Shown here: piece by piece, positions 1 through 64,000 of the stretch
How positions within the stretch are numbered: the first letter of the stretch is position 1
How the letters are laid out: each line of letters starts with the position of its first letter
Assembly: GCA_017541365.1 (NCBI GenBank)
Contig: JAFXZF010000100.1
Span: forward strand, 40,839 to 104,838
Direction: 5' to 3'
Length of the DNA: 64,000 bases
DNA from: Prevotella sp.
Lineage (GTDB): Bacteria; Bacteroidota; Bacteroidia; Bacteroidales; Bacteroidaceae
The notes under the pieces: model-generated
Databases searched by the model: none
Told to the model about the DNA's origin: nothing
What the model saw: the letters and a program-made list of their open reading frames with translations, nothing else
Made by a program: the position numbers and the translations under genes

Positions 1-90
1 GCTACTGTCACCATCTACGTGCCTTCAGGTTTGGTATATGCCATCCGCACAGTCTCTGGCGACTACAGCAGCAAGCTGTTGGTAAGGTGA
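1..90 (+). CDS. C-terminal end of a secreted protein (partial)
   Basis: An open frame runs in from the left edge and stops at TGA 88-90. The last residues read VYAIRTVSGDYSSKLLVR. A hydrophobic strand, a G/S/D turn and a final hydrophobic-basic strand is the pattern of the C-terminal sorting region of Type IX secreted proteins in Bacteroidota, so this is probably the end of a secreted or surface protein. Only 29 codons are present, so nothing else can be said about its function. It is separated from the next gene by 45 bases of degenerate tandem repeat. Confidence 0.55.
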   Translation, partial: ATVTIYVPSGLVYAIRTVSGDYSSKLLVR

Positions 91-141
91 TAGATTATAG
101 GTGATAGATTATAGATGATAGATAATAGATAAGAGATGATA
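91..141. repeat. Degenerate TAGATTATAGATGA-type tandem repeat
   Basis: The spacer consists of imperfect copies of TAGATTATAG / TGATAGAT. The tract runs into the next gene, whose start codon (ATGATAG) lies inside it. Related tracts occur at 14828, 23861, 37126 and 41062. Confidence 0.75.
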
Positions 142-3100
142 GAGAAGATTATAACATTTTTGGGCAAAGAGTCCCCCTATACAGGGGGATTTAGAGGGTC
201 CTTAATTTTAGTCCTCCTGCTTCTCGCAGTGGGCACTAAGGCATGGGCGGATGACTACTCAGGAACGTACTATATAGCCAATCACAATAGTGGCAGTTAC
301 TCCGATGGTTCAAACGATAACTTCTACATGGTGCCAGCCAAAGACCCTCAGCAGACGAACTATAATGATGCCTATTATTCGGCGAATTACAGTCTCACAA
401 AGGGTGACCCAGAAACACCATTCATTACGACCTATAAGACCGTTCGTGACAACAACTCTATCTGGCAGATAGTGTCTGCTGGTGGTGGCTATTACTATAT
501 CAAGCACTGGCTTACGGGCAAGTATCTTATTTACATGCCTGCATATACAGGCACTAAAATTCAAAGAAAAGCTGTCCATCTTGTTGCTACTGATACTCCA
601 GATAATTTTGACTCTAAGTTTGACATTCAGGTCAGTAGTACAGGCGTATCAATACGCCCGATAAGCCTATCCTCAGGTAATCGTTACCTTAATCCTGCCA
701 GTGGTAACAAAACTACTTATTATGGTCAGAATCCTCCAGACTACTATGGTGGTTTGGTAGGTGTATATAACAGCGCTACTGATGGTGGCTCTATTTGGTA
801 TTTGGAAGATGCAGTGCTACCGCCATCATTCAGTGTCAGTGCTTCTGGCGATATTTCAATAACAGCAGAGGATGGTACGACCATATATTACACCACTAAT
901 GGCACAACACCCACAACATCAAGCACCGAATACAGTGGTGCCATCACTCCAACAGCAGGAATGACAGCCATCAAGGCTATTGCTGCTCGCACAAGTGATA
1001 CCAGCAAAAAGTCGAATGCCGTGAGTCTGCCATTGCACACCTACACCTATTATATTATTAACCGTGCTGGCGACATAGCCATAAAGAAAGAGGTGACACA
1101 GTCTGAGGGTAAGACTCTCAGCACCATAGAGGATATTCCTGCTGACATCCGCAGTAGCTATCTCGCTGATGAGTCTGCATCTTTCTATTCTTTCAGCGAA
1201 CCTTACACATCTATTGACCAGTTGACAGATGAGGTAGAAATTACCGAAACTCCGTCGGCAAATGCTCCCATATACGTAACATATACCACAGATCATCTCT
1301 CAGAGAAATTCTTACATCTGCGTGGCGCTCGTGCTTTCAATATCAAGAATCTGAGTAATGAATGTGCTTATGATGGTAATAATGGCACTCTTGCCTATGA
1401 GAATGCTAACAACACCCAACCTTCTCACTTGTGGAACATAGGTGGCAGTGAAGACCCTTATGATGTGCAGATAAAGAATGTTGACACAGAGCATCGCTAT
1501 CTCGTGTTCTCAACACCTCCTACACTCGCTCTCGCTGCTACTGCAACCACTAAGTTCATCATTATGGCTGGTAGTGCAAATGGTGATGGTTCTACCTATG
1601 AGCAGATAAAACTCATGGCTGTCACAGGAACTGGTGCTAATGATTTCTCAAAGGCAGAGGTTAAGGTATATAATGTAAATTTATCCTTTACATACAAACT
1701 CATTGACCGTAAAGGAAAACTTATTGAGAGCATTTCAAATAACGAGTCAGAGTTGAAGTTGCCTAACGAATGGATAAGTCCGTTGGTTTCAGAATACCAT
1801 TTCTACAGGACTGCAAGTATTGATGGTGACACTTACACCTTAAGCAACCCTGTTACCAGTACATTCGATGTGGGAAGCGGAAATTCAATATATGTAAACT
1901 ACGATGTCAGCGATAGGATTGACCTTGACGGTCTGAATAGCCTGAACGTTGAGGACAAGGACAATAAGACCTACATGCTGAGATTCCTTGATGGTGAGAA
2001 TTTTTATCAGGAGAATGGCAGTGATGGCATTATGACAGAAAAACGTAAGGCTGTATATCCTTACAACAATGGTGATGTCACCCTCTATGTGTATGGTAAT
2101 GAGCGTTGGGATGCTCAGTTGGCACAGGGCGCCAGCACCCGTTCTCGTTGGCTTTGGTATATAGAGCCAGCGAACAATCCTGCAAACAAGGCAGAACTTG
2201 ACCCGTACCATGTAAATATAGTATCTTATCAAGATCATATTTTTAAAGATAAAGATGGTAATGAGTTAGGTAGATATCGCTCCTTCCTGCGCACATATAA
2301 GCCAGAAGGATATGCTAATGTTGTGACAAGCGTAATCAACAGCAATCCTCTTACTAATGGAGGTAATTATGGTGACGCCCCTTATACCGATCTTGCCACA
2401 GAATATATGATTCTTGGTACGTCGAGCCACACTCGTCTTGTTACGTTCAGTGCTGTCGAGGGTGAACGTCGTACTGTCAACAGCTTCGAGCAATATTGGA
2501 AGAACAGACCTACGGTACAAGGAATATTGTCATCAGGAAACAAGGTGACGACAGAAGGACGCAATGTGACACTTACATCTGCGCAGAAGACAGAGATAGC
2601 GGAAGAAGGCTGGCATGTTTATACAGCATGGGCATATTCTGCTCCATGGATAAACAATAAGTCTGGTACTACAGAGACTAATAAGCAATACCTGAATGAA
2701 GAGCATGCCTTCCAGACCATCAGTATGGGTACAGGAAACTTTGTATTTGAGGAAGTAAGCCTTGAACCACAGGTGATTCTTTTAGACAATCACGGATGGG
2801 AAGTGGTGCGTATTCCTCTCTCAAAGACTGACATATTGAGTACCTATAACAGCCCTATGGTCGAGCAATACCAGTGGTATTCTACATCAGATAAAGTTCC
2901 AGGCTATCATAAGTATAATGTAAGTGGGGACCCTGCCCGTACAACCACGTCGCTCTCTGACGTATCAGGTGTTCCGGAGAAAGCACCTGACTACTATGTC
3001 ACCTATACGGTTAAATCACGCTATGCTACGGCATATAAGGGTGCCGCTAAGGCAGCTGACACCAAGGCTTCAGCCTACCTGTTGAAGCAGGGTGGTAAAT

Positions 3101-6100
3101 ATGCCAAGACCTCAGGCTCAACCATTGACAAGACCGATGCGCCTGCCGAAGATGTTCCAGAAGATATGCAGTGGTACCTGAAACCTAACTTCGACATCGA
3201 CCGCGAGATGGGTTATATATATCAGGGTGAGACTGGTGCTAATGAATCTGCGAAGACTAAGGATGCTACTGAGCAAGACTATTATGATGCTGGCAAAAAC
3301 GGTTTCGACCCATATAATGTTCAGATACAGAACAGGGAGTACGATAAGCGTTACTTTACTACCAACTCTTCTGCAATGTCGCTTAATAGTGGTATATGGA
3401 CAGGTAACTCTACTCAGGTAATTATGCAGAACCTTAATGTCAAGCAACATGCTACGGGGTATGACCAGACAACGCTCAACATCACCAATGCTACCTTCAT
3501 GGTGGTGAGCGATGCCAACGGCAATATGCGCTTCATGCCACGTTTTGACAATACGAAGGTGACGAACAAGGATGGAAGCGACAATCCTTTCAGAGAACTC
3601 GAAACGCAGGCTGCTGCTGCGACAACAGACGATGAAGGCAATGGTGCACAGACTCTGTGGTTAGAATTAGTCCCAGAAGCTAAGGAGATACACAGTTCAT
3701 CAGAGATGACGGAGATGAATGGTCACTACATCCTTGCTGATGACTTCACTTTTGATTCCGACTTCACCTCTCTTGGCACACCTTCTGCACCTTTCACAGG
3801 TACTATTGATGGACAACTTAACATTATAAGTAGTCCAGGTAAGGCAATAGTAGCATACGCAAATGGAGCCCAGATATATAATCTGATACTTGATAATGTT
3901 AGTATCACGAGTGGAGGCGACCATGTAGGTGCTATATGTAATGTGGCAGATGGAAGTACACGCATATACAACTGTGGTGTAAATGGTGGTGAGATTGGTG
4001 GAACTACAAATGTGGGTGGTATCGTAGGAAAACTTGCTGGTACATCTCGTGTCATCAACTGTTACAGTTATGCTAATATTACTAGTGGCACCAACAGAGC
4101 AGGCATTGTGGGCAATAACACTGTTGCTTCTACTCAGAGCAGTTTGACCACTATGATTATGAACTGTATGTTCTATGGTGACATCTCTAATGGTGGCACA
4201 ATATCACCAATCTATGGCGGCACGGAAATAAACAATGTCGCTGGTGGTATGAATAACTATAACTACTATCGTTACAGATCACGTTATAGTGTAGAGAAAC
4301 AAATCAAAATATACAATAGAGCATTGGCGATGGAAGAGAAGTTCATCAATCGCTTCGAACGCTATCGTCTGTTGCTCAACAGTAATAAGAAACTGGCTGC
4401 AAAGTATCTAGGTATTGAACCAAATGAACTGGCAAAATGGGTACTTGAAACTGCTGACAGGTCTATTGCCGAGCCAAAGCCATATCCTGTTTTGAAGAAG
4501 CAAGGACAGTATCCATCTATCATTAACTATGATGCAGAGAATGCTCCAGACAGTACTTCGGTAGGACGCCTGAATGGTGGAAAGCTGGGAAAGACACTCG
4601 ATGTAACCATTTATACGAAGAGCCAAAAGACCACAGGCGGACAGTCCTGGCCTACGGCTTCAGGAAGTGACGTGTTTACAACCAGCCTTACGCTGATTCG
4701 TACAGATAAAGACACAGTACGCTATAACTTCAACTATGATAAGGTACAGTTGCCTTACTATAATGATATAGGTACGGGTAACTATACTGAAAACCGTGTG
4801 GTGACAGGCTGGAAGATTGTCAGCATCACACCTGATACTCCAGGTGCATATAGCGCAGCTGATGAATGGGGCGGTTACAACTTTGCCGACCGCAAATGCA
4901 CCAATAAGGATAAGTATAGCGTAAGTGGTCGTGTATTCTCACAGGGTGCTTACTGGGATGTGCCCGAGGGCGTGACGGCTATTACCATTGAGCCTTACTG
5001 GGCTATAGCCAACTATGTGTCTGATGATAAGTATGATGTTATATATCAACAAACAGGATCAGGCGGTAGCAGAAATTACGTGTCACAAGGTTTTGGATTG
5101 TTTGGTACGCAATATTCTAATAATACAGACATAGAGATATATGGTGATGGTAACAAGCAGAAAGTATATACCAGTATAGGCAATGCCCTTGCAGGTTTTG
5201 ATAATACGAGCAAAACTGTATATGATCAGGCAGTGGTGTTAGTGGGTAATGTGCATCAGGCGGGAGCTCCCACAAATGCTGTGATACCTTATACGCTCAT
5301 GTCGATTGATATGAACCATGATAATGAGCCTGACTATAGTTATATATTCGGACATAAAGACAGACAACCTATATCGCCTATCCGCTATGACTTCCTCAAC
5401 ATAATGGGTATAGCAGAGGCTCAGATACCTAATGGAGCAACAATTTTACGTAACGTGTCAATTTTTAATCCTTTGGGTTGGTTTGAGATTACTAATACTT
5501 GTGTGGTTAATTTCTCACAGTTCGAATATGATAACAGCAACAAAAATGGAAAGTCGTCAGCTCCTTTAATACTTCTTGGAGGTACTTTTGAACAGTTCGT
5601 TTCTACAAAGGAAGCAACGCTTGACTTCACAAATAAAAAAACTCAGTATATACATGTAGGTGGCAATGCGTGGTTTGCAAAATTCGGTAATGGAACACAT
5701 AGTGATGGAACAAAGTTTACACCTCATATACCTATCTCGGTAACGGGCGGAGATTATGATGAGTTCTATCTGTCAGGTACTTTTCAGCCAAACATAACTA
5801 ATATGCAATCTGACAATGCGGAGTGTTATATCAGTGGAGGTCGTTTCGGTGAAATGGCTGGTGCTTCTTTGGAAGCAATCTGGGGTGATGTACGATGGGA
5901 TATAGACTGGGCGGATATAACGAACTTCTATGGTGGAGGCGTGAATGCTGTAAATCCTATCACTGGTAATATTAGGGTTGACATGACTCGTAGTCATGTA
6001 GAACGTTATTGTGGCGGTCCTAAGTTTGGTGATATGTCAGTAAATAAGACTGTTACAACTAATGCCACCGATTGTACCTTCGGCACTTACTTTGGAGCAG

Positions 6101-9100
6101 GATATGGAGGTAATTCATATAACAGAGTAAAATATCGTGACGAAGCAGAAAAAGAGCCAGCCACATACCAAGAGCTTTATGCAACAGACCGTGGTAATTA
6201 TTATGATGGAGGAACTACAGATGCGCAAAGCGGCAAAAACTATGGTAAAAAAGGTAAGGGTGTAGCTACAGACTTTGACTATGAGTATTTTATTTGGTCA
6301 ACAGGTCAAACAGGTGCACGTTTCTATGTGCAGTTCGTTACGTTCTCACTAGCTACTACACTTGGTGTAAGTTCCAATCTGACAGACTGTACAGTAACAG
6401 GCAATTTCTATGGTGGCGGTAGTTTGGGTAAGGTTGATGGTCCTGCCACTTCTATCCTGACAGGTTGTACAGTCAAGGGCAATGTGTTCGGTGCAGGATA
6501 TTCTGCTACTCTCCCAAAGATAGGTGTTCGTAATATTCCAGCATTCAAATCAGGCAAAGAACCTCAGAAGAATATGAATATCGGTATGTTTGAGCCTGGC
6601 GAGATAAATGATACTGTACAGTATGAATGGCAACAGGTTCCTAGTATGCCTGCAAATGGTGCTGCTGGCATGGAAAGTACTTCGGCAGGTAAGTATGTAT
6701 ATACCGACGAAGACCTCTCAACTCTTGGAACCGTAACAGGTGATGTCACTCTGACTCTTAATAATACTACGGTGGGTAGTGATGCTGATACCACTCTGGA
6801 TCAGGGTAATGTCTTTGGCGGCGGAGAGGAGTCAAGCGTAGAAGGTAATACTACGGTGACTATCTCTGGTGGCAATATATATGGCAGCGTATTCGGTGGA
6901 GGTGATATAGGCTCTGTGGGAAATTTCACCCTTGCTGATGCAACCTACCATGCCGCACATCCCGATGTGGCTGTAGGCAAACCTATAACTTGTGCCGCAA
7001 ACACGGGTAAGTGTACTGTGACTGTCACGGGTGCAGCCAATATAGGCCATGACAACATGCAGATGCCTGATGACTGGGGACACGTGTTCGGTGCAGGACG
7101 TGGTACTACAAGCCACGAGAAAGCTGAAAAGGTAGGTGGTAATATCGACCATGTGGCGTATGTTGATACTACTGAGGTGACAATAGGCGTACTGAATGCT
7201 GCTATTGATGCATCACCGCTCATCAAGGCTTCTGTATATGGCGGCAGTGAGAACGGTCACGTGCTGCATGGCACAAAAGTCGTGATAAACAGTGGTCAGA
7301 TAGGTGTTGGCAAGAACATAGGTCGTCGCTATACCGCAGAAGAGTGGAGTAGTGGCAATCAGTTGGCTCCTTGCGCAAGCTGGGACTACGTAGAGAATGG
7401 TGATGTGTATGACCCATACGCTCCGGAAGGAGGATGGGGTGATCCGAAACTGCAGCCGGGTAATACGACGGCTACCGACGGACATACTTATTATGGTAAT
7501 GTGTTCGGTGGAGGCTCTGGCGTAATTCCTGTTGGCGCAGGCGAATGGCAGCGTGCCTCCGGACTGGTAGAGGGCTCTACCAAGGTGATTATTAACGGCG
7601 GCCATATCCTGACAAGTGTCTATGGAGGTAATGAGCAGACTGATGTACTTGGCGAGACTTCTGTCGAGATGAATGGTGGCACAGTGGGTGTGCCTCGTGA
7701 CAGTACAACCATAATGACTAACCCTGCTATCTGTTATGTATTTGGTGCAGGTAAGGGTGATAAACGTACTGCGTTCAACACATGGACGAACGTGGCGAAG
7801 TCTAACGTAACCATCAAGGGCGGCACCATCTATGGCTCTGTATATGGCGGTGGCGAGGATGGTCACGTGCTTGGCGATGCTGTAACCTCCATAGAGCAGG
7901 CAAATGAAAAGACAGTAATCATAGGATGTAACGGTAAGTCGGGCTATGACGGCAACGTGTTCGGTGGCGGTCAGGGTTCTGTTACAGCACTTACCGCTGG
8001 TGTAGTAGGTGGCAACGTTGACCTCAAGATAAAGAAGGGTCTTATGTATGGTTCTGTATATGGCGGAGGCAGACTGGCTTCTGTGGGAACCCACTTCGAG
8101 GCTCCTGACGATCCTAACTATGGTGAACTGAATAATGATGGCGGCGTGGGTAAGCACGGCAACATATCAGTGAACCTGACTGGTGGTACGATACACCGTA
8201 ATGTATTCGGTGGCGGTATGGGTACCCAGGCTGAAGTGGAGAATAAGGACAGATTGGGTATCTCAAGAAACGTATGGCTGAATCTTAACAAGGGTGTTGA
8301 AACCACAGGCGTGAAGGGCTGCGTGGTTAAGGGCAGCATATTCGGCTGTAACAATATGAACGCATCGCCTAAGGGCAAGGTTACGGTACACGTGTATGCT
8401 ACGCAGAACGATGCCGCGACACAGATAACAAATGATGGAGAAGTGACTACTGCCAAGGTCGATGGACGCTATGACGTGCAGGCTGTATATGGCGGCGGTA
8501 ACATGGCGGCATACGTGCCCGATACGCTGGAAACGGCTTCTACCATCGTAATAATCGATGGTTGTGACCGTACCAGCATCAAACAGGTGTATGGCGGTGG
8601 TAACGCTGCATCGACACCTGGTACGAGCGTAACCGTCAACGGCACATACGAGATTGAAGAGGTGTTTGGCGGTGGTAATGGTAAGGATGCCATAACCATA
8701 AATGGTGTGACTAAGGATAATCCTGGTGCTAACGTGGGCTTCTACGACTATTCAGCAGTGGAAGACCAGTATCCTACCAAGGAGGACCGTGAGACGGATG
8801 AATTCGTCAATACTTACGTATATGGCACTGGCGCTGCCTCTGTGAATATCTACGGCGGAAAGATACACCGTGTGTTTGGTGGTTCCAATACCAAGGGTAA
8901 CGTGAAATCGACGGCTATAACACTGCTCGACGAAAGCAGTGGCTGTGATTTCTGCGTGGATGAGGCTTACGGTGGCGGTAAGAGTGCACCGATGGATGCC
9001 GAGGCTCGACTGCTGATGGCTTGTATCCCAGGATTGCAGGCAGTATATGGTGGTGCTGAGGCTGCCGATGTACATGGTGATGTGACGCTGAACATTACCA

Positions 9101-9768
9101 ACGGAACATTCAAGCGTGTGTTTGGTGGCAACAACAAGAGCGGTACCATCAGCGGCGCCATAAAGGTGAACATCGAAGAGGTAGGCTGTCGTCCTATCAT
9201 CATAGGCGAACTCTATGGTGGTGGTAACCTTGCTCCTTACTCTGTAAAGGGATATAATGATGATGGTTCTATCAAGGAGGAAGGTGCAGATATCTATGCT
9301 GACCCGCAGGTAAACCTCAAAGCATTTACCAGCATAGGAAGTGTATATGGAGGTGGATATGGTGCTTCAGCCATTATGGTGGGCAGCCCGACGGTTAACA
9401 TCAATGAGGTGGTGGGTACTCCAACCAATTATCCTACTACAGGCAAGTTCGACGAGACGGGTTACAAGGGTGATACCATCACGGTGGATGACCACGAGGT
9501 GATACTCCCTGCTCATGTTAAGACAAAGATTGGTGCCATCGGCAAGGTATTCGGTGGAGGTAATGCAGCCCAAGTTAAGGGTAGCGCCACTGTCAATATC
9601 GGCAATCTGAGCACCATCGACTTTGAATCTACTGGTGCAGGTGAGGAAACACCACGCACAGGCGTTGATGTAATTGGCGCAGACATTCGAGGCAACGTTT
9701 ATGGAGGCGGCGATGCAGCCGAGGTAACTGGTGACACCAAAGTGAACATAGGAAGGAAGTCGGAGTAA
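136..9768 (+). CDS. Giant secreted glycine-rich repeat protein (3210 aa)
   Basis: One uninterrupted frame of 3210 codons. Residues 1-38 form a signal peptide with an unusually long n-region (GKESPYTGGFRG) encoded by a C/G-rich palindrome found elsewhere in the window, then a hydrophobic core and a cleavage site after AWA. Residues about 229-298 resemble the chitobiase C-terminal (CHB_HEX_C) fold (TIYYTTNGTTPT). Residues about 1219-1340 look like GLUG-type repeats (GAICNVADG, GGIVGKLAG). From about residue 1930 to the end there are more than 20 copies of a V(F/Y)GGG turn, each preceded by a short T/N/V-rich strand (VNLTGGTIHRNVFGGG). This pattern suggests a long right-handed beta-helix. The protein ends within a repeat (NVYGGGDAAEVTG) and has no visible sorting tail. 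It is probably a surface adhesin or stalk-like protein; the exact role is unknown. Confidence 0.85.
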   Translation: MIEKIITFLGKESPYTGGFRGSLILVLLLLAVGTKAWADDYSGTYYIANHNSGSYSDGSNDNFYMVPAKDPQQTNYNDAYYSANYSLTKGDPETPFITTYKTVRDNNSIWQIVSAGGGYYYIKHWLTGKYLIYMPAYTGTKIQRKAVHLVATDTPDNFDSKFDIQVSSTGVSIRPISLSSGNRYLNPASGNKTTYYGQNPPDYYGGLVGVYNSATDGGSIWYLEDAVLPPSFSVSASGDISITAEDGTTIYYTTNGTTPTTSSTEYSGAITPTAGMTAIKAIAARTSDTSKKSNAVSLPLHTYTYYIINRAGDIAIKKEVTQSEGKTLSTIEDIPADIRSSYLADESASFYSFSEPYTSIDQLTDEVEITETPSANAPIYVTYTTDHLSEKFLHLRGARAFNIKNLSNECAYDGNNGTLAYENANNTQPSHLWNIGGSEDPYDVQIKNVDTEHRYLVFSTPPTLALAATATTKFIIMAGSANGDGSTYEQIKLMAVTGTGANDFSKAEVKVYNVNLSFTYKLIDRKGKLIESISNNESELKLPNEWISPLVSEYHFYRTASIDGDTYTLSNPVTSTFDVGSGNSIYVNYDVSDRIDLDGLNSLNVEDKDNKTYMLRFLDGENFYQENGSDGIMTEKRKAVYPYNNGDVTLYVYGNERWDAQLAQGASTRSRWLWYIEPANNPANKAELDPYHVNIVSYQDHIFKDKDGNELGRYRSFLRTYKPEGYANVVTSVINSNPLTNGGNYGDAPYTDLATEYMILGTSSHTRLVTFSAVEGERRTVNSFEQYWKNRPTVQGILSSGNKVTTEGRNVTLTSAQKTEIAEEGWHVYTAWAYSAPWINNKSGTTETNKQYLNEEHAFQTISMGTGNFVFEEVSLEPQVILLDNHGWEVVRIPLSKTDILSTYNSPMVEQYQWYSTSDKVPGYHKYNVSGDPARTTTSLSDVSGVPEKAPDYYVTYTVKSRYATAYKGAAKAADTKASAYLLKQGGKYAKTSGSTIDKTDAPAEDVPEDMQWYLKPNFDIDREMGYIYQGETGANESAKTKDATEQDYYDAGKNGFDPYNVQIQNREYDKRYFTTNSSAMSLNSGIWTGNSTQVIMQNLNVKQHATGYDQTTLNITNATFMVVSDANGNMRFMPRFDNTKVTNKDGSDNPFRELETQAAAATTDDEGNGAQTLWLELVPEAKEIHSSSEMTEMNGHYILADDFTFDSDFTSLGTPSAPFTGTIDGQLNIISSPGKAIVAYANGAQIYNLILDNVSITSGGDHVGAICNVADGSTRIYNCGVNGGEIGGTTNVGGIVGKLAGTSRVINCYSYANITSGTNRAGIVGNNTVASTQSSLTTMIMNCMFYGDISNGGTISPIYGGTEINNVAGGMNNYNYYRYRSRYSVEKQIKIYNRALAMEEKFINRFERYRLLLNSNKKLAAKYLGIEPNELAKWVLETADRSIAEPKPYPVLKKQGQYPSIINYDAENAPDSTSVGRLNGGKLGKTLDVTIYTKSQKTTGGQSWPTASGSDVFTTSLTLIRTDKDTVRYNFNYDKVQLPYYNDIGTGNYTENRVVTGWKIVSITPDTPGAYSAADEWGGYNFADRKCTNKDKYSVSGRVFSQGAYWDVPEGVTAITIEPYWAIANYVSDDKYDVIYQQTGSGGSRNYVSQGFGLFGTQYSNNTDIEIYGDGNKQKVYTSIGNALAGFDNTSKTVYDQAVVLVGNVHQAGAPTNAVIPYTLMSIDMNHDNEPDYSYIFGHKDRQPISPIRYDFLNIMGIAEAQIPNGATILRNVSIFNPLGWFEITNTCVVNFSQFEYDNSNKNGKSSAPLILLGGTFEQFVSTKEATLDFTNKKTQYIHVGGNAWFAKFGNGTHSDGTKFTPHIPISVTGGDYDEFYLSGTFQPNITNMQSDNAECYISGGRFGEMAGASLEAIWGDVRWDIDWADITNFYGGGVNAVNPITGNIRVDMTRSHVERYCGGPKFGDMSVNKTVTTNATDCTFGTYFGAGYGGNSYNRVKYRDEAEKEPATYQELYATDRGNYYDGGTTDAQSGKNYGKKGKGVATDFDYEYFIWSTGQTGARFYVQFVTFSLATTLGVSSNLTDCTVTGNFYGGGSLGKVDGPATSILTGCTVKGNVFGAGYSATLPKIGVRNIPAFKSGKEPQKNMNIGMFEPGEINDTVQYEWQQVPSMPANGAAGMESTSAGKYVYTDEDLSTLGTVTGDVTLTLNNTTVGSDADTTLDQGNVFGGGEESSVEGNTTVTISGGNIYGSVFGGGDIGSVGNFTLADATYHAAHPDVAVGKPITCAANTGKCTVTVTGAANIGHDNMQMPDDWGHVFGAGRGTTSHEKAEKVGGNIDHVAYVDTTEVTIGVLNAAIDASPLIKASVYGGSENGHVLHGTKVVINSGQIGVGKNIGRRYTAEEWSSGNQLAPCASWDYVENGDVYDPYAPEGGWGDPKLQPGNTTATDGHTYYGNVFGGGSGVIPVGAGEWQRASGLVEGSTKVIINGGHILTSVYGGNEQTDVLGETSVEMNGGTVGVPRDSTTIMTNPAICYVFGAGKGDKRTAFNTWTNVAKSNVTIKGGTIYGSVYGGGEDGHVLGDAVTSIEQANEKTVIIGCNGKSGYDGNVFGGGQGSVTALTAGVVGGNVDLKIKKGLMYGSVYGGGRLASVGTHFEAPDDPNYGELNNDGGVGKHGNISVNLTGGTIHRNVFGGGMGTQAEVENKDRLGISRNVWLNLNKGVETTGVKGCVVKGSIFGCNNMNASPKGKVTVHVYATQNDAATQITNDGEVTTAKVDGRYDVQAVYGGGNMAAYVPDTLETASTIVIIDGCDRTSIKQVYGGGNAASTPGTSVTVNGTYEIEEVFGGGNGKDAITINGVTKDNPGANVGFYDYSAVEDQYPTKEDRETDEFVNTYVYGTGAASVNIYGGKIHRVFGGSNTKGNVKSTAITLLDESSGCDFCVDEAYGGGKSAPMDAEARLLMACIPGLQAVYGGAEAADVHGDVTLNITNGTFKRVFGGNNKSGTISGAIKVNIEEVGCRPIIIGELYGGGNLAPYSVKGYNDDGSIKEEGADIYADPQVNLKAFTSIGSVYGGGYGASAIMVGSPTVNINEVVGTPTNYPTTGKFDETGYKGDTITVDDHEVILPAHVKTKIGAIGKVFGGGNAAQVKGSATVNIGNLSTIDFESTGAGEETPRTGVDVIGADIRGNVYGGGDAAEVTGDTKVNIGRKSE
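169..201. repeat. C/G-rich palindrome inside a signal-peptide coding region
   Basis: CCCCCT-atac-AGGGGG followed by ATTTAGAGGGTC. It is translated in frame as ESPYTGGFRGS in the n-region of the giant protein. It belongs to the same loose family as copies at 16091, 36275, 47444 and 47759. Confidence 0.65.
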
Positions 9769-9784
9769 AAAAAGTTACTTTTTC

Positions 9785-9815
9785 TTTGCAGTGTAAAAAA
9801 AAGATTGTACATTTG
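9785..9815 (+). promoter_or_regulatory. Promoter of the PL1 lyase at 9837
   Basis: TTTG at 9785-9788, 19 bases, then TACATTTG at 9808-9815. This matches the Bacteroides -33/-7 consensus. The predicted transcript starts close to 9820, giving a leader of about 15-30 bases. Confidence 0.75.
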
Positions 9816-9836
9816 CAGGCGAAAACGTAAAACCTA

Positions 9837-11459
9837 ATGAGACAGAATATGAAGAGACTTTCAATCTTGATAGCGGTGCTATGTGTTATGACCCAGGGTG
9901 TTCAGGCACAGTTTGCATCGGCACCGGCATTCCCTGGCGCTGAGGGCTACGGACGCTACACCACGGGTGGCAGAGGTGGTAAGGTGATTCATGTGACTCG
10001 TCTGGATGACTACATAGACAACGCTGAGTACAGCGAGGCGAAGACAAAGGACGACCGCAAGCAGTACGAGGGTACGCTGCGCTATGCGCTGAGCGAGAGG
10101 GGTCCTCGCATTGTGGTGTTCGACGTGGCTGGCACGATAGAGCTGAAATGTCCGCTGCGCATCAAGGAGAACGATGTGACGATACTGGGACAGACGGCAC
10201 CTGGTGACGGCATCTGCCTGAAGAACTATACTGTGGGCATCAATGCTAACAACGTGATAATACGCTATATACGTTGTCGTATGGGTGATGAGGGTAAGCG
10301 TTACTGGAAGGGTGACGAGAAACTCGCTAACCCAGCCTTTGAGGATGACGCGATGAACTCATACCACAAGGACGGTCAGGAGTGCAGCAACATCATCATC
10401 GACCACTGCTCGCTGTCATGGTGTGTGGATGAGTGCGGCACGTTCTATGGCAACAAGGAGTTCACACTGCAGTGGTGCATACTGTCGGAGTCACTGCGTA
10501 TGTCGGTGCACGACAAGGGTGCTCACGGATATGGTGGTATATGGGGTGGTGCACAGGCAACTTTCCACCACAACCTGCTGGCTGACCACGACTCACGCAA
10601 CCCACGCTTCGACCATGGTTACGTAAACTCACTGCCTGGTCCTGTGGACTATATTAATAATGTGGTGTATAACTGGGGCAGCAACTCCAGCTACGGTGGT
10701 GAGACATTCGCCGACGCTGAGGCGAAGAAGTTCAACATGGTAAACAACTACTACAAGGCGGGTCCTGCCACGAAGCAGAACACCAAGTCACGCCTGCTCA
10801 ATCCAACGGCATACTGTGGCAACTGCAACAAAGCGAAGCCTGCTGACGTAAAGCCAGGACAATTCTATATGAAGGGCAACGTGGCTGAGGGATTCCCCGT
10901 TGTAGCTAAGAACAACTATGCTACGGCGGCTATCGCTTTCGACAAAAAGAGTGGTGTGCCTCCGATTGCTAAGATGTATGAGCTCTTCGCTCATGGTGAG
11001 GCTCCGTTCCCAGCTCTCGATGGCAAGTTCGGCTATAACACGGTGAGCACGCAGACGGCAGAGAAGGCATTTGAGAAGGTACTTGCCCATGCTGGCGCAT
11101 CATACAAGCGTGATGCAGTGGATGAGCGTGTGACAAGCGAGGCAAAGTCGGGCACATACAAATATGAGGGCTCGCACGGCTCTACGGGTGGTATGATTGA
11201 TACCCCAAGTGATGTAGGCGGATGGCCAGTGCTCAAGGGTACCGCAGAACTTGACAGCGATAAGGACGGCATACCTGACAGTTGGGAGAAGGCTCACGGC
11301 CTCGACCCAAATGCTGATAATGCTGCTACCTTCACCCTCGACAAGAAGGGCTACTACACCGACCTCGAAGTGTATGCCAACTACCTTGTACAGGACATCA
11401 CAAAGGCTGAGCGTGCCGACACAAAGGTGACATTTGAAGAGTATTATCCGATAAAGTAA
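9837..11459 (+). CDS. PL1-family pectate lyase, secreted
   Basis: Cleaves alpha-1,4-galacturonan by beta-elimination outside the cytoplasm. A signal peptide (MKRLSILIAVLCVMTQGVQA) comes first. The mature part starts with APAFPGAEGYGRYTTGGRGG, the standard opening of this PL1 group. It continues with TLRYAL, VFDVAGTIEL, VTILGQTAPGDG and the parallel beta-helix core, including HCSLSWCVDECGTFYG and SRNPRFDHG. The end (DSDKDGIPDSWEKAHGLDPN) is a short calcium-binding-like segment common in these enzymes. Its 540 residues are normal for the group. ATG 9837 is used here; ATG 9849 gives a more typical signal peptide and is equally possible. It is monocistronic: its own promoter lies upstream and a strong terminator follows the stop codon. 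Confidence 0.9.
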   Translation: MRQNMKRLSILIAVLCVMTQGVQAQFASAPAFPGAEGYGRYTTGGRGGKVIHVTRLDDYIDNAEYSEAKTKDDRKQYEGTLRYALSERGPRIVVFDVAGTIELKCPLRIKENDVTILGQTAPGDGICLKNYTVGINANNVIIRYIRCRMGDEGKRYWKGDEKLANPAFEDDAMNSYHKDGQECSNIIIDHCSLSWCVDECGTFYGNKEFTLQWCILSESLRMSVHDKGAHGYGGIWGGAQATFHHNLLADHDSRNPRFDHGYVNSLPGPVDYINNVVYNWGSNSSYGGETFADAEAKKFNMVNNYYKAGPATKQNTKSRLLNPTAYCGNCNKAKPADVKPGQFYMKGNVAEGFPVVAKNNYATAAIAFDKKSGVPPIAKMYELFAHGEAPFPALDGKFGYNTVSTQTAEKAFEKVLAHAGASYKRDAVDERVTSEAKSGTYKYEGSHGSTGGMIDTPSDVGGWPVLKGTAELDSDKDGIPDSWEKAHGLDPNADNAATFTLDKKGYYTDLEVYANYLVQDITKAERADTKVTFEEYYPIK

Positions 11460-11493
11460 CAAATAAAGCCTCCCTTCGGGGAGGCTTTATTTG
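11460..11493. terminator. Bidirectional terminator between the PL1 lyase and hom
   Basis: A perfect 15-bp stem with a TTCG tetraloop, flanked by an A-tract on the left and T-rich sequence on the right. It sits between two convergent genes and can serve both strands. Confidence 0.9.
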
Positions 11494-11495
11494 TT

Positions 11496-12686
11496 TTATA
11501 CGTTGACTATATCGAGCACATCGGCAAATACACCTGCGGCGGTGACGCCGGCACCTGCGCCGTAACCTCGTATCATCATGGGGTGGGGGGCATAGCGCTC
11601 GGTGTGGAGCATCACGATGTTGTTGCTACCCTCGAGTTTGGCAAAGGGAGTGTCAAGTCCAACCTTCTCGAGGCTTACGGAGCATTTAACAGAGTTCAAA
11701 CGCTCGCTGGTGCGAGCTGGTTCAAGAGGTTCAAGAGCTCCTTCGGAGCGGTTCAAGGGGTTCCAGTTCCCGTTCCCGTTAACGTTCCCGTTAACTTCCA
11801 GCTTCGCTATAAACCTCAGGCACTGCCCATTTTCCTCTACTTCTTTACGCAGAGCCTCAAAATAAGGGTTGAGTCGGGGGAGGTTCGCCCAGAAGTCGTC
11901 GAGTGTGCCGTCGAAGTATTCCTGTGGCACGAAGAGGTTCTTTTCTACATCCTCCTGGCTTACATCATAACCAGCCTCACGGGCGAGGATGACGAGTTTG
12001 CGTATCACGTCGATGCCTGAGAGGTCGATGCGTGGGTCGGGTTCGGAGAAGCGTTCTTCTTTTGCCCTCTTGACGGCATCGGAGAAGGTGACGTCCTTGC
12101 TTATGGTATTGAAGATGAAGTTGAGCGTGCCGCTGAGCACTGCCTCAATCTTTACTATCCTGTCGCCAGACTTTACGAGGTCGTCAATGGTATGTATCAC
12201 GGGCAGTCCGGCGCCCACGTTTGTCTCATAGTTGTATTTCACGCCGTTCTTTACGGCTGTTTCCTTCAGTTTGCGATAGGCATCAATGTCACCTGCAGCA
12301 GCTACCTTGTTGGCACATACGATAGAGATGCTGGCATCGAGAAAATCCTGATAGAGACTGGCTATCTCATGACTGGCGGTGCAGTCAACAAACACCATGT
12401 TGCCCTCCACCTCTCGGCGCATCTGTAGCACGCCATCGCGGATGGCCTCAATGCTCGATTTCGGAGCTTTGCTGAAAGTTTCGCGAAACCTGTCCATCGA
12501 GAAGTCCGTGAGGTCGAGCCCCTCCTTGTCCATAAGGATGTTGAAGATATCCACAATGCCGACGATCTGCATGTTGAGGTTGCGTGTTCTGAGCAGCCAT
12601 TCCTGCTGCTGTGCCATCTGTTGCAGGAGTGCTCCGCCAACGGTACCAGTGCCGCAAAGCACCACTTTAAGTGTCTTTTGCTTCAT
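11496..12686 (-). CDS. hom: Homoserine dehydrogenase, stand-alone, with repeat-encoded insert
   Basis: NAD(P)-dependent reduction of aspartate semialdehyde to homoserine for threonine and methionine synthesis. The N-terminal Rossmann motif is VVLCGTGTVGGALLQ. The catalytic domain has NVGAGLPVI, LSGTLNFIFN and EPDPRIDLSGIDV. The sequence resembles the C-terminal half of bifunctional ThrA (aspartokinase-homoserine dehydrogenase) more than Bacillus-type Hom, yet no kinase or ACT domain precedes it. Residues about 292-332 (NGNVNGNGNWNPLNRSEG, then ALEPLEPARTSERLNSV) are an extra segment encoded by two repeat families. The start is ATG 12686; an in-frame TTG 12 bases upstream would lie at or before the expected transcript start. 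It follows the TonB receptor gene but has its own -7 box. Confidence 0.9.
   Translation of the reverse strand: MKQKTLKVVLCGTGTVGGALLQQMAQQQEWLLRTRNLNMQIVGIVDIFNILMDKEGLDLTDFSMDRFRETFSKAPKSSIEAIRDGVLQMRREVEGNMVFVDCTASHEIASLYQDFLDASISIVCANKVAAAGDIDAYRKLKETAVKNGVKYNYETNVGAGLPVIHTIDDLVKSGDRIVKIEAVLSGTLNFIFNTISKDVTFSDAVKRAKEERFSEPDPRIDLSGIDVIRKLVILAREAGYDVSQEDVEKNLFVPQEYFDGTLDDFWANLPRLNPYFEALRKEVEENGQCLRFIAKLEVNGNVNGNGNWNPLNRSEGALEPLEPARTSERLNSVKCSVSLEKVGLDTPFAKLEGSNNIVMLHTERYAPHPMMIRGYGAGAGVTAAGVFADVLDIVNV
11693..11797. repeat. Compound repeat inside hom
   Basis: On the minus strand this is a GTTAACGGGAAC tandem, then CTTGAAC units separating palindromes such as GCTCC-gaa-GGAGC and GCTCGC-acc-AGCGAGC. 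It adds about 35 codons in frame with no stop. GGGAAC copies recur at 17061, 21159 and 35077. TTCAA copies recur at 36123, 40304 and 62016. Confidence 0.85.
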
Positions 12687-12695
12687 AATTGAGCA

Positions 12696-12703
12696 CAAAG
12701 GTA
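12696..12703 (-). promoter_or_regulatory. -7 box of hom
   Basis: TACCTTTG on the minus strand, only 9 bases before ATG 12686. No clear TTTG is seen about 20 bases further upstream. If used, the leader would be about 5 bases long. Confidence 0.5.
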
Positions 12704-12710
12704 CAAAATA

Positions 12711-12744
12711 ATTCTGAATTATGAATTATGAATTGTGAATTATT
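12711..12744. repeat. AATTATGAATTGTGAATTA tandem repeat
   Basis: Imperfect 8-9 base units fill the hom / TonB-receptor spacer. A nearly identical tract lies next to a TACCTTTG box upstream of guaB (57582-57620). Confidence 0.8.
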
Positions 12745-14810
12745 TACAGGTGTATATCCAACGGCACAGTGACTTTCAGACAAATGTTGCGCCCCATCGC
12801 ATGTATGGTGTAGCGATTGCCTGTTTCCTCATCTATGACATACTTCAGTCGGCTGAGATGATTTTGATACACCTTGTCAAAGAGGTTCTGACAGGTGAGC
12901 GACAGCTGTATGCAGTTGTGTCCCAATATGTGGAGGTCCATCCCTGCCGAGAGGTTGACTATGCCGTAGTCTGGGGTTGGTGTCTCAGTATCATCGGAAT
13001 AGTAATATTTGTCTTGTCTTAGGTTGTACTCCATGCTCGCAGATACGTATGTCCTGCGACATACGCCGTGTGCGAAGTCATGGAAGAGGTATTTTGCGCT
13101 GACGTTCCATCGTGGAGCAGGCATCTTGGGTAAGTCTTTACACTCAAGTGCACTACCCAAGAATCTACCCCTTACGAAAGAGAAGGTGTTTTCGATGTGT
13201 AATTGTTCTATAGGGTGTACGTCTATACCTACCTCACCTCCTATCAGGCTGGCATTGCCTTGATTATATTTGAACTCTGGCACATCATCTCGCCAGTTGC
13301 CTGTGCGAGCCAGGAATACGTAGTTGCTTATCCTGTTCCAGAAGAGTGATGCCTGCAGGCTTACGTGCTGCGTGGTGTAGTCCAGTCCCAAGTCGGTCTG
13401 AAAGCTGTGCTCTGATTTCAGACTGTGGTTGCCTACTTCATATTGGAAGGTGCCCTCGTGCTCTCCGTCAGCACATAGCTCGCTTACCGTTGGTGCTCTG
13501 AATCCGCTTGCTACGTTGAGGCGCAGGTTTAATTGGTCGGTAACGTTCCACACAGTGCCTATGCTACCAGACATGCCGTTGAAGCTCTTCCTTATTCCTC
13601 CCAAACCGTATTCGTCAGAGTTGAAAGCATTGAGCCAGCGACGATCTATGCGCATACCGCCAGAGATGTGCCAATCGCCCAGTTTCTTGCCTGCTGTTAC
13701 GAAACCACCCACGTCAAAGAGACGGTAGTCAGGTATCAGTGCTTCTTCGCCTTCATTCTTGTTCTGTTGCCACATGCCTCCTATGCCTACGGCAAGTTTC
13801 CAAGGTTCGGCAAGAGTCTCTCTGCCGATGCTCCACTGGTATTTTATGTCATAGTTGATGGTGTTGAGACGCATGGCAATGGCAACATCCTCGGCTGTTT
13901 CAAATTCTCGGCGGTAGTTGTTTTGGTAACCTACTATGGCGAGCAGTTTGCCATTGCCAATATTCCATTGGTTATCGCTTACCACCTTTGTGTGTCTTAT
14001 CTTCTGGAAGGCGTTCTCTTCACCTATTATGCCAGGCTTGATGTTTACGTTAGAGAAGCGCAGCAGCGAGTGTCCCCACTGTCTTTCTGTGCCCAACATG
14101 CCAACTATGTTTCTCTCGTCAAACCATGAGTTCTGCACCTTGCTATCGTGGTCGTTCTTGTAGTTTTGGGCATCCTTGTTGTTGTAATGCCAATTCCATA
14201 TCCATTTACCACCGTTGTTGCCATCTTTCAATGCGCCAGCAAAGCCAATGTGGTAGTTGCGCATATTGTTGTTGGTTTGGTATTCTCCACCCATCTTCAC
14301 CTGCATAGTGCCAGCATCGAGGCTTGGTTCGGGGTGCAATATCATCACGCCGGCTATGGCGTCAGAGCCGTACATCAGTGAGGCAGGACCTTTTAGGACC
14401 TCCACCGAGTGTACTCCTTCGTCATCAACTTCCAGTCCATGTTCATCGCCCCACTGCTGACCCTCTTGGCGGATGCCCTGTTCTACTGTCACCACACGGT
14501 TGTAACCCAAACCACGTATTACGGGCTTGGAAATGCCAGCACCTGTTGTTATCTGTGCCAGTCCAGGCTTGTGGCTTATTTGGTCAACTATGTTTGAGCC
14601 TGAAAGTGTGTTTAGTTCACGAGGTGTAACAACCATGAATGGTGAAGGACTGTCCTTAAGCCTCTGAGTGCCTGTTATGCCCTGCACCGTCACCTCTGAT
14701 AATATAGCTTCTTTCAGGGGGTCTATGCTGTCTGTGTCTAATGAGCTGTGTTCATGTTGCGCCCATGCATTCAGTGGAAGCAATAATGCAATTATAATAA
14801 ATTTGTTCAT
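12744..14810 (-). CDS. TonB-dependent outer-membrane receptor (non-SusC)
   Basis: Outer-membrane beta-barrel that imports a ligand using TonB energy. The signal peptide is MNKFIIIALLLPLNAWA. A short histidine-bearing N-terminus follows (QHEHSS), then the plug domain, about residues 40-160 (VEVLKGPASLMYGSDAIAG), then about 520 residues of aromatic-rich alternating strands ending in a strand typical of barrel proteins. Its 688 residues suit siderophore, heme, cobalamin or metal receptors and are too short for SusC. No SusD lies beside it. The His-rich N-terminus hints at a metal ligand, as in ZnuD-like receptors, but this is weak. It lies 58 bases downstream of a barrel-less plug protein and could be co-transcribed with it. 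Confidence 0.85.
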   Translation of the reverse strand: MNKFIIIALLLPLNAWAQHEHSSLDTDSIDPLKEAILSEVTVQGITGTQRLKDSPSPFMVVTPRELNTLSGSNIVDQISHKPGLAQITTGAGISKPVIRGLGYNRVVTVEQGIRQEGQQWGDEHGLEVDDEGVHSVEVLKGPASLMYGSDAIAGVMILHPEPSLDAGTMQVKMGGEYQTNNNMRNYHIGFAGALKDGNNGGKWIWNWHYNNKDAQNYKNDHDSKVQNSWFDERNIVGMLGTERQWGHSLLRFSNVNIKPGIIGEENAFQKIRHTKVVSDNQWNIGNGKLLAIVGYQNNYRREFETAEDVAIAMRLNTINYDIKYQWSIGRETLAEPWKLAVGIGGMWQQNKNEGEEALIPDYRLFDVGGFVTAGKKLGDWHISGGMRIDRRWLNAFNSDEYGLGGIRKSFNGMSGSIGTVWNVTDQLNLRLNVASGFRAPTVSELCADGEHEGTFQYEVGNHSLKSEHSFQTDLGLDYTTQHVSLQASLFWNRISNYVFLARTGNWRDDVPEFKYNQGNASLIGGEVGIDVHPIEQLHIENTFSFVRGRFLGSALECKDLPKMPAPRWNVSAKYLFHDFAHGVCRRTYVSASMEYNLRQDKYYYSDDTETPTPDYGIVNLSAGMDLHILGHNCIQLSLTCQNLFDKVYQNHLSRLKYVIDEETGNRYTIHAMGRNICLKVTVPLDIHL

Positions 14811-14827
14811 CCGTTATCCTTACTCCT

Positions 14828-14867
14828 TAATCTATAATCTATAATCTGTCATCTATAATCTGTCATT
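14828..14867. repeat. TAATCTATAATCTGTCATC tandem repeat
   Basis: Imperfect repeats fill the whole spacer between the TonB receptor and the plug-domain protein. Confidence 0.75.
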
Positions 14868-14868
14868 A

Positions 14869-16596
14869 TTACCTAATACTTTTCTCCACGTGCAACGGCT
14901 TGCCCTCGGGCGTGAAGCCATCGATGTGCACGGTATAACTGCCGTCGTCGCCTTTCGCCTTGCGTTCCCCCATAACCTTTGCCACGATAACCATGAGGGT
15001 TGTCTTGTCCTTTATTGTCAGATTGGAGTTCCAATATACCACAGGCCATGCTTGGTCAGCAGCAGGCTGATGGAACTTCTTATACTTCTGGTAGCCCAGT
15101 GGAAACACCATCTTCAGTGCAGCCGAGCGCGATGTGTTGCGTAGGTCGGCACCCTCCTTGAGAGTGATGCAGACAGCAGCATTGCCACGTCCAAATCCTG
15201 TCAGCATCATGGCATCTTCAGGCTTCAGCAGGTCTATGCGCTCTATTATCTCCATGGGATACGACATTGCCACCATGCTGCCTACCGATGGCATGCCGTC
15301 CATATCGTCATCATCGTCAAAACCCTCCTCTATGCCGTCAACGAAGAAGCGCAGCGGTTTGTTGCGGTAGCACAGCACCCCGTTTATCATCCTCACTCCA
15401 GGCATGCGCATCAAAGCTGACTCCAGGTCGTATATACCTCGGTTCATCAGTTCATCAGCCATCATCGTCCTCTCTGCAAAATGCTGGTAAGTCTCCGTAA
15501 TCTTTTCACGTTTCTTTCCCCTCACCTCTATCTCCTCAAGCATCTGCGTATTGGCAAGGTCGATGGTGCTCGATACTATCTTCATCTCCGATGGTACCTC
15601 GCTCTCGCGGCTGAAATAGTGGGGTAGGGCAGGCAGGTGGCTCACCCTCTCCGGCAGGCTGTCGCCGTCAAGTGTGATGTTCTCCATACGAGTGCGCTTC
15701 CCCTTCTTTGCAGAGATAAACACCACGGTGCTGTCTGGCAGGTCGAAGCCAGAGAACTCAAATCGTCCGTCGCTTCCCGTTATGCGTGCCTCCGTAATCT
15801 TCTTCGTTGGCACCACGAGGCTCACCCTTACTCCCTCCTGCGGTTTCTTGGTGCTTATGTTGCCATACACCGTGCCAGATATCGTCTGTCCCAGTTCGTA
15901 AGGCATAGTGGGTGAGTACAGCCTCTGCGACTTCTTTATATCGTCAAGGGTAAAAAGGTCCGGCTGATGCTCTAATGACCACACAATGCTTGATGTAGAG
16001 TCGGCCCTGCACAGACGGTCGGCGGTAATCGACATCGCCACGTTAGAGCCGATGGGGACAACGTCTGTTATTGGAAGTGTATCATGTATCTGCTCCCCTC
16101 TCTCCAAGAGAGGGGTAGGGGGTGAGTCTAGATTCCTCGGCAGCAATCCCCGTGATATATCCTTTGGGTTCATCACGTGCAGTCGTTTGCGGAAGAACAT
16201 CTCCTCCGTAGTCCCCAGCATGTAGTATGTATAGGCAACGAGGGTGTAGTCGCCGCTTGTCAAGTCGGGAGGCATAGCGATGTAGCCCCTCATTCCCTTG
16301 CCTCTGTCCATCAGTTTTATGCGACTGCGCAGGTTGTCCGCCGCGTCGCGCAGCTCCACATACACATATTTACTATGCGATGTCGTCACCCCTTTGCTGT
16401 TGCAGTCATATATCCACGCTCTCATCCTTGCCGTGTCGCCGGCAAGGTACAGGTCGCGGTCTGTCATCACATACACCTTCTCCTGCGGAAACATCTTACG
16501 TTGCCTCTCCAGCATGCTGGCATAGTCCTGTGCCATTGTCATGATGCACCATGTGAGACATATCGCAGTCAGTATAATATGCTGTATTCTGTTCAT
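14869..16596 (-). CDS. Secreted MG2-like / TonB-plug domain protein without a barrel
   Basis: Signal peptide to about residue 22 (ending TMAQ). Residues about 35-140 (KVYVMTDRDLYLAGDTARMR, then a beta-rich stretch with GDYTLVAYTYYML) resemble the alpha-2-macroglobulin MG2 domain. Residues about 240-310 are a carboxypeptidase-regulatory-like domain (GTVYGNISTKKPQEGVRVSL). Residues about 385-500 resemble a TonB-receptor plug (DLESALMRMPGVRMINGVL, IDLLKPEDAMMLTGFG) with an Asp run in the loop. The protein then ends, so no transmembrane barrel is present. Similar proteins occur widely in Bacteroidota with no settled role. Residues near 155 (SPPTPLLERGE) come from a repeat palindrome. It has a consensus promoter and probably heads a unit with the downstream TonB receptor. 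Confidence 0.75.
   Translation of the reverse strand: MNRIQHIILTAICLTWCIMTMAQDYASMLERQRKMFPQEKVYVMTDRDLYLAGDTARMRAWIYDCNSKGVTTSHSKYVYVELRDAADNLRSRIKLMDRGKGMRGYIAMPPDLTSGDYTLVAYTYYMLGTTEEMFFRKRLHVMNPKDISRGLLPRNLDSPPTPLLERGEQIHDTLPITDVVPIGSNVAMSITADRLCRADSTSSIVWSLEHQPDLFTLDDIKKSQRLYSPTMPYELGQTISGTVYGNISTKKPQEGVRVSLVVPTKKITEARITGSDGRFEFSGFDLPDSTVVFISAKKGKRTRMENITLDGDSLPERVSHLPALPHYFSRESEVPSEMKIVSSTIDLANTQMLEEIEVRGKKREKITETYQHFAERTMMADELMNRGIYDLESALMRMPGVRMINGVLCYRNKPLRFFVDGIEEGFDDDDDMDGMPSVGSMVAMSYPMEIIERIDLLKPEDAMMLTGFGRGNAAVCITLKEGADLRNTSRSAALKMVFPLGYQKYKKFHQPAADQAWPVVYWNSNLTIKDKTTLMVIVAKVMGERKAKGDDGSYTVHIDGFTPEGKPLHVEKSIR
16091..16128. repeat. C/G-rich palindrome inside the plug-protein gene
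   Basis: CCCCTCTC-tcca-AGAGAGGGG followed by TAGGGGGTGAGTC, translated in frame on the minus strand as DSPPTPLLERGE. The hairpin plus GGGGTGAGTC tail matches the copy in holB (reverse strand) and resembles both ribE copies. Confidence 0.8.
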
Positions 16597-16618
16597 GCTA
16601 TAGTATCTAAATTTCTTG

Positions 16619-16649
16619 CAAAGGTACTAAAAATGAGTGCAATGACAAA
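16619..16649 (-). promoter_or_regulatory. Promoter of the plug-domain protein
   Basis: On the minus strand: TTTG (16646-16649), 19 bases, TACCTTTG (16619-16626), about 22 bases before the ATG at 16596. Confidence 0.75.
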
Positions 16650-16680
16650 ATATATTTACAAAATATAATAGGGTGTTTGG

Positions 16681-16765
16681 AAAAGATATCCTTTTAGGAG
16701 CTAAAAGGTATCCTTTAAGGGGCTAAAACATATCCTTTTGGGGGGCGAAAAGATATGCTTTTCGG
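16681..16765. repeat. 22-base tandem repeat, almost four copies
   Basis: Units of AAAAGATATCCTTTTAGG-like sequence start at 16681, 16703, 16725 and 16748. Each unit is itself roughly palindromic around GATATC/GGTATCC. The tract lies in the spacer between tRNA-Gln and the plug-protein promoter. No gene is visible in it. This unit was not seen elsewhere in the window. Confidence 0.8.
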
Positions 16766-16791
16766 TCATGCTTTTGAATTGAAACAAAAAG

Positions 16792-16825
16792 AAAAATGCA
16801 ACCTCCTAATTGTTAGGAAGTTGCA
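16792..16825 (-). terminator. Terminator of tRNA-Gln
   Basis: On the minus strand: a stem of about 13 bp (TGCAACTTCCTAA / TTAGGAGGTTGCA) followed by TTTTTC, 11 bases after the tRNA 3' end. Confidence 0.85.
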
Positions 16826-16835
16826 AGCAGAAGAG

Positions 16836-16906
16836 TTGTCCTACGCGGATTCGAACCACGACAAACAGAACCAAAACCTGTTGTGCTACCATTACACCAT
16901 AGGACA
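16836..16906 (-). tRNA. tRNA-Gln (anticodon TTG)
   Basis: On the minus strand the 71 bases fold as a full cloverleaf: acceptor stem TGTCCTA / TAGGACA, D-arm GTGTAATGGTAGCAC, anticodon stem ACAGG / TCTGT with loop TTTTGGT (anticodon TTG, reading CAA), T-arm CGTGG-TTCGAAT-CCGCG, discriminator A. CCA is not encoded. A consensus promoter lies upstream and a terminator follows, so it is its own unit. Confidence 0.97.
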
Positions 16907-16967
16907 ATCCTATAAATATGACTGCCTATAAAGCCGACAGCGGGCTGCTATTCTTGTTTTGCGGCTG

Positions 16968-16998
16968 CAAAGATACAAAAAACGAGCGTAATAGCAAA
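16968..16998 (-). promoter_or_regulatory. Promoter of tRNA-Gln
   Basis: On the minus strand: TTTG (16995-16998), 19 bases, TATCTTTG (16968-16975). The gap to the tRNA 5' end at 16906 is about 60 bases, so the transcript has a processed 5' leader. Confidence 0.7.
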
Positions 16999-17060
16999 AT
17001 AAATTAATTTATTTTTGCATTACCGAGTGCATTATTACCTTATTCAAAGGTACGAAAAAA

Positions 17061-17076
17061 TAACGGGAACGGGAAC
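17061..17076. repeat. Short GGGAAC tandem
   Basis: TAACGGGAACGGGAAC just downstream of tyrS. The same word is found upstream of murF-alr's 3' end (21159) and inside hom. Confidence 0.7.
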
Positions 17077-17085
17077 AATCTCCAA

Positions 17086-18384
17086 TTATTTAACTGAAAT
17101 GAGGTAATAATTTTTCTTGCCGCGCTGTGCGAGGATGTATTTGCCTGCGATAAGGTCAGCCTCGGTGAGTGGACGGTTTTGGTCAGTGAGTTTCTCCTTG
17201 TTGATGGAGACGCCACCGCCCTGTACCATCTTACGCATCTCGCCCTTTGAAGGGAATACCTTGCAGTCATCTCGAGTGAGTATCTCGATGGCTGGCTGTC
17301 CGAGCAGGTCCTTGCTGATAGCGAAGGTCTCTACACCCTCGAATACGTCGAGGAATGTCTGCTCATCAAGTTTCTCAAGGTTTTCCTTCGTTGACTTGCC
17401 GAAGAGTATGCCTGATGCCTCGATTGCTGCGTCGAGGTCTGCCTGAGAGTGAACGAGTACTGTGACTTCTTCAGCGAGGCGCTTCTGCAGTACACGACGT
17501 CCTGGATCTGCCTTATGCTCCTCTACGAGTGCATCGATGGTCTGCTTATCGAGACTGGTGAATATCTTGATGTACTTCTCTGCGTCGTCGTCGCTGACGT
17601 TGAGCCAGAACTGATAGAACTTGTATGGTGAGGTGCGATTGCGGTCGAGCCAGATATTGCCTGACTCAGTCTTGCCAAACTTCTTGCCGTCGGCCTTGGT
17701 AATGAGTGGGCAGGTGAGGGCATAAGCCTCCTGGTCGTTGCCCAGGGTGCGACGTATGAGTTCGGTGCCTGTGGTCATGTTGCCCCACTGGTCGTTGCCG
17801 CCGAGCTGCATCTTGCAGTTCTTGGTCTGGTAGAGGTGCAGGAAGTCATAGCCCTGCAAGAGCTGGTAGGTGAACTCAGTGAAGGAAAGTCCGTCGCGTG
17901 CGGTGCCGTTGAGACGCTGCTGCACGGAGTCTTTTGCCATCATGTAGTTGACGGTGATATGCTTGCCCACGGTACGTGCGAAGTCGAGGAAGGTGAAGTC
18001 CTTCATCCAGTCGTAGTTGTTGACCATCTCTGCAGCATTGGGCTCCTTGGAGTCGAAGTCGAGGAACTTGGATACCTGCTTCTTGATGCACTCCTGATTG
18101 TGGTATAGTGTCTCGGAATCGAGCAGGTTGCGCTCCTGTGACTTGCCTGAGGGGTCGCCTATCATGCCTGTGGCGCCGCCAACGAGGATGATGGGTTTGT
18201 GACCGCACTGCTGCAGATGACGCAGCATCATGATGCCACAGAGGTGGCCTATGTGTAGAGAGTCGGCGGTAGGGTCGGTGCCGAGGTATGCTGTCACCAT
18301 CTCTTTCTGTAACAGCTCTTCTGCGCCTGGCATAACCTGTGCGAGCATGCCGCGCCATTTGAGTTCTTCGATGAAATTTTTCAT
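17086..18384 (-). CDS. tyrS: Tyrosyl-tRNA synthetase
   Basis: Charges tRNA-Tyr with tyrosine in the cytoplasm. The class I signature HIGH is at residues 44-47 and the KMSKS-equivalent is KFGKT at 235-239. The tyrosine/tRNA pocket motifs YQLLQGYDF and [10 protein letters not shown] are present. The C-terminal 65 residues form an S4 RNA-binding domain ([13 protein letters not shown]). Its 432 residues are normal. It is the last gene of a minus-strand set DUF4271-hemD-rnpA-yidD-tyrS, a recurring order in Bacteroidales. No promoter was recognised in its 73-base spacer, which is filled by a repeat. Confidence 0.97.
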
Positions 18385-18401
18385 TGTTATTTTGATTTTT
18401 A

Positions 18402-18450
18402 TATAGTGCCTATAGTGGCTATAGTATCTATAGTGACTATAGTAATATTA
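18402..18450. repeat. CTATAGTG tandem repeat
   Basis: Five or so imperfect copies of a 9-10 base unit, CTATAGTGG / CTATAGTATC, fill the yidD-tyrS spacer. Confidence 0.8.
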
Positions 18451-18457
18451 TAGGATT

Positions 18458-18679
18458 CTATGGTACTGGGTCATACCCGCTGCCACCCCATGGATGGCAT
18501 CTTAGTATTCGCTTGACGGCGAGCCATAGTCCCTTCAGTGGTCCGTGCTTGATGATTGCCTCCCTGGCATATTGTGAACAGGTGGGAGTGAAGCGACAGG
18601 AGGGGGGGGTGAAAGGGCTGATGCACGTCTGATAGAATGCTATGGGTGCTATGAGCAGTGCTGTCAGGATTTTGCGCAT
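18458..18679 (-). CDS. yidD: Membrane protein insertion efficiency factor YidD
   Basis: A 73-residue protein that assists YidC/Sec-dependent insertion at the inner membrane. The whole family signature is present: an amphipathic N-terminus ([19 protein letters not shown]), then [32 protein letters not shown] and [12 protein letters not shown]. Its start overlaps the end of rnpA by 16 bases, as usual, so the two are translationally coupled. Confidence 0.96.
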
Positions 18680-19056
18680 GACTCGGTGACTCTTTGCAGC
18701 AGGTTGCGTACCTTGCCTGTGATGAAGCTTGAGGGGTAATGCCTACTATCGAGCCATATGAATGCCATAGTGAGGGCTTTTCCTTCGGGCAACTGCAACA
18801 ACTCCTTGTTGTTGCGGTATGCTTCGCGCAGCTGTCGCTTGATGCGGTTGCGGTCCACGGCGTGACGGAACTGTCTCTTGGGTACCGATATCATCATGGC
18901 AGTGGCGTGATCGTCGGTACTTATCATGCGATATACCATGCGCAGTGGATAGGCTGACAGGCTCCTGCTACCCTTGCCAGGCTCAAAGAGCTGATCGATG
19001 AGATAGTGGCTGCACAGCCTCTCGCTCTTTGACAATTGACAATTCGGGTGTTTCAT
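18664..19056 (-). CDS. rnpA: Ribonuclease P protein component
   Basis: Protein subunit of RNase P, which trims tRNA 5' leaders. The RNA-binding signature [12 protein letters not shown] is at residues 69-80 and the left-handed crossover region [11 protein letters not shown] precedes it. Length 130. The N-terminus ([14 protein letters not shown]) is read through an AATTGTCAATTGTC repeat, so the first six or so residues are probably repeat-derived and replace the usual short leader before LSKSERL. It overlaps yidD by 16 bases. Confidence 0.95.
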
Positions 19057-19085
19057 AATGAAAACCTTAAACCTTTAAACCTTTA
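19030..19085. repeat. Repeats at the rnpA start and in the hemD-rnpA spacer
   Basis: TGACAATTGACAATTC at 19030-19045 lies inside the rnpA N-terminal coding part. A second tract of AAACCTTTAAACC units (19060-19085) fills the spacer. Confidence 0.65.
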
Positions 19086-19092
19086 AACGCTC

Positions 19093-19842
19093 TCAGTCTT
19101 CCATCTCCTGCAGGAAGTGTCGCAGTGCTCCTGTCATGGATGGGTAGCGGTCGGTAGGCGCTTCGAGATGGAGGTCAAAGCCTGACTCGCGTGCTGCCTT
19201 GGCAGTAGAGGGCCCGAAGGTACCTATCATCAGTTTGTCGGACTTCATCTTGGGGAAATTTTCCTTCAGTGACTTGATGCCGGCAGGTGAGAAGAAGAGT
19301 GCCATGTCGTAGTCGAAGGCTTTTTTCTCCTCCTCGGTAAAGTCATTGCTGACGGTGCGGTACATGACGCACTCTTGGTGGTTGAGCTCTTTGGAGTCGA
19401 GGAGTTTGGAGATGGAGTCGTTGGCAACACTGCTCAGCGGTACGAGGTATTTCTCTGTCTTGTGCTTGAGCATGGCGGGAATGAGGTCGTCGATCTTGCC
19501 TGTTGAACCGAAGAATATCTTGCGCTTGCGGTATGGTGCATACTTCTGTATGTAGAGTGCTATTGTTTCGGTAACACAGAAATATTTTGTGGTTTCGGGC
19601 ATGGTGATACGCATGTCCTTGGTGAGTTGAAAGAAGTGGTCGATGGCGTGGCGTGATGTGAATACTATCGCCGTGTAGTTGGAGATATTTACCTTCTGCT
19701 GGCGAAACTCCTGTGCTGTCAATCCTTCAACTTTGATGAATGGACGGAATACGAGTTCTACGTCAAACTGCTTGGCTATCTCGTAGTATGGAGAGTTGCT
19801 GCTTGTGGGTTGTGGTTGTGATACGAGAATCTTTTTTACCAT
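19093..19842 (-). CDS. hemD: Uroporphyrinogen-III synthase
   Basis: Cyclises hydroxymethylbilane to uroporphyrinogen III in tetrapyrrole synthesis. It has the bilobal HemD pattern: N-terminal KKILVSQPQP, VFTSRHAIDHFF at residues about 60-71, and in the second half LFFSPAGIKSLKENF and IGTFGPSTAKAARESG. Sequence conservation of HemD is low in general, but 249 residues, this motif order and the DUF4271-hemD-rnpA order support the call. It follows DUF4271 by 9 bases. A -7-like box inside the end of DUF4271 could give it its own transcript. Confidence 0.9.
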   Translation of the reverse strand: MVKKILVSQPQPTSSNSPYYEIAKQFDVELVFRPFIKVEGLTAQEFRQQKVNISNYTAIVFTSRHAIDHFFQLTKDMRITMPETTKYFCVTETIALYIQKYAPYRKRKIFFGSTGKIDDLIPAMLKHKTEKYLVPLSSVANDSISKLLDSKELNHQECVMYRTVSNDFTEEEKKAFDYDMALFFSPAGIKSLKENFPKMKSDKLMIGTFGPSTAKAARESGFDLHLEAPTDRYPSMTGALRHFLQEMED

Positions 19843-19851
19843 CGTTGGTGC

Positions 19852-20637
19852 TTAAATGTTAGTGCTTAGTGTGTTAGAGATTATTGCTAATATGCCTATT
19901 GTTAATGCGATGGGTACCGCTTCGAGGGTGCAAAGGTACAAAAAAAATCGCAAAAAACTGCCATTTTTCTTGAAAAAGATGCAATACACCTTGTATAAAT
20001 AGATAACTTTGGTGATTATGAATGCTCCAAGGAGTATATAGAGGCACGTTGTGGCGCTGCATCCGAGAAAGAGGTACATGATGATGACGGGAAGCAGTAG
20101 TACGCTATCGAGGGCGAGAAAAAAATGCCGTTCGATGTTGCTCATACGCCGTTGTGAGAGAGCGAAGAAGGTGGCACCAACAACTCGTGTGGCAATAGCC
20201 CTGATCACCACATATAAGAAGTATGCGATGGCATATATGCCGATAACGACGTATCTGCCGGGCGCTGGATATGCTGTGATATGCCCCATCTCGATGCAGC
20301 AGGCATAGGTGAGGAGTGCTGCCAGCAGCATGCCTTGAAATATGAAGTAGTTGAGATATGAAGACTTCTTGATGGTCTCGCGCAGGGTATATGATTGTTC
20401 TGAAGGCGGATGCGACAGACTGTCCAGCTTGTACTGTATAAAAGGGAAGGCTATCTTGCCCGTGAAGAGTGAGATGATGGTCATCAGCAGGATGGCTGCG
20501 ATGATATAGTCATCATTGTTTAGTGGGGTGGCAATGAGTTCGCCTGACTCACCTAAACTGCGTAGCGAGAGGTCTCCATGCCATAGTTGTGATGTGGCAG
20601 AAAAGAAATTATCGAATATGTTGGCAGGAGAGGGCAA
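19852..20637 (-). CDS. DUF4271 family integral membrane protein
   Basis: A 261-residue protein with about six hydrophobic segments (DYIIAAILLMTIISLFTG, FIFQGMLLAALLTYACCI, VVIGIYAIAYFLYVVI, SVLLLPVIIMYLFLGCSAT, LYILLGAFIITKVIYLY, AVPIALTIGILAIISNTL). The order DUF4271-hemD is a common Bacteroidales arrangement; the function is unknown. The start is uncertain: the frame opens with TTG at 20637 (LPSPANIF) inside a CTCTCC...CCTCTCC repeat-like stretch, and no upstream ATG exists in frame. Confidence 0.8.
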   Translation of the reverse strand: MPSPANIFDNFFSATSQLWHGDLSLRSLGESGELIATPLNNDDYIIAAILLMTIISLFTGKIAFPFIQYKLDSLSHPPSEQSYTLRETIKKSSYLNYFIFQGMLLAALLTYACCIEMGHITAYPAPGRYVVIGIYAIAYFLYVVIRAIATRVVGATFFALSQRRMSNIERHFFLALDSVLLLPVIIMYLFLGCSATTCLYILLGAFIITKVIYLYKVYCIFFKKNGSFLRFFLYLCTLEAVPIALTIGILAIISNTLSTNI

Positions 20638-20680
20638 GGGGGAGAGAATGTAGAGTATAGAGTGTAAAGTGTAAAGGTTG

Positions 20681-20715
20681 AAAAAAAAACCGCAAAAGCT
20701 ATTGTGCTTTTGCGG
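20681..20715 (-). terminator. Terminator of rpsO
   Basis: On the minus strand: CCGCAAAAGC / GCTTTTGCGG 10-bp stem, six-base loop, then a run of T. It lies 28 bases after the rpsO stop codon. Confidence 0.9.
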
Positions 20716-20742
20716 GGTATTTCTTTAGTCGTTATGATTTGA

Positions 20743-21012
20743 TTACTTACGGAGGCCGAGAGCCTTAACGATAGCACGATAACGATTGATGTCGCGGTCA
20801 TAGAGGTAGTCGAGCAGTGCGCGGCGCTTACCTACGAGCTGTGTCAGTGAGCGTGCTGTGCGATAGTCCTTGTGATTGGCCTTCAGATGCTCAGTGAGGT
20901 GCTTGATACGATAGGTGAAGAGTGCAATCTGGCTCTCAGCAGAACCTGTATCGGTAGCTGACTTGCCATACTGTCCGAAGATCTCTGTCTTCTTTGCGTT
21001 GTCTAAATACAT
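20743..21012 (-). CDS. rpsO: 30S ribosomal protein S15
   Basis: Primary-binding small-subunit protein that contacts the 16S central-domain three-way junction. Starts at ATG 21012 (MYLDNAKKTEIFGQYG), giving the standard 89 residues. Hallmarks are TGSAESQIALFTYRIKHLTE, LVGKRRALLDYL and INRYRAIVKALGLRK. The frame stays open for 33 codons further upstream, but that part lacks family similarity and is the transcribed leader. It has its own promoter and terminator. Confidence 0.97.
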   Translation of the reverse strand: MYLDNAKKTEIFGQYGKSATDTGSAESQIALFTYRIKHLTEHLKANHKDYRTARSLTQLVGKRRALLDYLYDRDINRYRAIVKALGLRK

Positions 21013-21142
21013 AATGTTGTTTTGAGTGTGTGACTGTAAGTGAGTAATTGATATTACTATCACATATCTCTGATGCTCTTCCTGCCCAGTCACTTCAAGC
21101 AATGGAGACATCGTCGAATGCGGCTTTTCTTAAAAGCGGGTG

Positions 21143-21150
21143 CAAAATTA
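21143..21150 (-). promoter_or_regulatory. -7 box of rpsO and a leader of about 125 bases
   Basis: TAATTTTG on the minus strand. The distance to ATG 21012 implies a long leader for this region. S15 autoregulates through leader RNA in several phyla, so a structured operator here is plausible. No -33 TTTG is evident. Confidence 0.5.
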
Positions 21151-21158
21151 CAAAAAAA

Positions 21159-21216
21159 TAACGGGAACGGGAACGCTAACGTTAACTTTTTTCAATTTTC
21201 AATTTTATTTTTTCAA
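21159..21216. repeat. GGGAAC / GTTAAC repeat followed by TTTTCAATTTTCAA tract
   Basis: AACGGGAACGGGAACGCTAAC, then repeated CAATTTT units, fills the spacer between murF-alr and rpsO. The first part is the same family as the insert in hom and the tail of the PL1 lyase at 33210. Confidence 0.8.
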
Positions 21217-21227
21217 TTATTTAACAT

Positions 21228-23708
21228 TTATTCTTCAAAATATACCCTCTTTACACGGTTGCTGATACCTGTAAGGATTTCGTAGGGTATGGTTTGAAGT
21301 TTGTCGGAAAGAACGGTGACGGGGAGGTTGGTGCCAAATATCTCGACGCTGTCACCCTCCTTGCAGTTGATATCGGTAACATCGATCATGCATACGTCCA
21401 TGCAGATATTGCCCACATACTCTGCCTTCTTGCCATTGACGAGACAGTATCCGTGGCGGTTGCCGAGATGTCGGTTGAGTCCGTCGGCATAGCCGATAGG
21501 TATGGCTGCTATGATGCTGTCGCGATCGAGTATGGTACGGCGTGAGTAACCTATGCTTTCGCCTGCCTTGACGTGGCGCAGTTGCAGTATGGTGGTCTTG
21601 AGCGAGGAGACATTGTGTATAATCTCGTTGGTGCGTGGGTTGATGCCATAGAGCCCCAATCCCAGTCGGCACATATCCATCTGACGCTCAGGGAAATGCT
21701 CTATGCCGGCACTGTTGCATATGTGGCGCAGTATATGGTGCGAGAATGCTGCCTGCAGGGCATCGGCTCCCTTGGTGTAGATTTCAAACTGATGAGCTGA
21801 GAAATCGTCAAACGCATCGTCGTCGCTACCCACAAAGTGTGAGAACACGGAGCGTGGGATGAGGGCATTCTGATTTTTCAGATAGTCGATGAGGCGAGGC
21901 ATGTCATCAACGGGATGGAAACCGAGGCGGCACATGCCCGTATCGAGTTTGATGTGTATGGGCCATCCTGTGATACCCTCCTTGCGTGCTGCCTTGCGAA
22001 GGGCATCGAGCAGGCGGAAGGAATAGACCTCGGGTTCGAGGTCGTAGTCAAACATGGTCTTGAAGGCTGTCATCTCGGGATTCATAATCATGATGTTGGC
22101 GGTGATGCCAGCCTTGCGTAGTGCTACGCCCTCGTCAGCCACTGCCACGGCGAGGTAATCTACGCGGTGGTCCTGCAGTGTCTTGGCTATCTCCACTGCT
22201 CCTGCTCCGTAGCCGTCGGCCTTTATCATGCATACCAGTTTGGTGCCTCTCTTCATCTGGCTTCGATACCAGTTGAGATTGGCTACGACAGCTGACAGAT
22301 TTACCTCAAGGGTGGTTTCGTGGACTTTCTCTACCAACTGGTCAGTGATGGTGTCAAAGGAGAAACGTCGTGCGCCCTTGATGAGTATCACCTCGTCGTG
22401 AAGGTTGGTGAAATCGCTTGAGTCGAGGAATGAAGCAGTATCGGCGTAGAAACGACTGTCGTCAATCTTTATGAGGTTGGCATTGTCCTTTAGTGCCTTG
22501 CCGATTCCTATAAACTTCTCTACTCCTCGGCTGACGATGAGGTCAGAAACCTGTCGATACAGTTCTCTCTCAGCTATGCCGCTCTGCTCTATGTCGCTGA
22601 GTATCAGGGTGCGTCGGCGCCCCTTGTGGTCAGGTCGCCGATGCATGAAGTCGAGTGCTATGTCGAGGCTTGCGAGGTCGGAGTTGTAGGAGTCATTGAT
22701 GAGTGTACACCCATTGCGTCCCTCCTTTACCTCCAAGCGCATGGCGACGGGTTCGAGGAGCATCATGCGCTCTGCCAGTTCCTCTTTGCTCAGTCCGAGG
22801 TACAGTGCTGCTACGGCGCATGTGATGGAGTTTTCAATCTCTGCCTCGCTGATATATGGCAGGGAGTAGGTGCCCTCTTCTCCTTCGTAGGTATATGTTA
22901 TGCGTGTGGTGCCCCCTGCAGAGTTTTCGCAGGGTGTGGTCTCTATGTGGCTCACAAAGAAGGAGACTGTGCTGTCACTGAGCGACCAACTGAGTGTCTT
23001 GCCTCTGAAGGTGCTTCCCTTCAGTACTCGGAATGCTACATCGTTGTCGGCAGGGTAGATGAGAGCTTCACAGTTGCTGAAAAGTTGGAATTTTTCGCGG
23101 CACTTGTCCTCCAGTGAGTGGAAGTTCTCCTGATGGGCCAGTCCCAAACTGGTGAAGATGCCGATGGTGGGTTGTATGATATCGGCGAGGCGTCGCATCT
23201 CGTCAGGTTGGCTGATGCCTGCCTCAAATAGTCCCACGGCACTGTCCTCGCTCAGCATCCATACTGACAGTGGTACGCCAATCTGCGAGTTGTAGCTACG
23301 TGGCGAACGAGTGACGTGCATGGATGGCATGAGGAGCTGGTAGAGCCATTCCTTCACGACAGTCTTGCCGTTGCTGCCAGTAATGCCTACTATAGGTATG
23401 TCAAACTCATCGCGGTGTCGCTCTGCGAGTCGTTGCAGTGCGGCAAGGGTATCGTTGACGACGAGAAAGTTGGCATCGTCGAGAGCTGGCTGAGGTGTGT
23501 CAACGACAAAGTTGCGCACACCGCGGTTGTAGAGTTCCTCGATGTATCTGTGGCCATCATTGCGAGAGGAGCGAAGGGCAAAGAACAACGTTTCTTCAGG
23601 AAATGACAGTGAGCGGCTGTCAGTAAGGAGAAATGAGATGTTGCCGTCGGTACTGCCTATGCGGCGTGCTCCTATCAGTGTGGCGATTTGAGATATGGAG
23701 TATGTCAT
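21228..23708 (-). CDS. murF-alr: MurF-alanine racemase fusion
   Basis: Bifunctional peptidoglycan precursor enzyme of Bacteroidota. Residues 1 to about 455 are MurF, which adds D-Ala-D-Ala to UDP-MurNAc-tripeptide: ATP-binding GSNGKT at 111-116, FEAGISQPDEM, and INDSYNSDLASLD. Residues about 465-826 are a PLP-dependent alanine racemase, with the PLP lysine in LVCMIKADGYGAG (K496), KLDTGMCRLGF and the racemase tyrosine region IGYSRR. The fusion couples D-Ala production to its use. Its ATG shares one base with the stop of the small upstream gene (TGATG), so translation is coupled. Confidence 0.95.
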   Translation of the reverse strand: MTYSISQIATLIGARRIGSTDGNISFLLTDSRSLSFPEETLFFALRSSRNDGHRYIEELYNRGVRNFVVDTPQPALDDANFLVVNDTLAALQRLAERHRDEFDIPIVGITGSNGKTVVKEWLYQLLMPSMHVTRSPRSYNSQIGVPLSVWMLSEDSAVGLFEAGISQPDEMRRLADIIQPTIGIFTSLGLAHQENFHSLEDKCREKFQLFSNCEALIYPADNDVAFRVLKGSTFRGKTLSWSLSDSTVSFFVSHIETTPCENSAGGTTRITYTYEGEEGTYSLPYISEAEIENSITCAVAALYLGLSKEELAERMMLLEPVAMRLEVKEGRNGCTLINDSYNSDLASLDIALDFMHRRPDHKGRRRTLILSDIEQSGIAERELYRQVSDLIVSRGVEKFIGIGKALKDNANLIKIDDSRFYADTASFLDSSDFTNLHDEVILIKGARRFSFDTITDQLVEKVHETTLEVNLSAVVANLNWYRSQMKRGTKLVCMIKADGYGAGAVEIAKTLQDHRVDYLAVAVADEGVALRKAGITANIMIMNPEMTAFKTMFDYDLEPEVYSFRLLDALRKAARKEGITGWPIHIKLDTGMCRLGFHPVDDMPRLIDYLKNQNALIPRSVFSHFVGSDDDAFDDFSAHQFEIYTKGADALQAAFSHHILRHICNSAGIEHFPERQMDMCRLGLGLYGINPRTNEIIHNVSSLKTTILQLRHVKAGESIGYSRRTILDRDSIIAAIPIGYADGLNRHLGNRHGYCLVNGKKAEYVGNICMDVCMIDVTDINCKEGDSVEIFGTNLPVTVLSDKLQTIPYEILTGISNRVKRVYFEE

Positions 23709-23848
23709 CAGAATTTTTCTTCTTCTTTAGAACCTTTGAAAGAGATGTCGCCCAACTTCTCATTGATTGCGTAGGCCAATCCACATAATAGGGTAAGTCC
23801 TGTAGTGATGATAATGCCGATGATACCTGCTTTAGTCTTTTCTTTCAT
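23708..23848 (-). CDS. Small single-pass membrane protein (46 aa)
   Basis: MKEKTKAGIIGIIITTGLTL begins a 46-residue protein with one hydrophobic segment (residues 8-27) and a charged C-terminal tail (GSKEEEKF). The stop TGA overlaps the murF-alr ATG by one base, which supports a real gene. The frame is open another 75 codons upstream, but that part is composed of repeat tract and the radical SAM gene read out of frame. No family is recognised. Confidence 0.6.
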   Translation of the reverse strand: MKEKTKAGIIGIIITTGLTLLCGLAYAINEKLGDISFKGSKEEEKF

Positions 23849-23860
23849 AACTATAAAAAA

Positions 23861-23907
23861 TCTGTAATCTATAATGTATAATGTATAATGTATAATCTGT
23901 AATCTAC
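23861..23907. repeat. TAATCTATAATGTATAATG tandem repeat
   Basis: Imperfect 9-10 base units (TAATGTATAATG, TCTGTAATCTA) fill the spacer between the radical SAM gene and the small membrane protein. Confidence 0.8.
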
Positions 23908-23910
23908 GAA

Positions 23911-24690
23911 TCAATAGCTGGCGGAGCATGGTATGCCCATCTGCTCCACGCGTGCCATGATGCCATCGAGTATGGTGGGAGTGGCTTTCTTGAGGCCTTG
24001 CGCCGGTGTCTCGCGGTCGATGGTGTATATCATGACCTTCTGTGGCTGTATGTCCCTTACTGCCTCCAACCATGGGGTGACGTATTCGTCACTGGTATTG
24101 TCAACCGACTCGCCATTGTACGTGCCTTGCATAAACATGGTCTGTATGATTACGTGGCCATCAAACTTCTTGAGGTCGTCGATAACCTGCTTTACGTCGT
24201 ATGATGGTGACACAGGTCTGTCCACCTTATTTATATATAGGGGCGATATGGTGTCGAGTTTCTGTATGTTGTCATCAACCTTCATAAGTGCGAGGCGTAC
24301 CTCGGGTTTGTCAATGTTGGTGGCATTGCTGAGTACTGCGATGCAGGCACGGGGGAAATACTTGTCGCGTACCTCAACGACATCGTCGATGATAGCTGCA
24401 AAGTCAGGATGTCCGGTAGGTTCGCCATTGCCAGCAAATGTTATGACATCGAGTCCCTCACCATCATTGTGGCGCTGCTTGAGCACTGCAGTAAGTGCCT
24501 CGCGTACTTCCTGACGTGTAGGACGTTTGCTTTTGGGACGGAAGTCTTTGTTGAAACCACACTCGCAATATATGCAGTCGAAAGAGCACACCTTGCCGTC
24601 ACCAGGCATGAGGTTTACGCCAAGTGATATGCCTAACCTGCGTGAGTGAACAGGTCCGAAGATGGGGGAAGGATAGATTATTGTTGACAT
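23911..24690 (-). CDS. Radical SAM protein
   Basis: The 4Fe-4S cluster motif CX3CX2C is VCSFDCIYCEC at residues about 34-44, and a SAM-binding glycine motif follows (TFAGNGEPTGHPD). The remaining TIM-barrel strands are recognisable (ACIAVLSNATNI, VIIQTMFMQG, VMIYTIDRETPAQGL). The 259 residues lack an obvious second Fe-S domain. Homologues are widespread in Bacteroidota and annotated only as radical SAM proteins; the substrate is unknown. Its position upstream of murF-alr is not informative. Confidence 0.85.
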   Translation of the reverse strand: MSTIIYPSPIFGPVHSRRLGISLGVNLMPGDGKVCSFDCIYCECGFNKDFRPKSKRPTRQEVREALTAVLKQRHNDGEGLDVITFAGNGEPTGHPDFAAIIDDVVEVRDKYFPRACIAVLSNATNIDKPEVRLALMKVDDNIQKLDTISPLYINKVDRPVSPSYDVKQVIDDLKKFDGHVIIQTMFMQGTYNGESVDNTSDEYVTPWLEAVRDIQPQKVMIYTIDRETPAQGLKKATPTILDGIMARVEQMGIPCSASY

Positions 24691-24691
24691 G

Positions 24692-24724
24692 GTTGATAGT
24701 TGACGGTTGATAGTTGACAGTTGA
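24692..24724. repeat. TTGATAGTTGACGG tandem repeat
   Basis: Three imperfect copies of GTTGATAGTTGACAG fill the spacer between the histidine kinase and the radical SAM gene. Similar units are at 61996 and, in frame, inside ribD (46427). Confidence 0.75.
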
Positions 24725-24727
24725 AGA

Positions 24728-25912
24728 TTATGATCGAGAGAGCTCTATGCGGAATGTTGTGCCCTTGCCTATTTCAGACGTGAGGACATATATCTTGCCG
24801 TCGTGATACTCCTCTATTATGCGTTTTGCCAAGGAGAGTCCCAGACCCCAGCCACGTTTTTTTGTCGTGAAGCCAGGGCGGAATACGTTCTTGATATTCT
24901 TGTGCTCGATGCCCTTGCCATTGTCCTTGACGTCGATGATGACGGTGCTCGTCTGAGTGTGGGTGCTGATATCGATATGTCCCTCGCCGCCCATGGCATC
25001 AACGGCATTCTTGCAGAGATTCTCAAACACCCACTCGAGCAGTTGCGGGTTGGCAAACACTATGACATTGGGCTGGTCCAACTGGGTGGTAATCTTTACT
25101 TTGTTGGATGTGCGTCGTCCCATGTATGTCACCACGTGTTCAAGGAGTTCTGTGAGGTCGGTGCTCTTGCGTTCTGGTGCAGAACCTATCTTGGAGAAAC
25201 GGTCGGCGATGAGTTGCAGGCGTTTCACATCCTTGTCCATCTCAGGTATCAGTTCGTCCTTGGGGTATTGCTCCCTCAATATCTCAGTCCATGCCATGAG
25301 GCTGGATATCGGTGTGCCCAACTGATGAGCCGTCTCCTTGGACAGTCCCACCCATACTTTGTTTTGTTCGGCCTTCTTTGAGGTAAGCAGTGCGAAGATG
25401 GCGATGACGACAAATATCATCACGATGCCCAGTTGCACGTAGGGGTAGTATGCCAGGCGCGTGAGCAACAGCGAGTCGTCATAGCATACGAGCAGATAGT
25501 CCGTCGCCCTGTTGCCTATCTGCACCTTGATGGGTTGGTGTCTGTTGGCAAAGGTCTTTGCTTTCTCGGCAGCGATGGCAAGGCTGTCCTGTGATGATAT
25601 CTCTACGTTGCGGTATATCTGTGCATTGCCCCTGGCATCAGTGACAATGACGGGTATGGTATTGTTTTGTTCGAGAATCTTCAGTACGAGGTTGAGGTCC
25701 GTATCCTCGGTGGCAGTATTGAGGGAGTGCATCGCCTCTGCCCATATCTCCATGCGGCCTCGTTCTTCACGTTCGAGGTCACGTACCAGAAAGTGACTGG
25801 ACACCAATGATGCAGCTGCTATAATCACAGCGGCAACCACCAAGGAGATTTTTACCTGTCGTATTTTGTCTGTCCAGTACATAAAACGTGGCAAAAATAC
25901 TACTTTTTCCAT
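24728..25912 (-). CDS. Membrane sensor histidine kinase
   Basis: Two transmembrane segments (residues about 20-42 and 159-177) flank a periplasmic sensing domain of about 115 residues. The H-box is in KETAHQLGTPISSL (His about 196). The ATPase domain carries the N-box NLCKNAVDAMGG, DNGKGI and GWGLGLSLAKRI. No receiver domain and no adjacent response regulator is present, so it is an orphan kinase. The start is placed at ATG 25912, since the longer frame begins at a GTG inside a repeat and upstream of the -7 box. The alternative ATG 25882 (MYWTDK) is possible. Confidence 0.88.
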   Translation of the reverse strand: MEKVVFLPRFMYWTDKIRQVKISLVVAAVIIAAASLVSSHFLVRDLEREERGRMEIWAEAMHSLNTATEDTDLNLVLKILEQNNTIPVIVTDARGNAQIYRNVEISSQDSLAIAAEKAKTFANRHQPIKVQIGNRATDYLLVCYDDSLLLTRLAYYPYVQLGIVMIFVVIAIFALLTSKKAEQNKVWVGLSKETAHQLGTPISSLMAWTEILREQYPKDELIPEMDKDVKRLQLIADRFSKIGSAPERKSTDLTELLEHVVTYMGRRTSNKVKITTQLDQPNVIVFANPQLLEWVFENLCKNAVDAMGGEGHIDISTHTQTSTVIIDVKDNGKGIEHKNIKNVFRPGFTTKKRGWGLGLSLAKRIIEEYHDGKIYVLTSEIGKGTTFRIELSRS

Positions 25913-25930
25913 TATTATGCAAATAAAAAT

Positions 25931-25938
25931 CAAAAATA
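25931..25938 (-). promoter_or_regulatory. -7 box of the histidine kinase
   Basis: TATTTTTG on the minus strand, 18 bases before ATG 25912. The -33 element is poor. Confidence 0.45.
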
Positions 25939-25970
25939 AGTTAAATTTGCACCAACTTTCAATACTCACC

Positions 25971-26001
25971 TTTCATCTTTCAACTTTTATAAGTACCTTT
26001 G
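25971..26001 (+). promoter_or_regulatory. Promoter of purB
   Basis: TTTC (25971-25974), 19 bases, TACCTTTG (25994-26001). The leader of about 60 bases holds a small CTGC-gtgag-GCAG hairpin. Confidence 0.6.
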
Positions 26002-26064
26002 CATGGCAATTATGTGCTGCGTGAGGCAGCAGACAACACTTTTAATTCGAATTAGGAAATATTT

Positions 26065-27432
26065 ATGACGCTTGATTTATTGACTGCCATCTCGCCTATT
26101 GATGGCAGGTATCGTGGTAAAACCGAATCTTTGGCAAATTATTTTTCGGAGTATGCATTGATAAAGTACCGTGTCCGTGTGGAGATAGAGTACTTTATTA
26201 CTCTTTGTGAGCTACCTTTACCACAACTTAAGGATTTCGACAAGTCGCTTTTTCCACAGCTTCGTGCTATCTACCAGAACTTCTCAGAGGAAGATGCTCA
26301 GCGCGTGAAGGATATAGAGAAGGTGACAAATCATGATGTGAAGGCAGTGGAATACTTCATCAAGGAACAGCTTGACAAGATGGAGAAAGAGTCTCTCGGC
26401 GAAGGCTATTTCGAGCAGAGCCGTGAGTTTATCCACTTCGGACTGACTTCTCAGGATATCAATAATACCAGTGTGCCCCTCTCAGTAAAGGATGCCCTCA
26501 CCGAGGTCTTTATACCACAGGTGGAGGAACTCATACAGCAACTCAGCGACTATGCCGAGGAGTGGAAAGATGTGCCTATGCTTGCCAAGACACACGGTCA
26601 GCCAGCATCACCTACACGTTTGGGTAAGGAGGTAATGGTGTTCGTATATCGTCTCCAAGAACAACTCGCACAGCTCAAGGCTTGTAAGTTTACAGCTAAG
26701 TTTGGTGGCGCTACTGGCAATTTCAATGCCCATAAGGTGGCATATCCCACATACGACTGGCGTGAGTTTGGCAATAAGTTTGTCAGCGAGAAACTCGGTC
26801 TGGAGCGTGAGCAGTACACTACACAGATAAGCAACTACGACCACTTGGGCTCAATATTTGATGCTGTACGCAGGATAAACACCATCATCATAGACCTCGA
26901 TCGTGACTTCTGGATGTATATTTCCATGGAGTACTTCAAGCAGAAGATCAAGGCAGGCGAGGTGGGTTCCAGCGCTATGCCACACAAGGTAAACCCTATA
27001 GATTACGAAAACTCTGAAGGTAACCTCGGCATAGCTAATGCCATACTGCAGTTCCTGGCACAGAAGTTGCCTGTAAGCCGTCTGCAACGTGACCTTACCG
27101 ACTCTACCGTACTTCGCAATATCGGTGTGCCTCTTGGTCACTCCGTCATCGCAATACAGTCAACACTGAAGGGACTGCGCAAACTCATTCTCAATGAGGA
27201 GGCTTTGCAAAAGGATCTCGATAATACCTGGGCAGTGGTAGCTGAGGCTATACAGACGATACTGCGCCGTGAGGCATATCCACATCCTTATGAAGCCCTT
27301 AAGGCGTTGACACGCACCAATAAGCACATGGATGAGCAGACTATACATGAGTTTATCCAGACTCTTGAGGTCAGCGATGCTGTGAAGGCAGAACTGATGG
27401 CGATTACACCAAGCAATTATACGGGAATTTGA
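26065..27432 (+). CDS. purB: Adenylosuccinate lyase
   Basis: Two steps of purine synthesis: SAICAR to AICAR plus fumarate, and adenylosuccinate to AMP plus fumarate. The fumarase/aspartase superfamily signature SSAMPHKVNPIDYENSE lies at residues about 299-315. N-terminal SPIDGRY and the active-site regions TSQDINNTS and AKTHGQPASPT are intact. Its 455 residues are typical of the E. coli-like PurB branch. It is preceded by a promoter and followed by a repeat-filled spacer. Confidence 0.97.
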   Translation: MTLDLLTAISPIDGRYRGKTESLANYFSEYALIKYRVRVEIEYFITLCELPLPQLKDFDKSLFPQLRAIYQNFSEEDAQRVKDIEKVTNHDVKAVEYFIKEQLDKMEKESLGEGYFEQSREFIHFGLTSQDINNTSVPLSVKDALTEVFIPQVEELIQQLSDYAEEWKDVPMLAKTHGQPASPTRLGKEVMVFVYRLQEQLAQLKACKFTAKFGGATGNFNAHKVAYPTYDWREFGNKFVSEKLGLEREQYTTQISNYDHLGSIFDAVRRINTIIIDLDRDFWMYISMEYFKQKIKAGEVGSSAMPHKVNPIDYENSEGNLGIANAILQFLAQKLPVSRLQRDLTDSTVLRNIGVPLGHSVIAIQSTLKGLRKLILNEEALQKDLDNTWAVVAEAIQTILRREAYPHPYEALKALTRTNKHMDEQTIHEFIQTLEVSDAVKAELMAITPSNYTGI

Positions 27433-27461
27433 GTATAAAGTATAGAGTATAAAGTATAAAG
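27431..27461. repeat. TATAAAGTATAGAGTATAAAG repeat
   Basis: Three imperfect units directly after the purB stop codon. The same type lies between guaB and the PpiC gene (59141). A short GAGCC-gtga-GGCTT hairpin followed by T-rich sequence (27464-27492) may act as a weak terminator. Confidence 0.7.
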
Positions 27462-27538
27462 ATGAGCCGTGAGGCTTACATATTTTTTATTTATAGCATA
27501 TAACACATTATTAACAAACACTTATCATTACTAAGACA

Positions 27539-28915
27539 ATGATGGAAACAGAAAAGGAAAACGTGCAGGGTAATGCACAGAACAATGATTCTACCCGTGA
27601 GGGCGGTTATGGTCATGACAACGGTGGCTATCAGCCACGTCAGCCACGTCAGCGTGTGCGTATTAGTACGAGAGGCAGCTATGGCGAACGTCCTCAGTAT
27701 GGTGGCGGACATGCAGGTTACAACCAAGGAACAGGAGAAGGAGGCTTTATGCCCGAAGGCTTTGGCGCAGGGCTAAGCAATGGTTATCAGCCTCGCGGCG
27801 GATACCAGCCTCGCGGTGGCTATGGCCAGCAGCGTGGTGGATATAATAATAACCGTGGTGGCTACGGTCAGCAGCGCGGTGGTTATCAGCAGCGTCCTGC
27901 CTATCGTCAGTATGACAACAATGGCGAGCAGGGTAACGAGGAGTATGGTCAGCAGCGTGGCGGATATCAGTCTCGCGGCGGTTATGGTCAGCGCGGCGGT
28001 TACCAGCAACGTGGAGGCTACGGCCAGCAGCGTGGTGGATATAACAACAACCGTGGTGGCTATGGTCAGCAGCGCGGCGGGTACAATAATAATCGTGGTG
28101 GCTATGGCCAGCGTCAGCGCACCCCAGGATATGATCCTAATGCCAAGTACTCTATGAAGAAGCGTATAGAGTATAAGGAGAACAATATAGACCCAACAGC
28201 ACCAGTACGTCTTAATAAGTTCCTTGCCAACGCAGGCGTTTGTTCACGCCGTGAGGCAGATGACTTTATCGAGGCAGGTGTAGTAACAGTGAATGGACAG
28301 GTGGTTACCGAACTCGGTACAAAGATACTGCGCACCGATGAGGTGAAGTTCCATGATCAGCCCGTTACACTGGAGAAGAAAGTCTATGTGCTTCTCAACA
28401 AGCCAAAGGATTATGTTACCACCTCTGACGATCCACAACAGCGTAAGACTGTAATGGACCTCGTGCAGGGTGCTTGTCCAGAGCGTATATACCCCGTAGG
28501 ACGCCTTGACCGCAACACTACAGGTGTGCTGCTTCTTACCAACGATGGTGACTTGGCTTCAAAACTCACTCATCCAAAGTTCTTGAAGAAGAAGGTGTAT
28601 CATGTGTATCTCGACAAGAATGTCACACTGCATGACTTGCAGCAGATAGCTGAGGGCATAGAGTTGGAGGATGGTCCGATAAAGGCTGACGCTATCGACT
28701 ATGCTCATCAGACAGACAAGAAACAGGTGGGCATAGAGATACACTCAGGCAAGAACCGCATAGTACGTCGTATCTTTGAGAGTCTGGGATACCATGTCAC
28801 CAAACTCGATCGCGTGCAGTTTGCCGGCCTCACCAAGAAGAACCTCCGACGCGGAGATTGGCGCTTCCTCACAGAGAAAGAGGTTGACATGCTGCGCATG
28901 GGAGCGTTTGAGTAG
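27539..28915 (+). CDS. rRNA pseudouridine synthase with long RGG/GY-rich N-terminal tail
   Basis: Residues about 1-215 are low complexity, built from [18 protein letters not shown] and GGYQPRGG units. The rest is a complete RsuA/RluB-type enzyme: S4 domain ([20 protein letters not shown]), catalytic [20 protein letters not shown] with the active-site Asp, and a C-terminal [14 protein letters not shown], about 240 residues in all. It isomerises a uridine in 16S or 23S rRNA; which site cannot be told. The tail resembles eukaryotic RGG-box RNA-binding regions. ATG 27539 or 27542 may be used. No consensus promoter was recognised in the 106-base spacer. Confidence 0.92.
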
Positions 28916-28935
28916 TTCACAGTTTACAATTCATA

Positions 28936-29014
28936 GTTTTCGTAGCGAAGCGTTTCGTAGGTGCGTAGCACCGTTTCGTAGTCACGGAGTGACGTTTCGT
29001 ACGAGCAAAGCGAG
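28936..29014. repeat. Tandem mini-hairpin array with GTTTCGTA spacers (asnS leader)
   Basis: Four small palindromes with 3-base loops: GC-gaa-GC (28945), GGTGC-gta-GCACC (28960), GTCAC-gga-GTGAC (28981) and an imperfect CGAGCAAAGCGAG (29002). They are separated by the identical 8-mer GTTTCGTA at 28952, 28973 and 28994. The palindrome arms differ but the spacers do not. The last unit ends a few bases before the asnS ATG. Confidence 0.9.
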
Positions 29015-29021
29015 TATATTT

Positions 29022-30458
29022 ATGAAACGTACAAAGGTAATAGACGCCTTGGCCATGACGGTCTTTGGCGAAGAAATAGATGTAAGGGGATGGGTGAGAA
29101 CTCACCGTTCCAGTAAGGCAGTAGATTTTATTGCCCTGAATGATGGATCTACCATCAAAAACATACAGATAGTAGTTGACCCTGAGAAGTTTGAAGCCGA
29201 GATGCTCAAGCAGATAACCACTGGTGCTTGTATTCACGTAGTAGGCAGACTGGTGGAAAGTCAGGGAGCAGGTCAAACTTGTGAGATCCAGGCTGACGAG
29301 ATTGAGATTTACGGTCTTTGTGGCAATGACTATCCGATGCAGAAGAAGGGACAGTCATTCGAGTACATGCGTCAGCATGCCCACATGCGTTTGCGTACCA
29401 ACACCTTTGGTGCCATTATGCGCATTCGTCACAACATGGCGATGGCTATCCATACCTACTTCCATGAGCATGGATACTTCTATTTCCATACTCCACTTAT
29501 TACAGCCAGCGACTGCGAGGGAGCAGGCAACATGTTCCAGGTTACTACCAAAAACCTTTATGACTTGAAGAAAGACAAAGACGGCAAGATAGACTATTCC
29601 GATGACTTCTTCGGCGAGCAGACCTCACTTACCGTTTCAGGACAGCTCGAGGGTGAACTTGGTGCAACAGCCTTAGGTGCTATCTACACTTTTGGTCCTA
29701 CCTTCCGTGCCGAGAACTCCAACACGCCTCGACACCTTGCCGAGTTTTGGATGATAGAGCCAGAGATAGCCTTCATGGATCAGGAAGAGTTGATGGACCT
29801 CGAGGAGGACTTCATAAAGTACTGCGTGCGATGGGCGCTCACCAACTGCAAGGACGACCTTGAGTTCCTTAATAAGATGATTGACAAGGGACTCATAGAG
29901 CGTCTTGAGGGCGTCTTGAAGGAAACATTCGTACGTCTGCCTTATACCGAGGGCATCAAGATACTGCAGGAGGCAAAGAAGAATGGAAAGAAGTTTGAGT
30001 TCCCATGCGAGTGGGGCGACGACCTTGCTTCTGAGCATGAGCGTTACCTCGTTGAGGAACACTTCAAGAAGCCTGTCATTATGACCGACTATCCAACAGC
30101 CATCAAGTCATTCTACATGAAGCAGAATGAGGCACAGGGCGAGGGTAGTGTAGGTTATAAGGGCTGCGTAGCTCCTGGTCCTACCATGCAGGGCACAGAT
30201 GTATTGTTCCCGCAGATAGGTGAGATTATGGGTGGCTCAGTACGTGAGGAGAGCTATGACAAACTAATGGGTGAGATAGAGCGCCGTCAGATGGATACCA
30301 CCCACCTGTGGTGGTATCTCGATACTCGTAAGTACGGCTCTTGTCCTCATGCAGGCTTTGGCTTAGGCTTCGAGCGTCTCATACTCTTTGTTACAGGAAT
30401 GCAGAACATTCGTGACGTTATTCCTTTCCCACGCACTCCGAACAGTGCAGAATTCTAA
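29022..30458 (+). CDS. asnS: Asparaginyl-tRNA synthetase
   Basis: Class IIb synthetase charging tRNA-Asn. An OB-fold anticodon domain ([21 protein letters not shown]) comes first. Motif 2 is [20 protein letters not shown] and motif 3 is [15 protein letters not shown]. Starts at ATG 29022 ([10 protein letters not shown]), giving 478 residues as expected. The longer open frame upstream consists of the end of the pseudouridine synthase gene and the hairpin array. CGTTTC in the array can pair with GAAACG at codons 2-3, placing the start codon in a hairpin. An overlapping terminator/promoter cassette follows. Confidence 0.97.
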
Positions 30459-30492
30459 GAAACAAAAGGTTACAAACGTAATATATGTTAAT

Positions 30493-30535
30493 AAAAACGG
30501 GTATTCCAACTGAAAAGTTTGGAGTTCCCGTTTTT
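30493..30535. terminator. Terminator after asnS, part of a terminator-promoter cassette (copy 1)
   Basis: AAAAACGGG-t-ATTCCAA paired with TTGGAGT-t-CCCGTTTTT, about 16 bp, with the loop containing GAAAAG, then more T. The 3' arm carries the -33 box of the next gene. Confidence 0.88.
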
Positions 30536-30548
30536 TTTCGTAACTTTG
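30518..30548 (+). promoter_or_regulatory. Promoter of the PL1 lyase at 30622 (cassette copy 1)
   Basis: TTTG (30518-30521), 19 bases, TAACTTTG (30541-30548). The TTTG lies in the descending arm of the asnS terminator, in the shared word GAAAAGTTTGG. Confidence 0.8.
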
Positions 30549-30621
30549 CACAGTTGTAAGGTTTTCTACAATATACTACTACGATATCAAACTATAATTA
30601 GAATTAAAGTCATAATAACAA

Positions 30622-33078
30622 ATGAAAAAAATCTTTACTCTTATTGTGATGTTTGTCATGGCATTGACGGCATCGGCTGCTCTTACCTTAAAGGATGGTG
30701 GAGCATGGTATGAGAGCTGTTGGATGGAGTTCAACGGTCTCAGCAATTCTTATGATGGTTACAACGGCTATGTGTCAAGCAACGGAGGTTCTTCTTGGAC
30801 TAAGCTCGACGGACAGTTGTTGCGTTCATATGGCAGCTATGGTCGTGTAGAGGCTCTGGGATTGACTGCAGGCAACTATATGCTAAAGGTTGTTCCTGTT
30901 TCTGGTGGTACAGAGGTGACAGCTGACCAGTTGGTATCTGGCTCTCTTTCTGTTCAGGCATTCGATCGTTCTGGATTTGCTCACTTCAACTATTCTGGCG
31001 TAGGTGCCTACAACGATAATGGTACTTTGAAAAGCGGAGCTAAGGTGTTCTATGTTACTTCCAAGACCGCAAAGACAATCTCTACTGACGTGGTAACCAG
31101 CGACAAGGGCGCAAAGACCACCTGCACAGGTATGCAGTCTATTATCGCTGCCTATGAGAAGGGATGTGACAAGACTCCTATCGCCTTCCGTATCGTGGGC
31201 ACCGTGAATGCTGAAGATATGGACTATTTCGGCAGTAAAGAAGAGGGTCTGCAGATAAAGGGCAGAAAGTCATATTCTGAGCTCAACATAACTATCGAGG
31301 GCGTGGGTAACGACGCTGTTATCTATGGTTTCGGTCTCTTTGCCCGCAACACCACGAGTTTGGAAATCCGTAACGTTGCTATAAAGACAGGTATGGATGA
31401 TGGTATTTCTCTCGATACCGATAACTCACACGTATGGATTCACAACGTAGATGTATTCTACGGTCCTAACAAGGGCGGCGACCAGAAGAAGGGTGACGGT
31501 GCTATCGACGTGAAGGGCAACTCTCAGTTTGTAACCATCTCTTACGTTCACTTTTGGGATACAGGTAAGTCAACCATGTGTGGTATGAAGAGCGAGAGCG
31601 GTCCTAACTACATCACATATCACCACAACTGGTTCGACCACTCTGACTCTCGCCATGCTCGTATCCGTACCATGTCTGTTCACATGTACAACAACTACTA
31701 CGACGGTATAGCCAAGTATGGTGCAGGTGCAACAACAGGTGCTTCTCTGTTCATGGACCGCAACTACTTCCGTGCTTGCTCTAAGCCAATGATGATATCT
31801 CTGCAGGGCGCTGATACCAAGTACGGTCAGGATTACGGCGACGCACCTACCTTCTCTGGCGAGACAGGCGGTATCATCAAGTCTTATGGTAACAAGATAG
31901 TAGGCACAGCTAACTACAAGCCATACTCATCAACCAATAAGGTAGATTTTGACTGCTATGAGGTTAATGATCCTAACACCCCTGTTCCTGCTGACGTAAC
32001 GACCAGGTCTGGTGGCAATAAGTACAATAACTTCGATACCAATGGCAGTATGTACACTACATACGCTGCTGATGCGGCTGAGGACGTACCAACTAAGGTT
32101 ACAGACCGCACATGGGGTGCAGGTCGCTGTCAGGGTGGTGATTTCTCATTCACTTTCACCAGTGCTGATGACACGAGCTATGACATCAATACGGCACTTG
32201 AGAGTGCACTTGCAACATATAAGACATCTTCTAAGTTCAAGGGTTTCCTCGGCGAAGGACAGGAGATTATTCCTGATGCTTCAGCATCGTTCACGCTCGA
32301 TGGTACAGCAATAAGCTTCAACAACCTTAACTACACAAAGAGTTTGCCTTCTGCTGATACCCAGACAGAGTTCACTGTTGTTGTTACTCCTACCGAGGCA
32401 GAGTCAACTGTTTCTGCTGAAGGCGCATCAAGCGCAGGTTCCAACACCTACATTATCTCTGCTCCTGCTGCAGGCTCTACTGCAACAGCAGTGTTCACTG
32501 TAAGTAACAATGGTACTGAGATGAAATATACCATTATCATCGATAAGACTCAGGTAGAGCCAACGCCTGTAGATCCTACTCTTGACGGTTCTACCATAGT
32601 ATATTTCGAGGCTAAGAATCCTGTATGTGACAATGCCGACGTCTCAAATCTTATTAAGGTGAAATCAGCCAACTATTCTACCTCAAAGGGCACTAAGACC
32701 TACAAAGGCGCAAACTATGGCGAGTGCATGAAGATAGAGAGTGCAACAGAATTTACTCTCACATCAACAGATAATTGCACTATTACACTTGTGTTTGATA
32801 CAGCCAATAAGAACGTAAAGGTTGACGGCACAAAGGTGAAGACTGATGCTAATGGTTGTTACACCATTACTGCTGCGGCAGGTTCATCATACGTCATAAC
32901 TAAGGGTGACACAATGAACCTCTTCGCTATAGACTTCGAGCCCACAACAACAGGCGTTAAGGCTGTCATAGCCTCACGGACTGCAGCAGGTCCTGTTGCA
33001 AAGGCCATCAGCAATGGCAAACTCATCATCTCTAAGAACGGCAAGCAATATACAGCTGCTGGCGCCCAGGTGAAGTAA
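30622..33078 (+). CDS. PL1-family pectate lyase with C-terminal accessory domains
   Basis: A secreted enzyme with signal peptide MKKIFTLIVMFVMALTASA, an N-terminal beta-sandwich-like part to about residue 150, and then a PL1 parallel beta-helix to about 490 (GVGNDAVIYGFGLFARNTTS, HVWIHNVDVFYGPNKGG, YITYHHNWFDHSDSRHARIR). The catalytic segment usually reads RxPxxR; here it is RHARIR, so Ala replaces Pro while both Arg remain. Residues about 550-790 are two beta-rich modules of unclear role. The last residues NGKLIISKNGKQYTAAGAQV match the tail of the following lyase and may be a Type IX secretion signal. It is transcribed from its own promoter and followed by cassette copy 2. Confidence 0.88.
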   Translation: MKKIFTLIVMFVMALTASAALTLKDGGAWYESCWMEFNGLSNSYDGYNGYVSSNGGSSWTKLDGQLLRSYGSYGRVEALGLTAGNYMLKVVPVSGGTEVTADQLVSGSLSVQAFDRSGFAHFNYSGVGAYNDNGTLKSGAKVFYVTSKTAKTISTDVVTSDKGAKTTCTGMQSIIAAYEKGCDKTPIAFRIVGTVNAEDMDYFGSKEEGLQIKGRKSYSELNITIEGVGNDAVIYGFGLFARNTTSLEIRNVAIKTGMDDGISLDTDNSHVWIHNVDVFYGPNKGGDQKKGDGAIDVKGNSQFVTISYVHFWDTGKSTMCGMKSESGPNYITYHHNWFDHSDSRHARIRTMSVHMYNNYYDGIAKYGAGATTGASLFMDRNYFRACSKPMMISLQGADTKYGQDYGDAPTFSGETGGIIKSYGNKIVGTANYKPYSSTNKVDFDCYEVNDPNTPVPADVTTRSGGNKYNNFDTNGSMYTTYAADAAEDVPTKVTDRTWGAGRCQGGDFSFTFTSADDTSYDINTALESALATYKTSSKFKGFLGEGQEIIPDASASFTLDGTAISFNNLNYTKSLPSADTQTEFTVVVTPTEAESTVSAEGASSAGSNTYIISAPAAGSTATAVFTVSNNGTEMKYTIIIDKTQVEPTPVDPTLDGSTIVYFEAKNPVCDNADVSNLIKVKSANYSTSKGTKTYKGANYGECMKIESATEFTLTSTDNCTITLVFDTANKNVKVDGTKVKTDANGCYTITAAAGSSYVITKGDTMNLFAIDFEPTTTGVKAVIASRTAAGPVAKAISNGKLIISKNGKQYTAAGAQVK

Positions 33079-33117
33079 GACAGATTTCTTTCGTAAGAGA
33101 GAAAGAAATAATGTAAT

Positions 33118-33157
33118 AAAGCGGAAACTCCGATGAAAAGTTTGGCGTTTCCGCTTT
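33118..33157. terminator. Terminator after the PL1 lyase (cassette copy 2)
   Basis: An 11-bp stem AAAGCGGAAAC / GTTTCCGCTTT with GAAAAGTTTGG in the loop and inner stem, then T-rich sequence. Confidence 0.88.
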
Positions 33158-33171
33158 TTTGTGTAACTTTG
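33141..33171 (+). promoter_or_regulatory. Promoter of the PL1 lyase at 33210 (cassette copy 2)
   Basis: TTTG (33141-33144), 19 bases, TAACTTTG (33164-33171). The -33 box lies inside the terminator hairpin. Confidence 0.8.
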
Positions 33172-33209
33172 CACTCAGTTGCATTAACTATAAAAGAAAA
33201 AATAAACGT

Positions 33210-35192
33210 ATGAAAAAGATTTGCTTAGTTCTTGCGATGTTCATCAGTATGGTGGCATCAGTAAGCGCGCAGACAGTAGATGGGCGCAACTTTGGTATCG
33301 ACGGCTTCGCTGCCTATGCTGGTACTCCAGGCACTAATCACTATCTTGCTGGTGGCACCACTGGTGGCGCTGCAGGTGAGGTGGTTAAGGCTGACAATTT
33401 TGCTCAGCTTCAGGCTTATCTGCAGTCAAGCAAGCCTTACACTGTGCTTGTGGACCATGATATCACAACAGGTATCCCTTGTTATGTTGAGTCACTTTCT
33501 ACGGGTTATCTGTGCCAGGACCAGAGTGGCGAGAGTGGCGAGGAGTCAACATACGGCGAGCGTATCATGGTGGCAAGCAATAAGACCCTTATCGGTATTG
33601 CTGATGCAAGAGGTAATGCACCGCTATTCTCTCGTATCACATTCGTGATGCAGTGTGCTTCAAATGTCATTATACGCAACTGTCGCTTCACTATGGTTGG
33701 CGCACCTATTATCAAGACAGGTGAGAACAAGATTGTGGCTTGGCGTGATGGTAAGCAAGTAGAGGTGGGCGACCCAGACTGTATCGGTATTCAGGCTGAC
33801 AAGAACAGTGCTTCAACAGACTGGGGCGCTCACATCTGGATAGACCACTGCGAGTTCTTCAATGGTGATGCTGCTAACAAAGACCGCTATGACGGATTGG
33901 TTGACTGTAAGAACAACGTTCAGTGGCTGACCATTTCATATAATCTGTTCCACGACCACGACAAGGCTTGTCTCTTTGGTAAGGGTGACACTGATATTTA
34001 TGACGGTTGTCGTACTATCTCTTTCCACCACAACTTTTTTAATAATATTCAAGGTTCTCGTTTGCCATTACAGCGTGGTGGTCATCTGCACTACTGCAAT
34101 AACTATATGGTAGGCTGTGAAGATGGATGGGATGTTCGTACTGGTGCTACAGGCTATGTTGAGGCCAACTACTTCAAGGATTCTAAGTCGCCCGTGCGTA
34201 GTGACCGCGGTGGTGCTTTGAATATCAATAAGTCAGAAGGTTATGACTGTATCTACACTGGTTGTAACAATGTAATGGAAGGATATACTAACCAAGATGG
34301 GGCAAAGATTAGCAAATCTTATCCTATAACAACATCCACTTGGGCACCTACTCAGACAGCATCAAGCTACAAGATAAACAAAGTTGACAAGACTGCTGAT
34401 GTTCCTGAAATCTGCGAAAAATACTCTGGCGCGGGCAAGATAGTGATATGGAGTGAGACTGTTCCAGCTGCTGACGAGTCAAAATACGCTGAGGCTGTTG
34501 CAACTCAGACCACAGCGGCTTGCTATGATGCAGATGGAAACAAAGTGTCAGGAATATCAGGTGGTGGCGATGACAGCAGTCCAAGCGGCGATGCAGAAGT
34601 GCTGTTCAAACTTGAGATTTCATCATCAGCCTCTGATTTGTCAATAACAAAGGCTACAGATACTAAGTCTCTGACTTCATACTGCTCTACCCTTACAGGT
34701 GGTACTGCAAGCATAGGTTTACGTAATGATGCTTCATCAACTCAGAAGGTTGTTGGCTCTGATAGCAGCCAGCGTCACATACGCACTCCAAAGAACGATG
34801 TATATGTTGCAATAACACTTGACAAGGCACTTGCTGCAGGCGATAAGATTTCTTTCACTGGCAACGGTAGCTCAAACCTTGAGATTTGCATGATGGCTGA
34901 TAATACCTATTCAAATGCTGAGGCTACAACAAACCGCCTATACACCATACCTGAAACTTCTTCACTGGTGGGCAAGACAACATTCTATGTATCTCGTGCA
35001 ACGTCAAGCAATACGTACATACAGACAATAACAGTTATGCGTCCTGACAATGATGATGATAATCCAACAGCTATTAGTAACGTTAACGCTAACGTTAATA
35101 TAAATAAGGTGCAGAAGGCTGTCATCAATGGCAAACTGGTAATCACTAAGGACGGCAGGCAGTTCAACGCTGCAGGACAGCTCGTTAAGTAA
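33210..35192 (+). CDS. PL1-family pectate lyase, secreted
   Basis: Signal peptide MKKICLVLAMFISMVASVSA. The PL1 helix covers residues about 30-420: ITFVMQCASNVIIRNCRFTM, WIDHCEFFNGDAANKDRYDG (calcium-binding Asp region), and SRLPLQRGGHLHYCNNY with the catalytic RxPxxR pattern intact. Residues about 470-625 are a beta-rich accessory module. The tail NGKLVITKDGRQFNAAGQLV parallels the preceding lyase and is a candidate secretion signal. Just before it, NVNANVNIN is encoded by a GTTAACG repeat. The start is ATG 33210; an upstream extension would cover the promoter. The next gene starts at the base after the stop codon. Confidence 0.92.
   Translation: MKKICLVLAMFISMVASVSAQTVDGRNFGIDGFAAYAGTPGTNHYLAGGTTGGAAGEVVKADNFAQLQAYLQSSKPYTVLVDHDITTGIPCYVESLSTGYLCQDQSGESGEESTYGERIMVASNKTLIGIADARGNAPLFSRITFVMQCASNVIIRNCRFTMVGAPIIKTGENKIVAWRDGKQVEVGDPDCIGIQADKNSASTDWGAHIWIDHCEFFNGDAANKDRYDGLVDCKNNVQWLTISYNLFHDHDKACLFGKGDTDIYDGCRTISFHHNFFNNIQGSRLPLQRGGHLHYCNNYMVGCEDGWDVRTGATGYVEANYFKDSKSPVRSDRGGALNINKSEGYDCIYTGCNNVMEGYTNQDGAKISKSYPITTSTWAPTQTASSYKINKVDKTADVPEICEKYSGAGKIVIWSETVPAADESKYAEAVATQTTAACYDADGNKVSGISGGGDDSSPSGDAEVLFKLEISSSASDLSITKATDTKSLTSYCSTLTGGTASIGLRNDASSTQKVVGSDSSQRHIRTPKNDVYVAITLDKALAAGDKISFTGNGSSNLEICMMADNTYSNAEATTNRLYTIPETSSLVGKTTFYVSRATSSNTYIQTITVMRPDNDDDNPTAISNVNANVNINKVQKAVINGKLVITKDGRQFNAAGQLVK
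35077..35100. repeat. GTTAACG repeat inside the PL1 lyase tail
   Basis: Tandem AACGTTAACGCTAACGTTAA read in frame as NVNANVN, between the accessory module and the conserved C-terminal tail. Same family as 11767 (hom) and 21159. Confidence 0.75.
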
Positions 35193-35885
35193 ATGAAGAT
35201 CTGCTTGATATTCGCTATGAGGGCTGAGGCTCAGCCCGTGATAGACTACTATGGACTGAAGGAGCAAGAAGGCTTCTTCAGTCCATTGCCTACAAAATTA
35301 TACAGAGACTCATGTGATTCTGTCTTTCTTATCCTCAACGGCGTGGACCACGATCGTGACCTGATAGGTTGTGAGGCAGCAGCCATCACCACACAGGTGG
35401 CAATACAGCGGTTGCAGCCAGACCTCGTAATATCCTGTGGCACGTGTGGCGGCTGGCAACGCTATGGTGCTGAAGTGGGACAGGCCTACATAGCCGACGG
35501 AGTGATGTTTCATGACCGCAGGGTGCCAGGCGATAACGAGTGGGATACCCAGGGCTTGGGCAACTACCCCGTGTGGGAGGGTTCATGGCAACTGGCTGAG
35601 AAACTCCATTTGCCCATGGGTAAGGTAACTACAGGCTCCAGTTTCGACCTCACGGCAGAGGAGGATGCCTTTATTGACCAAAACGGAGGCAGACTGAAAG
35701 AGATGGAGGGGGCGGCAGTAGCCTTTGTATGCTCACTGTACCATGTGCCGGTAATGCTCATTAAGGCTGTGACAAACCTGAGGGATAAGTGTGACGATCA
35801 GATAGACGACTTCCAAAAGAACATGAAGCAGGCTACAGCCTCGCTGTTGAATGCCTGTCATGGTGTGTTAAGTGAACTTAGTTAA
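35193..35885 (+). CDS. MTA/SAH nucleosidase-like protein (PNP/UDP family)
   Basis: A 230-residue member of the phosphorylase/nucleosidase superfamily. It probably removes adenine from methylthioadenosine or S-adenosylhomocysteine. The order is typical: KICLIFAMRAEAQPVID, ISCGTCGGWQ, TTGSSFD, and EMEGAAVAFVC where the Glu contacts the ribose hydroxyls. Differences from classic MtnN (GSCGG-type loop, RVPGDNEWD segment) leave the exact substrate open. The start ATG directly follows the TAA of the pectate lyase, so it may be read from the lyase transcript, although the functions are unrelated. Its stop codon lies in the hairpin of cassette copy 3. Confidence 0.8.
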   Translation: MKICLIFAMRAEAQPVIDYYGLKEQEGFFSPLPTKLYRDSCDSVFLILNGVDHDRDLIGCEAAAITTQVAIQRLQPDLVISCGTCGGWQRYGAEVGQAYIADGVMFHDRRVPGDNEWDTQGLGNYPVWEGSWQLAEKLHLPMGKVTTGSSFDLTAEEDAFIDQNGGRLKEMEGAAVAFVCSLYHVPVMLIKAVTNLRDKCDDQIDDFQKNMKQATASLLNACHGVLSELS

Positions 35886-35920
35886 CGAAAAGTTTGGTTA
35901 TTCCGAGACTTTTCGTTAAC
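35881..35920. terminator. Hairpin between the nucleosidase and holB (cassette copy 3)
   Basis: A perfect 13-bp stem GTTAACGAAAAGT / ACTTTTCGTTAAC. The arms hold the stop codon (TAA 35883) and both promoter elements of holB. There is no T-run, so termination is less certain than in copies 1 and 2. Confidence 0.6.
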
Positions 35921-35924
35921 TTTG
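35893..35924 (+). promoter_or_regulatory. Promoter of holB (cassette copy 3)
   Basis: TTTG (35893-35896), 20 bases, TAACTTTG (35917-35924), about 40 bases before the holB ATG. GAAAAGTTTGG is shared with copies 1 and 2. Confidence 0.78.
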
Positions 35925-35964
35925 CATTTTAAAGGGACTATGTGCTTTACGCAAACGAAAACGG

Positions 35965-37128
35965 ATGACATTCAGCGACATTATAGGACAGCAGGATATG
36001 GCACAGCGACTGAAGTCGTTGGCTGATGAGGGCAGACTGCCCCACGCCATGATGCTATGCGGTCCTGATGGCATTGGTAAAATGGCACTCGCCATATCTC
36101 TTGCAACGTATCTCTTGAATGGGGTTCAAGAAAGTTCAAAAGTTCAAAGGTTCAAGGTGCACGGCATAGAGCATCCTGACCTGCACTTTACCTTCCCCAC
36201 GATAAAGTTGAAGAAATGGAACTCGGAGTATAAGCCGATAAGCGATGACTTCATAGAGCAGTGGAAGGAAATGATCTCACCCCAGCCCTCTCATATAGAG
36301 AGGGAGCAAGGAAGGAATGATGTGAACCCTTACTTCTCGCTTGCCGACTGGATGGAGGCGATGAAGGCAGAGAAGCAACAGGCAGTGATAACCGTAGGCG
36401 AGGCTGACGAACTGATGAAGCGCCTCTATATGAAGTCCAATCAGGGCGGATGGAAGATAAGCATCATATGGTTGCCTGAGAGGATGAACCTCGAGTGTGC
36501 CAACAAGATGCTGAAGCTGATAGAGGAACCTCCTCAACAGACACTCTTCATCCTTGTATGCAGAGAACCAGAGCAACTCATTGAGACGATACGCTCCAGG
36601 GTGCAGCGATTTGACGTGAAGCCGATAGCTCATGAGGAAATGGTGAAAGCGCTGAAAGAGCGCAGAGCCTTGGGCGATGACGATGCCGAGAGGGTGGCAC
36701 GTCTGGCAGGCGGCAATTGGCTCGCTGCGTTGGAGGAACTTGATGCCGGCAATGAGAACAGGCTGTTCTTCGACTACTTCGTGACGCTGATGCGAAAGGC
36801 ATACATGCGTGATGTGAAGGACCTAAAGCGATGGGCGGAGAGCGTATCGGCATTGGGTAGGGAGGAACAGAAACGATTGCTCGCCTATTTCCTCAGAATG
36901 ATTCGCGAGGCCTTTATGTATAACTTCCACAATAGGGAACTGATATACATGACGGAAGAGGAGGAGATGTTCTGCCAGAAGTTTGCTCGCTTCATAAATG
37001 AGAATAATGTACTTGGCTTTCAGGAACTGTTCCAGATAGCCATGCGCGATATAGGACAAAATGCTAACGGCCGCATGGTGTTTTTCGACATCACAATGAA
37101 GACGGCAGTGCTGATACATAATTCATAG
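35965..37128 (+). CDS. holB: DNA polymerase III delta-prime subunit, zinc module replaced by repeat
   Basis: Clamp-loader subunit. The AAA+ fold has IIGQQDMAQRLKSL, Walker A-like GPDGIGKM (residues 33-40), HPDLHFTFP (70-78), a sensor/arginine segment IRSRVQRFDVKP and a helical C-terminus. In the family the stretch before HPDLHF normally holds four cysteines that bind zinc. Here residues about 52-68 (NGVQESSKVQRFKVHGI) contain no cysteine and are encoded by a TTCAA tandem repeat. A second insert at residues 105-120 (SPQPSHIEREQGRNDV) comes from the C/G-rich palindrome family. The frame remains open. It heads holB-ricT-gldH-porX-tsaE, spacings short. It is probably functional because it is essential and otherwise intact. 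Confidence 0.92.
   Translation: MTFSDIIGQQDMAQRLKSLADEGRLPHAMMLCGPDGIGKMALAISLATYLLNGVQESSKVQRFKVHGIEHPDLHFTFPTIKLKKWNSEYKPISDDFIEQWKEMISPQPSHIEREQGRNDVNPYFSLADWMEAMKAEKQQAVITVGEADELMKRLYMKSNQGGWKISIIWLPERMNLECANKMLKLIEEPPQQTLFILVCREPEQLIETIRSRVQRFDVKPIAHEEMVKALKERRALGDDDAERVARLAGGNWLAALEELDAGNENRLFFDYFVTLMRKAYMRDVKDLKRWAESVSALGREEQKRLLAYFLRMIREAFMYNFHNRELIYMTEEEEMFCQKFARFINENNVLGFQELFQIAMRDIGQNANGRMVFFDITMKTAVLIHNS
36123..36157. repeat. GTTCAAAAGTTCAAAGG repeat inside holB
   Basis: Four TTCAA units in tandem at the position of the zinc-binding loop. Intergenic copies of the same repeat are at 40304 and 62016. Confidence 0.88.
36275..36310. repeat. C/G-rich palindrome inside holB
   Basis: TCACCCC-AG then CCCTCTC-atata-GAGAGGG. 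The reverse complement, with its GGGGTGAGATC tail, matches the copy in the plug protein at 16091. Confidence 0.8.
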
Positions 37129-37157
37129 ATTGTAAGATAAAAGATTAGAGATAATAG
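37126..37157. repeat. AGATTAGAGATAATAGATG-type repeat
   Basis: A short A/T-rich tandem tract fills the holB-ricT spacer. Confidence 0.6.
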
Positions 37158-38267
37158 ATGGTTGATTACCAAAATATGAAATTTACTCTCGGACCCACAT
37201 GCGCAAGAGGACTAAGCGCTAAGGGAGTGGGCAGGAGCGACCACCAGTTGAATACCTACGACTGGCTTGCCGACGTGCCAGGCAACGCAGAGAGTACCGA
37301 CCTTGTGGAGGTGCAGTTTAAGAATACCCGCAAGGCATATTACCATAACGTCAATGGCTTGGACCTAAAGAAAGGTGACTGGGTGGCTGTGGAGGCAAAC
37401 CCAGGACATGATATCGGAGTGGTGTCAATGACGGGAAGGCTCGTGACTCTGCAGATAAAGAAGGCCAACCTGAAGTCGGCAGAGGATATACGTAAGGTAT
37501 ATCGCTTTGTGAAGGATACCGACATGGACCGCTACTATGAGGCAAAGAGCCGTGAGGAGGCTACGATGATACAGAGCCGACAGATAGCCAAGGACCTGGG
37601 ACTGGACATGAAGATAGGTGACGTGGAGTATCAGGGTGATGGCAACAAGGCGATATTCTACTATATAGCCGATGAGCGCGTGGACTTCCGCCAGCTCATC
37701 AAGGTGCTCGCAGACACTTTTCATGTGCGCATAGAGATGAAGCAGATAGGTGCCAGGCAGGAGGCAGGGCGTATAGGTGGCACAGGCCCCTGTGGCAGAG
37801 AATTGTGCTGCGCTACGTGGATGAAGGCTTTCTCCAGCGTGAGTACCAATGCGGCACGTTATCAGGATATATCGCCCAACCCACAGAAACTGGCAGGTAT
37901 GTGCGCAAAACTGAAGTGTTGCCTGAACTACGAGGTGGACTGCTACATGGAGGCTGGCAATAAGATGCCTAAGAAGGATGTAGTGCTGCAGACGATGGAC
38001 AGCGACTACTATCTGTTTAAGCAGGATATACTGGCGCAGATGATGACATACTCCACTGACAAGAAGAAGCCAGTGAATCTGGAGACGATATCAGTGCAGC
38101 GTGCTCACGAAATCATAGCGATGAACAAAGAGGGCAAGAAACCTCTGTCACTCGCTGACGACGGCAAGGCTAAGGAGGCAGAACGTCCGAAGGATATGCT
38201 TGACGGCTCGGACCTTACGCGCTTTGACAGGTCAAAAAAGAAAAAAAAGAAACACAATCCACAGTAA
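37158..38267 (+). CDS. ricT: RicT/YaaT-like PSP1-domain protein
   Basis: Homologue of B. subtilis RicT (YaaT), part of a [4Fe-4S]-binding complex that affects RNA processing there. The PSP1 C-terminal domain covers residues about 45-275: VEVQFKNTRKAYYHN, IGDVEYQGDGNKAIFYYIAD, ERVDFRQLIKVLAD. Conserved cysteines are CGRELCCATW and CAKLKCCLNYE, likely cluster ligands. A lysine-rich tail ends the protein. The holB-ricT neighbourhood is shared with Firmicutes. ATG 37158 is taken; MKFTLGP at 37176 is an alternative. The function in Bacteroidota is not established. Confidence 0.88.
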   Translation: MVDYQNMKFTLGPTCARGLSAKGVGRSDHQLNTYDWLADVPGNAESTDLVEVQFKNTRKAYYHNVNGLDLKKGDWVAVEANPGHDIGVVSMTGRLVTLQIKKANLKSAEDIRKVYRFVKDTDMDRYYEAKSREEATMIQSRQIAKDLGLDMKIGDVEYQGDGNKAIFYYIADERVDFRQLIKVLADTFHVRIEMKQIGARQEAGRIGGTGPCGRELCCATWMKAFSSVSTNAARYQDISPNPQKLAGMCAKLKCCLNYEVDCYMEAGNKMPKKDVVLQTMDSDYYLFKQDILAQMMTYSTDKKKPVNLETISVQRAHEIIAMNKEGKKPLSLADDGKAKEAERPKDMLDGSDLTRFDRSKKKKKKHNPQ

Positions 38268-38284
38268 GCGCTTATATAGATTAA

Positions 38285-38773
38285 GTGAGAGTACTTTTCT
38301 TACATATTATTATACTTGCAATGTGGCTCCTCACGGCATGTACGGATAGTGATGTGGTGTATCACAATTTTGAAACGACTCCCAAAGAGGGGTGGGGCAA
38401 GATTGATACCTTGACGATGCAGACGGAAGAAATACAGGAAGCGGGAAGGTATGGTATAGAAATGTGTGTGAGAATTACGGAGGCTTATCCATATCAGACT
38501 CTCACCCTGATGGTGGAGGAGACAATACTGCCGAGAAACACCAAGGCGGTATATCCGATAACACTACAGATAGCTACACAGGAGGGGAAACGTAACAAGG
38601 AAGGACTGGCATACTCGGAGTTCATAAATAAACTGAATATACCATATGTCCGCAAAGGGGAGAAGATAAGGTTTAATATATACCACAAAATGCGACGCAT
38701 AGCACTGCCTGGCGTCACAGACGTGGGGATGAAAGTAGTAAAGAGTTATGGCAAAACTACTTTGGGTAGATGA
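38285..38773 (+). CDS. gldH: Gliding-motility/T9SS-associated lipoprotein GldH
   Basis: A lipoprotein of 162 residues. Signal peptide with lipobox LLTAC (Cys19), then the family opening DVVYHNFETTPKEGWGKIDT. GldH is needed for gliding in Flavobacterium and is kept in non-gliding Bacteroidota, usually next to ricT/porX. The start is GTG 38285. Its end overlaps porX by 26 bases. Confidence 0.85.
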   Translation: MRVLFLHIIILAMWLLTACTDSDVVYHNFETTPKEGWGKIDTLTMQTEEIQEAGRYGIEMCVRITEAYPYQTLTLMVEETILPRNTKAVYPITLQIATQEGKRNKEGLAYSEFINKLNIPYVRKGEKIRFNIYHKMRRIALPGVTDVGMKVVKSYGKTTLGR

Positions 38774-40304
38774 TGAGATAGAACATCTCAAGGCGCACAT
38801 ATTGTTTCTCGAGAAGAAAGGCTATGATGTCGTCGTAGCCAATAATGGTTTGGATGCTGTAGAACAGTGCCAGCAGCAAACCTTTGACCTCGTACTGCTT
38901 GATGAGATGATGCCTGGCATCACGGGACTGGAGACCCTGCAACGCATAAAAGGGGTGCAGCCACAGACGCCTGTGGTGATGGTGACCAAGAGCGAGGAAG
39001 AGGATATAATGAACCAGGCTATAGGTGCTAAGATAGCTGACTACCTCATCAAACCCGTCAACCCGATGCAGATATTGCTTGCTCTGAAGAAACATGTGCA
39101 CCAGCGTGAGATAGTGACTGAAGTGACACAGCAGAGCTATCAGCAGTCATTCATGGAGATATCGATGCAGATACAGGACTGCCGCACCTTCGATGATTGG
39201 AAAGAGGTATATAAGCGACTGGTAAGGTGGGAACTGGAACTTGCTGCTACGGGGTCGTCGATGACTGAGATGCTCAAGATGCAGAAGGAGGAAGCAAACA
39301 TAGGATGGGCTAAGTTTATAAAAAATAACTACATAGACTGGGTGACACCTGGCGCAAAGGCAAAGACGGAGCGTCCATTGATGTCCAACCGCATAATGCC
39401 CGACTGCGTCTTTCCTACTATCAGCAACGGCGAAAAGGTATTTCTCATTGTGATAGATAATTTCCGCTATGACCAGTGGCGTATGTTGGCAGAGGAGATC
39501 GGCGATATGTATGATATAGAGGAGAATCTATATTGCAGCATACTCCCTACGGCGACGCAGTATGCACGTAATGCCATATTCTCTGGACTAATGCCACAAC
39601 AGATAGCAGAGATGTTTCCTGAACTGTGGGTTGACGAAGACGAGGAGGAGGGAAAAAACCTCAACGAGTCACCACTGATAAAGACGCAGATAGAGCGCTA
39701 CAGACGTAAGGATACCTTCTCATACCACAAGATAAACGACTCTAACGGCGCAGAAAAACTACTTAAAGAGTTTAAGTCACTGCTCAACTACGACCTCAAT
39801 GTGGTAGTGATAAACTTTGTAGATATGCTGTCGCATGCAAGGACGGAGTCGAAGATGGTGCGCGAACTGGCAAATAACGAGGCAGCATACCGTTCAATTA
39901 CACTCTCATGGTTTAAGCATGGCGTACTCAACGAACTCTTTGAACTGTTGGCTCAGACGGATTACAAGGTAGTGGTTACCACTGACCATGGTGCTATAAG
40001 GTGTGACAAACCCGTGAAGATAGTGGGCGACAAGAATACCAACACCAATCTGCGCTATAAACTCGGTAAGAACCTCAACTGCCAGTCAAAGGATGTATTC
40101 GTGATAAGCAATCCACGTGCAGCGCAGCTGCCTGCCCCCAATATCTCCACTTCATACGTCTTTGCTACAGGCAATGATTTCTTTGCGTACCCCAATAACT
40201 ACAACTATTACGTACAGTACTACAAAGATACTTTCCAGCATGGAGGCATATCGATGGAGGAGATGATAGTACCACTGATAACAATGAAGGGAAGGAAGAG
40301 ATAG
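38748..40304 (+). CDS. porX: PorX: response regulator fused to a PglZ/alkaline-phosphatase-like domain
   Basis: Regulator of the Type IX secretion system. A receiver domain (residues 1-120) with phospho-acceptor Asp52 (LVLLDEMMPG), acidic pocket VDDE and Lys102 (YLIKPVNP). A helical linker, then from about 200 a PglZ domain (LIVIDNFRYDQWR, YCSILPTATQYARNAIFSG, VVVTTDHGAIRCDKP) with metal-binding Asp/His residues. Length 518 as usual. It overlaps gldH by 26 bases. Its kinase partner PorY is not in the window. Confidence 0.93.
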   Translation: MAKLLWVDDEIEHLKAHILFLEKKGYDVVVANNGLDAVEQCQQQTFDLVLLDEMMPGITGLETLQRIKGVQPQTPVVMVTKSEEEDIMNQAIGAKIADYLIKPVNPMQILLALKKHVHQREIVTEVTQQSYQQSFMEISMQIQDCRTFDDWKEVYKRLVRWELELAATGSSMTEMLKMQKEEANIGWAKFIKNNYIDWVTPGAKAKTERPLMSNRIMPDCVFPTISNGEKVFLIVIDNFRYDQWRMLAEEIGDMYDIEENLYCSILPTATQYARNAIFSGLMPQQIAEMFPELWVDEDEEEGKNLNESPLIKTQIERYRRKDTFSYHKINDSNGAEKLLKEFKSLLNYDLNVVVINFVDMLSHARTESKMVRELANNEAAYRSITLSWFKHGVLNELFELLAQTDYKVVVTTDHGAIRCDKPVKIVGDKNTNTNLRYKLGKNLNCQSKDVFVISNPRAAQLPAPNISTSYVFATGNDFFAYPNNYNYYVQYYKDTFQHGGISMEEMIVPLITMKGRKR

Positions 40305-40324
40305 TTCAAAATTTCAAGAGTTCA
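40304..40324. repeat. TTCAAAATTTCAAGAGTTCAA repeat
   Basis: TTCAA units fill the whole porX-tsaE spacer. This is an intergenic copy of the repeat found inside holB and hom. Confidence 0.75.
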
Positions 40325-40738
40325 ATGGTAATAAGGTTTACACTTGATAATATAAAAGAGGCTGCAAGGGAGTTTCTTGCTGCCATGAAAGATAAGGAGA
40401 CATGTCTTGCCTTCTATGCACCGATGGGAGCAGGCAAGACGACATTTATCAAGGCTTTGTGTGAAGAACTTGGAGTGGAGGATGTTATCACTTCACCGAC
40501 TTTTGCCATTGTAAATGAATATACTGATGGCGAAGGGTATCCTGTCTATCACTTTGACTTCTATCGCATAAAGAAGATGGAGGAACTCTATGACATGGGC
40601 GCGGAGGAATACTTCTATTCTGGCAACCTATGCCTTATGGAGTGGCCTGAGATAGTAGAGGAAGCACTTCCCGAAGAGACAAAAAAAATTACCATCACTC
40701 CGCAGAGTGATGGTAGCCGTGTGATAGAGTTCGTTTAG
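40325..40738 (+). CDS. tsaE: tRNA threonylcarbamoyladenosine biosynthesis ATPase TsaE
   Basis: Supports TsaB-TsaD in forming t6A37 of tRNAs reading ANN codons. The P-loop is APMGAGKTTF (residues about 32-41). TSPTFAIVNEY, HFDFYRI, and LMEWPEIVEEALP follow in family order. Its 137 residues are typical. It is last in the holB-to-tsaE run and overlaps convergent trxA by four bases. Confidence 0.95.
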   Translation: MVIRFTLDNIKEAAREFLAAMKDKETCLAFYAPMGAGKTTFIKALCEELGVEDVITSPTFAIVNEYTDGEGYPVYHFDFYRIKKMEELYDMGAEEYFYSGNLCLMEWPEIVEEALPEETKKITITPQSDGSRVIEFV

Positions 40739-41049
40739 AGTACAGACTCAAATTTCTCCTGAAGTTTTGCTTTGTTGGCAGCGCCGACAAACTTGTCAAC
40801 GATAACACCGTCCTTAAAGAAGAGGATGGTAGGGATATTGCGTATGCCATATTCGGCAGCGATGTCCTCACACTCTTCTACATTGCACTTGCCAACGGTC
40901 AGTTTGCCGTCAAACTCCTCTGCCAACTGACTGATGATGGGGCTGATCATCTTACAAGGTCCGCACCACTCTGCCCAAAAGTCAACTGCCAAAGGCTGTC
41001 CGCTGTTCTTCAGAGACTCAAAGTTCTCATTCGTAATAGTTACTTCCAT
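40735..41049 (-). CDS. trxA: Thioredoxin
   Basis: A cytoplasmic thiol-disulfide oxidoreductase with no signal peptide. The active site WCGPC is at residues about 29-33 and the cis-Pro loop is IRNIPTILFF. Length 104. It lies downstream of aroA and porW on the same strand with a 57-base repeat-filled gap. The stop codon overlaps tsaE on the other strand. Confidence 0.95.
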   Translation of the reverse strand: MEVTITNENFESLKNSGQPLAVDFWAEWCGPCKMISPIISQLAEEFDGKLTVGKCNVEECEDIAAEYGIRNIPTILFFKDGVIVDKFVGAANKAKLQEKFESVL

Positions 41050-41061
41050 AGTCTTTCTTGT

Positions 41062-41105
41062 TTTTAATTGTTATCTATTATCTATTATGTATTATCTATC
41101 ATCTA
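41062..41105. repeat. TTATCTATTATCTATTATG tandem repeat
   Basis: Imperfect 9-base units (ATTATCTAT) fill the porW-trxA spacer. Confidence 0.8.
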
Positions 41106-41106
41106 A

Positions 41107-44100
41107 TTAAAATCCATCCAATTCGTAATATTCATCTTCTATGGCATCCATAGACTTCTTGTCATCCTCAAGGATGTATGACTCTCCGCTGTCATTGCTT
41201 TGCTGCTGTGGGGTGTCATCCAGTATGAATGACTCGCCTTCGTTGCCTTCGTTACCCTTGGCAGGTGTATCGTCAATTATAATTACCTCTTCATCTGTAG
41301 GCTTCGTTTCTGCATCAGTTGTGATGACAAAATTTTCTTCTGTCTCATTCGATACAGGTGACGCTACATCTTCTTGTATTACAACTTCCGTGCCACTTGT
41401 TTCTGTGACAGGTTCCTCTGGAGCAACTTCGATAGCATCCTCTGAAGGAGCGACCTCGATAGCATCCTCTGAAGGAGTGACCTCGATGGTTTCTTCCTGA
41501 ACTTCGATTTCCGTTTCTTCGGGTATGGCAATAGTCTCTTCAGGTACAGCTATGATGCCATCACTCTCGTTTTCTTCCCCATTATTGGTTACAGGCATGG
41601 CTCCACCAGGAGCGACCTCCTCTGTTGGCAGCATAGGCTTTACAGGGTCGGTGTCTATAGGATTGCCATTTTCGTCAAGACGCTCTCGCTGTGGCATATC
41701 AGCCTTTACGTCACTCTTGCTCTCTGTCTTTACTGTGACGGGTTCGTACAGCTGCTCAGGTTTTACGATGGCGAGAGGTGCGAAGTGATGCACGTAGAAT
41801 GTATCGTAATCGTTATAACTGTATCGCTGCCCTATGAGTTCGAGGTTGTCTTTTGATATGACGATGGCGCGTGCCTGGTGTGCAGTTTGGCGTATGCCTT
41901 CCTGTTGCATAAGGATATTGGCATACTGTCGTGCTTCATTGAAGTTGCGGAAACCGCTTACCGTCATATGGTGCATCCCCTGTGCATTGTCGATGGTGAT
42001 ATCAAAATTACGCACCAAGAACGATGTGAAGTTGTATCTTGCCAACTGGAAAAGCAACTGATTTTCCTTGAGAGAGTCAGGCGCATATGCAAAGACAAAG
42101 AGGAAGTCCGTGTTAGGATCGGTACTGAATGTTCGAGCTGCTATGCTGTCAGCATCTGTCAGTACTCCCGTGCGACGGTTCCATACATCGCCGAGGTCAA
42201 ACTTCGCACCATAGAGTCGCTTACCGGCTTTCACACCATTTATTATCATACCAGCCATCTCGCTGACAGGACTCTTGGGATAGTTCTTGACGATATCCTC
42301 CATACTCTCTGTGCATGACTTTACGTCACCATCGTTGAGTTTTGACATGCCGTAGAGGAATATGAATCTGTCGCGGTTGTCGCCAAGAGGGAAACGGTTT
42401 TCTGACAACTTGACATTGTCATACACCTCTCTGAAACGATCAGTCTTGAAAGCTTCATATGTGGCACCATATAGCGAGTCTTCTATATGCTTGCCATAGC
42501 GTGCATTCTCGTAGAAATATGGGTCAGTGACGGTAAGTGTCCACTTGGATTCGGGATACTCCGCCTTCAGTTTGTCAACGTATGTCTGTGCCTTGTTGCT
42601 GTCGTCTTTCCTTGAGTGTAATAGGAAGAGGTGGTAGTATGCTTCATCCTTTGGTTCATACTGCGGATACTGCTCTTCCAATCGACGAAATGCCTTTTCG
42701 CTGAGTGGCAGGTTGTTGAGTTTGTCCTTGAATATTATAGCAGACTTCAGCAGGCTCTCCATTATGATATTGTCACTCTCAGCCTTCTGCTCATCGGTAA
42801 AGGGAATCTGTGCCAGATAGTAATCGCGCTTGTGTGGGTCGCTGACGGCGGAGTCCTGCTTGGCAGCAAGCATTTCCTGTCGTTCTTCTTCGCGTGCTAT
42901 GGAGTCACGTTGCTCATCGGTGAGGCTGTCCCAATCCAGTTCGGGAGTGTCTGTGCTATTGCTGCCTACATCTCCTACTACGGTCTTGTTGCTACGTTGC
43001 CAATCGTCTATGTTCTCTCGTTTTCCCCACAGGCGTTCGAATGCCTGTTTACCTTGTTGAACTGCTATAGGACTATAGAAGTACCATGGCGCATTGTCAG
43101 AGCTTCCCATTTGTGAAGTTGCAGAATTGGTAGCCCTGTTTGCAGCGGAGTTGGCCTTGATATTACTGCTGTTGCCTGTCGTCTGGTTTTTCTCTATCTC
43201 AGCCTGTGCAGCTTCGCGTGCTTCTTCTTTTTCTCGTTTTTTTAGAGCCTCGATGATGTCGTCTATCTTCACCATCAGATCATGTTCTGGCAGGCGTGAC
43301 AACTCCTGCAGGGAGTCTTGCAGATGTATGGCATCGGTGTATGGCACCAGTTCATCAAGCACTTTGGAGCGCTCTGACAATTGGGCATAGTCGGGACGTT
43401 CCTTGTCGAGCAGTCCAATAGCCTCGCCATAGCATCGCTTGGCATCGCTATATCTCTCCTTCTCCCAATATATGTCGCCGAGATGCAGCAGTAGTACACC
43501 TTTTTCTATTCCTGAGCGCGTAGCTTTTTTGTTGCCCTTCTCGTATGCGGCGATGGCGTTCGTCGTGTCCTTTTCGGCAAGATAGATATTGCCTATCGCG
43601 TAGTATATCTGGTCGAGAAACTCGCTGTTGTTGTCATCGCGTGCCATGCGGCGTAGTTTGCCGATCATCTTTTTTGACTGTCCCTGTGCCATTACCTCTG
43701 TCATGGAGATATTGGCATTGAAGCGCAACTCGTATGATGGGTGTTGTCCAATGACTTTCTTGAATGCCTTGTATGCCTCCTTGTTATTTTTCTGTGCAGC
43801 CTCTATCTGTCCCAGTAGGTAATATTCTCTTGCTCTCTGCTTCGAGCGCATCTCGTGTTTTATCACTTTACGCAGGTACTTCGCAGCCTCTGCAAGGTCG
43901 CCGGTATGTAGGTAGTAGTCACACAGGGTGTAGTCCCATTCCTTCTGTGCACGCCAGTCTATGCTGTCACGTTGCATATTGCGTATCACGTCTTCGGCAT
44001 CATATATCCATCCGCTCTCAATATAACATTTTGCGAGCCATGCCCTTGCCTTGCCGTATATGGCAGGTTGTCCTTTATACAGGCGTGACATGTAAGCGAA

Positions 44101-44571
44101 AGTGGCAGAAGCTTCATCAAATGCTCCCTTATAGAACTGGCTCCTGCCCATTAGCATCCATGCCTTCCATAGGAAGGGGTTGTACTCTCGACGTGTGAGC
44201 CATTCTATGTCTTTGTCGGTCTTGCGGCGGTCTTTATTCCACTCTGGCTTTGCCTTTATACTATGCAGGTGTATAGCCTTCTCTGCCTTTGTTATTGCAA
44301 TGTCGTAGTTTGACTTGCCCAGGTCGCGGCTTGCCTTATTGCCTACGGTATAGAGGGGTATTAGCTCCGTAAAGTTGTCTTTGTTGCCATTCTCTTTCTC
44401 AACTGAGGCATCGATGTATGCCAGTGTGCCGTTATAGTAAGTGTTGTATTTGGCTGTAAAAGCATGCCAGAAACGCGTTGAAGCCGTATTCTTCTTTGTA
44501 GAACACGACGCCAAAGCCATCAGTGTAAGGCCTAACAGAGCAATATGTATGTGTAAATTACGTATTTTCAA
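41107..44571 (-). CDS. porW: PorW/SprE-like TPR lipoprotein of Type IX secretion
   Basis: Lipoprotein with lipobox LMALASC (Cys23). The mature N-terminus (RFWHAFTAKYNTYYNGTLAY) and the following tetratricopeptide repeats (residues about 30-420, and again about 580-760) match the PorW/SprE family, which links the T9SS energised core to its outer-membrane translocon. The 1154 residues end in an acidic, Glu/Val-rich tail of about 200 residues with a 9-residue tandem (DAIEVAPSE, 41416-41490). Its first codons overlap aroA by 14 bases. With GldH and PorX nearby, the assignment is well supported, although the tail varies between species. Confidence 0.85.
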   Translation of the reverse strand: MKIRNLHIHIALLGLTLMALASCSTKKNTASTRFWHAFTAKYNTYYNGTLAYIDASVEKENGNKDNFTELIPLYTVGNKASRDLGKSNYDIAITKAEKAIHLHSIKAKPEWNKDRRKTDKDIEWLTRREYNPFLWKAWMLMGRSQFYKGAFDEASATFAYMSRLYKGQPAIYGKARAWLAKCYIESGWIYDAEDVIRNMQRDSIDWRAQKEWDYTLCDYYLHTGDLAEAAKYLRKVIKHEMRSKQRAREYYLLGQIEAAQKNNKEAYKAFKKVIGQHPSYELRFNANISMTEVMAQGQSKKMIGKLRRMARDDNNSEFLDQIYYAIGNIYLAEKDTTNAIAAYEKGNKKATRSGIEKGVLLLHLGDIYWEKERYSDAKRCYGEAIGLLDKERPDYAQLSERSKVLDELVPYTDAIHLQDSLQELSRLPEHDLMVKIDDIIEALKKREKEEAREAAQAEIEKNQTTGNSSNIKANSAANRATNSATSQMGSSDNAPWYFYSPIAVQQGKQAFERLWGKRENIDDWQRSNKTVVGDVGSNSTDTPELDWDSLTDEQRDSIAREEERQEMLAAKQDSAVSDPHKRDYYLAQIPFTDEQKAESDNIIMESLLKSAIIFKDKLNNLPLSEKAFRRLEEQYPQYEPKDEAYYHLFLLHSRKDDSNKAQTYVDKLKAEYPESKWTLTVTDPYFYENARYGKHIEDSLYGATYEAFKTDRFREVYDNVKLSENRFPLGDNRDRFIFLYGMSKLNDGDVKSCTESMEDIVKNYPKSPVSEMAGMIINGVKAGKRLYGAKFDLGDVWNRRTGVLTDADSIAARTFSTDPNTDFLFVFAYAPDSLKENQLLFQLARYNFTSFLVRNFDITIDNAQGMHHMTVSGFRNFNEARQYANILMQQEGIRQTAHQARAIVISKDNLELIGQRYSYNDYDTFYVHHFAPLAIVKPEQLYEPVTVKTESKSDVKADMPQRERLDENGNPIDTDPVKPMLPTEEVAPGGAMPVTNNGEENESDGIIAVPEETIAIPEETEIEVQEETIEVTPSEDAIEVAPSEDAIEVAPEEPVTETSGTEVVIQEDVASPVSNETEENFVITTDAETKPTDEEVIIIDDTPAKGNEGNEGESFILDDTPQQQSNDSGESYILEDDKKSMDAIEDEYYELDGF
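41416..41490. repeat. 27-base coding tandem repeat in the porW tail
   Basis: About three copies of a 27-base unit encoding DAIEVAPSE (minus strand). The copies are close enough at DNA level for slippage, so tail length may vary between strains. Confidence 0.8.
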
Positions 44572-45862
44572 TTGTGAACTTTGCCTTCCTCAGGTCATCC
44601 CAGAAGGTAGGATAACTTTTTGTTACTACCTCGGGATTGTTTATCTTCAGTCCAGGGAACATGATGCAGGCAGGAGCGAATGCCATTGCCATACGATGAT
44701 CTTCGTAAGTGTCGATGACGGGTGTCTCGCTTATTTCCCTACGTGTGCCGTCCCAGCTGAGCACTCCCTCCTCGCTGTCGTCGAGGTCATAGCCCAGTTT
44801 TGCCATCTCAGTTTTTAGGGCAGCTATGCGGTCAGTCTCTTTTATACGCAGAGTCTGCAGCCCCATGAAGCGAAATGGTATCCCGAGCAGTGCCGTCGTC
44901 ACTACCACCGTTTGTGCGAGGTCGGGCTGGTTGATAAAGTCGAAATCAAATCGTGGCAACCCCCTGTGATGTGCGCTGAGAGTTACGGTGTTGGGTTTCA
45001 GCGGTGCCTTCTCAGCGAAGTCGGTCTTTACGCCAAGCATGGAGAAGATGTAGCGTATGGCAGAGTCGCCTTGCCTCGAACCGTCCATCAGTCCTGGCAG
45101 TACTACGGTGTCTTCGTCCCCTTTGCCTTTCTTCGCAAGGAGTGCCACTATCTCATACCAATAGCTGCTGGCGCTCCAGTCGTTTTCGATTGTAAATGGC
45201 ACACTGCGATAGGGCTTTGGCTTTACCTCTATTGTGGAGCCGTCGAGCCAGTCTATGTCAGCTCCAAACTCCCTCATGGTGCATATCGTGAGGTCTATAT
45301 ATGGTCGTGATATGATGTTGCCCTTGAGGTGCAGTGTCAGTCCTTTTTTCATTACCGGACCTATCATAAGCAGGGCAGAGGTGTACTGCGATGATACGTT
45401 GCCGTCTATTTCCAGCCGACCTCCCTCCAGTTGTTTGCCTCTGATGCGCAGTGGTGGATAACCTTCTCTGTTGGCATAGTCTATCTCTGCTCCCAGTTGC
45501 CTTAGGGCATCCACCAGCACCGATATGGGACGCTGCATCATGCGCTCCGTGCCCGTCAGTATGTGTTCTTTCTGTGTCACGCTGAGCAGTGCCGTCATGA
45601 AGCGCATCGCCGTGCCGGCAGCTTTGATGTTGATGACATAGGGCATATTTTTCAGTGCTGCCACCATCACGTCTGTGTCGTCACACTGACTTAGATTTTC
45701 GGGGTGTGTGATTATGTTGCCGTTATCTTCGTCTGACGATGCAGTGAGATGACTACCGTGTGCCAGAGCATTGATTACCAACGCCCTGTTGCTGATGCTC
45801 TTTGATGCAGGCAGGTCTATGTTTGTGTTTACCCTCTCGGGGGCATAAAGTTTGTATTGCAT
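44558..45862 (-). CDS. aroA: 3-phosphoshikimate 1-carboxyvinyltransferase (EPSP synthase)
   Basis: Makes EPSP from shikimate-3-phosphate and PEP in aromatic amino-acid synthesis. It shows LPASKSISNRALVINAL (substrate-binding Lys/Ser/Arg), AAGTAMRFMTALLS, GNVSSQYTSALLMIGP, LRIKETDRIAALKTEMAKLG and DTYEDHRMAMAFAPA. Length 434. A slightly enlarged segment before CDDTDV (SSDEDNGNIITHPENLSQ) is the only oddity. First gene of an aroA-porW-trxA set, with a consensus promoter, divergent from ribD. Confidence 0.96.
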   Translation of the reverse strand: MQYKLYAPERVNTNIDLPASKSISNRALVINALAHGSHLTASSDEDNGNIITHPENLSQCDDTDVMVAALKNMPYVINIKAAGTAMRFMTALLSVTQKEHILTGTERMMQRPISVLVDALRQLGAEIDYANREGYPPLRIRGKQLEGGRLEIDGNVSSQYTSALLMIGPVMKKGLTLHLKGNIISRPYIDLTICTMREFGADIDWLDGSTIEVKPKPYRSVPFTIENDWSASSYWYEIVALLAKKGKGDEDTVVLPGLMDGSRQGDSAIRYIFSMLGVKTDFAEKAPLKPNTVTLSAHHRGLPRFDFDFINQPDLAQTVVVTTALLGIPFRFMGLQTLRIKETDRIAALKTEMAKLGYDLDDSEEGVLSWDGTRREISETPVIDTYEDHRMAMAFAPACIMFPGLKINNPEVVTKSYPTFWDDLRKAKFTIENT

Positions 45863-45874
45863 AATTAACTAACG

Positions 45875-45906
45875 CAAAGTTACTGTTTTATTGCGACATA
45901 CGCAAA
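45875..45906 (-). promoter_or_regulatory. Promoter of aroA
   Basis: Minus strand: TTTG (45903-45906), 20 bases, TAACTTTG (45875-45882), 12 bases before the aroA ATG. Confidence 0.75.
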
Positions 45907-45982
45907 AAAAACTATGTTTTTTAAGTCTATATAACGTTGATTGCCTCGTTATCGCTAATCTCTGCAAATTCTTATAAAATAA

Positions 45983-46014
45983 TTTGTACGGACAAACAAA
46001 AATGCTTAACTTTG
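45983..46014 (+). promoter_or_regulatory. Promoter of the riboflavin operon
   Basis: TTTG (45983-45986), 20 bases, TAACTTTG (46007-46014), 18 bases before the ribD ATG. The very short leader leaves no room for an FMN riboswitch. Confidence 0.78.
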
Positions 46015-46032
46015 CAGTTTGAAAAGTCAACA

Positions 46033-47235
46033 ATGATAACAGAGGATGACATATTACTGATGCAGGATGCCATGCTTCTTGCCCAAAGGGGTGAGGGGCT
46101 GGTAAACCCCAATCCGCTCGTTGGTGCGCTGATAGTAAAGGATGATGAGGTGGTGGCACGAGGCTGGCACACTCGCTATGGCGACCTGCATGCTGAGCGT
46201 GAGGCGTTCAGGGATGCTGAGGAGCGTAAGGTGGATTGCAAGGGCACCACGATGTATGTCACTCTTGAGCCTTGTTGTCATCAAGGACATCAGCCACCAT
46301 GCACAGATGCCATCATAGAGCATGGTGTGAAACGCGTAGTGGTAGGAGTGCTTGACCCTAACCCACTTGTCGCAGGTAAGGGAGTGGAAATACTCCGTAA
46401 CGCTGGTATAGAGGTGGAGGTGATGGACAGTTCACAGTTGGCAGTTAACAATTCACAGTTAAATGATGGCTGTGCTCAGTTGGTTCAGCAACTGAAGGTA
46501 CAAAACCGCGTGTTTCGCAAATATATAACAACCAACATGCCGTGGGTGACAGCCAAGTGGGCGATGACCCTTGACGGAAAGATTGCTACTACGACTGGTG
46601 ACAGTAAGTGGATAACATCAGAGAAAGCGAGGGAACGTGTGCATTTGATGCGCAAAAACAATATGGCGATACTTTGTGGCATTGGTACGGTGATGGCAGA
46701 TGATCCTATGCTCAATGTGCGTCTCACAGAAGAGCGCATGAAACAGTTGGGTATCAAGGAGCACGAAGTGCGACAGCCCATAAGGATAGTGGCAGACCGC
46801 CAGGCGCGCCTGCCGTTGGAAAGCCAACTGGTAAGTACCGCACACGAGATACCCCTGATAGTGGTGTACGGCAATTCTGCCGATGAGGAGAAGTTGCAGC
46901 AGTTGCGTGATGCTGGTGTGACACTGTGGAACTGCAACACGCTCACCGAACTCATCCAGCGTGCAGGTGCTGAGAAGATCGACTCCATCATGCTCGAAAG
47001 TGGCGGTACCCTAAGTGAGGCACTACTCAAGGAGGGACTCATCGATGAGGTGGTGGCATTTATCGCACCTAAGATAGTGGGTGGCAAGGGTGCCAAAACC
47101 CCTGTAGAGGGTGATGGCGTAAGCATGATGGGCGAAGCCATAGAGCTGACTAATCAGATAGTCGAGACCATAGGCTCCGATGTGATGATTTCAGGATTGG
47201 TAAAGAAACTCAGCACAAACAGCTCGTTTTCGTAG
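46033..47235 (+). CDS. ribD: Riboflavin biosynthesis deaminase/reductase RibD
   Basis: Second and third steps of riboflavin synthesis. The deaminase half has NPNPLVGALIV, zinc ligands HAERE and PCCHQGHQPPCTD. The reductase half starts near residue 165 (WVTAKWAMTLDGKIATTTGD) and has GIGTVMADDPMLNVR. Start ATG 46033 fits the promoter; the frame upstream of it is not part of the protein. Between the domains, residues about 132-144 (SSQLAVNNSQLND) come from a CACAGTT repeat. The last residues and the stop codon come from a TTTTCGTAG repeat unit. Length 400. Confidence 0.94.
   Translation: MITEDDILLMQDAMLLAQRGEGLVNPNPLVGALIVKDDEVVARGWHTRYGDLHAEREAFRDAEERKVDCKGTTMYVTLEPCCHQGHQPPCTDAIIEHGVKRVVVGVLDPNPLVAGKGVEILRNAGIEVEVMDSSQLAVNNSQLNDGCAQLVQQLKVQNRVFRKYITTNMPWVTAKWAMTLDGKIATTTGDSKWITSEKARERVHLMRKNNMAILCGIGTVMADDPMLNVRLTEERMKQLGIKEHEVRQPIRIVADRQARLPLESQLVSTAHEIPLIVVYGNSADEEKLQQLRDAGVTLWNCNTLTELIQRAGAEKIDSIMLESGGTLSEALLKEGLIDEVVAFIAPKIVGGKGAKTPVEGDGVSMMGEAIELTNQIVETIGSDVMISGLVKKLSTNSSFS
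46427..46462. repeat. TTCACAGTTGGCAGTTAACA repeat inside ribD
   Basis: Tandem CAGTTnnCAGTTAA units in the linker between the deaminase and reductase domains, read as NSQL-like units. Confidence 0.7.
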
Positions 47236-47280
47236 CAACATGGTTGCGTTTCGTTTTCGTAGCCCGTAGGGCGTTTCGTA
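47225..47280. repeat. Tandem mini-hairpin array with GTTTCGTA spacers (ribD-ribE)
   Basis: Two palindromes with 3-base loops, GCAAC-atg-GTTGC (47235-47247) and GCCC-gta-GGGC (47262-47272), joined by TTTCGTTTTCGTA and ending in GTTTCGTA (47273). It supplies the ribD stop codon and ends 10 bases before ribE. Confidence 0.9.
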
Positions 47281-47290
47281 CAAAGTTTAT

Positions 47291-48025
47291 ATGTTCACTG
47301 GAATAGTAGAGGAAATAGGCACCATTAAGAGCATTCGCCGAGGGGTAAAGAGTATATCCCTCGAGATTGGTGCGTCAACCATTCTGGAGGGCACAAACGT
47401 GGGCGACTCCATCTGCACCAATGGTGTGTGCCTCACGGTAACAAGTCTCCCTTCCCTTCAAGGGAGGGCGGGAGGTGAATCTTCTTTCACCGCTGACGTG
47501 ATGCCCCAAACTATGCGTATGACAGCATTGGGTGGTCTCAAACCAGGTGACAAGGTAAACCTTGAGAGAGCTCTTATGTTGCAGTCACGTCTTGGTGGTC
47601 ACATCGTGTCAGGCCATATCGACGGAGTAGGCAGGGTGATAAAGCGTGAACAGGACGATACAGCCCTGTGGCTATGGATAGAGGCACCAGCCAGCATCAT
47701 GCGCTACATCATAGATAAAGGTAGCATAACGATTCAGGGCGTGAGTCTGACAGTGGCCAAAGCTCCCTCTCCACAAGAGAAAGCGGCAGGAAAGTCTTCC
47801 TTCGCCGTGTCGCTCATACCTCACACTCAGAATGCCACCACGCTCCACACTGCCAAGGTGGGCGACAAGGTAAACCTCGAAAACGATGTGATAGCAAAGT
47901 ACGTAGAGAACTTCGTACGATACGGAGCCTCTGGCTCCTACGATACGGAGCCTCTGGCTCCTACGATACGCCCTTCGGGCTACGATAACTTAGACCTCTA
48001 TCGTGACTTCATGCTACGAGCATAA
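47291..48025 (+). CDS. ribE: Riboflavin synthase alpha chain with three repeat-encoded inserts
   Basis: Dismutates two lumazines into riboflavin. The two lumazine-binding domains are clear: MFTGIVEEIGTI, SRLGGHIVSGHIDGVG, then NVIAKYVE-like DVIAKYVENF. Normal length is about 200; this one has 244. The excess lies in three places: residues 52-64 (in TSLPSLQGRAGGESSF), residues 157-169 (in AKAPSPQEKAAGKSSF), and residues 211-231 near the C-terminus (GASGSYDTEPLAPTIRPSGY). All are repeat-encoded. The first two occupy the same beta-turn in each duplicated domain. The catalytic N-terminus and the ligand residues look intact. It lies between ribD and ribBA in an operon. Confidence 0.93.
   Translation: MFTGIVEEIGTIKSIRRGVKSISLEIGASTILEGTNVGDSICTNGVCLTVTSLPSLQGRAGGESSFTADVMPQTMRMTALGGLKPGDKVNLERALMLQSRLGGHIVSGHIDGVGRVIKREQDDTALWLWIEAPASIMRYIIDKGSITIQGVSLTVAKAPSPQEKAAGKSSFAVSLIPHTQNATTLHTAKVGDKVNLENDVIAKYVENFVRYGASGSYDTEPLAPTIRPSGYDNLDLYRDFMLRA
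47444..47486. repeat. C/G-rich palindrome in ribE, first domain
   Basis: CTCCC-TTCCCTTCAAGGGA-GGGCGGGAGG, followed by TGAATC. It lies in the turn before SSFTADV. Confidence 0.8.
47759..47800. repeat. C/G-rich palindrome in ribE, second domain (degenerate)
   Basis: CTCCCTCTC-caca-AGAGAAAGCGGCAGG, followed by AAAGTC. It lies in the turn before SSFAVSL, the position equivalent to the first copy. Confidence 0.75.
47916..47989. repeat. Tandem mini-hairpin array with TACGATAC spacers, in frame in ribE
   Basis: GGAGCC-tct-GGCTCC twice (47924 and 47947) and GCCC-ttc-GGGC (47970), separated by identical TACGATAC 8-mers at 47916, 47939 and 47962. The reverse complement of the spacer, GTATCGTA, differs by one base from the GTTTCGTA spacer of the other two arrays. 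Confidence 0.92.
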
Positions 48026-48035
48026 CGCATATTTC

Positions 48036-48067
48036 ATTCAACTTTCAACATTCAACTTTCAACCCAA
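48036..48067. repeat. TCAACTTTCAACATTCAAC repeat
   Basis: Imperfect 9-11 base units fill the ribE-ribBA spacer up to the TTG start codon of ribBA. Confidence 0.75.
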
Positions 48068-49285
48068 TTGAACAATTACAACACTATAGACGAAGCACTT
48101 CATGCTCTGCGACAGGGCAAATGCATACTCGTAATCGACGATCCCGACCGTGAGAACGAGGGCGACCTCGTGTGTGCTGCACAGTTTGCTACCACTGAGA
48201 ATGTCAATCTCATGGCGTCTGTGGCTAAGGGACTCATCTGCATGCCTATGAGCAAGGCACTGTGTGAGCGCCTCGACCTGCCTCAGATGGTGATGCACAA
48301 TAGCGACAACCATCAGACGGCATTCACAGTCTCCGTTGACCATATCACCACTACTACTGGCATCTCGGCAGTAGAGCGTGGCATCACGGCACGTGCCATT
48401 GCCGACCCTGACAGCAAACCTCGTGACTTCCGTCGCCCAGGCCACATGTTTCCCCTGCAGGCAAGGGAGGGTGGCGTGTTGGTGCGCTCCGGTCATACGG
48501 AGGCGACAGTTGACCTCTGTCGTCTCGCAGGACTTACCGAGGCAGGATTATGTTGCGAGATAATGCGTGAGGACGGCACCATGATGCGCACCAAGGAACT
48601 GCTACAGCTTGCTAAGGAGCAAGACCTCGTTTGTGTCACCATCAAGTCACTCATTGAGTATCGACGCCGTACGGAGAAGCTTATAGAGCGCATCACCGAT
48701 GCCGAACTGCCCACGAAGTATGGCACCTTCCGTGCTGTGGGATATATCAATAAGGTGACGGGTGAGCATCATGTGGCACTCGTAAAGGGTGATATTACCA
48801 CCCCCGAACCAGTGCTGTGCCGCGTGCACTCCGAGTGTCTCACGGGCGATGCCTTCGGCAGTTTGCGTTGTGACTGTGGCGAACAACTCGCTGAGGCTCT
48901 CCGCCGCATCGAGGCAAAGGGTAGGGGAGTGCTCCTCTATCTGCGACAGGAAGGCCGTGGCATAGGACTTATCAACAAACTTAAGGCCTACAAACTGCAG
49001 GACGAGGGTATGGATACCGTAGAGGCAAATATAGCACTCGGTTTCGCTGCCGACCTCCGTGAGTATGGCACAGGTGCAAGCATCCTTGCCGACCTTGGAG
49101 TGAAGGACCTTATCCTTATGACCAACAATCCGCAGAAGATCAGCGGCATCGATGGATTCGGACTGCGTGTAGTATCTCGTGAACCCATCGAGATGACATG
49201 CAATGAGAAGGATGAATTCTATATGTACACCAAATACGCCAAGATGGGACACTTGCTCCACGTCAAAGCACCCAAGAAACCATAA
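48068..49285 (+). CDS. ribBA: RibBA: DHBP synthase / GTP cyclohydrolase II
   Basis: Supplies both riboflavin precursors. Residues 1 to about 200 are 3,4-dihydroxy-2-butanone-4-phosphate synthase ([42 protein letters not shown]). Residues about 205-400 are GTP cyclohydrolase II ([20 protein letters not shown] zinc cysteines, [20 protein letters not shown]). Length 405. The frame starts at TTG 48068 ([11 protein letters not shown]), directly after a repeat tract; no in-frame ATG lies close upstream. Confidence 0.95.
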
Positions 49286-49324
49286 GTCAAGGTAATGTCT
49301 TAACCCCTTAACTCCTAAATAAAA

Positions 49325-49786
49325 ATGAAGAAACTCGAAGGACAGCTGGTATCAGCCGGCATGAAGATTGGCATTGTAGCCTCTCGTTTTAACGACTTTA
49401 TAGTAAATCACCTCGTAGCAGGAGCAGAGGACTGCTTCGTGCGTCATGGTGGCAACAGCGACGACCTCACCCTTGCCCTCGTGCCAGGAGCATTTGAGAT
49501 ACCTCTCACTGCACAGAAGATGGCTGAGAGCGGCAAGTATGATGCCGTGGTATGTCTCGGTGCTGTGATACGTGGCGCTACGCCTCATTTCGATATGGTG
49601 GCCAACGAGTCAGCAAAGGGCATCGCACAGGCAGCTATGAAGTCTGGCATCCCAGTGCTCAATGGCATCCTCACCACCGACTCTATCGAGCAGGCAGTGG
49701 AGCGTGCAGGCACAAAGGCAGGTAACAAGGGTGCCGATGCCATGATATCAGCCATCGAGATGATAAATCTCAACAAGGCTTTGTAA
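49325..49786 (+). CDS. ribH: 6,7-dimethyl-8-ribityllumazine synthase
   Basis: Condenses the RibA- and RibB-derived precursors to lumazine, forming icosahedral or pentameric shells. Motifs: [38 protein letters not shown] with the catalytic His, and [16 protein letters not shown]. Length 153. Last enzyme of ribD-ribE-ribBA-ribH. Confidence 0.96.
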
Positions 49787-49791
49787 TATTT

Positions 49792-49908
49792 ATGGGTCAA
49801 TACTGGACACGCAAGGGTGACGAAGAGTTTGAGGATGAGAAGACCATCAATCCCTTCGAAGAGAAGCAAGTAAAGAGCGACCGTAACGTTCCCAAGCCAA
49901 AACAATAA
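49792..49908 (+). CDS. Small ORF at the end of the riboflavin operon (38 aa)
   Basis: ATG 49792 begins MGQYWTRKGDEEFEDEKTIN, followed by an equally charged C-terminal half ending PKPKQ. It starts 5 bases after the ribH stop and its own stop codon is immediately followed by a strong terminator. It has no membrane segment. The position, codon use like its neighbours, and sharp operon boundary support translation. No family is recognised. Confidence 0.55.
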   Translation: MGQYWTRKGDEEFEDEKTINPFEEKQVKSDRNVPKPKQ

Positions 49909-49947
49909 AAAATAGGCTACTCGCAGATTTTGCGAGTAGCCTATTTT
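49909..49947. terminator. Terminator of the riboflavin operon
   Basis: A perfect 16-bp stem AAAATAGGCTACTCGC / GCGAGTAGCCTATTTT, 7-base loop, with A/T-rich flanks. It can also serve the convergent SDR gene. Confidence 0.92.
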
Positions 49948-49961
49948 AGTTTAAGGGTATA

Positions 49962-50375
49962 TTACATCGCAGTGACATTGAAAACGCCATCCACGACGGC
50001 GACGGTGCCCGTAACGAACTTGGCTGCATCAGACATCAAGTAGTGTATGGTGCCACAGAGTTCCTCTGGCTCGCCCATACGTGAGAATGGGGTCTGGCGT
50101 ATCACATCATTACCACGTTTGGTGTAGCTACCGTCGGGATTTGTCAGCAAAGCACGATTCTGCTCTGTGTTCATCACGTCCATCTTGACGAACTCACACT
50201 CGCCGCCTGCCACTGTGATGTCGTTCACCACCTCGGCTCCTACATTCTCCTTTCTGCCGCCTATTATCACTTTTGCACCTTCTAGTGCATGATATTTTGC
50301 TATGCAGCGACCAAGAATACCTGTGCCGCCAGTTATGACTACGACGTAGTCCCTAATGTTGAATAAATTGTTCAT
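49962..50375 (-). pseudogene. SDR dehydrogenase remnant with in-frame internal deletion
   Basis: The first 75 residues or so match the start of a short-chain dehydrogenase (VVVITGGTGILGRCIAKYHA, IIGGRKENVG). The last 60 match the end of a D-mannonate/fructuronate-reductase-like SDR (NRALLTNPDGSYTKRGND, RMGEPEELCGTIHYLMSD, VTGTVAVVDG). About 120-130 residues are absent, including the NAG motif, the catalytic Ser and YxxxK. The junction is MNTEQ-NRALL, where full-length relatives carry both an EQ-type word after the Rossmann part and LTEQNR further on, so deletion between short direct repeats is likely. VVDGVFNV also departs from the usual VVDGGFN. The protein cannot be a working dehydrogenase. 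The frame could start at a TTG 27 bases earlier. Confidence 0.8.
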
Positions 50376-50415
50376 ATTAATCAAAGTTGGTGTCTTTGAC
50401 AATTATAAATGGACA

Positions 50416-52884
50416 TTACTGTTTAGGTACCAATCTGACGGCTGAGTTCAGTCCGCTTGGCATCGGTGCCCAGTCGGCGTAGGATGTTTTCAGGTAGTTA
50501 ATATCCACCATGTTTATCTCCTTCATCTTGCGCCACGGCACCTGCCTGCGGTCAAGGTCACTGATGCGGTTGGCAGGGAGGTTGGTCACCTCTATGCGGA
50601 GTTTGTTCTTGCCTTTCTTTAGGGCATCGCCACAGTCGAGGACGAATGGCACTGCCCACGCACAGCCTATGAACTTGTCGTTGATATATACACGGGCTGA
50701 CTCGCGCACGTCGCCGAGGTCTATCTGCCACTGCTGCTTAGCCTGTTTGGCTGAGAGGCGGATGGTGGTGGTATATACTCCCGTGCCCATCGTGACTGCT
50801 GCCTCGGGGCTGAGGCTTTCCCATGTCTGTGGCTTTTGGAGCACAAACGTTTCCTCGACCTTTGGCGCTTCCTCGACAAAGGTCAGTGTCCAGGGGCTTC
50901 CAATTAACAAATTGTCATGACAAATTGACGAATTGTTATATTTAGCTATAGCAGGGCTTTGGCTTTGCTCATCAAAGGTCTGGAGAATAATGGACTCACC
51001 ACTACGCAGACTGATTTTCATGCTATGGTCATCGAGGTGTTCTACTGGCGTTATGGCACCCGTCATAGGGTTGAACCATAGTGCTTCTGCGCTCTTGCCT
51101 GCAGCAAGGTCGAAACCTCCGCAGATATCATTTGGCGTGAGGTTGGCAATGAAATAGTGGTATCCCTTATCGTTCTGACGACGTATCACACGCAGGCCAT
51201 AGTCTGTGCGCAAGGGTTCAGCTTTGGCGTATTTCGCCATCGCCGTAGCGTCCTCACCATATATTATATAAGGTGTAACTTCGTCAAGCAGTGCTTTCAG
51301 TTTGTCATCAATGGTGGTGCCTGTAGGGATGATGAGGGCACTATAGCGTGTGCCTCCCTCTGTCACCAGCATACCATTCTCTACCTTCACTTTCGCCAGT
51401 TGGCGGTCGCTGATATAGTCGCAGTCGTAACCCAGACTGTCGATGGTAAGAATGCTGTGGATAAACTCAGGGGCTTTCTCCTCCATGCTATGAATGTCAA
51501 ACTGCATGAGGAGGTCATCGCCAAGCTGTGGGTCTCTGTTGAGGGTGGGCATTCTGCGCTTACGCCACATGTCACGTACTGGCAGATAGACGAGGAAGTC
51601 GTTGTCGGGCTTACCCATCTGAAGGAAACACTGGCAACGCTCGATATACTGCATCATATAAGGGGCATCGCGCCAGATGGAGTTGGTAGGGCTCATATCG
51701 ATGCTGGCATAGAATTTCCACCCTGGCCAAGGGTCGTCCTTGGGAGTATAGCATGAGCCGTGGAAGAACATGTGGTTGACACCACAGGTGAACATAAGGT
51801 CGAGGTCGGGCTTCATCTGCGACAGCGAGGTGCGGAAATGCTCAGTGAGCCAAGTAAACGTCTCGCTTGAGGTAAGTGGCTTGCCCATCACATGGGCTGC
51901 TGACGAAGCATACTTCAGCATCGACACGTCACTGAAATTCTTCTTTGTCATGCCAGGGTCGGTACGCAAGCCTTTTATACCAAACTCTGACAGTCCGAAG
52001 CCCTCTATCTCCGGAATATCCACTGCTGCATAAAGGTCAAGGAGGTTGGCTGGTGAGCCATGAGCCTGATTGCGTACCAGTACGCCATGACGATGCGCCC
52101 ACTCCACCCACTGCTGCGTGAAGTTTTCATAAAGCAAGTCACTAAGCGTTTCACGGTAGTCGCACAACACCTTGTTGCCATCATCTACTGTGCCTAATAA
52201 TTCTGGCAGGCGTTCTTGCAAGTCATAGCCTCGACGTTTCCGAAACTCGTCAAACAACGTAGGAGTCCAGTTGGCATGATATACCTCGTAAGAGTCATTG
52301 AAGAAAGTATGCGGATAGGGCACACCAGACGTACTGAATGCCTGCTCAAACCTGTCAAGGTAATGACGCACCGCATCTCTGTCGAAATGGTCTATCACCC
52401 ATCCCTCACCACCTGGTGCGGCACGTTTTACCTGTTGACGTGTATTGCCCAGTTTTATCGTGTAGATGTGTTTTCCTCCAACGATGCTGTCATGAAAAAT
52501 GGCTCTGCAGGCTGCCTCGCTTAGTGGCACATGAGGCCCCCCAAACGGCCATCCCGTACCACAGTTCATATCCACCTCTATATCCAGTTCCTTTGCCATG
52601 TCCTGCACGTCTTTCAAAGCTGACATCCACTGAGGTGAGAGAAATGACAACTCATTCTTCTCGTTGCCCTGCACTCCATAGAGGGGTGTTATCTCAACAG
52701 TTCCTATGCCCGTACGAGCATATTCGGAGAGGTTCCAGCGTAGGTTATCCCTGTCCACCGCTGAGCCCAGCCACCACCATCGTGTGCCAGCCTTAGTCTC
52801 CTGACGGGGAGTAGGCCATGACTGAGCGGATACCGAATTGACAAAATTGAAGATTATGATTGCTATTGCAAGGACTTTTCTCAT
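50416..52884 (-). CDS. GH106 alpha-L-rhamnosidase
   Basis: Releases terminal L-rhamnose from rhamnogalacturonan-type pectin, probably in the periplasm. Signal peptide ending SVSAQ. The GH106 opening is unmistakable: TRWWWLGSAVDRDNLRWNLS, GIGTVEITPLYGVQG, MNCGTGWPFGGPHV, FFNDSYEVYHANWTP. The C-terminal 200 residues are a beta-sandwich (ARVYINDKFIGCAWAVPF). Length 822 from ATG 52884. Residues near 640-655 (YNNSSICHDNLLIG) are encoded by an AATTTGTCATGACAA repeat. It is followed by the SDR remnant and preceded by GH105 on the same strand. Confidence 0.92.
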   Translation of the reverse strand: MRKVLAIAIIIFNFVNSVSAQSWPTPRQETKAGTRWWWLGSAVDRDNLRWNLSEYARTGIGTVEITPLYGVQGNEKNELSFLSPQWMSALKDVQDMAKELDIEVDMNCGTGWPFGGPHVPLSEAACRAIFHDSIVGGKHIYTIKLGNTRQQVKRAAPGGEGWVIDHFDRDAVRHYLDRFEQAFSTSGVPYPHTFFNDSYEVYHANWTPTLFDEFRKRRGYDLQERLPELLGTVDDGNKVLCDYRETLSDLLYENFTQQWVEWAHRHGVLVRNQAHGSPANLLDLYAAVDIPEIEGFGLSEFGIKGLRTDPGMTKKNFSDVSMLKYASSAAHVMGKPLTSSETFTWLTEHFRTSLSQMKPDLDLMFTCGVNHMFFHGSCYTPKDDPWPGWKFYASIDMSPTNSIWRDAPYMMQYIERCQCFLQMGKPDNDFLVYLPVRDMWRKRRMPTLNRDPQLGDDLLMQFDIHSMEEKAPEFIHSILTIDSLGYDCDYISDRQLAKVKVENGMLVTEGGTRYSALIIPTGTTIDDKLKALLDEVTPYIIYGEDATAMAKYAKAEPLRTDYGLRVIRRQNDKGYHYFIANLTPNDICGGFDLAAGKSAEALWFNPMTGAITPVEHLDDHSMKISLRSGESIILQTFDEQSQSPAIAKYNNSSICHDNLLIGSPWTLTFVEEAPKVEETFVLQKPQTWESLSPEAAVTMGTGVYTTTIRLSAKQAKQQWQIDLGDVRESARVYINDKFIGCAWAVPFVLDCGDALKKGKNKLRIEVTNLPANRISDLDRRQVPWRKMKEINMVDINYLKTSYADWAPMPSGLNSAVRLVPKQ
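50901..50938. repeat. AATTGTCATGACAAATT palindromic repeat inside the GH106 gene
   Basis: TTGTCATGACAA palindrome flanked by further AATTnGT units, read in frame between the catalytic part and the C-terminal beta-sandwich. Confidence 0.7.
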
Positions 52885-52901
52885 GTTTAGCAAAACTAAT
52901 G

Positions 52902-52963
52902 TCTTTAACTTCTCTAACTTCTCTAACTTCTCTAACTTCTCTAACTTCTTTACTTCTTTAACT
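52902..52963. repeat. AACTTCTCT 9-base tandem repeat
   Basis: Five near-perfect copies of AACTTCTCT and two shorter variants in the GH105-GH106 spacer. The tract overlaps the end of the GH105 gene, encoding its last residues and stop codon (YKLKK-stop). Confidence 0.88.
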
Positions 52964-54056
52964 TATAATACTCCGCCAGTCCCAAGAGGTAACATCCTGT
53001 GCCATAGTCCTCAAAGTCGGGAACGCTGGTGAAGGTGACGGGTTGCCCATCGGAAGGCTGTTTGCCAGTACCTTGATTCCAACCAAGGAAACCATCGTCA
53101 TGAACGCAGGTCTTCAGTGCCATCCATGCCTTGTCGCACGCGGGACGATATTTTTTACACTTCAGTACCCCATGCTGTATGCCCCATGCCATGCCGTAAA
53201 GGAACAGTGCGGTACCCGTCATCTCTGGACCAGGATAAGTGGCATCGCTCACCAAACTGGCTCCCCAGAAACCATCATCGTGCTGACACTTCAGCAGTGC
53301 CTCGCTCATCATCACGAAGTCTTTTTTCAGTGCCTTATATTCCTTGCTGTTCTTAGGCAACTGCTCAAGAGACCTTACAAGGGCGGCATACACCCAGCCA
53401 TTGCCACGACTCCAATAGCAGTTCTTGCCGTCAGGCTCCTTGTAGGGAGGCACAAAGTCCTTGTCGCGCCACCATAGTCCTTCCTTCATGTTGAACAGTC
53501 CGCCACCACACTCGTTACGACTCCAGTTGTAGCACTTCATGGCATAGTCCAGGTATTTCTGCTCCTTGGTAATGGCATACATCTTTATATATACGGGCAT
53601 TGCCATCTGTATGGCGTCAATCCATGTCCAGTAGTCTATGCGTCCGCTTGCCATCTGTTTTTCCAGGTTCTCCTTGGTAGGGTCCAGTGTACCCTTTCCT
53701 GTAAGCAGACTATATTCTATGTAAGTCTGTTCACAGCACTGATCGTCAGCATCTGTAGTTTTCACACCATTACGGGGAGTCCACTTATGAAAGTCTGCCC
53801 ATTTATACGTATAGTCGAGATAGCGCTGCTGACTGTCGATACCGTATAGTGCCATCAGTCCCTCGTAGTATACAGCACGCGTCCACAGGTGACTTGGGCG
53901 TATCTTTTTTACGTTCGTCGGCTGGGTAGGGTCAGCGTACTTCGCCATAAAATAATCATTGGTTCTTCTTGCAGCATCAAGAATTTCACTCTGCGCCCAT
54001 GATGATGTCGCCACCATAAGAGCTACCAAACACTGTAACAGTCTCTTTGCGTTCAT
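52950..54056 (-). CDS. GH105 unsaturated rhamnogalacturonyl hydrolase
   Basis: Hydrolyses the unsaturated galacturonyl residue left by lyases. Signal peptide MNAKRLLQCLVALMVATSSWA. The (alpha/alpha)6 barrel shows SHLWTRAVYYEGLMALY, YWTWIDAIQMAMPVY carrying the likely catalytic Asp, YWSRGNGWVYAALVRSL and GPEMTGTALFLYGMAWGI. Length 368 from ATG 54056; the longer frame starts upstream of the ATG in the promoter area. It pairs with GH106 on the same strand. The C-terminus lies in a 9-base repeat tract. Confidence 0.92.
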   Translation of the reverse strand: MNAKRLLQCLVALMVATSSWAQSEILDAARRTNDYFMAKYADPTQPTNVKKIRPSHLWTRAVYYEGLMALYGIDSQQRYLDYTYKWADFHKWTPRNGVKTTDADDQCCEQTYIEYSLLTGKGTLDPTKENLEKQMASGRIDYWTWIDAIQMAMPVYIKMYAITKEQKYLDYAMKCYNWSRNECGGGLFNMKEGLWWRDKDFVPPYKEPDGKNCYWSRGNGWVYAALVRSLEQLPKNSKEYKALKKDFVMMSEALLKCQHDDGFWGASLVSDATYPGPEMTGTALFLYGMAWGIQHGVLKCKKYRPACDKAWMALKTCVHDDGFLGWNQGTGKQPSDGQPVTFTSVPDFEDYGTGCYLLGLAEYYKLKK

Positions 54057-54107
54057 CGTCTTATTGATTGTTAATTGAATAATAATTTCTATGTCATTTA
54101 GTATTTG

Positions 54108-54115
54108 CAAAATTA
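54108..54115 (-). promoter_or_regulatory. -7 box of the GH105-GH106 unit
   Basis: TAATTTTG on the minus strand, 51 bases before the GH105 ATG. No good -33 TTTG is visible. Confidence 0.5.
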
Positions 54116-54222
54116 ACTATTTTTTTGCCTTTATTACTTAATAATTCGTACTTAAAAGGATAAAAATGTTCATTTTTAGTCTTTTTTGTACATTTTTTTA
54201 TCTCCTTGTAAAAGTATTTTCT

Positions 54223-54230
54223 TACATTTG
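54223..54230 (+). promoter_or_regulatory. -7 box of the GH28-rhaM unit
   Basis: TACATTTG, 40 bases before the GH28 ATG. The -33 element is weak. The divergent GH105/GH28 spacer of 214 bases is very A/T-rich and would also hold any pectin-responsive operator; no clear inverted repeat was seen. Confidence 0.55.
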
Positions 54231-54270
54231 CCACATATTATGATTTTAGAATAAAACCAAAACCTACAGA

Positions 54271-55593
54271 ATGAGAAATTGCACAGCACTTTTGTTATCA
54301 GTAGCATTTTTTACATGCTCAATTGCAGCATCTGCAAAGTCGCCAAAAGAGAAATGGCCTGATGGCACCGTGATGGATGCGTGGTTTGCCGACAAGACGA
54401 AGGTGGATATCAGCACCCTCGGCAAGCAGTATGTCATCACTGACTACGGCGTGAATACCGACAGTACTATGATACAGACCTCACAGATACAGGCTGTCAT
54501 AGACCACTGTGCCTCGCAGGGCGGCGGAGTAGTGGTAATACCCGCTGGTACGTTCTCTACAGGTGCGTTGTTCTTCAAGCAGGGAACCAACCTGCACCTT
54601 GCCGAGGGAGCGAAACTGAAGGGCTCAGACCGCATCATCGACTACCCCATCATGACCACTCGCATAGAGGGAGAGACATGCAAGTACTTCTGTGCCATGA
54701 TAAACGCTGACGCAGTGGATGGCTTCACCATCAGCGGCAAGGGCACCATCGACGGCAACGGACTTAAGTACTGGCAAGAATTCTGGATACGACGCAAGTG
54801 GAACCCCCAGTGCACCAACAAGGATGCACAGCGTCCACGACTCGTCTATATCTCCAACAGCCGCAACGTGACCGTGCAGGATGTGCACATCGTCAATTCG
54901 CCCTTCTGGACTAACCACATATATAAGAGCGACCACGTGCGCTACCTCGACTGCTACATCTTCGCTCCCACAGAGAATATATGGTCTGGCGACCCCCAGC
55001 GTGGAGCACCCTCGTCTGACGCCATCGACGTTGACGTCTGCACCGATGTGCTCGTCGACGGTTGCTATATGCATGTCAATGACGATGCCGTGGTGATGAA
55101 AGGCGGCAAGGGCACATGGGCAGATAAAGATGAGACGAACGGAGACTGCGAGCGAGTGTTGATACAAAACTGTCGCTATGGCAAGGTGCACGGATGCCTC
55201 ACGCTGGGTTCGGAAGCGATACATTGCCGCAATATCATACTACGCAACTGCCATTCAGAGAACAGCAACAGGGTGCTGTGGCTGAAGATGCGTCCCGACA
55301 CCCCCCAGCATTATGAATATGTACAGGTGGAGAATGTGACAGGCAAATGTAGCAAGTTCCTCTTCATACACCCCTGGACGCAGTTCTTCAAGCCAGGCGA
55401 CAGGACTGACATGCCCCTGAGCCGTTGCAATAACATCATTATGCGTAGTAATAATGTGGAGGCAGGAACAATGCTCGATGTCATGACCTCAGATAAGTAT
55501 GAGCTCATCGACTTCATCCTTGATGGCGAAACCATCGATTTCAAACAGTTTCCTAAAGCTAAACCCGAAACAACCCCTAAGGAATTTCTATGA
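54271..55593 (+). CDS. GH28 polygalacturonase / rhamnogalacturonidase
   Basis: A secreted inverting hydrolase with a right-handed beta-helix. Signal peptide ending ASAKS. The GH28 acids are at APSSDAIDVDVC and HVNDDAVVMKGG. The GHG and RIK positions read HGCLTLGSE and WLKMRP, the variant seen in rhamnogalacturonan-active members. Residues 45-100 hold TDYGVNTDSTMIQTSQIQAV and GGGVVVIPAGTFSTGAL. Length 440. The stop TGA overlaps a downstream ATG (ATGA, 55590) that would begin rhaM in another frame. Confidence 0.92.
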   Translation: MRNCTALLLSVAFFTCSIAASAKSPKEKWPDGTVMDAWFADKTKVDISTLGKQYVITDYGVNTDSTMIQTSQIQAVIDHCASQGGGVVVIPAGTFSTGALFFKQGTNLHLAEGAKLKGSDRIIDYPIMTTRIEGETCKYFCAMINADAVDGFTISGKGTIDGNGLKYWQEFWIRRKWNPQCTNKDAQRPRLVYISNSRNVTVQDVHIVNSPFWTNHIYKSDHVRYLDCYIFAPTENIWSGDPQRGAPSSDAIDVDVCTDVLVDGCYMHVNDDAVVMKGGKGTWADKDETNGDCERVLIQNCRYGKVHGCLTLGSEAIHCRNIILRNCHSENSNRVLWLKMRPDTPQHYEYVQVENVTGKCSKFLFIHPWTQFFKPGDRTDMPLSRCNNIIMRSNNVEAGTMLDVMTSDKYELIDFILDGETIDFKQFPKAKPETTPKEFL

Positions 55594-55611
55594 AACGATT
55601 CGCATTCAAAA

Positions 55612-55995
55612 ATGAAACTAAAGCCTGGCCTAGAGAAGGAATACGAAAAGCGCCATGCTGCCATCTGGCCTGAACTTGTTGACATGATACATCAACAGGG
55701 AGTGTCAAACTACAGCATATATTGGGACAAGGAGACCAATCTGCTCTTCGCATATCAGGAGTGCGCAGGAGAAGGTAGTTCGCAAGATACCTCGGCTGTT
55801 GACCCAATAACACAGAAATGGTGGGATATGATGGCTGACATTATGGATGCTTTCGACCAGACCGATGTGCTCTGCAAAGCCGCCAACATCTACATGTGTG
55901 CTCGCAATATGGGATCTGAGCCTGATGGCATGACAGCAGCCCAAATGAAAGAAGTACAGGATGTATTCAGCCTGCCTAAGACACGTCCCTGCTGA
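55612..55995 (+). CDS. rhaM: L-rhamnose mutarotase with probable N-terminal frameshift
   Basis: Interconverts alpha- and beta-L-rhamnose. Recognisable by KPGLEKEYEKRHAAIWPELV (catalytic His about 14), NYSIYWDKETNLLFAYQ and KWWDMMADIMD. Family members normally begin MKRFAFKM-LKPG. That start exists at ATG 55590, overlapping the GH28 stop, but the run AAAAA at 55608-55612 has one A too many and throws MKRFAFK out of frame. As written, translation must start at ATG 55612, which lacks the first beta-strand. Residues 87-113 (AFDQTDVLCKAANIYMCARN) also depart from the usual NPDNSPV segment. It could be a recent mutation, a sequencing error in a homopolymer, or a tolerated truncation. Confidence 0.75.
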   Translation: MKLKPGLEKEYEKRHAAIWPELVDMIHQQGVSNYSIYWDKETNLLFAYQECAGEGSSQDTSAVDPITQKWWDMMADIMDAFDQTDVLCKAANIYMCARNMGSEPDGMTAAQMKEVQDVFSLPKTRPC

Positions 55996-56020
55996 CGAAA
56001 TTGAGGGACCACGGCTGTAT

Positions 56021-56048
56021 ACTTAGCATCTGCGTAGGGATGCTAAGT
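56021..56048. terminator. Hairpin between rhaM and mlaF
   Basis: ACTTAGCATC / GATGCTAAGT 10-bp stem with an 8-base loop. It overlaps the mlaF stop codon. No strong T-run; a weak bidirectional terminator. Confidence 0.6.
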
Positions 56049-56798
56049 AACCGCAGACTTGACTTTTTTGAATAGTTCGGAAGCGAAGACGAGGTCGTTG
56101 AGGTCTTCGTTGGTGGATGTCATGACGTCTGCCGAATTGCCCTCCCATCCCTTCTGGCCCTTGCAGATGAAGATGATGTTCTCGCCGATGCCGAGGACGG
56201 AGTTCATGTCGTGGGTGTTGATGATGGTGGTGATGCCAAACTCATGCGTGATGCCTGAGAGAAGTTCGTCGATGACGAGCGAGGTCTTGGGGTCGAGACC
56301 TGAATTGGGTTCGTCGCAGAAGAGGTATTTGGGATTCATCACTATGGCGCGGGCTATGGCTACACGCTTCTGCATGCCTCCTGATATCTCGCCAGGATAC
56401 TTGGCACCGGCATCGCTGAGGTTGACACGGTCGAGGCACTCCTGTGCGCGTGCCTTGCGTTGGCGCAGCGTCATGCTGGAGAACATATCGAGGGGAAACA
56501 TCACATTCTCGAGTACGGAGAGGGAGTCGAAGAGTGCCGCGGACTGGAATATCATGCCCATCTCGCGTCGCATGGCGACCTTCTCGTGTTTTGTCATCTT
56601 GACAAAATCCCTGCCATCGTATAATATCTCACCGCTGGTGGGGGTGAAGAGTCCTACGAGATTTTTCATCAGTACCGTCTTGCCTGAGCCAGACTGCCCG
56701 ATGATGAGGTTTGTCTTGCCATCTTCAAAGGTGGCATTGATGTCACTGAGGACGGTTCTGTCGTCGAATGTCTTGTATAGGTGATTAACTTGGATCAT
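56043..56798 (-). CDS. MlaF-like ABC transporter ATPase
   Basis: Energises phospholipid transport between outer and inner membrane (Mla/Mce system). Walker A GQSGSGKT, signature ISGGMQKRVA, Walker B YLFCDEPNSGLD, and switch His in NTHDM. The FQSAALFDSLSVLENVMFPL Q-loop region is typical for the MlaF/MKL branch. Length 251. ATG overlaps the mlaE stop by four bases. No mlaD/MCE gene is adjacent. Confidence 0.9.
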   Translation of the reverse strand: MIQVNHLYKTFDDRTVLSDINATFEDGKTNLIIGQSGSGKTVLMKNLVGLFTPTSGEILYDGRDFVKMTKHEKVAMRREMGMIFQSAALFDSLSVLENVMFPLDMFSSMTLRQRKARAQECLDRVNLSDAGAKYPGEISGGMQKRVAIARAIVMNPKYLFCDEPNSGLDPKTSLVIDELLSGITHEFGITTIINTHDMNSVLGIGENIIFICKGQKGWEGNSADVMTSTNEDLNDLVFASELFKKVKSAVT

Positions 56799-57544
56799 GA
56801 CAGTAACTGTGTGAGAAAAACGTCGGCAAAGAGTATGAGCACGGAACTGCTGACTACTGCTGAGGTGCTTGCCTTGCCTACTTCAACCGAACCGCCCTCT
56901 ACGGTGTATCCGCAGTATGATGAAACGGATGCTATGATGTAGGCAAATACGATGCTCTTGATGATGGACATCCACACAAACCACGAATTAAAAGAATGTT
57001 GCAGACCGAGTGTGAGGTCGTCGGGAGCGAGGATGTGGCCTATGTAGGCTGTGGCATAGGCTCCCGTTATGCCCATTACATCGGCAAAGATGACGAGGCA
57101 CGGCATGAGGGTGATAAGTCCAAGAATCTTGGGCATGATGAGATAGTTGGCAGAGTTAACTCCCATGATGTCAAGAGCGTCTATCTGCTGGGTGACGCGC
57201 ATGGTACCCAACTCTGAGGCGATATTGCTGCCTACCTTGCCAGCAAGGATAAGACACATGATGGATGATGAGAACTCAAGTAGCATAATCTCACGGGTGG
57301 TATATCCGCTGACCCATCGTGGCATCCAGGGTGACTGTATGTTGAGCTTCATCTGGATACAGATAACGGCACCGATAAAGAAGGAGATGAGCAGCACTAT
57401 GCCGATGGAGTCAACACCCAGTTGCTGCATCTCCTTGACATATTGCTTGAAGAATAGCCGCCACCTATCGGGTACGGCGATGCTACGTCCCATGAGAATG
57501 AGATACTTGCCAAGTATGTCGAGATAGTTGAATGGAAATATCAT
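56795..57544 (-). CDS. MlaE-like ABC transporter permease
   Basis: Inner-membrane permease partner of the ATPase above. About five to six membrane segments (GIVLLISFFIGAVICIQ, EFSSSIMCLILAGKVGSNIA, LGLITLMPCLVIFADVMGI, and others) and the family core SELGTMRVTQQIDALDIMGV. Start at ATG 57544 (MIFPFNYLDILGKY), 249 residues; a longer open frame would cover the -7 box. It is divergent from guaB. Confidence 0.9.
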   Translation of the reverse strand: MIFPFNYLDILGKYLILMGRSIAVPDRWRLFFKQYVKEMQQLGVDSIGIVLLISFFIGAVICIQMKLNIQSPWMPRWVSGYTTREIMLLEFSSSIMCLILAGKVGSNIASELGTMRVTQQIDALDIMGVNSANYLIMPKILGLITLMPCLVIFADVMGITGAYATAYIGHILAPDDLTLGLQHSFNSWFVWMSIIKSIVFAYIIASVSSYCGYTVEGGSVEVGKASTSAVVSSSVLILFADVFLTQLLS

Positions 57545-57552
57545 AGTGAGTG

Positions 57553-57560
57553 CAAAATTA
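57553..57560 (-). promoter_or_regulatory. -7 box of mlaE-mlaF
   Basis: TAATTTTG on the minus strand only 8 bases before ATG 57544, so the transcript would have almost no leader. No -33 TTTG. Confidence 0.4.
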
Positions 57561-57581
57561 TAAAAAAAAAATGAAAAACGC

Positions 57582-59140
<1,559 letters not shown>

Positions 59141-59176
59141 TACTAAAGTGTATAGTATTATAAAGTATAAAGTATA
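59141..59176. repeat. TATAAAGTATAAAGTATAA repeat
   Basis: Fills the guaB-PpiC spacer. Same type as after purB (27431). Confidence 0.75.
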
Positions 59177-60613
59177 ATGAGAAAACTGGTTATATTTTCA
59201 TTGCTGACCGTTGCTTCTTTTGCCGTTCACACGGCAAAGGGACAGGAAAACCCCACGGTGATGACCATCAATGGCAAACCCATAGCACTGTCGGAGTTTG
59301 TTTATTCTTACAAGAAAAATAATGGTCCTGACGTGTTGGAACAGAAGACTGTCAAGGAATATGTGGACCTTTTTGTAAACTACAAACTCAAGGTTGAGGC
59401 TGCCCTCGATGCGCACTATGATACGCTGACATCTTATAACAAAGAGTTTCGCCAGTATCGCGATCAACAGGTGTTGCCGACAATAATCAACGATGCAGAC
59501 GTGGAGCAGGAGGCTCTGAAGATATATAATACGACAAAGGATCGTATAGGTCCTGAGGGTTTGGTATTGCCACAGCACATACTGATGATGGTGGGACAGA
59601 ATCCCTCTGACTCGCTGATGAACGCCAGTAAGTTGCGTGCAGACTCTCTGTACAGTGAGATAAAGAAAGGTGCGGACTTTGAGTCTATGGCAAAGCAATA
59701 CAGCCAAGACCCAGGTAGTGCGCAGCGAGGCGGCGAAATAGGATGGATCAGCAGGGGACAGACTCTGAAGGCTTTTGAGGAAGCGGCATTCGCCCTGAAG
59801 AAGGGGGAGGTATCACAGCCTGTGCTTAGCGAGGCGGGCTACCATATCATCAAGATGAAGGATCGCAAGCAGCTGGAGTCATACGATGAGTTGCGTGACG
59901 ACATAATGAAATTCATAGAAAAGCGAGATCTGCGTCGTCAGATAGCCCAGAATCGTCTGAAGGCCATTGCAGAACAGAAGAATGAGACAGAACAGCAGGT
60001 GATGGATGCGCGTGCCGACTCTATCTCGGCAATAGACCAGGACATGAAGTACCTCATCCAGGAGTACCACGATGGTTTGCTGCTGTATGAGGTAAGCAAC
60101 CATGAGGTATGGGAAAAGGCTGCCAGTGACGAGAAGGGACTCGGAAAGTTTTTTAAGAAGAACAAGAAGAAATATGCCTGGGACGAGCCTCGTTTTAAGG
60201 GCATAGCATATCATACCAAGGATATCGCTGATGTCGAGGCGGTGAAGAAGTCTGTCAAGGGTAAGAAGTTTGATGAGTGGGCAAGTGTGCTGCGCACCAC
60301 ATTCAACAATGACTCTGTGCTACGTATCCGCGTGGAGAAGGGCATATTTAAGAAAGGTGACAATGGCTTGGTTGACAAGATGCAGTTTGGCGTTGCTGAT
60401 GCCAAGGTGAAGACCATGAAGAATTTCCCTCATGATGCTGTGTATGGCAAGATGCTCTCTGCTCCAGAGGAGATGAGCGATGTCAAGGCTCTCGTCGTTG
60501 CCGACTATCAGGAACTGATGGAGAAAGAGTGGGTGAAGTCACTTCGAGAGAAATATCCTGTTGATGTAAGGTGGGATATCATTGACAAACTAACAATTAC
60601 TCCTAACGAGTGA
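59177..60613 (+). CDS. Periplasmic PpiC-type peptidyl-prolyl isomerase
   Basis: Signal peptide ending TAKGQ. A short N-terminal helical region (NGKPIALSEFVYSY) like SurA/PrsA chaperones, then a parvulin domain at residues about 132-235 (LPQHILMMVG, AKQYSQDPGSAQRGGEIGWI, LSEAGYHIIKM). The C-terminal 240 residues are a helical/beta extension without recognised family. Length 478. Likely an outer-membrane-protein chaperone. Its stop overlaps the GTG start of the next gene (GTGA), so the two are coupled. Confidence 0.88.
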   Translation: MRKLVIFSLLTVASFAVHTAKGQENPTVMTINGKPIALSEFVYSYKKNNGPDVLEQKTVKEYVDLFVNYKLKVEAALDAHYDTLTSYNKEFRQYRDQQVLPTIINDADVEQEALKIYNTTKDRIGPEGLVLPQHILMMVGQNPSDSLMNASKLRADSLYSEIKKGADFESMAKQYSQDPGSAQRGGEIGWISRGQTLKAFEEAAFALKKGEVSQPVLSEAGYHIIKMKDRKQLESYDELRDDIMKFIEKRDLRRQIAQNRLKAIAEQKNETEQQVMDARADSISAIDQDMKYLIQEYHDGLLLYEVSNHEVWEKAASDEKGLGKFFKKNKKKYAWDEPRFKGIAYHTKDIADVEAVKKSVKGKKFDEWASVLRTTFNNDSVLRIRVEKGIFKKGDNGLVDKMQFGVADAKVKTMKNFPHDAVYGKMLSAPEEMSDVKALVVADYQELMEKEWVKSLREKYPVDVRWDIIDKLTITPNE

Positions 60614-61995
60614 AGAAGATACTGAACATAATTCTGTGTGCTGTTGTAGCTTTGGCTGCCCACGCTCAAGAAGCGGACAGTACAGCTGCTGTGACAGTTG
60701 CCAAGCCCAACTATATCGATGAAATAGTATGGGTGGTAGGTGATGAGGCGATACTGCGTTCGGATATTGAGATGTCACGTATGCAGGCAGAGCAGGAGGG
60801 CATTACCTGGAACGGCGACCCCGACTGTCGCATACCAGAACAACTGGCAGTGCAGAAACTGTTTCTCGAACAGGCTGCGATAGATAGCCTCGAGGTGACG
60901 GAAAGTGAAATAATGCAAGGCGTGGACCAACAGATCAACGCATGGATACAGATGGTGGGTTCCAAAGAGAAACTGGAGGAATACCGCAAACAGAGTGTGG
61001 CGCAGATGCGCAGTGACCTGCACGATGAGTTTAAAAACCGTGAACTAATACAGCGCATGCGCCGTAAGTTGGTGGAGGATGTGAAGGTGACACCTGCCGA
61101 TGTGCGCGATTATTATCGTGATATGCCACAGGATAGTTTGCCGTGGGTGCCTACCACCGTGGAGGTGCAGATTATCACCATGCAGCCACGTATCCCCATT
61201 GATGAGGTAAATCGTGTGAAGGATAAGCTGCGTGACTTCACAGAGAGAGTGCAGTCTGGCAGAACGAGTTTCTCAACGTTGGCTCGTCTGTATTCCGAAG
61301 ATACAGGCAGCGCTGCCCAGGGCGGAGAGTTGGGATATACTGGCAGGGGAATGCTCGACCCGAGTTTTGCGGCGGTAGCCTTCAATCTCAGCGATCCAAA
61401 GAAGATCTCCAAGATTGTGGAGTCGGAGTACGGCTTCCATATCATACAGCTCATAGATAAACGAGGCGACAAGATAAACTGTCGCCACATACTGATGAAG
61501 CCTAAGGTGTCACAGAGTGATATAGACTCTACCATGGTACATATGAGAGTGCTCACCGAGGATCTCAACAATAAGAAATTCCAGTTTGAGGATGTCGTGT
61601 CACTGCTTTCTGACGATAAGGATACGAAGAACAACCGTGGCTTGATGTCAAACAACTCTGAGAATGGCCGTACGTCAAAGTTTGAGATGAAAGATCTGCC
61701 TACTGAGGTGGCACGCAGAGTGGAGAACCTTATTGTAGGCGAGGTGTCGCAACCATTCACGATGGTCAATGCACGTGGCAAGACGGTATGCGCCATAGTG
61801 AAACTGAAAAATAGGACGGAGGCACATCGTGCTAATATGCAGGAGGACTTCCAGATGCTCAGCGACAAGGTGCTTAATAAGCGACGTGAGGATAAGGTAC
61901 GTGAGTGGGTAAAGAATAAAATAAAATCGACCTACGTCAAGATGGATGAACGCTACCAAAACTGTGACTTCGAATACGAAGGTTGGTTGAGGTAG
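60610..61995 (+). CDS. SurA-like periplasmic chaperone/isomerase
   Basis: Signal peptide MKKILNIILCAVVALAAHAQ (GTG start). The SurA N-terminal chaperone domain (DEIVWVVGDEAILRSDIEMS) spans residues about 35-165. Two parvulin domains follow: the first, residues about 175-275, is canonical (ARLYSEDTGSAAQGGELGYT, ESEYGFHIIQLI), the second, about 285-385, is degenerate. Length 461. It shares the operon with a second PpiC protein and an OstA-like protein, so the unit is probably devoted to outer-membrane biogenesis. Confidence 0.88.
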   Translation: MKKILNIILCAVVALAAHAQEADSTAAVTVAKPNYIDEIVWVVGDEAILRSDIEMSRMQAEQEGITWNGDPDCRIPEQLAVQKLFLEQAAIDSLEVTESEIMQGVDQQINAWIQMVGSKEKLEEYRKQSVAQMRSDLHDEFKNRELIQRMRRKLVEDVKVTPADVRDYYRDMPQDSLPWVPTTVEVQIITMQPRIPIDEVNRVKDKLRDFTERVQSGRTSFSTLARLYSEDTGSAAQGGELGYTGRGMLDPSFAAVAFNLSDPKKISKIVESEYGFHIIQLIDKRGDKINCRHILMKPKVSQSDIDSTMVHMRVLTEDLNNKKFQFEDVVSLLSDDKDTKNNRGLMSNNSENGRTSKFEMKDLPTEVARRVENLIVGEVSQPFTMVNARGKTVCAIVKLKNRTEAHRANMQEDFQMLSDKVLNKRREDKVREWVKNKIKSTYVKMDERYQNCDFEYEGWLR

Positions 61996-62066
61996 AGTTG
62001 ATAGTTGGCAGTTGATAGTTCAAAAGTTCAAGGGTTTAAAGGTTCAAAGGTTCAAAAGTTTAAAGG
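61996..62066. repeat. GTTGATAGTT and TTCAAAGGTTCAAAAG repeats
   Basis: Two repeat families back to back between surA and the OstA-like gene. The frame is open across them (translating as KFKGLKVQRFKSLK), which mimics the in-frame copies in holB and hom, but the likely start lies downstream. Confidence 0.85.
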
Positions 62067-62113
62067 CTATCGTAGGTAATAAAAGAAATATCAGAATAGA
62101 GTGGCACAGAATC

Positions 62114-63730
62114 ATGATGATGATGGTTCTGTGTCTTTTTGCCTTTGCCGCCACTTTTACGGTGATGGCACGTAAAGGGCGTGCCGTGACAAAGAAGGTG
62201 GATGAGAAAGTGTATCTGCAACATGCTGATGAACTGTCATACGACATCTATGGTTCACATCCCGATGCACAGTTTCTGAGAGGCAATGTGTCATTCTTGC
62301 ATAAGGGAATGCATCTCACATGTGACAGTGCATATTTCTATGAGAGCACTAACTCCTTTCAGGCATATGGAAATGTAAGGATGAGGCAGGGCGATACCCT
62401 GACAATGGCGGGCGACAGAGCTTACTACGATGGAAACGATGAGATAGGCCACGCTTATGGCAATGTGGTGCTGACACATAGGAAGTCAAAGCTATACTGC
62501 GATACGCTTGATTATGACAAGATGTACGGCATAGCTGACGCTTACGGCTCTGCTGGTATCAAACTAGTGGAGGGTAAGGATGTACTGACAGCCGACTGGG
62601 GCAGATACTTTACCTCTACGCGCCACTCTGAGTTTTATTACAATGTGGTACTCACCAACGATAAAGGACTGCGTATAGAGACTGACACACTACATTATGC
62701 CAACAATACTTCGCTTGCACATGTGCTGGGTCCATCCACTATAGTGTCGGAGGGAAGCACAGTGCAGACTGATGACTCTTATTACAACACTCGCACAGAG
62801 ACCTCTCTGCTGTATGGACGCTCTACATTATATAATGATGGTAGGATTATAACAGCTGATACCCTGACACACAATGACAAGACGGGCATCAACGAGGGAC
62901 GCGGACAGGTGATATATAACGACACCGTAAACAAGAATATACTTCTCAGTAACTATTTCACTTACAACGATAAGACAGGATATGGCTATGCCACAGACAG
63001 CATAGTGGTGATAGACTATTCGCAGAAAGACTCCCTATGGATGCACTGTGATACCATCCGCATACGTACATTATATATAAATACCGACTCTGTGCAGCGT
63101 GAGGTGTACTGTTATAACCACGTCAGGGCATATCGCCGCGACCTACAGGCGGTGTGCGACTCGATGGTGATACTGTCCAGAGATTCGTGTGCTACGATGT
63201 ATAAGGACCCTGTGATATGGAATAACGGCAATCAACTGCTCGGTGAGAAGATAAATATCTTTACCAATGACTCCACAGTACGCTATGCCGAGGTGCTGGG
63301 CCAGGCATTATCTGTTGAACAGCTTATCGACTCCGTTCATTATAATCAGGTGGCATCGCGAGATATGATGGCTCATTTCAAGAATGGTAAGTTGCGCGAA
63401 AACTGGGCTTTAGGTAATGTGCAGATAGTATATTACCCGATGGACGACTCAGACTCCACGCTGATAGGTCTCAATTATACCGAGACCGATACGCTGAAAA
63501 TGTATATTTCTGATGAACGCAAGCTGGAGCGCCTGTGGATGAGTGCCAGTACGGGCACTCTCTATCCGATGACACAGACACCACCAGAGAAACATCATCT
63601 GCCTTCCTTTGCGTGGTTTGACTATATGCGTCCAGTCAGCAAGGATGACATTTTCATCTGGCGTCCAAAGACAAGGGGTACAGAACTAAAATTACAGAAA
63701 CGGCGTGAAGCCCCCAAACGAAAGATATAA
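62114..63730 (+). CDS. OstA/LptA-like lipopolysaccharide transport protein
   Basis: Signal peptide begins [19 protein letters not shown] (ATG 62114, with three more ATGs in a row). Residues about 45-250 contain OstA-like repeats ([60 protein letters not shown]). Such beta-taco strands bind lipid A in LptA and in the LptD N-terminus. The remaining 280 residues continue the same beta pattern with a [20 protein letters not shown] region. Length about 538, common for Bacteroidota members. Likely periplasmic LPS/lipid bridge component. An upstream TTG at 62012 would add a repeat-encoded leader and is not favoured. Its stop shares a base with the mutL ATG. Confidence 0.85.
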
Positions 63731-64000
63731 TGGACATCATTCAACTACTTCCTGACTCAGTAGCCAACCAGATAGCTGCCGGCGAGGTCATACAGCGTCC
63801 CGCCTCTGTTATTAAGGAACTGGTGGAGAATGCTATCGATGCCGGAGCCACACATATACAGGTGCTGGTGGTTGATGCCGGCAGAACGTCGATACAGGTT
63901 ATTGACGACGGTTGTGGTATGTCTGATACTGATGCTCGTCTGTCATTTGAACGCCATGCTACGTCCAAGATACGTCAGGCGACAGATCTCTTCTCGCTCC
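63730..64000 (+). CDS. mutL: DNA mismatch repair protein MutL (N-terminal part)
   Basis: GHKL ATPase of mismatch repair, cut by the window edge after 90 codons. The opening is diagnostic: [36 protein letters not shown] (N-box), [20 protein letters not shown] and TSKI. TAATG overlap with the OstA-like gene indicates coupling. Confidence 0.95.

Follow-up and report, generated by a model that had tools for sequence, protein, structure and literature searches.

Repeat Arrays in Spacers and Reading Frames

The window (the whole 64,000-nucleotide stretch of a Prevotella contig analysed here) carries hom, rnpA, holB, porX, ribD and ribE, along with genes for a GH106 protein, a pectate lyase and a giant protein, and short repeats lie between and within these genes (Table 1). 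The repeat motifs listed in a first-pass annotation were found at the positions given or a few bases off. Its observation that short repeats specific to this Prevotella lineage fill spacers and sit in frame in housekeeping genes is largely right: alignments with relatives bear out coding inserts or replacements in hom, a CarboxypepD_reg/MG2-like gene, holB (two sites), ribD, ribE (two loops and the C-terminus) and the GH106 linker. At these confirmed sites the residues are not shared by the relatives; the one exception is ribE, whose inserts also occur in G136, the nearest relative. Three entries in its list could not be confirmed as coding inserts. At rnpA (19030), comparison with G183 shows no extra length beyond one residue; the array at 40304 lies outside the porX frame; and that at 62016 is in frame only from a TTG start, the ATG codons coming after it, so that the segment is probably a 5' spacer upstream of the true start of its gene.

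Table 1. Repeat features of the window and the corresponding sites in relatives
Positions	Strand	Feature	Remarks
173..201		C/G-rich palindrome, N-terminus of giant protein (SPYTGGFRG)	Site reached by no orthologue retrieved
11688..11796	+ (gene on -)	hom insert: TTCAA hairpin array, then GTTCCC/GTTAAC hexamers on + strand	None in G011; different inserts at same position in G136 and G183
16093..16126		C/G-rich palindrome in gene 14869-16596	Insert/replacement confirmed against relatives
17062..17076		GGGAAC hexamers, spacer	
21160..21185		GGGAAC/GTTAAC hexamers, spacer	
28937..29006	+	TCGTAG hairpin array; spacer before gene 28776-30458 unless TTG start 28776 is used	Orthologous G183 array keeps linkers, stems different
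35079..35098	+	GTTAAC-type hexamers near end of pectate lyase gene 33159-35192	Relatives' matches end before site
36123..36156	+	holB site 1, TTCAA array	GGGAAC/GTTAAC hexamers in G183
36280..36318		holB site 2, palindrome CCCTCTC..GAGAGGG	9-residue insertion; not in G183
40305..40328	+	TTCAA array directly 3' of porX stop codon	More TTCAA units in G183; different heptad array in G136
46428..46460	+	ribD linker, CAGTT heptads	Other sequence or deletion in G136, G183, G011
47224..47281	+	TCGTAG hairpin array at ribD end, where it supplies the stop codon (TAG)	Same in G136; G183 has another array, G011 has none
47447..47478		ribE loop 1, C/G-rich palindrome (PSLQGRAGGE)	Not in G183, G011
47763..47794		ribE loop 2, C/G-rich palindrome; corresponds to loop 1 position in second half of protein	Variants in G183, G004; missing in G011
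47911..47990	-	ribE C-terminal TCGTAG hairpin array	Shorter in G183; none in G011
50900..50935		GH106 interdomain linker, AATTGT-type repeats	Unrelated tandem repeats in G136, one residue shorter
61996..62066	+	Heptads then TTCAA array, 5' side of gene 62012-63730	Fewer TTCAA-type units in G136

The repeats are placed in spacers, turns, linkers and tails. Insertion at loops, linkers or termini had been proposed, and the modelled cases (hom and ribE) agree, as turns or a low-confidence tail. The hom insert falls in a low-confidence predicted loop (305-333) flanked by strands 292-303 and 336-347, the two ribE loops are predicted between strands 46-52 and 65-70 and between strands 151-157 and 170-175, and the C-terminal tail of ribE is modelled at a pLDDT of ~45. 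In one ribE homologue (P0125), loop 1 is filled by SPYTGGMRG, which resembles the SPYTGGFRG of the giant protein. Sites hold different repeat mixtures in different relatives at the identical spot. Gene 14869-16596, for instance, is CarboxypepD_reg/MG2-like (matches to MG2 and CarboxypepD_reg are weak and under the Pfam cut-offs), and its palindrome site contains TTCAA repeats, TCGTAG hairpins and hexamers in G136, another filling in G183 and a shorter one in G011.

Module Order and Hairpin Architecture

Four modules recur in these arrays: AGTT heptads (H), TTCAA hairpins (T), TCGTAG hairpins (C) and GTTNNC hexamers (G), individual copies carrying one or more of them. On one strand the order T>C>G holds for 12 of 13 T/C/G neighbours at ten places, orthologous or related loci being among those counted (the hom site of three genomes accounts for three of the places), and the exception is one G>C pair. 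A second DNA sample gave the same order for 9/9 neighbours at eight places. Heptads lead in 13 of 16 cases; the remainder are two T>H and one reversed H. The heptad, TTCAA, TCGTAG and GTTNNC modules thus join in a single order and orientation, so the five or more separate families of the first-pass annotation are not all independent. C/G-rich palindromes are separate from these modules and occupy the same sites.

C arrays consist of a constant linker, CGTWTCGTA, followed by a hairpin beginning with G, which leaves a GT[AG]G tetranucleotide at the hairpin foot. All 104 C segments of the first sample close as hairpins, 61 of them with stems of at least 4 bp (shuffled mean, 0.9); in the second sample 26 of 31 close and five do not fully. 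The stems are variable yet paired: 52 distinct hairpins occur among the 104, and most inner stem positions show three or four pair types. Among the 52 distinct hairpins, GNA accounts for 20 of 37 triloops and TNC for one, a bias also seen in hairpins with stems of at least 4 bp (n = 42; GNA 13, TNC 1) and in the second sample (GNA 7/14, TNC 0/14). T arrays of a distant species have TNC in 8 of 10 distinct triloops, which is GNA on the opposite strand. Many T segments have no hairpin; stems of at least 4 bp occur in 32 of the 79 from the window's group and, in G174, in 19 of 27. Array DNA folds only moderately better than shuffled sequence (z from -1.2 to -4.3). GNA and GNNA loops on GC stems are described as exceptionally stable as DNA (PMC4686876).

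These hairpins might act as functional RNA or translation elements, regulating genes from their 5' side, with coding copies as by-products. Of 50 C arrays, those in spacers do point to a nearby start codon more often in sense (10) than in antisense (4; both, 3), and TAACTGA heptads of other bacteria are described just upstream of starts (PMC4679880). The sense bias is small, however, and weak or absent for T (5 versus 2) and G (4 versus 5), the content of one spacer is not kept between relatives, coding copies occur in both orientations, and the loops are of the DNA-stable GNA type, not RNA tetraloops. A regulatory role seems very improbable.

Excess over Chance and Lineage Restriction

Genome searches with the repeat units show an excess over controls. 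Of 299 genus genomes, four contain the pattern CGTAGN{6,28}CGTWTCGTAG 107, 98, 57 and 15 times, whereas each of the remaining 295 has it 0–4 times (reversed-pattern control, 0–5); G183, G136, G011 and G242 are the C-rich genomes of this sample. Period-7 tandem arrays, counted from TRF output (score at least 34, one period per overlapping cluster) and covering heptads only, not hairpin modules, reach 156 per Mb in the window, 149–229 in G183, G136 and G011, and 41 in G242; comparison loci have 82 in six of Bacteroidales/Bacteroidota type and 14.7 in 74 others, two of these labelled only "bacterium".

Some coding insertions share sequence with the spacers. An exact match of 14 nt or longer to a distant spacer is found for 11 of 51 insertions of at least five residues between relatives, compared with 48 of 1,020 same-gene controls (medians equal at 11; Mann-Whitney U p = 0.009), and stems of at least 7 bp are found in 7/51 insertions and 13/1,020 controls. 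An 11-mer repeat test of the inserts was weak (0.098 versus 0.074). A crude gene mask put 42/104, 29/39 and 20/23 arrays in coding frames; because such a mask overstates coding copies, these fractions were not used.

Turnover at the hom Loop

The hom insert encodes ~33 extra residues. Among the matches listed (the best 120 of 1,231, from 7,999 candidates scored), the turn has two residues in many species versus 9–60 in close kin, where several repeat types fill it. In P0001 and P0002, the nearest proteins among these matches, the differences from the window are mainly of whole units, and loop peptides can be completely different between kin. In the same listed set (P0001-P0052, all 52 parsed), 102 of 189 pairs with cores at least 97.5% identical and differing loops have loops less than half similar, orthologous or related loci being among the pairs. 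A tree of 59 rows from the listed matches (P0001-P0060 only, with P0053 and P0056 removed by hand) requires at least 17 changes of loop type, with types assigned by our own text rules and 19 of 53 inner branches weak. When the terminal inverted repeats and target site duplication of a MITE were sought, GTTAA was seen at both ends of the insert in the window and in G183, but GTTAAC itself belongs to the array.

Invasion of genes, the term used in the first-pass annotation, describes this only in part. The repeats are real, but the point is less invasion than quick turnover at a few permissive sites, which are refilled differently in close kin. Many of the compared sequences are metagenomic, so assembly errors are possible at repeats, which are prone to misjoining. 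It is nonetheless extremely improbable that assembly artefacts in metagenome bins created the pattern: the inserts have matching flanks and leave the open frames around them intact, certain loop alleles are represented by 16, 8, 5 or 4 contigs and by contigs of 21–244 kb, and the same modules occur in the window and four separate relatives.

Replication slippage and recombination might also expand any simple repeat present, with no mobility involved and core genes merely tolerating the result. Unit number does vary between near kin, no candidate enzyme has emerged, and heptanucleotide arrays are described as common in other bacteria, with polymerase slippage proposed (PMC4679880). Against this, many unlinked loci in several species have the same linker words, hairpins and module order, and loop fillings switch family between near-identical cores. 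Such recurrence and switching go beyond what local slippage alone gives, and we regard it as an unlikely explanation.

Search for a Mover or Vehicle

The first-pass annotation had seen no mobile enzyme, and this stands to the extent that neither of the two families searched for in relatives, the Y1 transposase (RAYT) and reverse transcriptase (RVT_1), tracks the arrays. The arrays might be REP-like elements whose mover is a RAYT/TnpA-REP Y1 transposase reading a GTAG foot and hairpin shape; each C hairpin has GTA(G) at its 5' foot, as in GTAG REPs. GTAG- and CGTC-tagged REPs also have in common with the Prevotella arrays TAG stops given to neighbouring genes and occasional in-frame copies. Members of one REP class share a stem by definition, whereas Prevotella stems are free and differ inside one genome. 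Bacteroidetes RAYT subclasses with double-foot or atypical REPs are described, as are REPs in frame in genes (PMC3733652, PMC6006769); in a further likeness to the Prevotella arrays, REPs of different kinds are described at nearly one position in recB (PMC3733652).

Y1 transposase genes accompany REP families but do not track the Prevotella arrays. The search covered nine relatives, then 299 genus genomes, plus 17 Y1 loci. PF01797 was found in 155 of the 299 genomes, including T-rich ones outside the window's group (G174, G202, G085, G206 and G111); it was not found in the C-rich G183, G136 and G011, whose bins may be incomplete, nor in T-rich G050, and was weak in G242 (E 4e-4). No TTCAA pair or C linker is present at the 17 Y1 loci, of which only L198 (G202) and L125 (G111) are from T-rich genomes. 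The Y1 transposase was rejected as a general mover, and movement by such an enzyme appears quite unlikely. RVT_1 was rejected for the C arrays, being absent from G183, G136, G011 and G242; it occurs in 8 of 20 genomes tested, with all four T-rich outsiders (G174, G202, G085 and G050) positive versus 4 of 12 other genomes.

Four viral scans returned 2, 2, 2 and 3 matching contigs among 2.9 million. By eye, hairpin arrays were present only in L218, where they lie in a spacer close to a gene that matches a tail protein; L213 and L214, which are near-identical, share one hexamer string, and the remaining viral contigs look unrelated. The hom insert had no match among plasmids, and an Rfam search gave tRNA only. 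No copying event was observed, nor any junction with a clear target or duplication.

Comparison with Known Repeat Systems

Neisserial mosaic elements (NIMEs) are mosaic arrays with constant and variable parts, like the Prevotella arrays; their units are larger than the Prevotella modules, and they are not known to lie in frame in core enzymes. The Rickettsia palindromic element (RPE), offered as a parallel in the first-pass annotation, is a fair one, as both are short palindromic repeats found in spacers and in frame in many unrelated conserved genes (PMC10969869, PMC3733652). RPEs are described as families of ~150 bp, each coding for a conserved peptide. The Prevotella modules, in contrast, are ~6–30 nt, vary in their stems and are strung in fixed order as families, and their sites change content between close kin, the hom loop peptides differing completely. 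TAACTGA heptamers and long simple repeats likewise form short tandem heptads in spacers near start codons, and some Bacteroidetes are named among the carriers (PMC4679880). They consist of a single fixed heptamer, whereas the heptads in Prevotella have many sequences and in some cases adjoin hairpin modules. By the heptanucleotide LSSR criterion, a period-7 excess is found in the window, G183, G136 and G011, and a weaker one in G242. The literature searched, mostly outside subscription journals, held nothing relevant on hairpin, heptad or in-frame repeats in Prevotella, Bacteroidetes or their kin.

Mechanism and Implications

We think it somewhat probable that the arrays represent a polar, modular, non-autonomous mosaic repeat of this Prevotella lineage, copied through single-stranded DNA. 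Free stems, the one-strand GNA bias and the fixed order together point to a copying process that would recognise single-stranded hairpins without a known enzyme. Stable mini-hairpins may cause polymerase slippage or template switching, by which units would be gained or lost and one stem arm rewritten from the other; whole module strings could be copied to other sites by microhomology or by an unseen trans-acting enzyme. Selection would purge gene-breaking copies, and survivors would thus remain in spacers or, if their length is divisible by three and they contain no stop, in protein loops that tolerate them and could be refilled repeatedly. A bolder version is possible, if doubtful: this would be selfish DNA that inherits its shape and not its stem sequence, with constant linkers, exceptionally stable DNA mini-hairpins whose stems are rewritten but stay paired, and a fixed order. 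It would be copied by a process that reads single-stranded hairpins and uses none of the known transposases, and from strain to strain it would rewrite loops in core enzymes.

The papers compared describe set families of in-frame repeats in essential proteins, in Rickettsia and in REP-rich genomes. Here, close relatives have filled one and the same turn of homoserine dehydrogenase, originally of two residues, with several types of repeat, which makes the way protein insertions arise from selfish DNA traceable almost stepwise. For annotation, it means that certain loops and tails of Prevotella proteins consist of repeat DNA and not of conserved sequence.

Inserts at Coding Sites

The first-pass annotation held that repeat families of the spacers also lie in frame within conserved genes, and comparison with relatives confirms this for hom, holB, ribD, ribE, the GH106 linker, and a gene with weak MG2 matches; rnpA, also named as a host, and the listed sites at 40304 and 62016 do not stand as coding inserts. 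NCBIfam matches back the identities of hom, rnpA, hemD, holB, porX, ribD, ribE, and GH106. Three relatives in a set of 299 genus genomes were reached through hom (identity to the window 88% for G136, 82% for G011, and 80% for G183, with a looser set at 67%-69%). Among the matches listed, hom homologues with an organism given are Prevotella, and the best ribE matches include a named Prevotella locus. Contig C15 of G183 matches the window's gene order over a stretch that starts with the gene preceding hom and ends at 49786.

Features of the window: the MG2-match gene, other annotated genes, and three of the 17 period-7 arrays
Feature	Position	Strand	Basis
Gene with weak MG2 and CarboxypepD_reg matches	14869-16596		Pfam
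tRNA gene	16836-16906	minus	
Pectate lyase gene	33159-35192		Pfam
Period-7 array	12710-12743		
Period-7 array	41071-41105		
Period-7 array	57585-57618		

The hom turn of G011 is KLENGKCSVSLEK, with no insert, and in more distant species it is about as short. At this place the window's protein is longer by about 33 residues, and the inserts of G136 and G183 differ from that one and from each other. At the site in the MG2-match gene, the window carries a C/G palindrome, G136 carries TTCAA and TCGTAG hairpins with hexamers, and G183 and G011 have other fillings again. Of two holB sites, one is filled by a TTCAA array in the window but by GGGAAC/GTTAAC hexamers in G183, which lacks the window's palindrome at the other. 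Insert content differs from relatives in the same way in ribD, at three places in ribE, and in the GH106 linker, with the window's ribE inserts shared by G136, its nearest relative. The two filled turns of ribE occupy matching positions in the two halves of the protein, and homologues fill them with other repeat-like peptides. One of these, SPYTGGMRG, is similar to the palindrome peptide located at the start of the window's giant protein. In three ribE homologues (P0190, P0208, and P0220), loop 1 is filled by tandem repeats (SLSGSASSL...) that reach roughly 65 residues and end in KTKTKTK; this is another repeat family in another lineage.

The claim that inserts lie at loops or termini agrees with AlphaFold models. 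The hom insert (residues 305-333, pLDDT under 50) sits in the turn between strands 292-303 and 336-347, and the ribE inserts fall between strands 46-52 and 65-70, between strands 151-157 and 170-175, and in a low-confidence tail. TCGTAG arrays within frames are mostly antisense (nine versus two), as expected, since in the sense direction one frame of TCGTAG reads as a TAG stop. The ribD array provides that gene's own TAG stop, much as GTAG REPs are reported to supply stop codons to genes in the text of PMC3733652.

Protein identity between window 45937-62000 and contig C162 of G136 runs in blocks of 98%-100% (ribE, 48068, 49325, 56043-59140, 60610) interspersed with blocks of 76%-93% (ribD, GH106, 52950, 54271, 55612, 59177), an alternation that suggests recombination between close lineages.

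Turnover at the hom Loop

A search of 5.8 billion proteins gave 1,231 hom matches, and in the best 120 the turn between LRFIAKLE and KCSVSLEK is NG, GA, or the like in many species. In the window's group it takes hexamer types (VNGNVNGNGN; other strand VNVPVPV), TTCAA types (PLNRSEGALEPLEPARTSERLN; other strand NASLVQDELRSGSKVQDASLVQ), a TCGTAG type (SYRSTAGAYRSAAYRSEPSSR), another element (PLLRACSPEHQLERKN), and a palindrome (APLQLPPAGGES); the underlying DNA was seen for the window, G136, and G183, and for the other sequences it is deduced from the peptide which module is present. A tree of 59 rows, from which the loop was left out, requires a minimum of 17 changes of loop type; if only well-supported branches are counted, the six types need 7, 5, 3, 3, 2, and 1 changes. 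Among proteins P0001-P0052, 189 pairs have cores at least 97.5% identical yet different loops, 102 of the 189 under half similar, the pairs being non-independent and such cores possibly those of strains or sister species. The proteins closest to the window's hom, P0001 and P0002, diverge from it mainly by whole units. Several alleles occur on many contigs (16 for P0012, 30 for P0047) or long ones (146 kb for P0006; 21-29 kb for P0034, P0037, and P0039), which speaks against assembly error. Hexamer and TTCAA strings occur in both orientations to the gene (VNGN..PLNRSEG versus NASLVQ..VNVPVPV), with both in P0013, so that the insert may have been inverted or recombined.

Module Order and Hairpin Anatomy

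Where TTCAA, TCGTAG, and GTTNNC modules lie within 40 nt of each other, they follow that order on one strand in 12 of 13 pairs, none being on opposite strands; a further 751 kb from G183 and G011 gave 9 of 9, and in 13 of 16 cases AGTT-type heptads stand ahead of one of the three on its own strand. Because some of these cases lie at one place or at orthologous places (the hom site enters from three genomes), the number of independent cases is lower. These four families, originally described as separate, are thus to a large extent modules of a single directed composite.

The TCGTAG array repeats a linker, CGTWTCGTA, followed by a hairpin. All 104 inter-linker segments of the first sample close as hairpins, as do 26 of 31 from DNA fetched later, and 61 of the 104 have stems of at least 4 bp (shuffled mean 0.9, maximum 4). 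Stems vary: there are 52 distinct hairpins, and in the two length classes examined most inner positions show three or four kinds of base pair. On the TCGTAG strand, triloops of distinct hairpins are GNA in 20 of 37 and TNC in one (13 and 1 of 42 hairpins with stems of at least 4 bp; 7 and 0 of 14 triloops in the later sample). TTCAA arrays have the reversed sign: in G174, a distant genus member, TNC accounts for 8 of 10 distinct triloops and GNA for none, making the GNA strand the TTGAAC strand, and in the window's group three of seven are TNC and none GNA. Only 32 of 79 TTCAA segments in that group, and 19 of 27 in G174, have a stem of at least 4 bp. The text of PMC4686876 describes GNA/GNNA loops with at least two GC pairs as unusually stable DNA mini-hairpins, GCGAAGC melting at 78 C; GCGAAGC is the commonest TCGTAG hairpin (16/104). 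Whole arrays folded as DNA give only moderate z-scores, -1.2 to -4.3.

Excess across the Genus

Genome searches, named as a check at the outset, show an excess of the TCGTAG pair pattern in four of the 299 genomes (107 in G183, 98 in G136, 57 in G242, 15 in G011); all others have 0-4, and reversed-pattern controls 0-5. TTCAA pairs are patchy (G174 67, G202 58, G183 54, G085 51, G050 36, G206 26 with its control at 11, G011 25, G136 16, G111 13, G006 11), with up to 10 in the remaining genomes, at least one in 147 of 299, and a control maximum of 16 in G031. The density of period-7 arrays in 74 loci not titled Bacteroidota is exceeded at least 10-fold by the window and by three of four relatives, though only about threefold by G242. 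Compared with same-gene controls, coding insertions more often have long exact matches to distant spacers and more often contain strong stems; median match lengths are equal, and an 11-mer test is weak.

Heptad arrays of many different units often run to 4.4-5.0 copies (33 of 57 in G183), close to 33 nt; the TRF score limit may contribute to this regularity. G174 shows its own burst of TTCAA hairpins at loci L201-L206. Their loops are of the same type and their stems different, and by eye one or more of them (L201 near 1400) seem to fall in coding sequence.

Known Systems and a Possible Copying Route

The proposed parallel with Rickettsia palindromic elements holds in that the repeats work alike, as they do with intragenic REPs, for which the text of PMC3733652 gives an earlier case: roughly the same site of recB holds different REPs. 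As tested, the repeats belong to neither class, having no conserved peptide, no conserved stems, and no linked Y1 gene. Searches of an open-access library listed no description of such repeats for Prevotella.

Y1 transposase genes (RAYT type, PF01797) occur in 155 of the 299 genomes, 149 over cut-off, with none in G183, G136, or G011 and a weak match in G242; 17 loci around Y1 genes contain no TTCAA pairs or TCGTAG linkers. Reverse transcriptase genes are absent from these four TCGTAG-rich genomes. All four TTCAA-rich genomes examined outside the group (G174, G202, G085, and G050) have a reverse transcriptase, versus 4 of the 12 other genomes in that comparison, a sample too small for a verdict. 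The earlier statement that no mobile enzyme is visible was checked in relatives for these two enzyme types; the genome bins may be incomplete, and so an unrecognised enzyme may be the mover. The most likely copying route, we infer, would be template switching on single-stranded DNA at stable hairpins, whether or not an enzyme acts in trans.

Of 2.9 million viral contigs, one (IMGVR_UViG_3300021431_000139) has TCGTAG hairpins. They lie with hexamers and heptads in its spacer at 1070-1350, next to genes that match phage proteins, a tail protein among them; such arrays can therefore be present on phage DNA in these hosts, though rarely.
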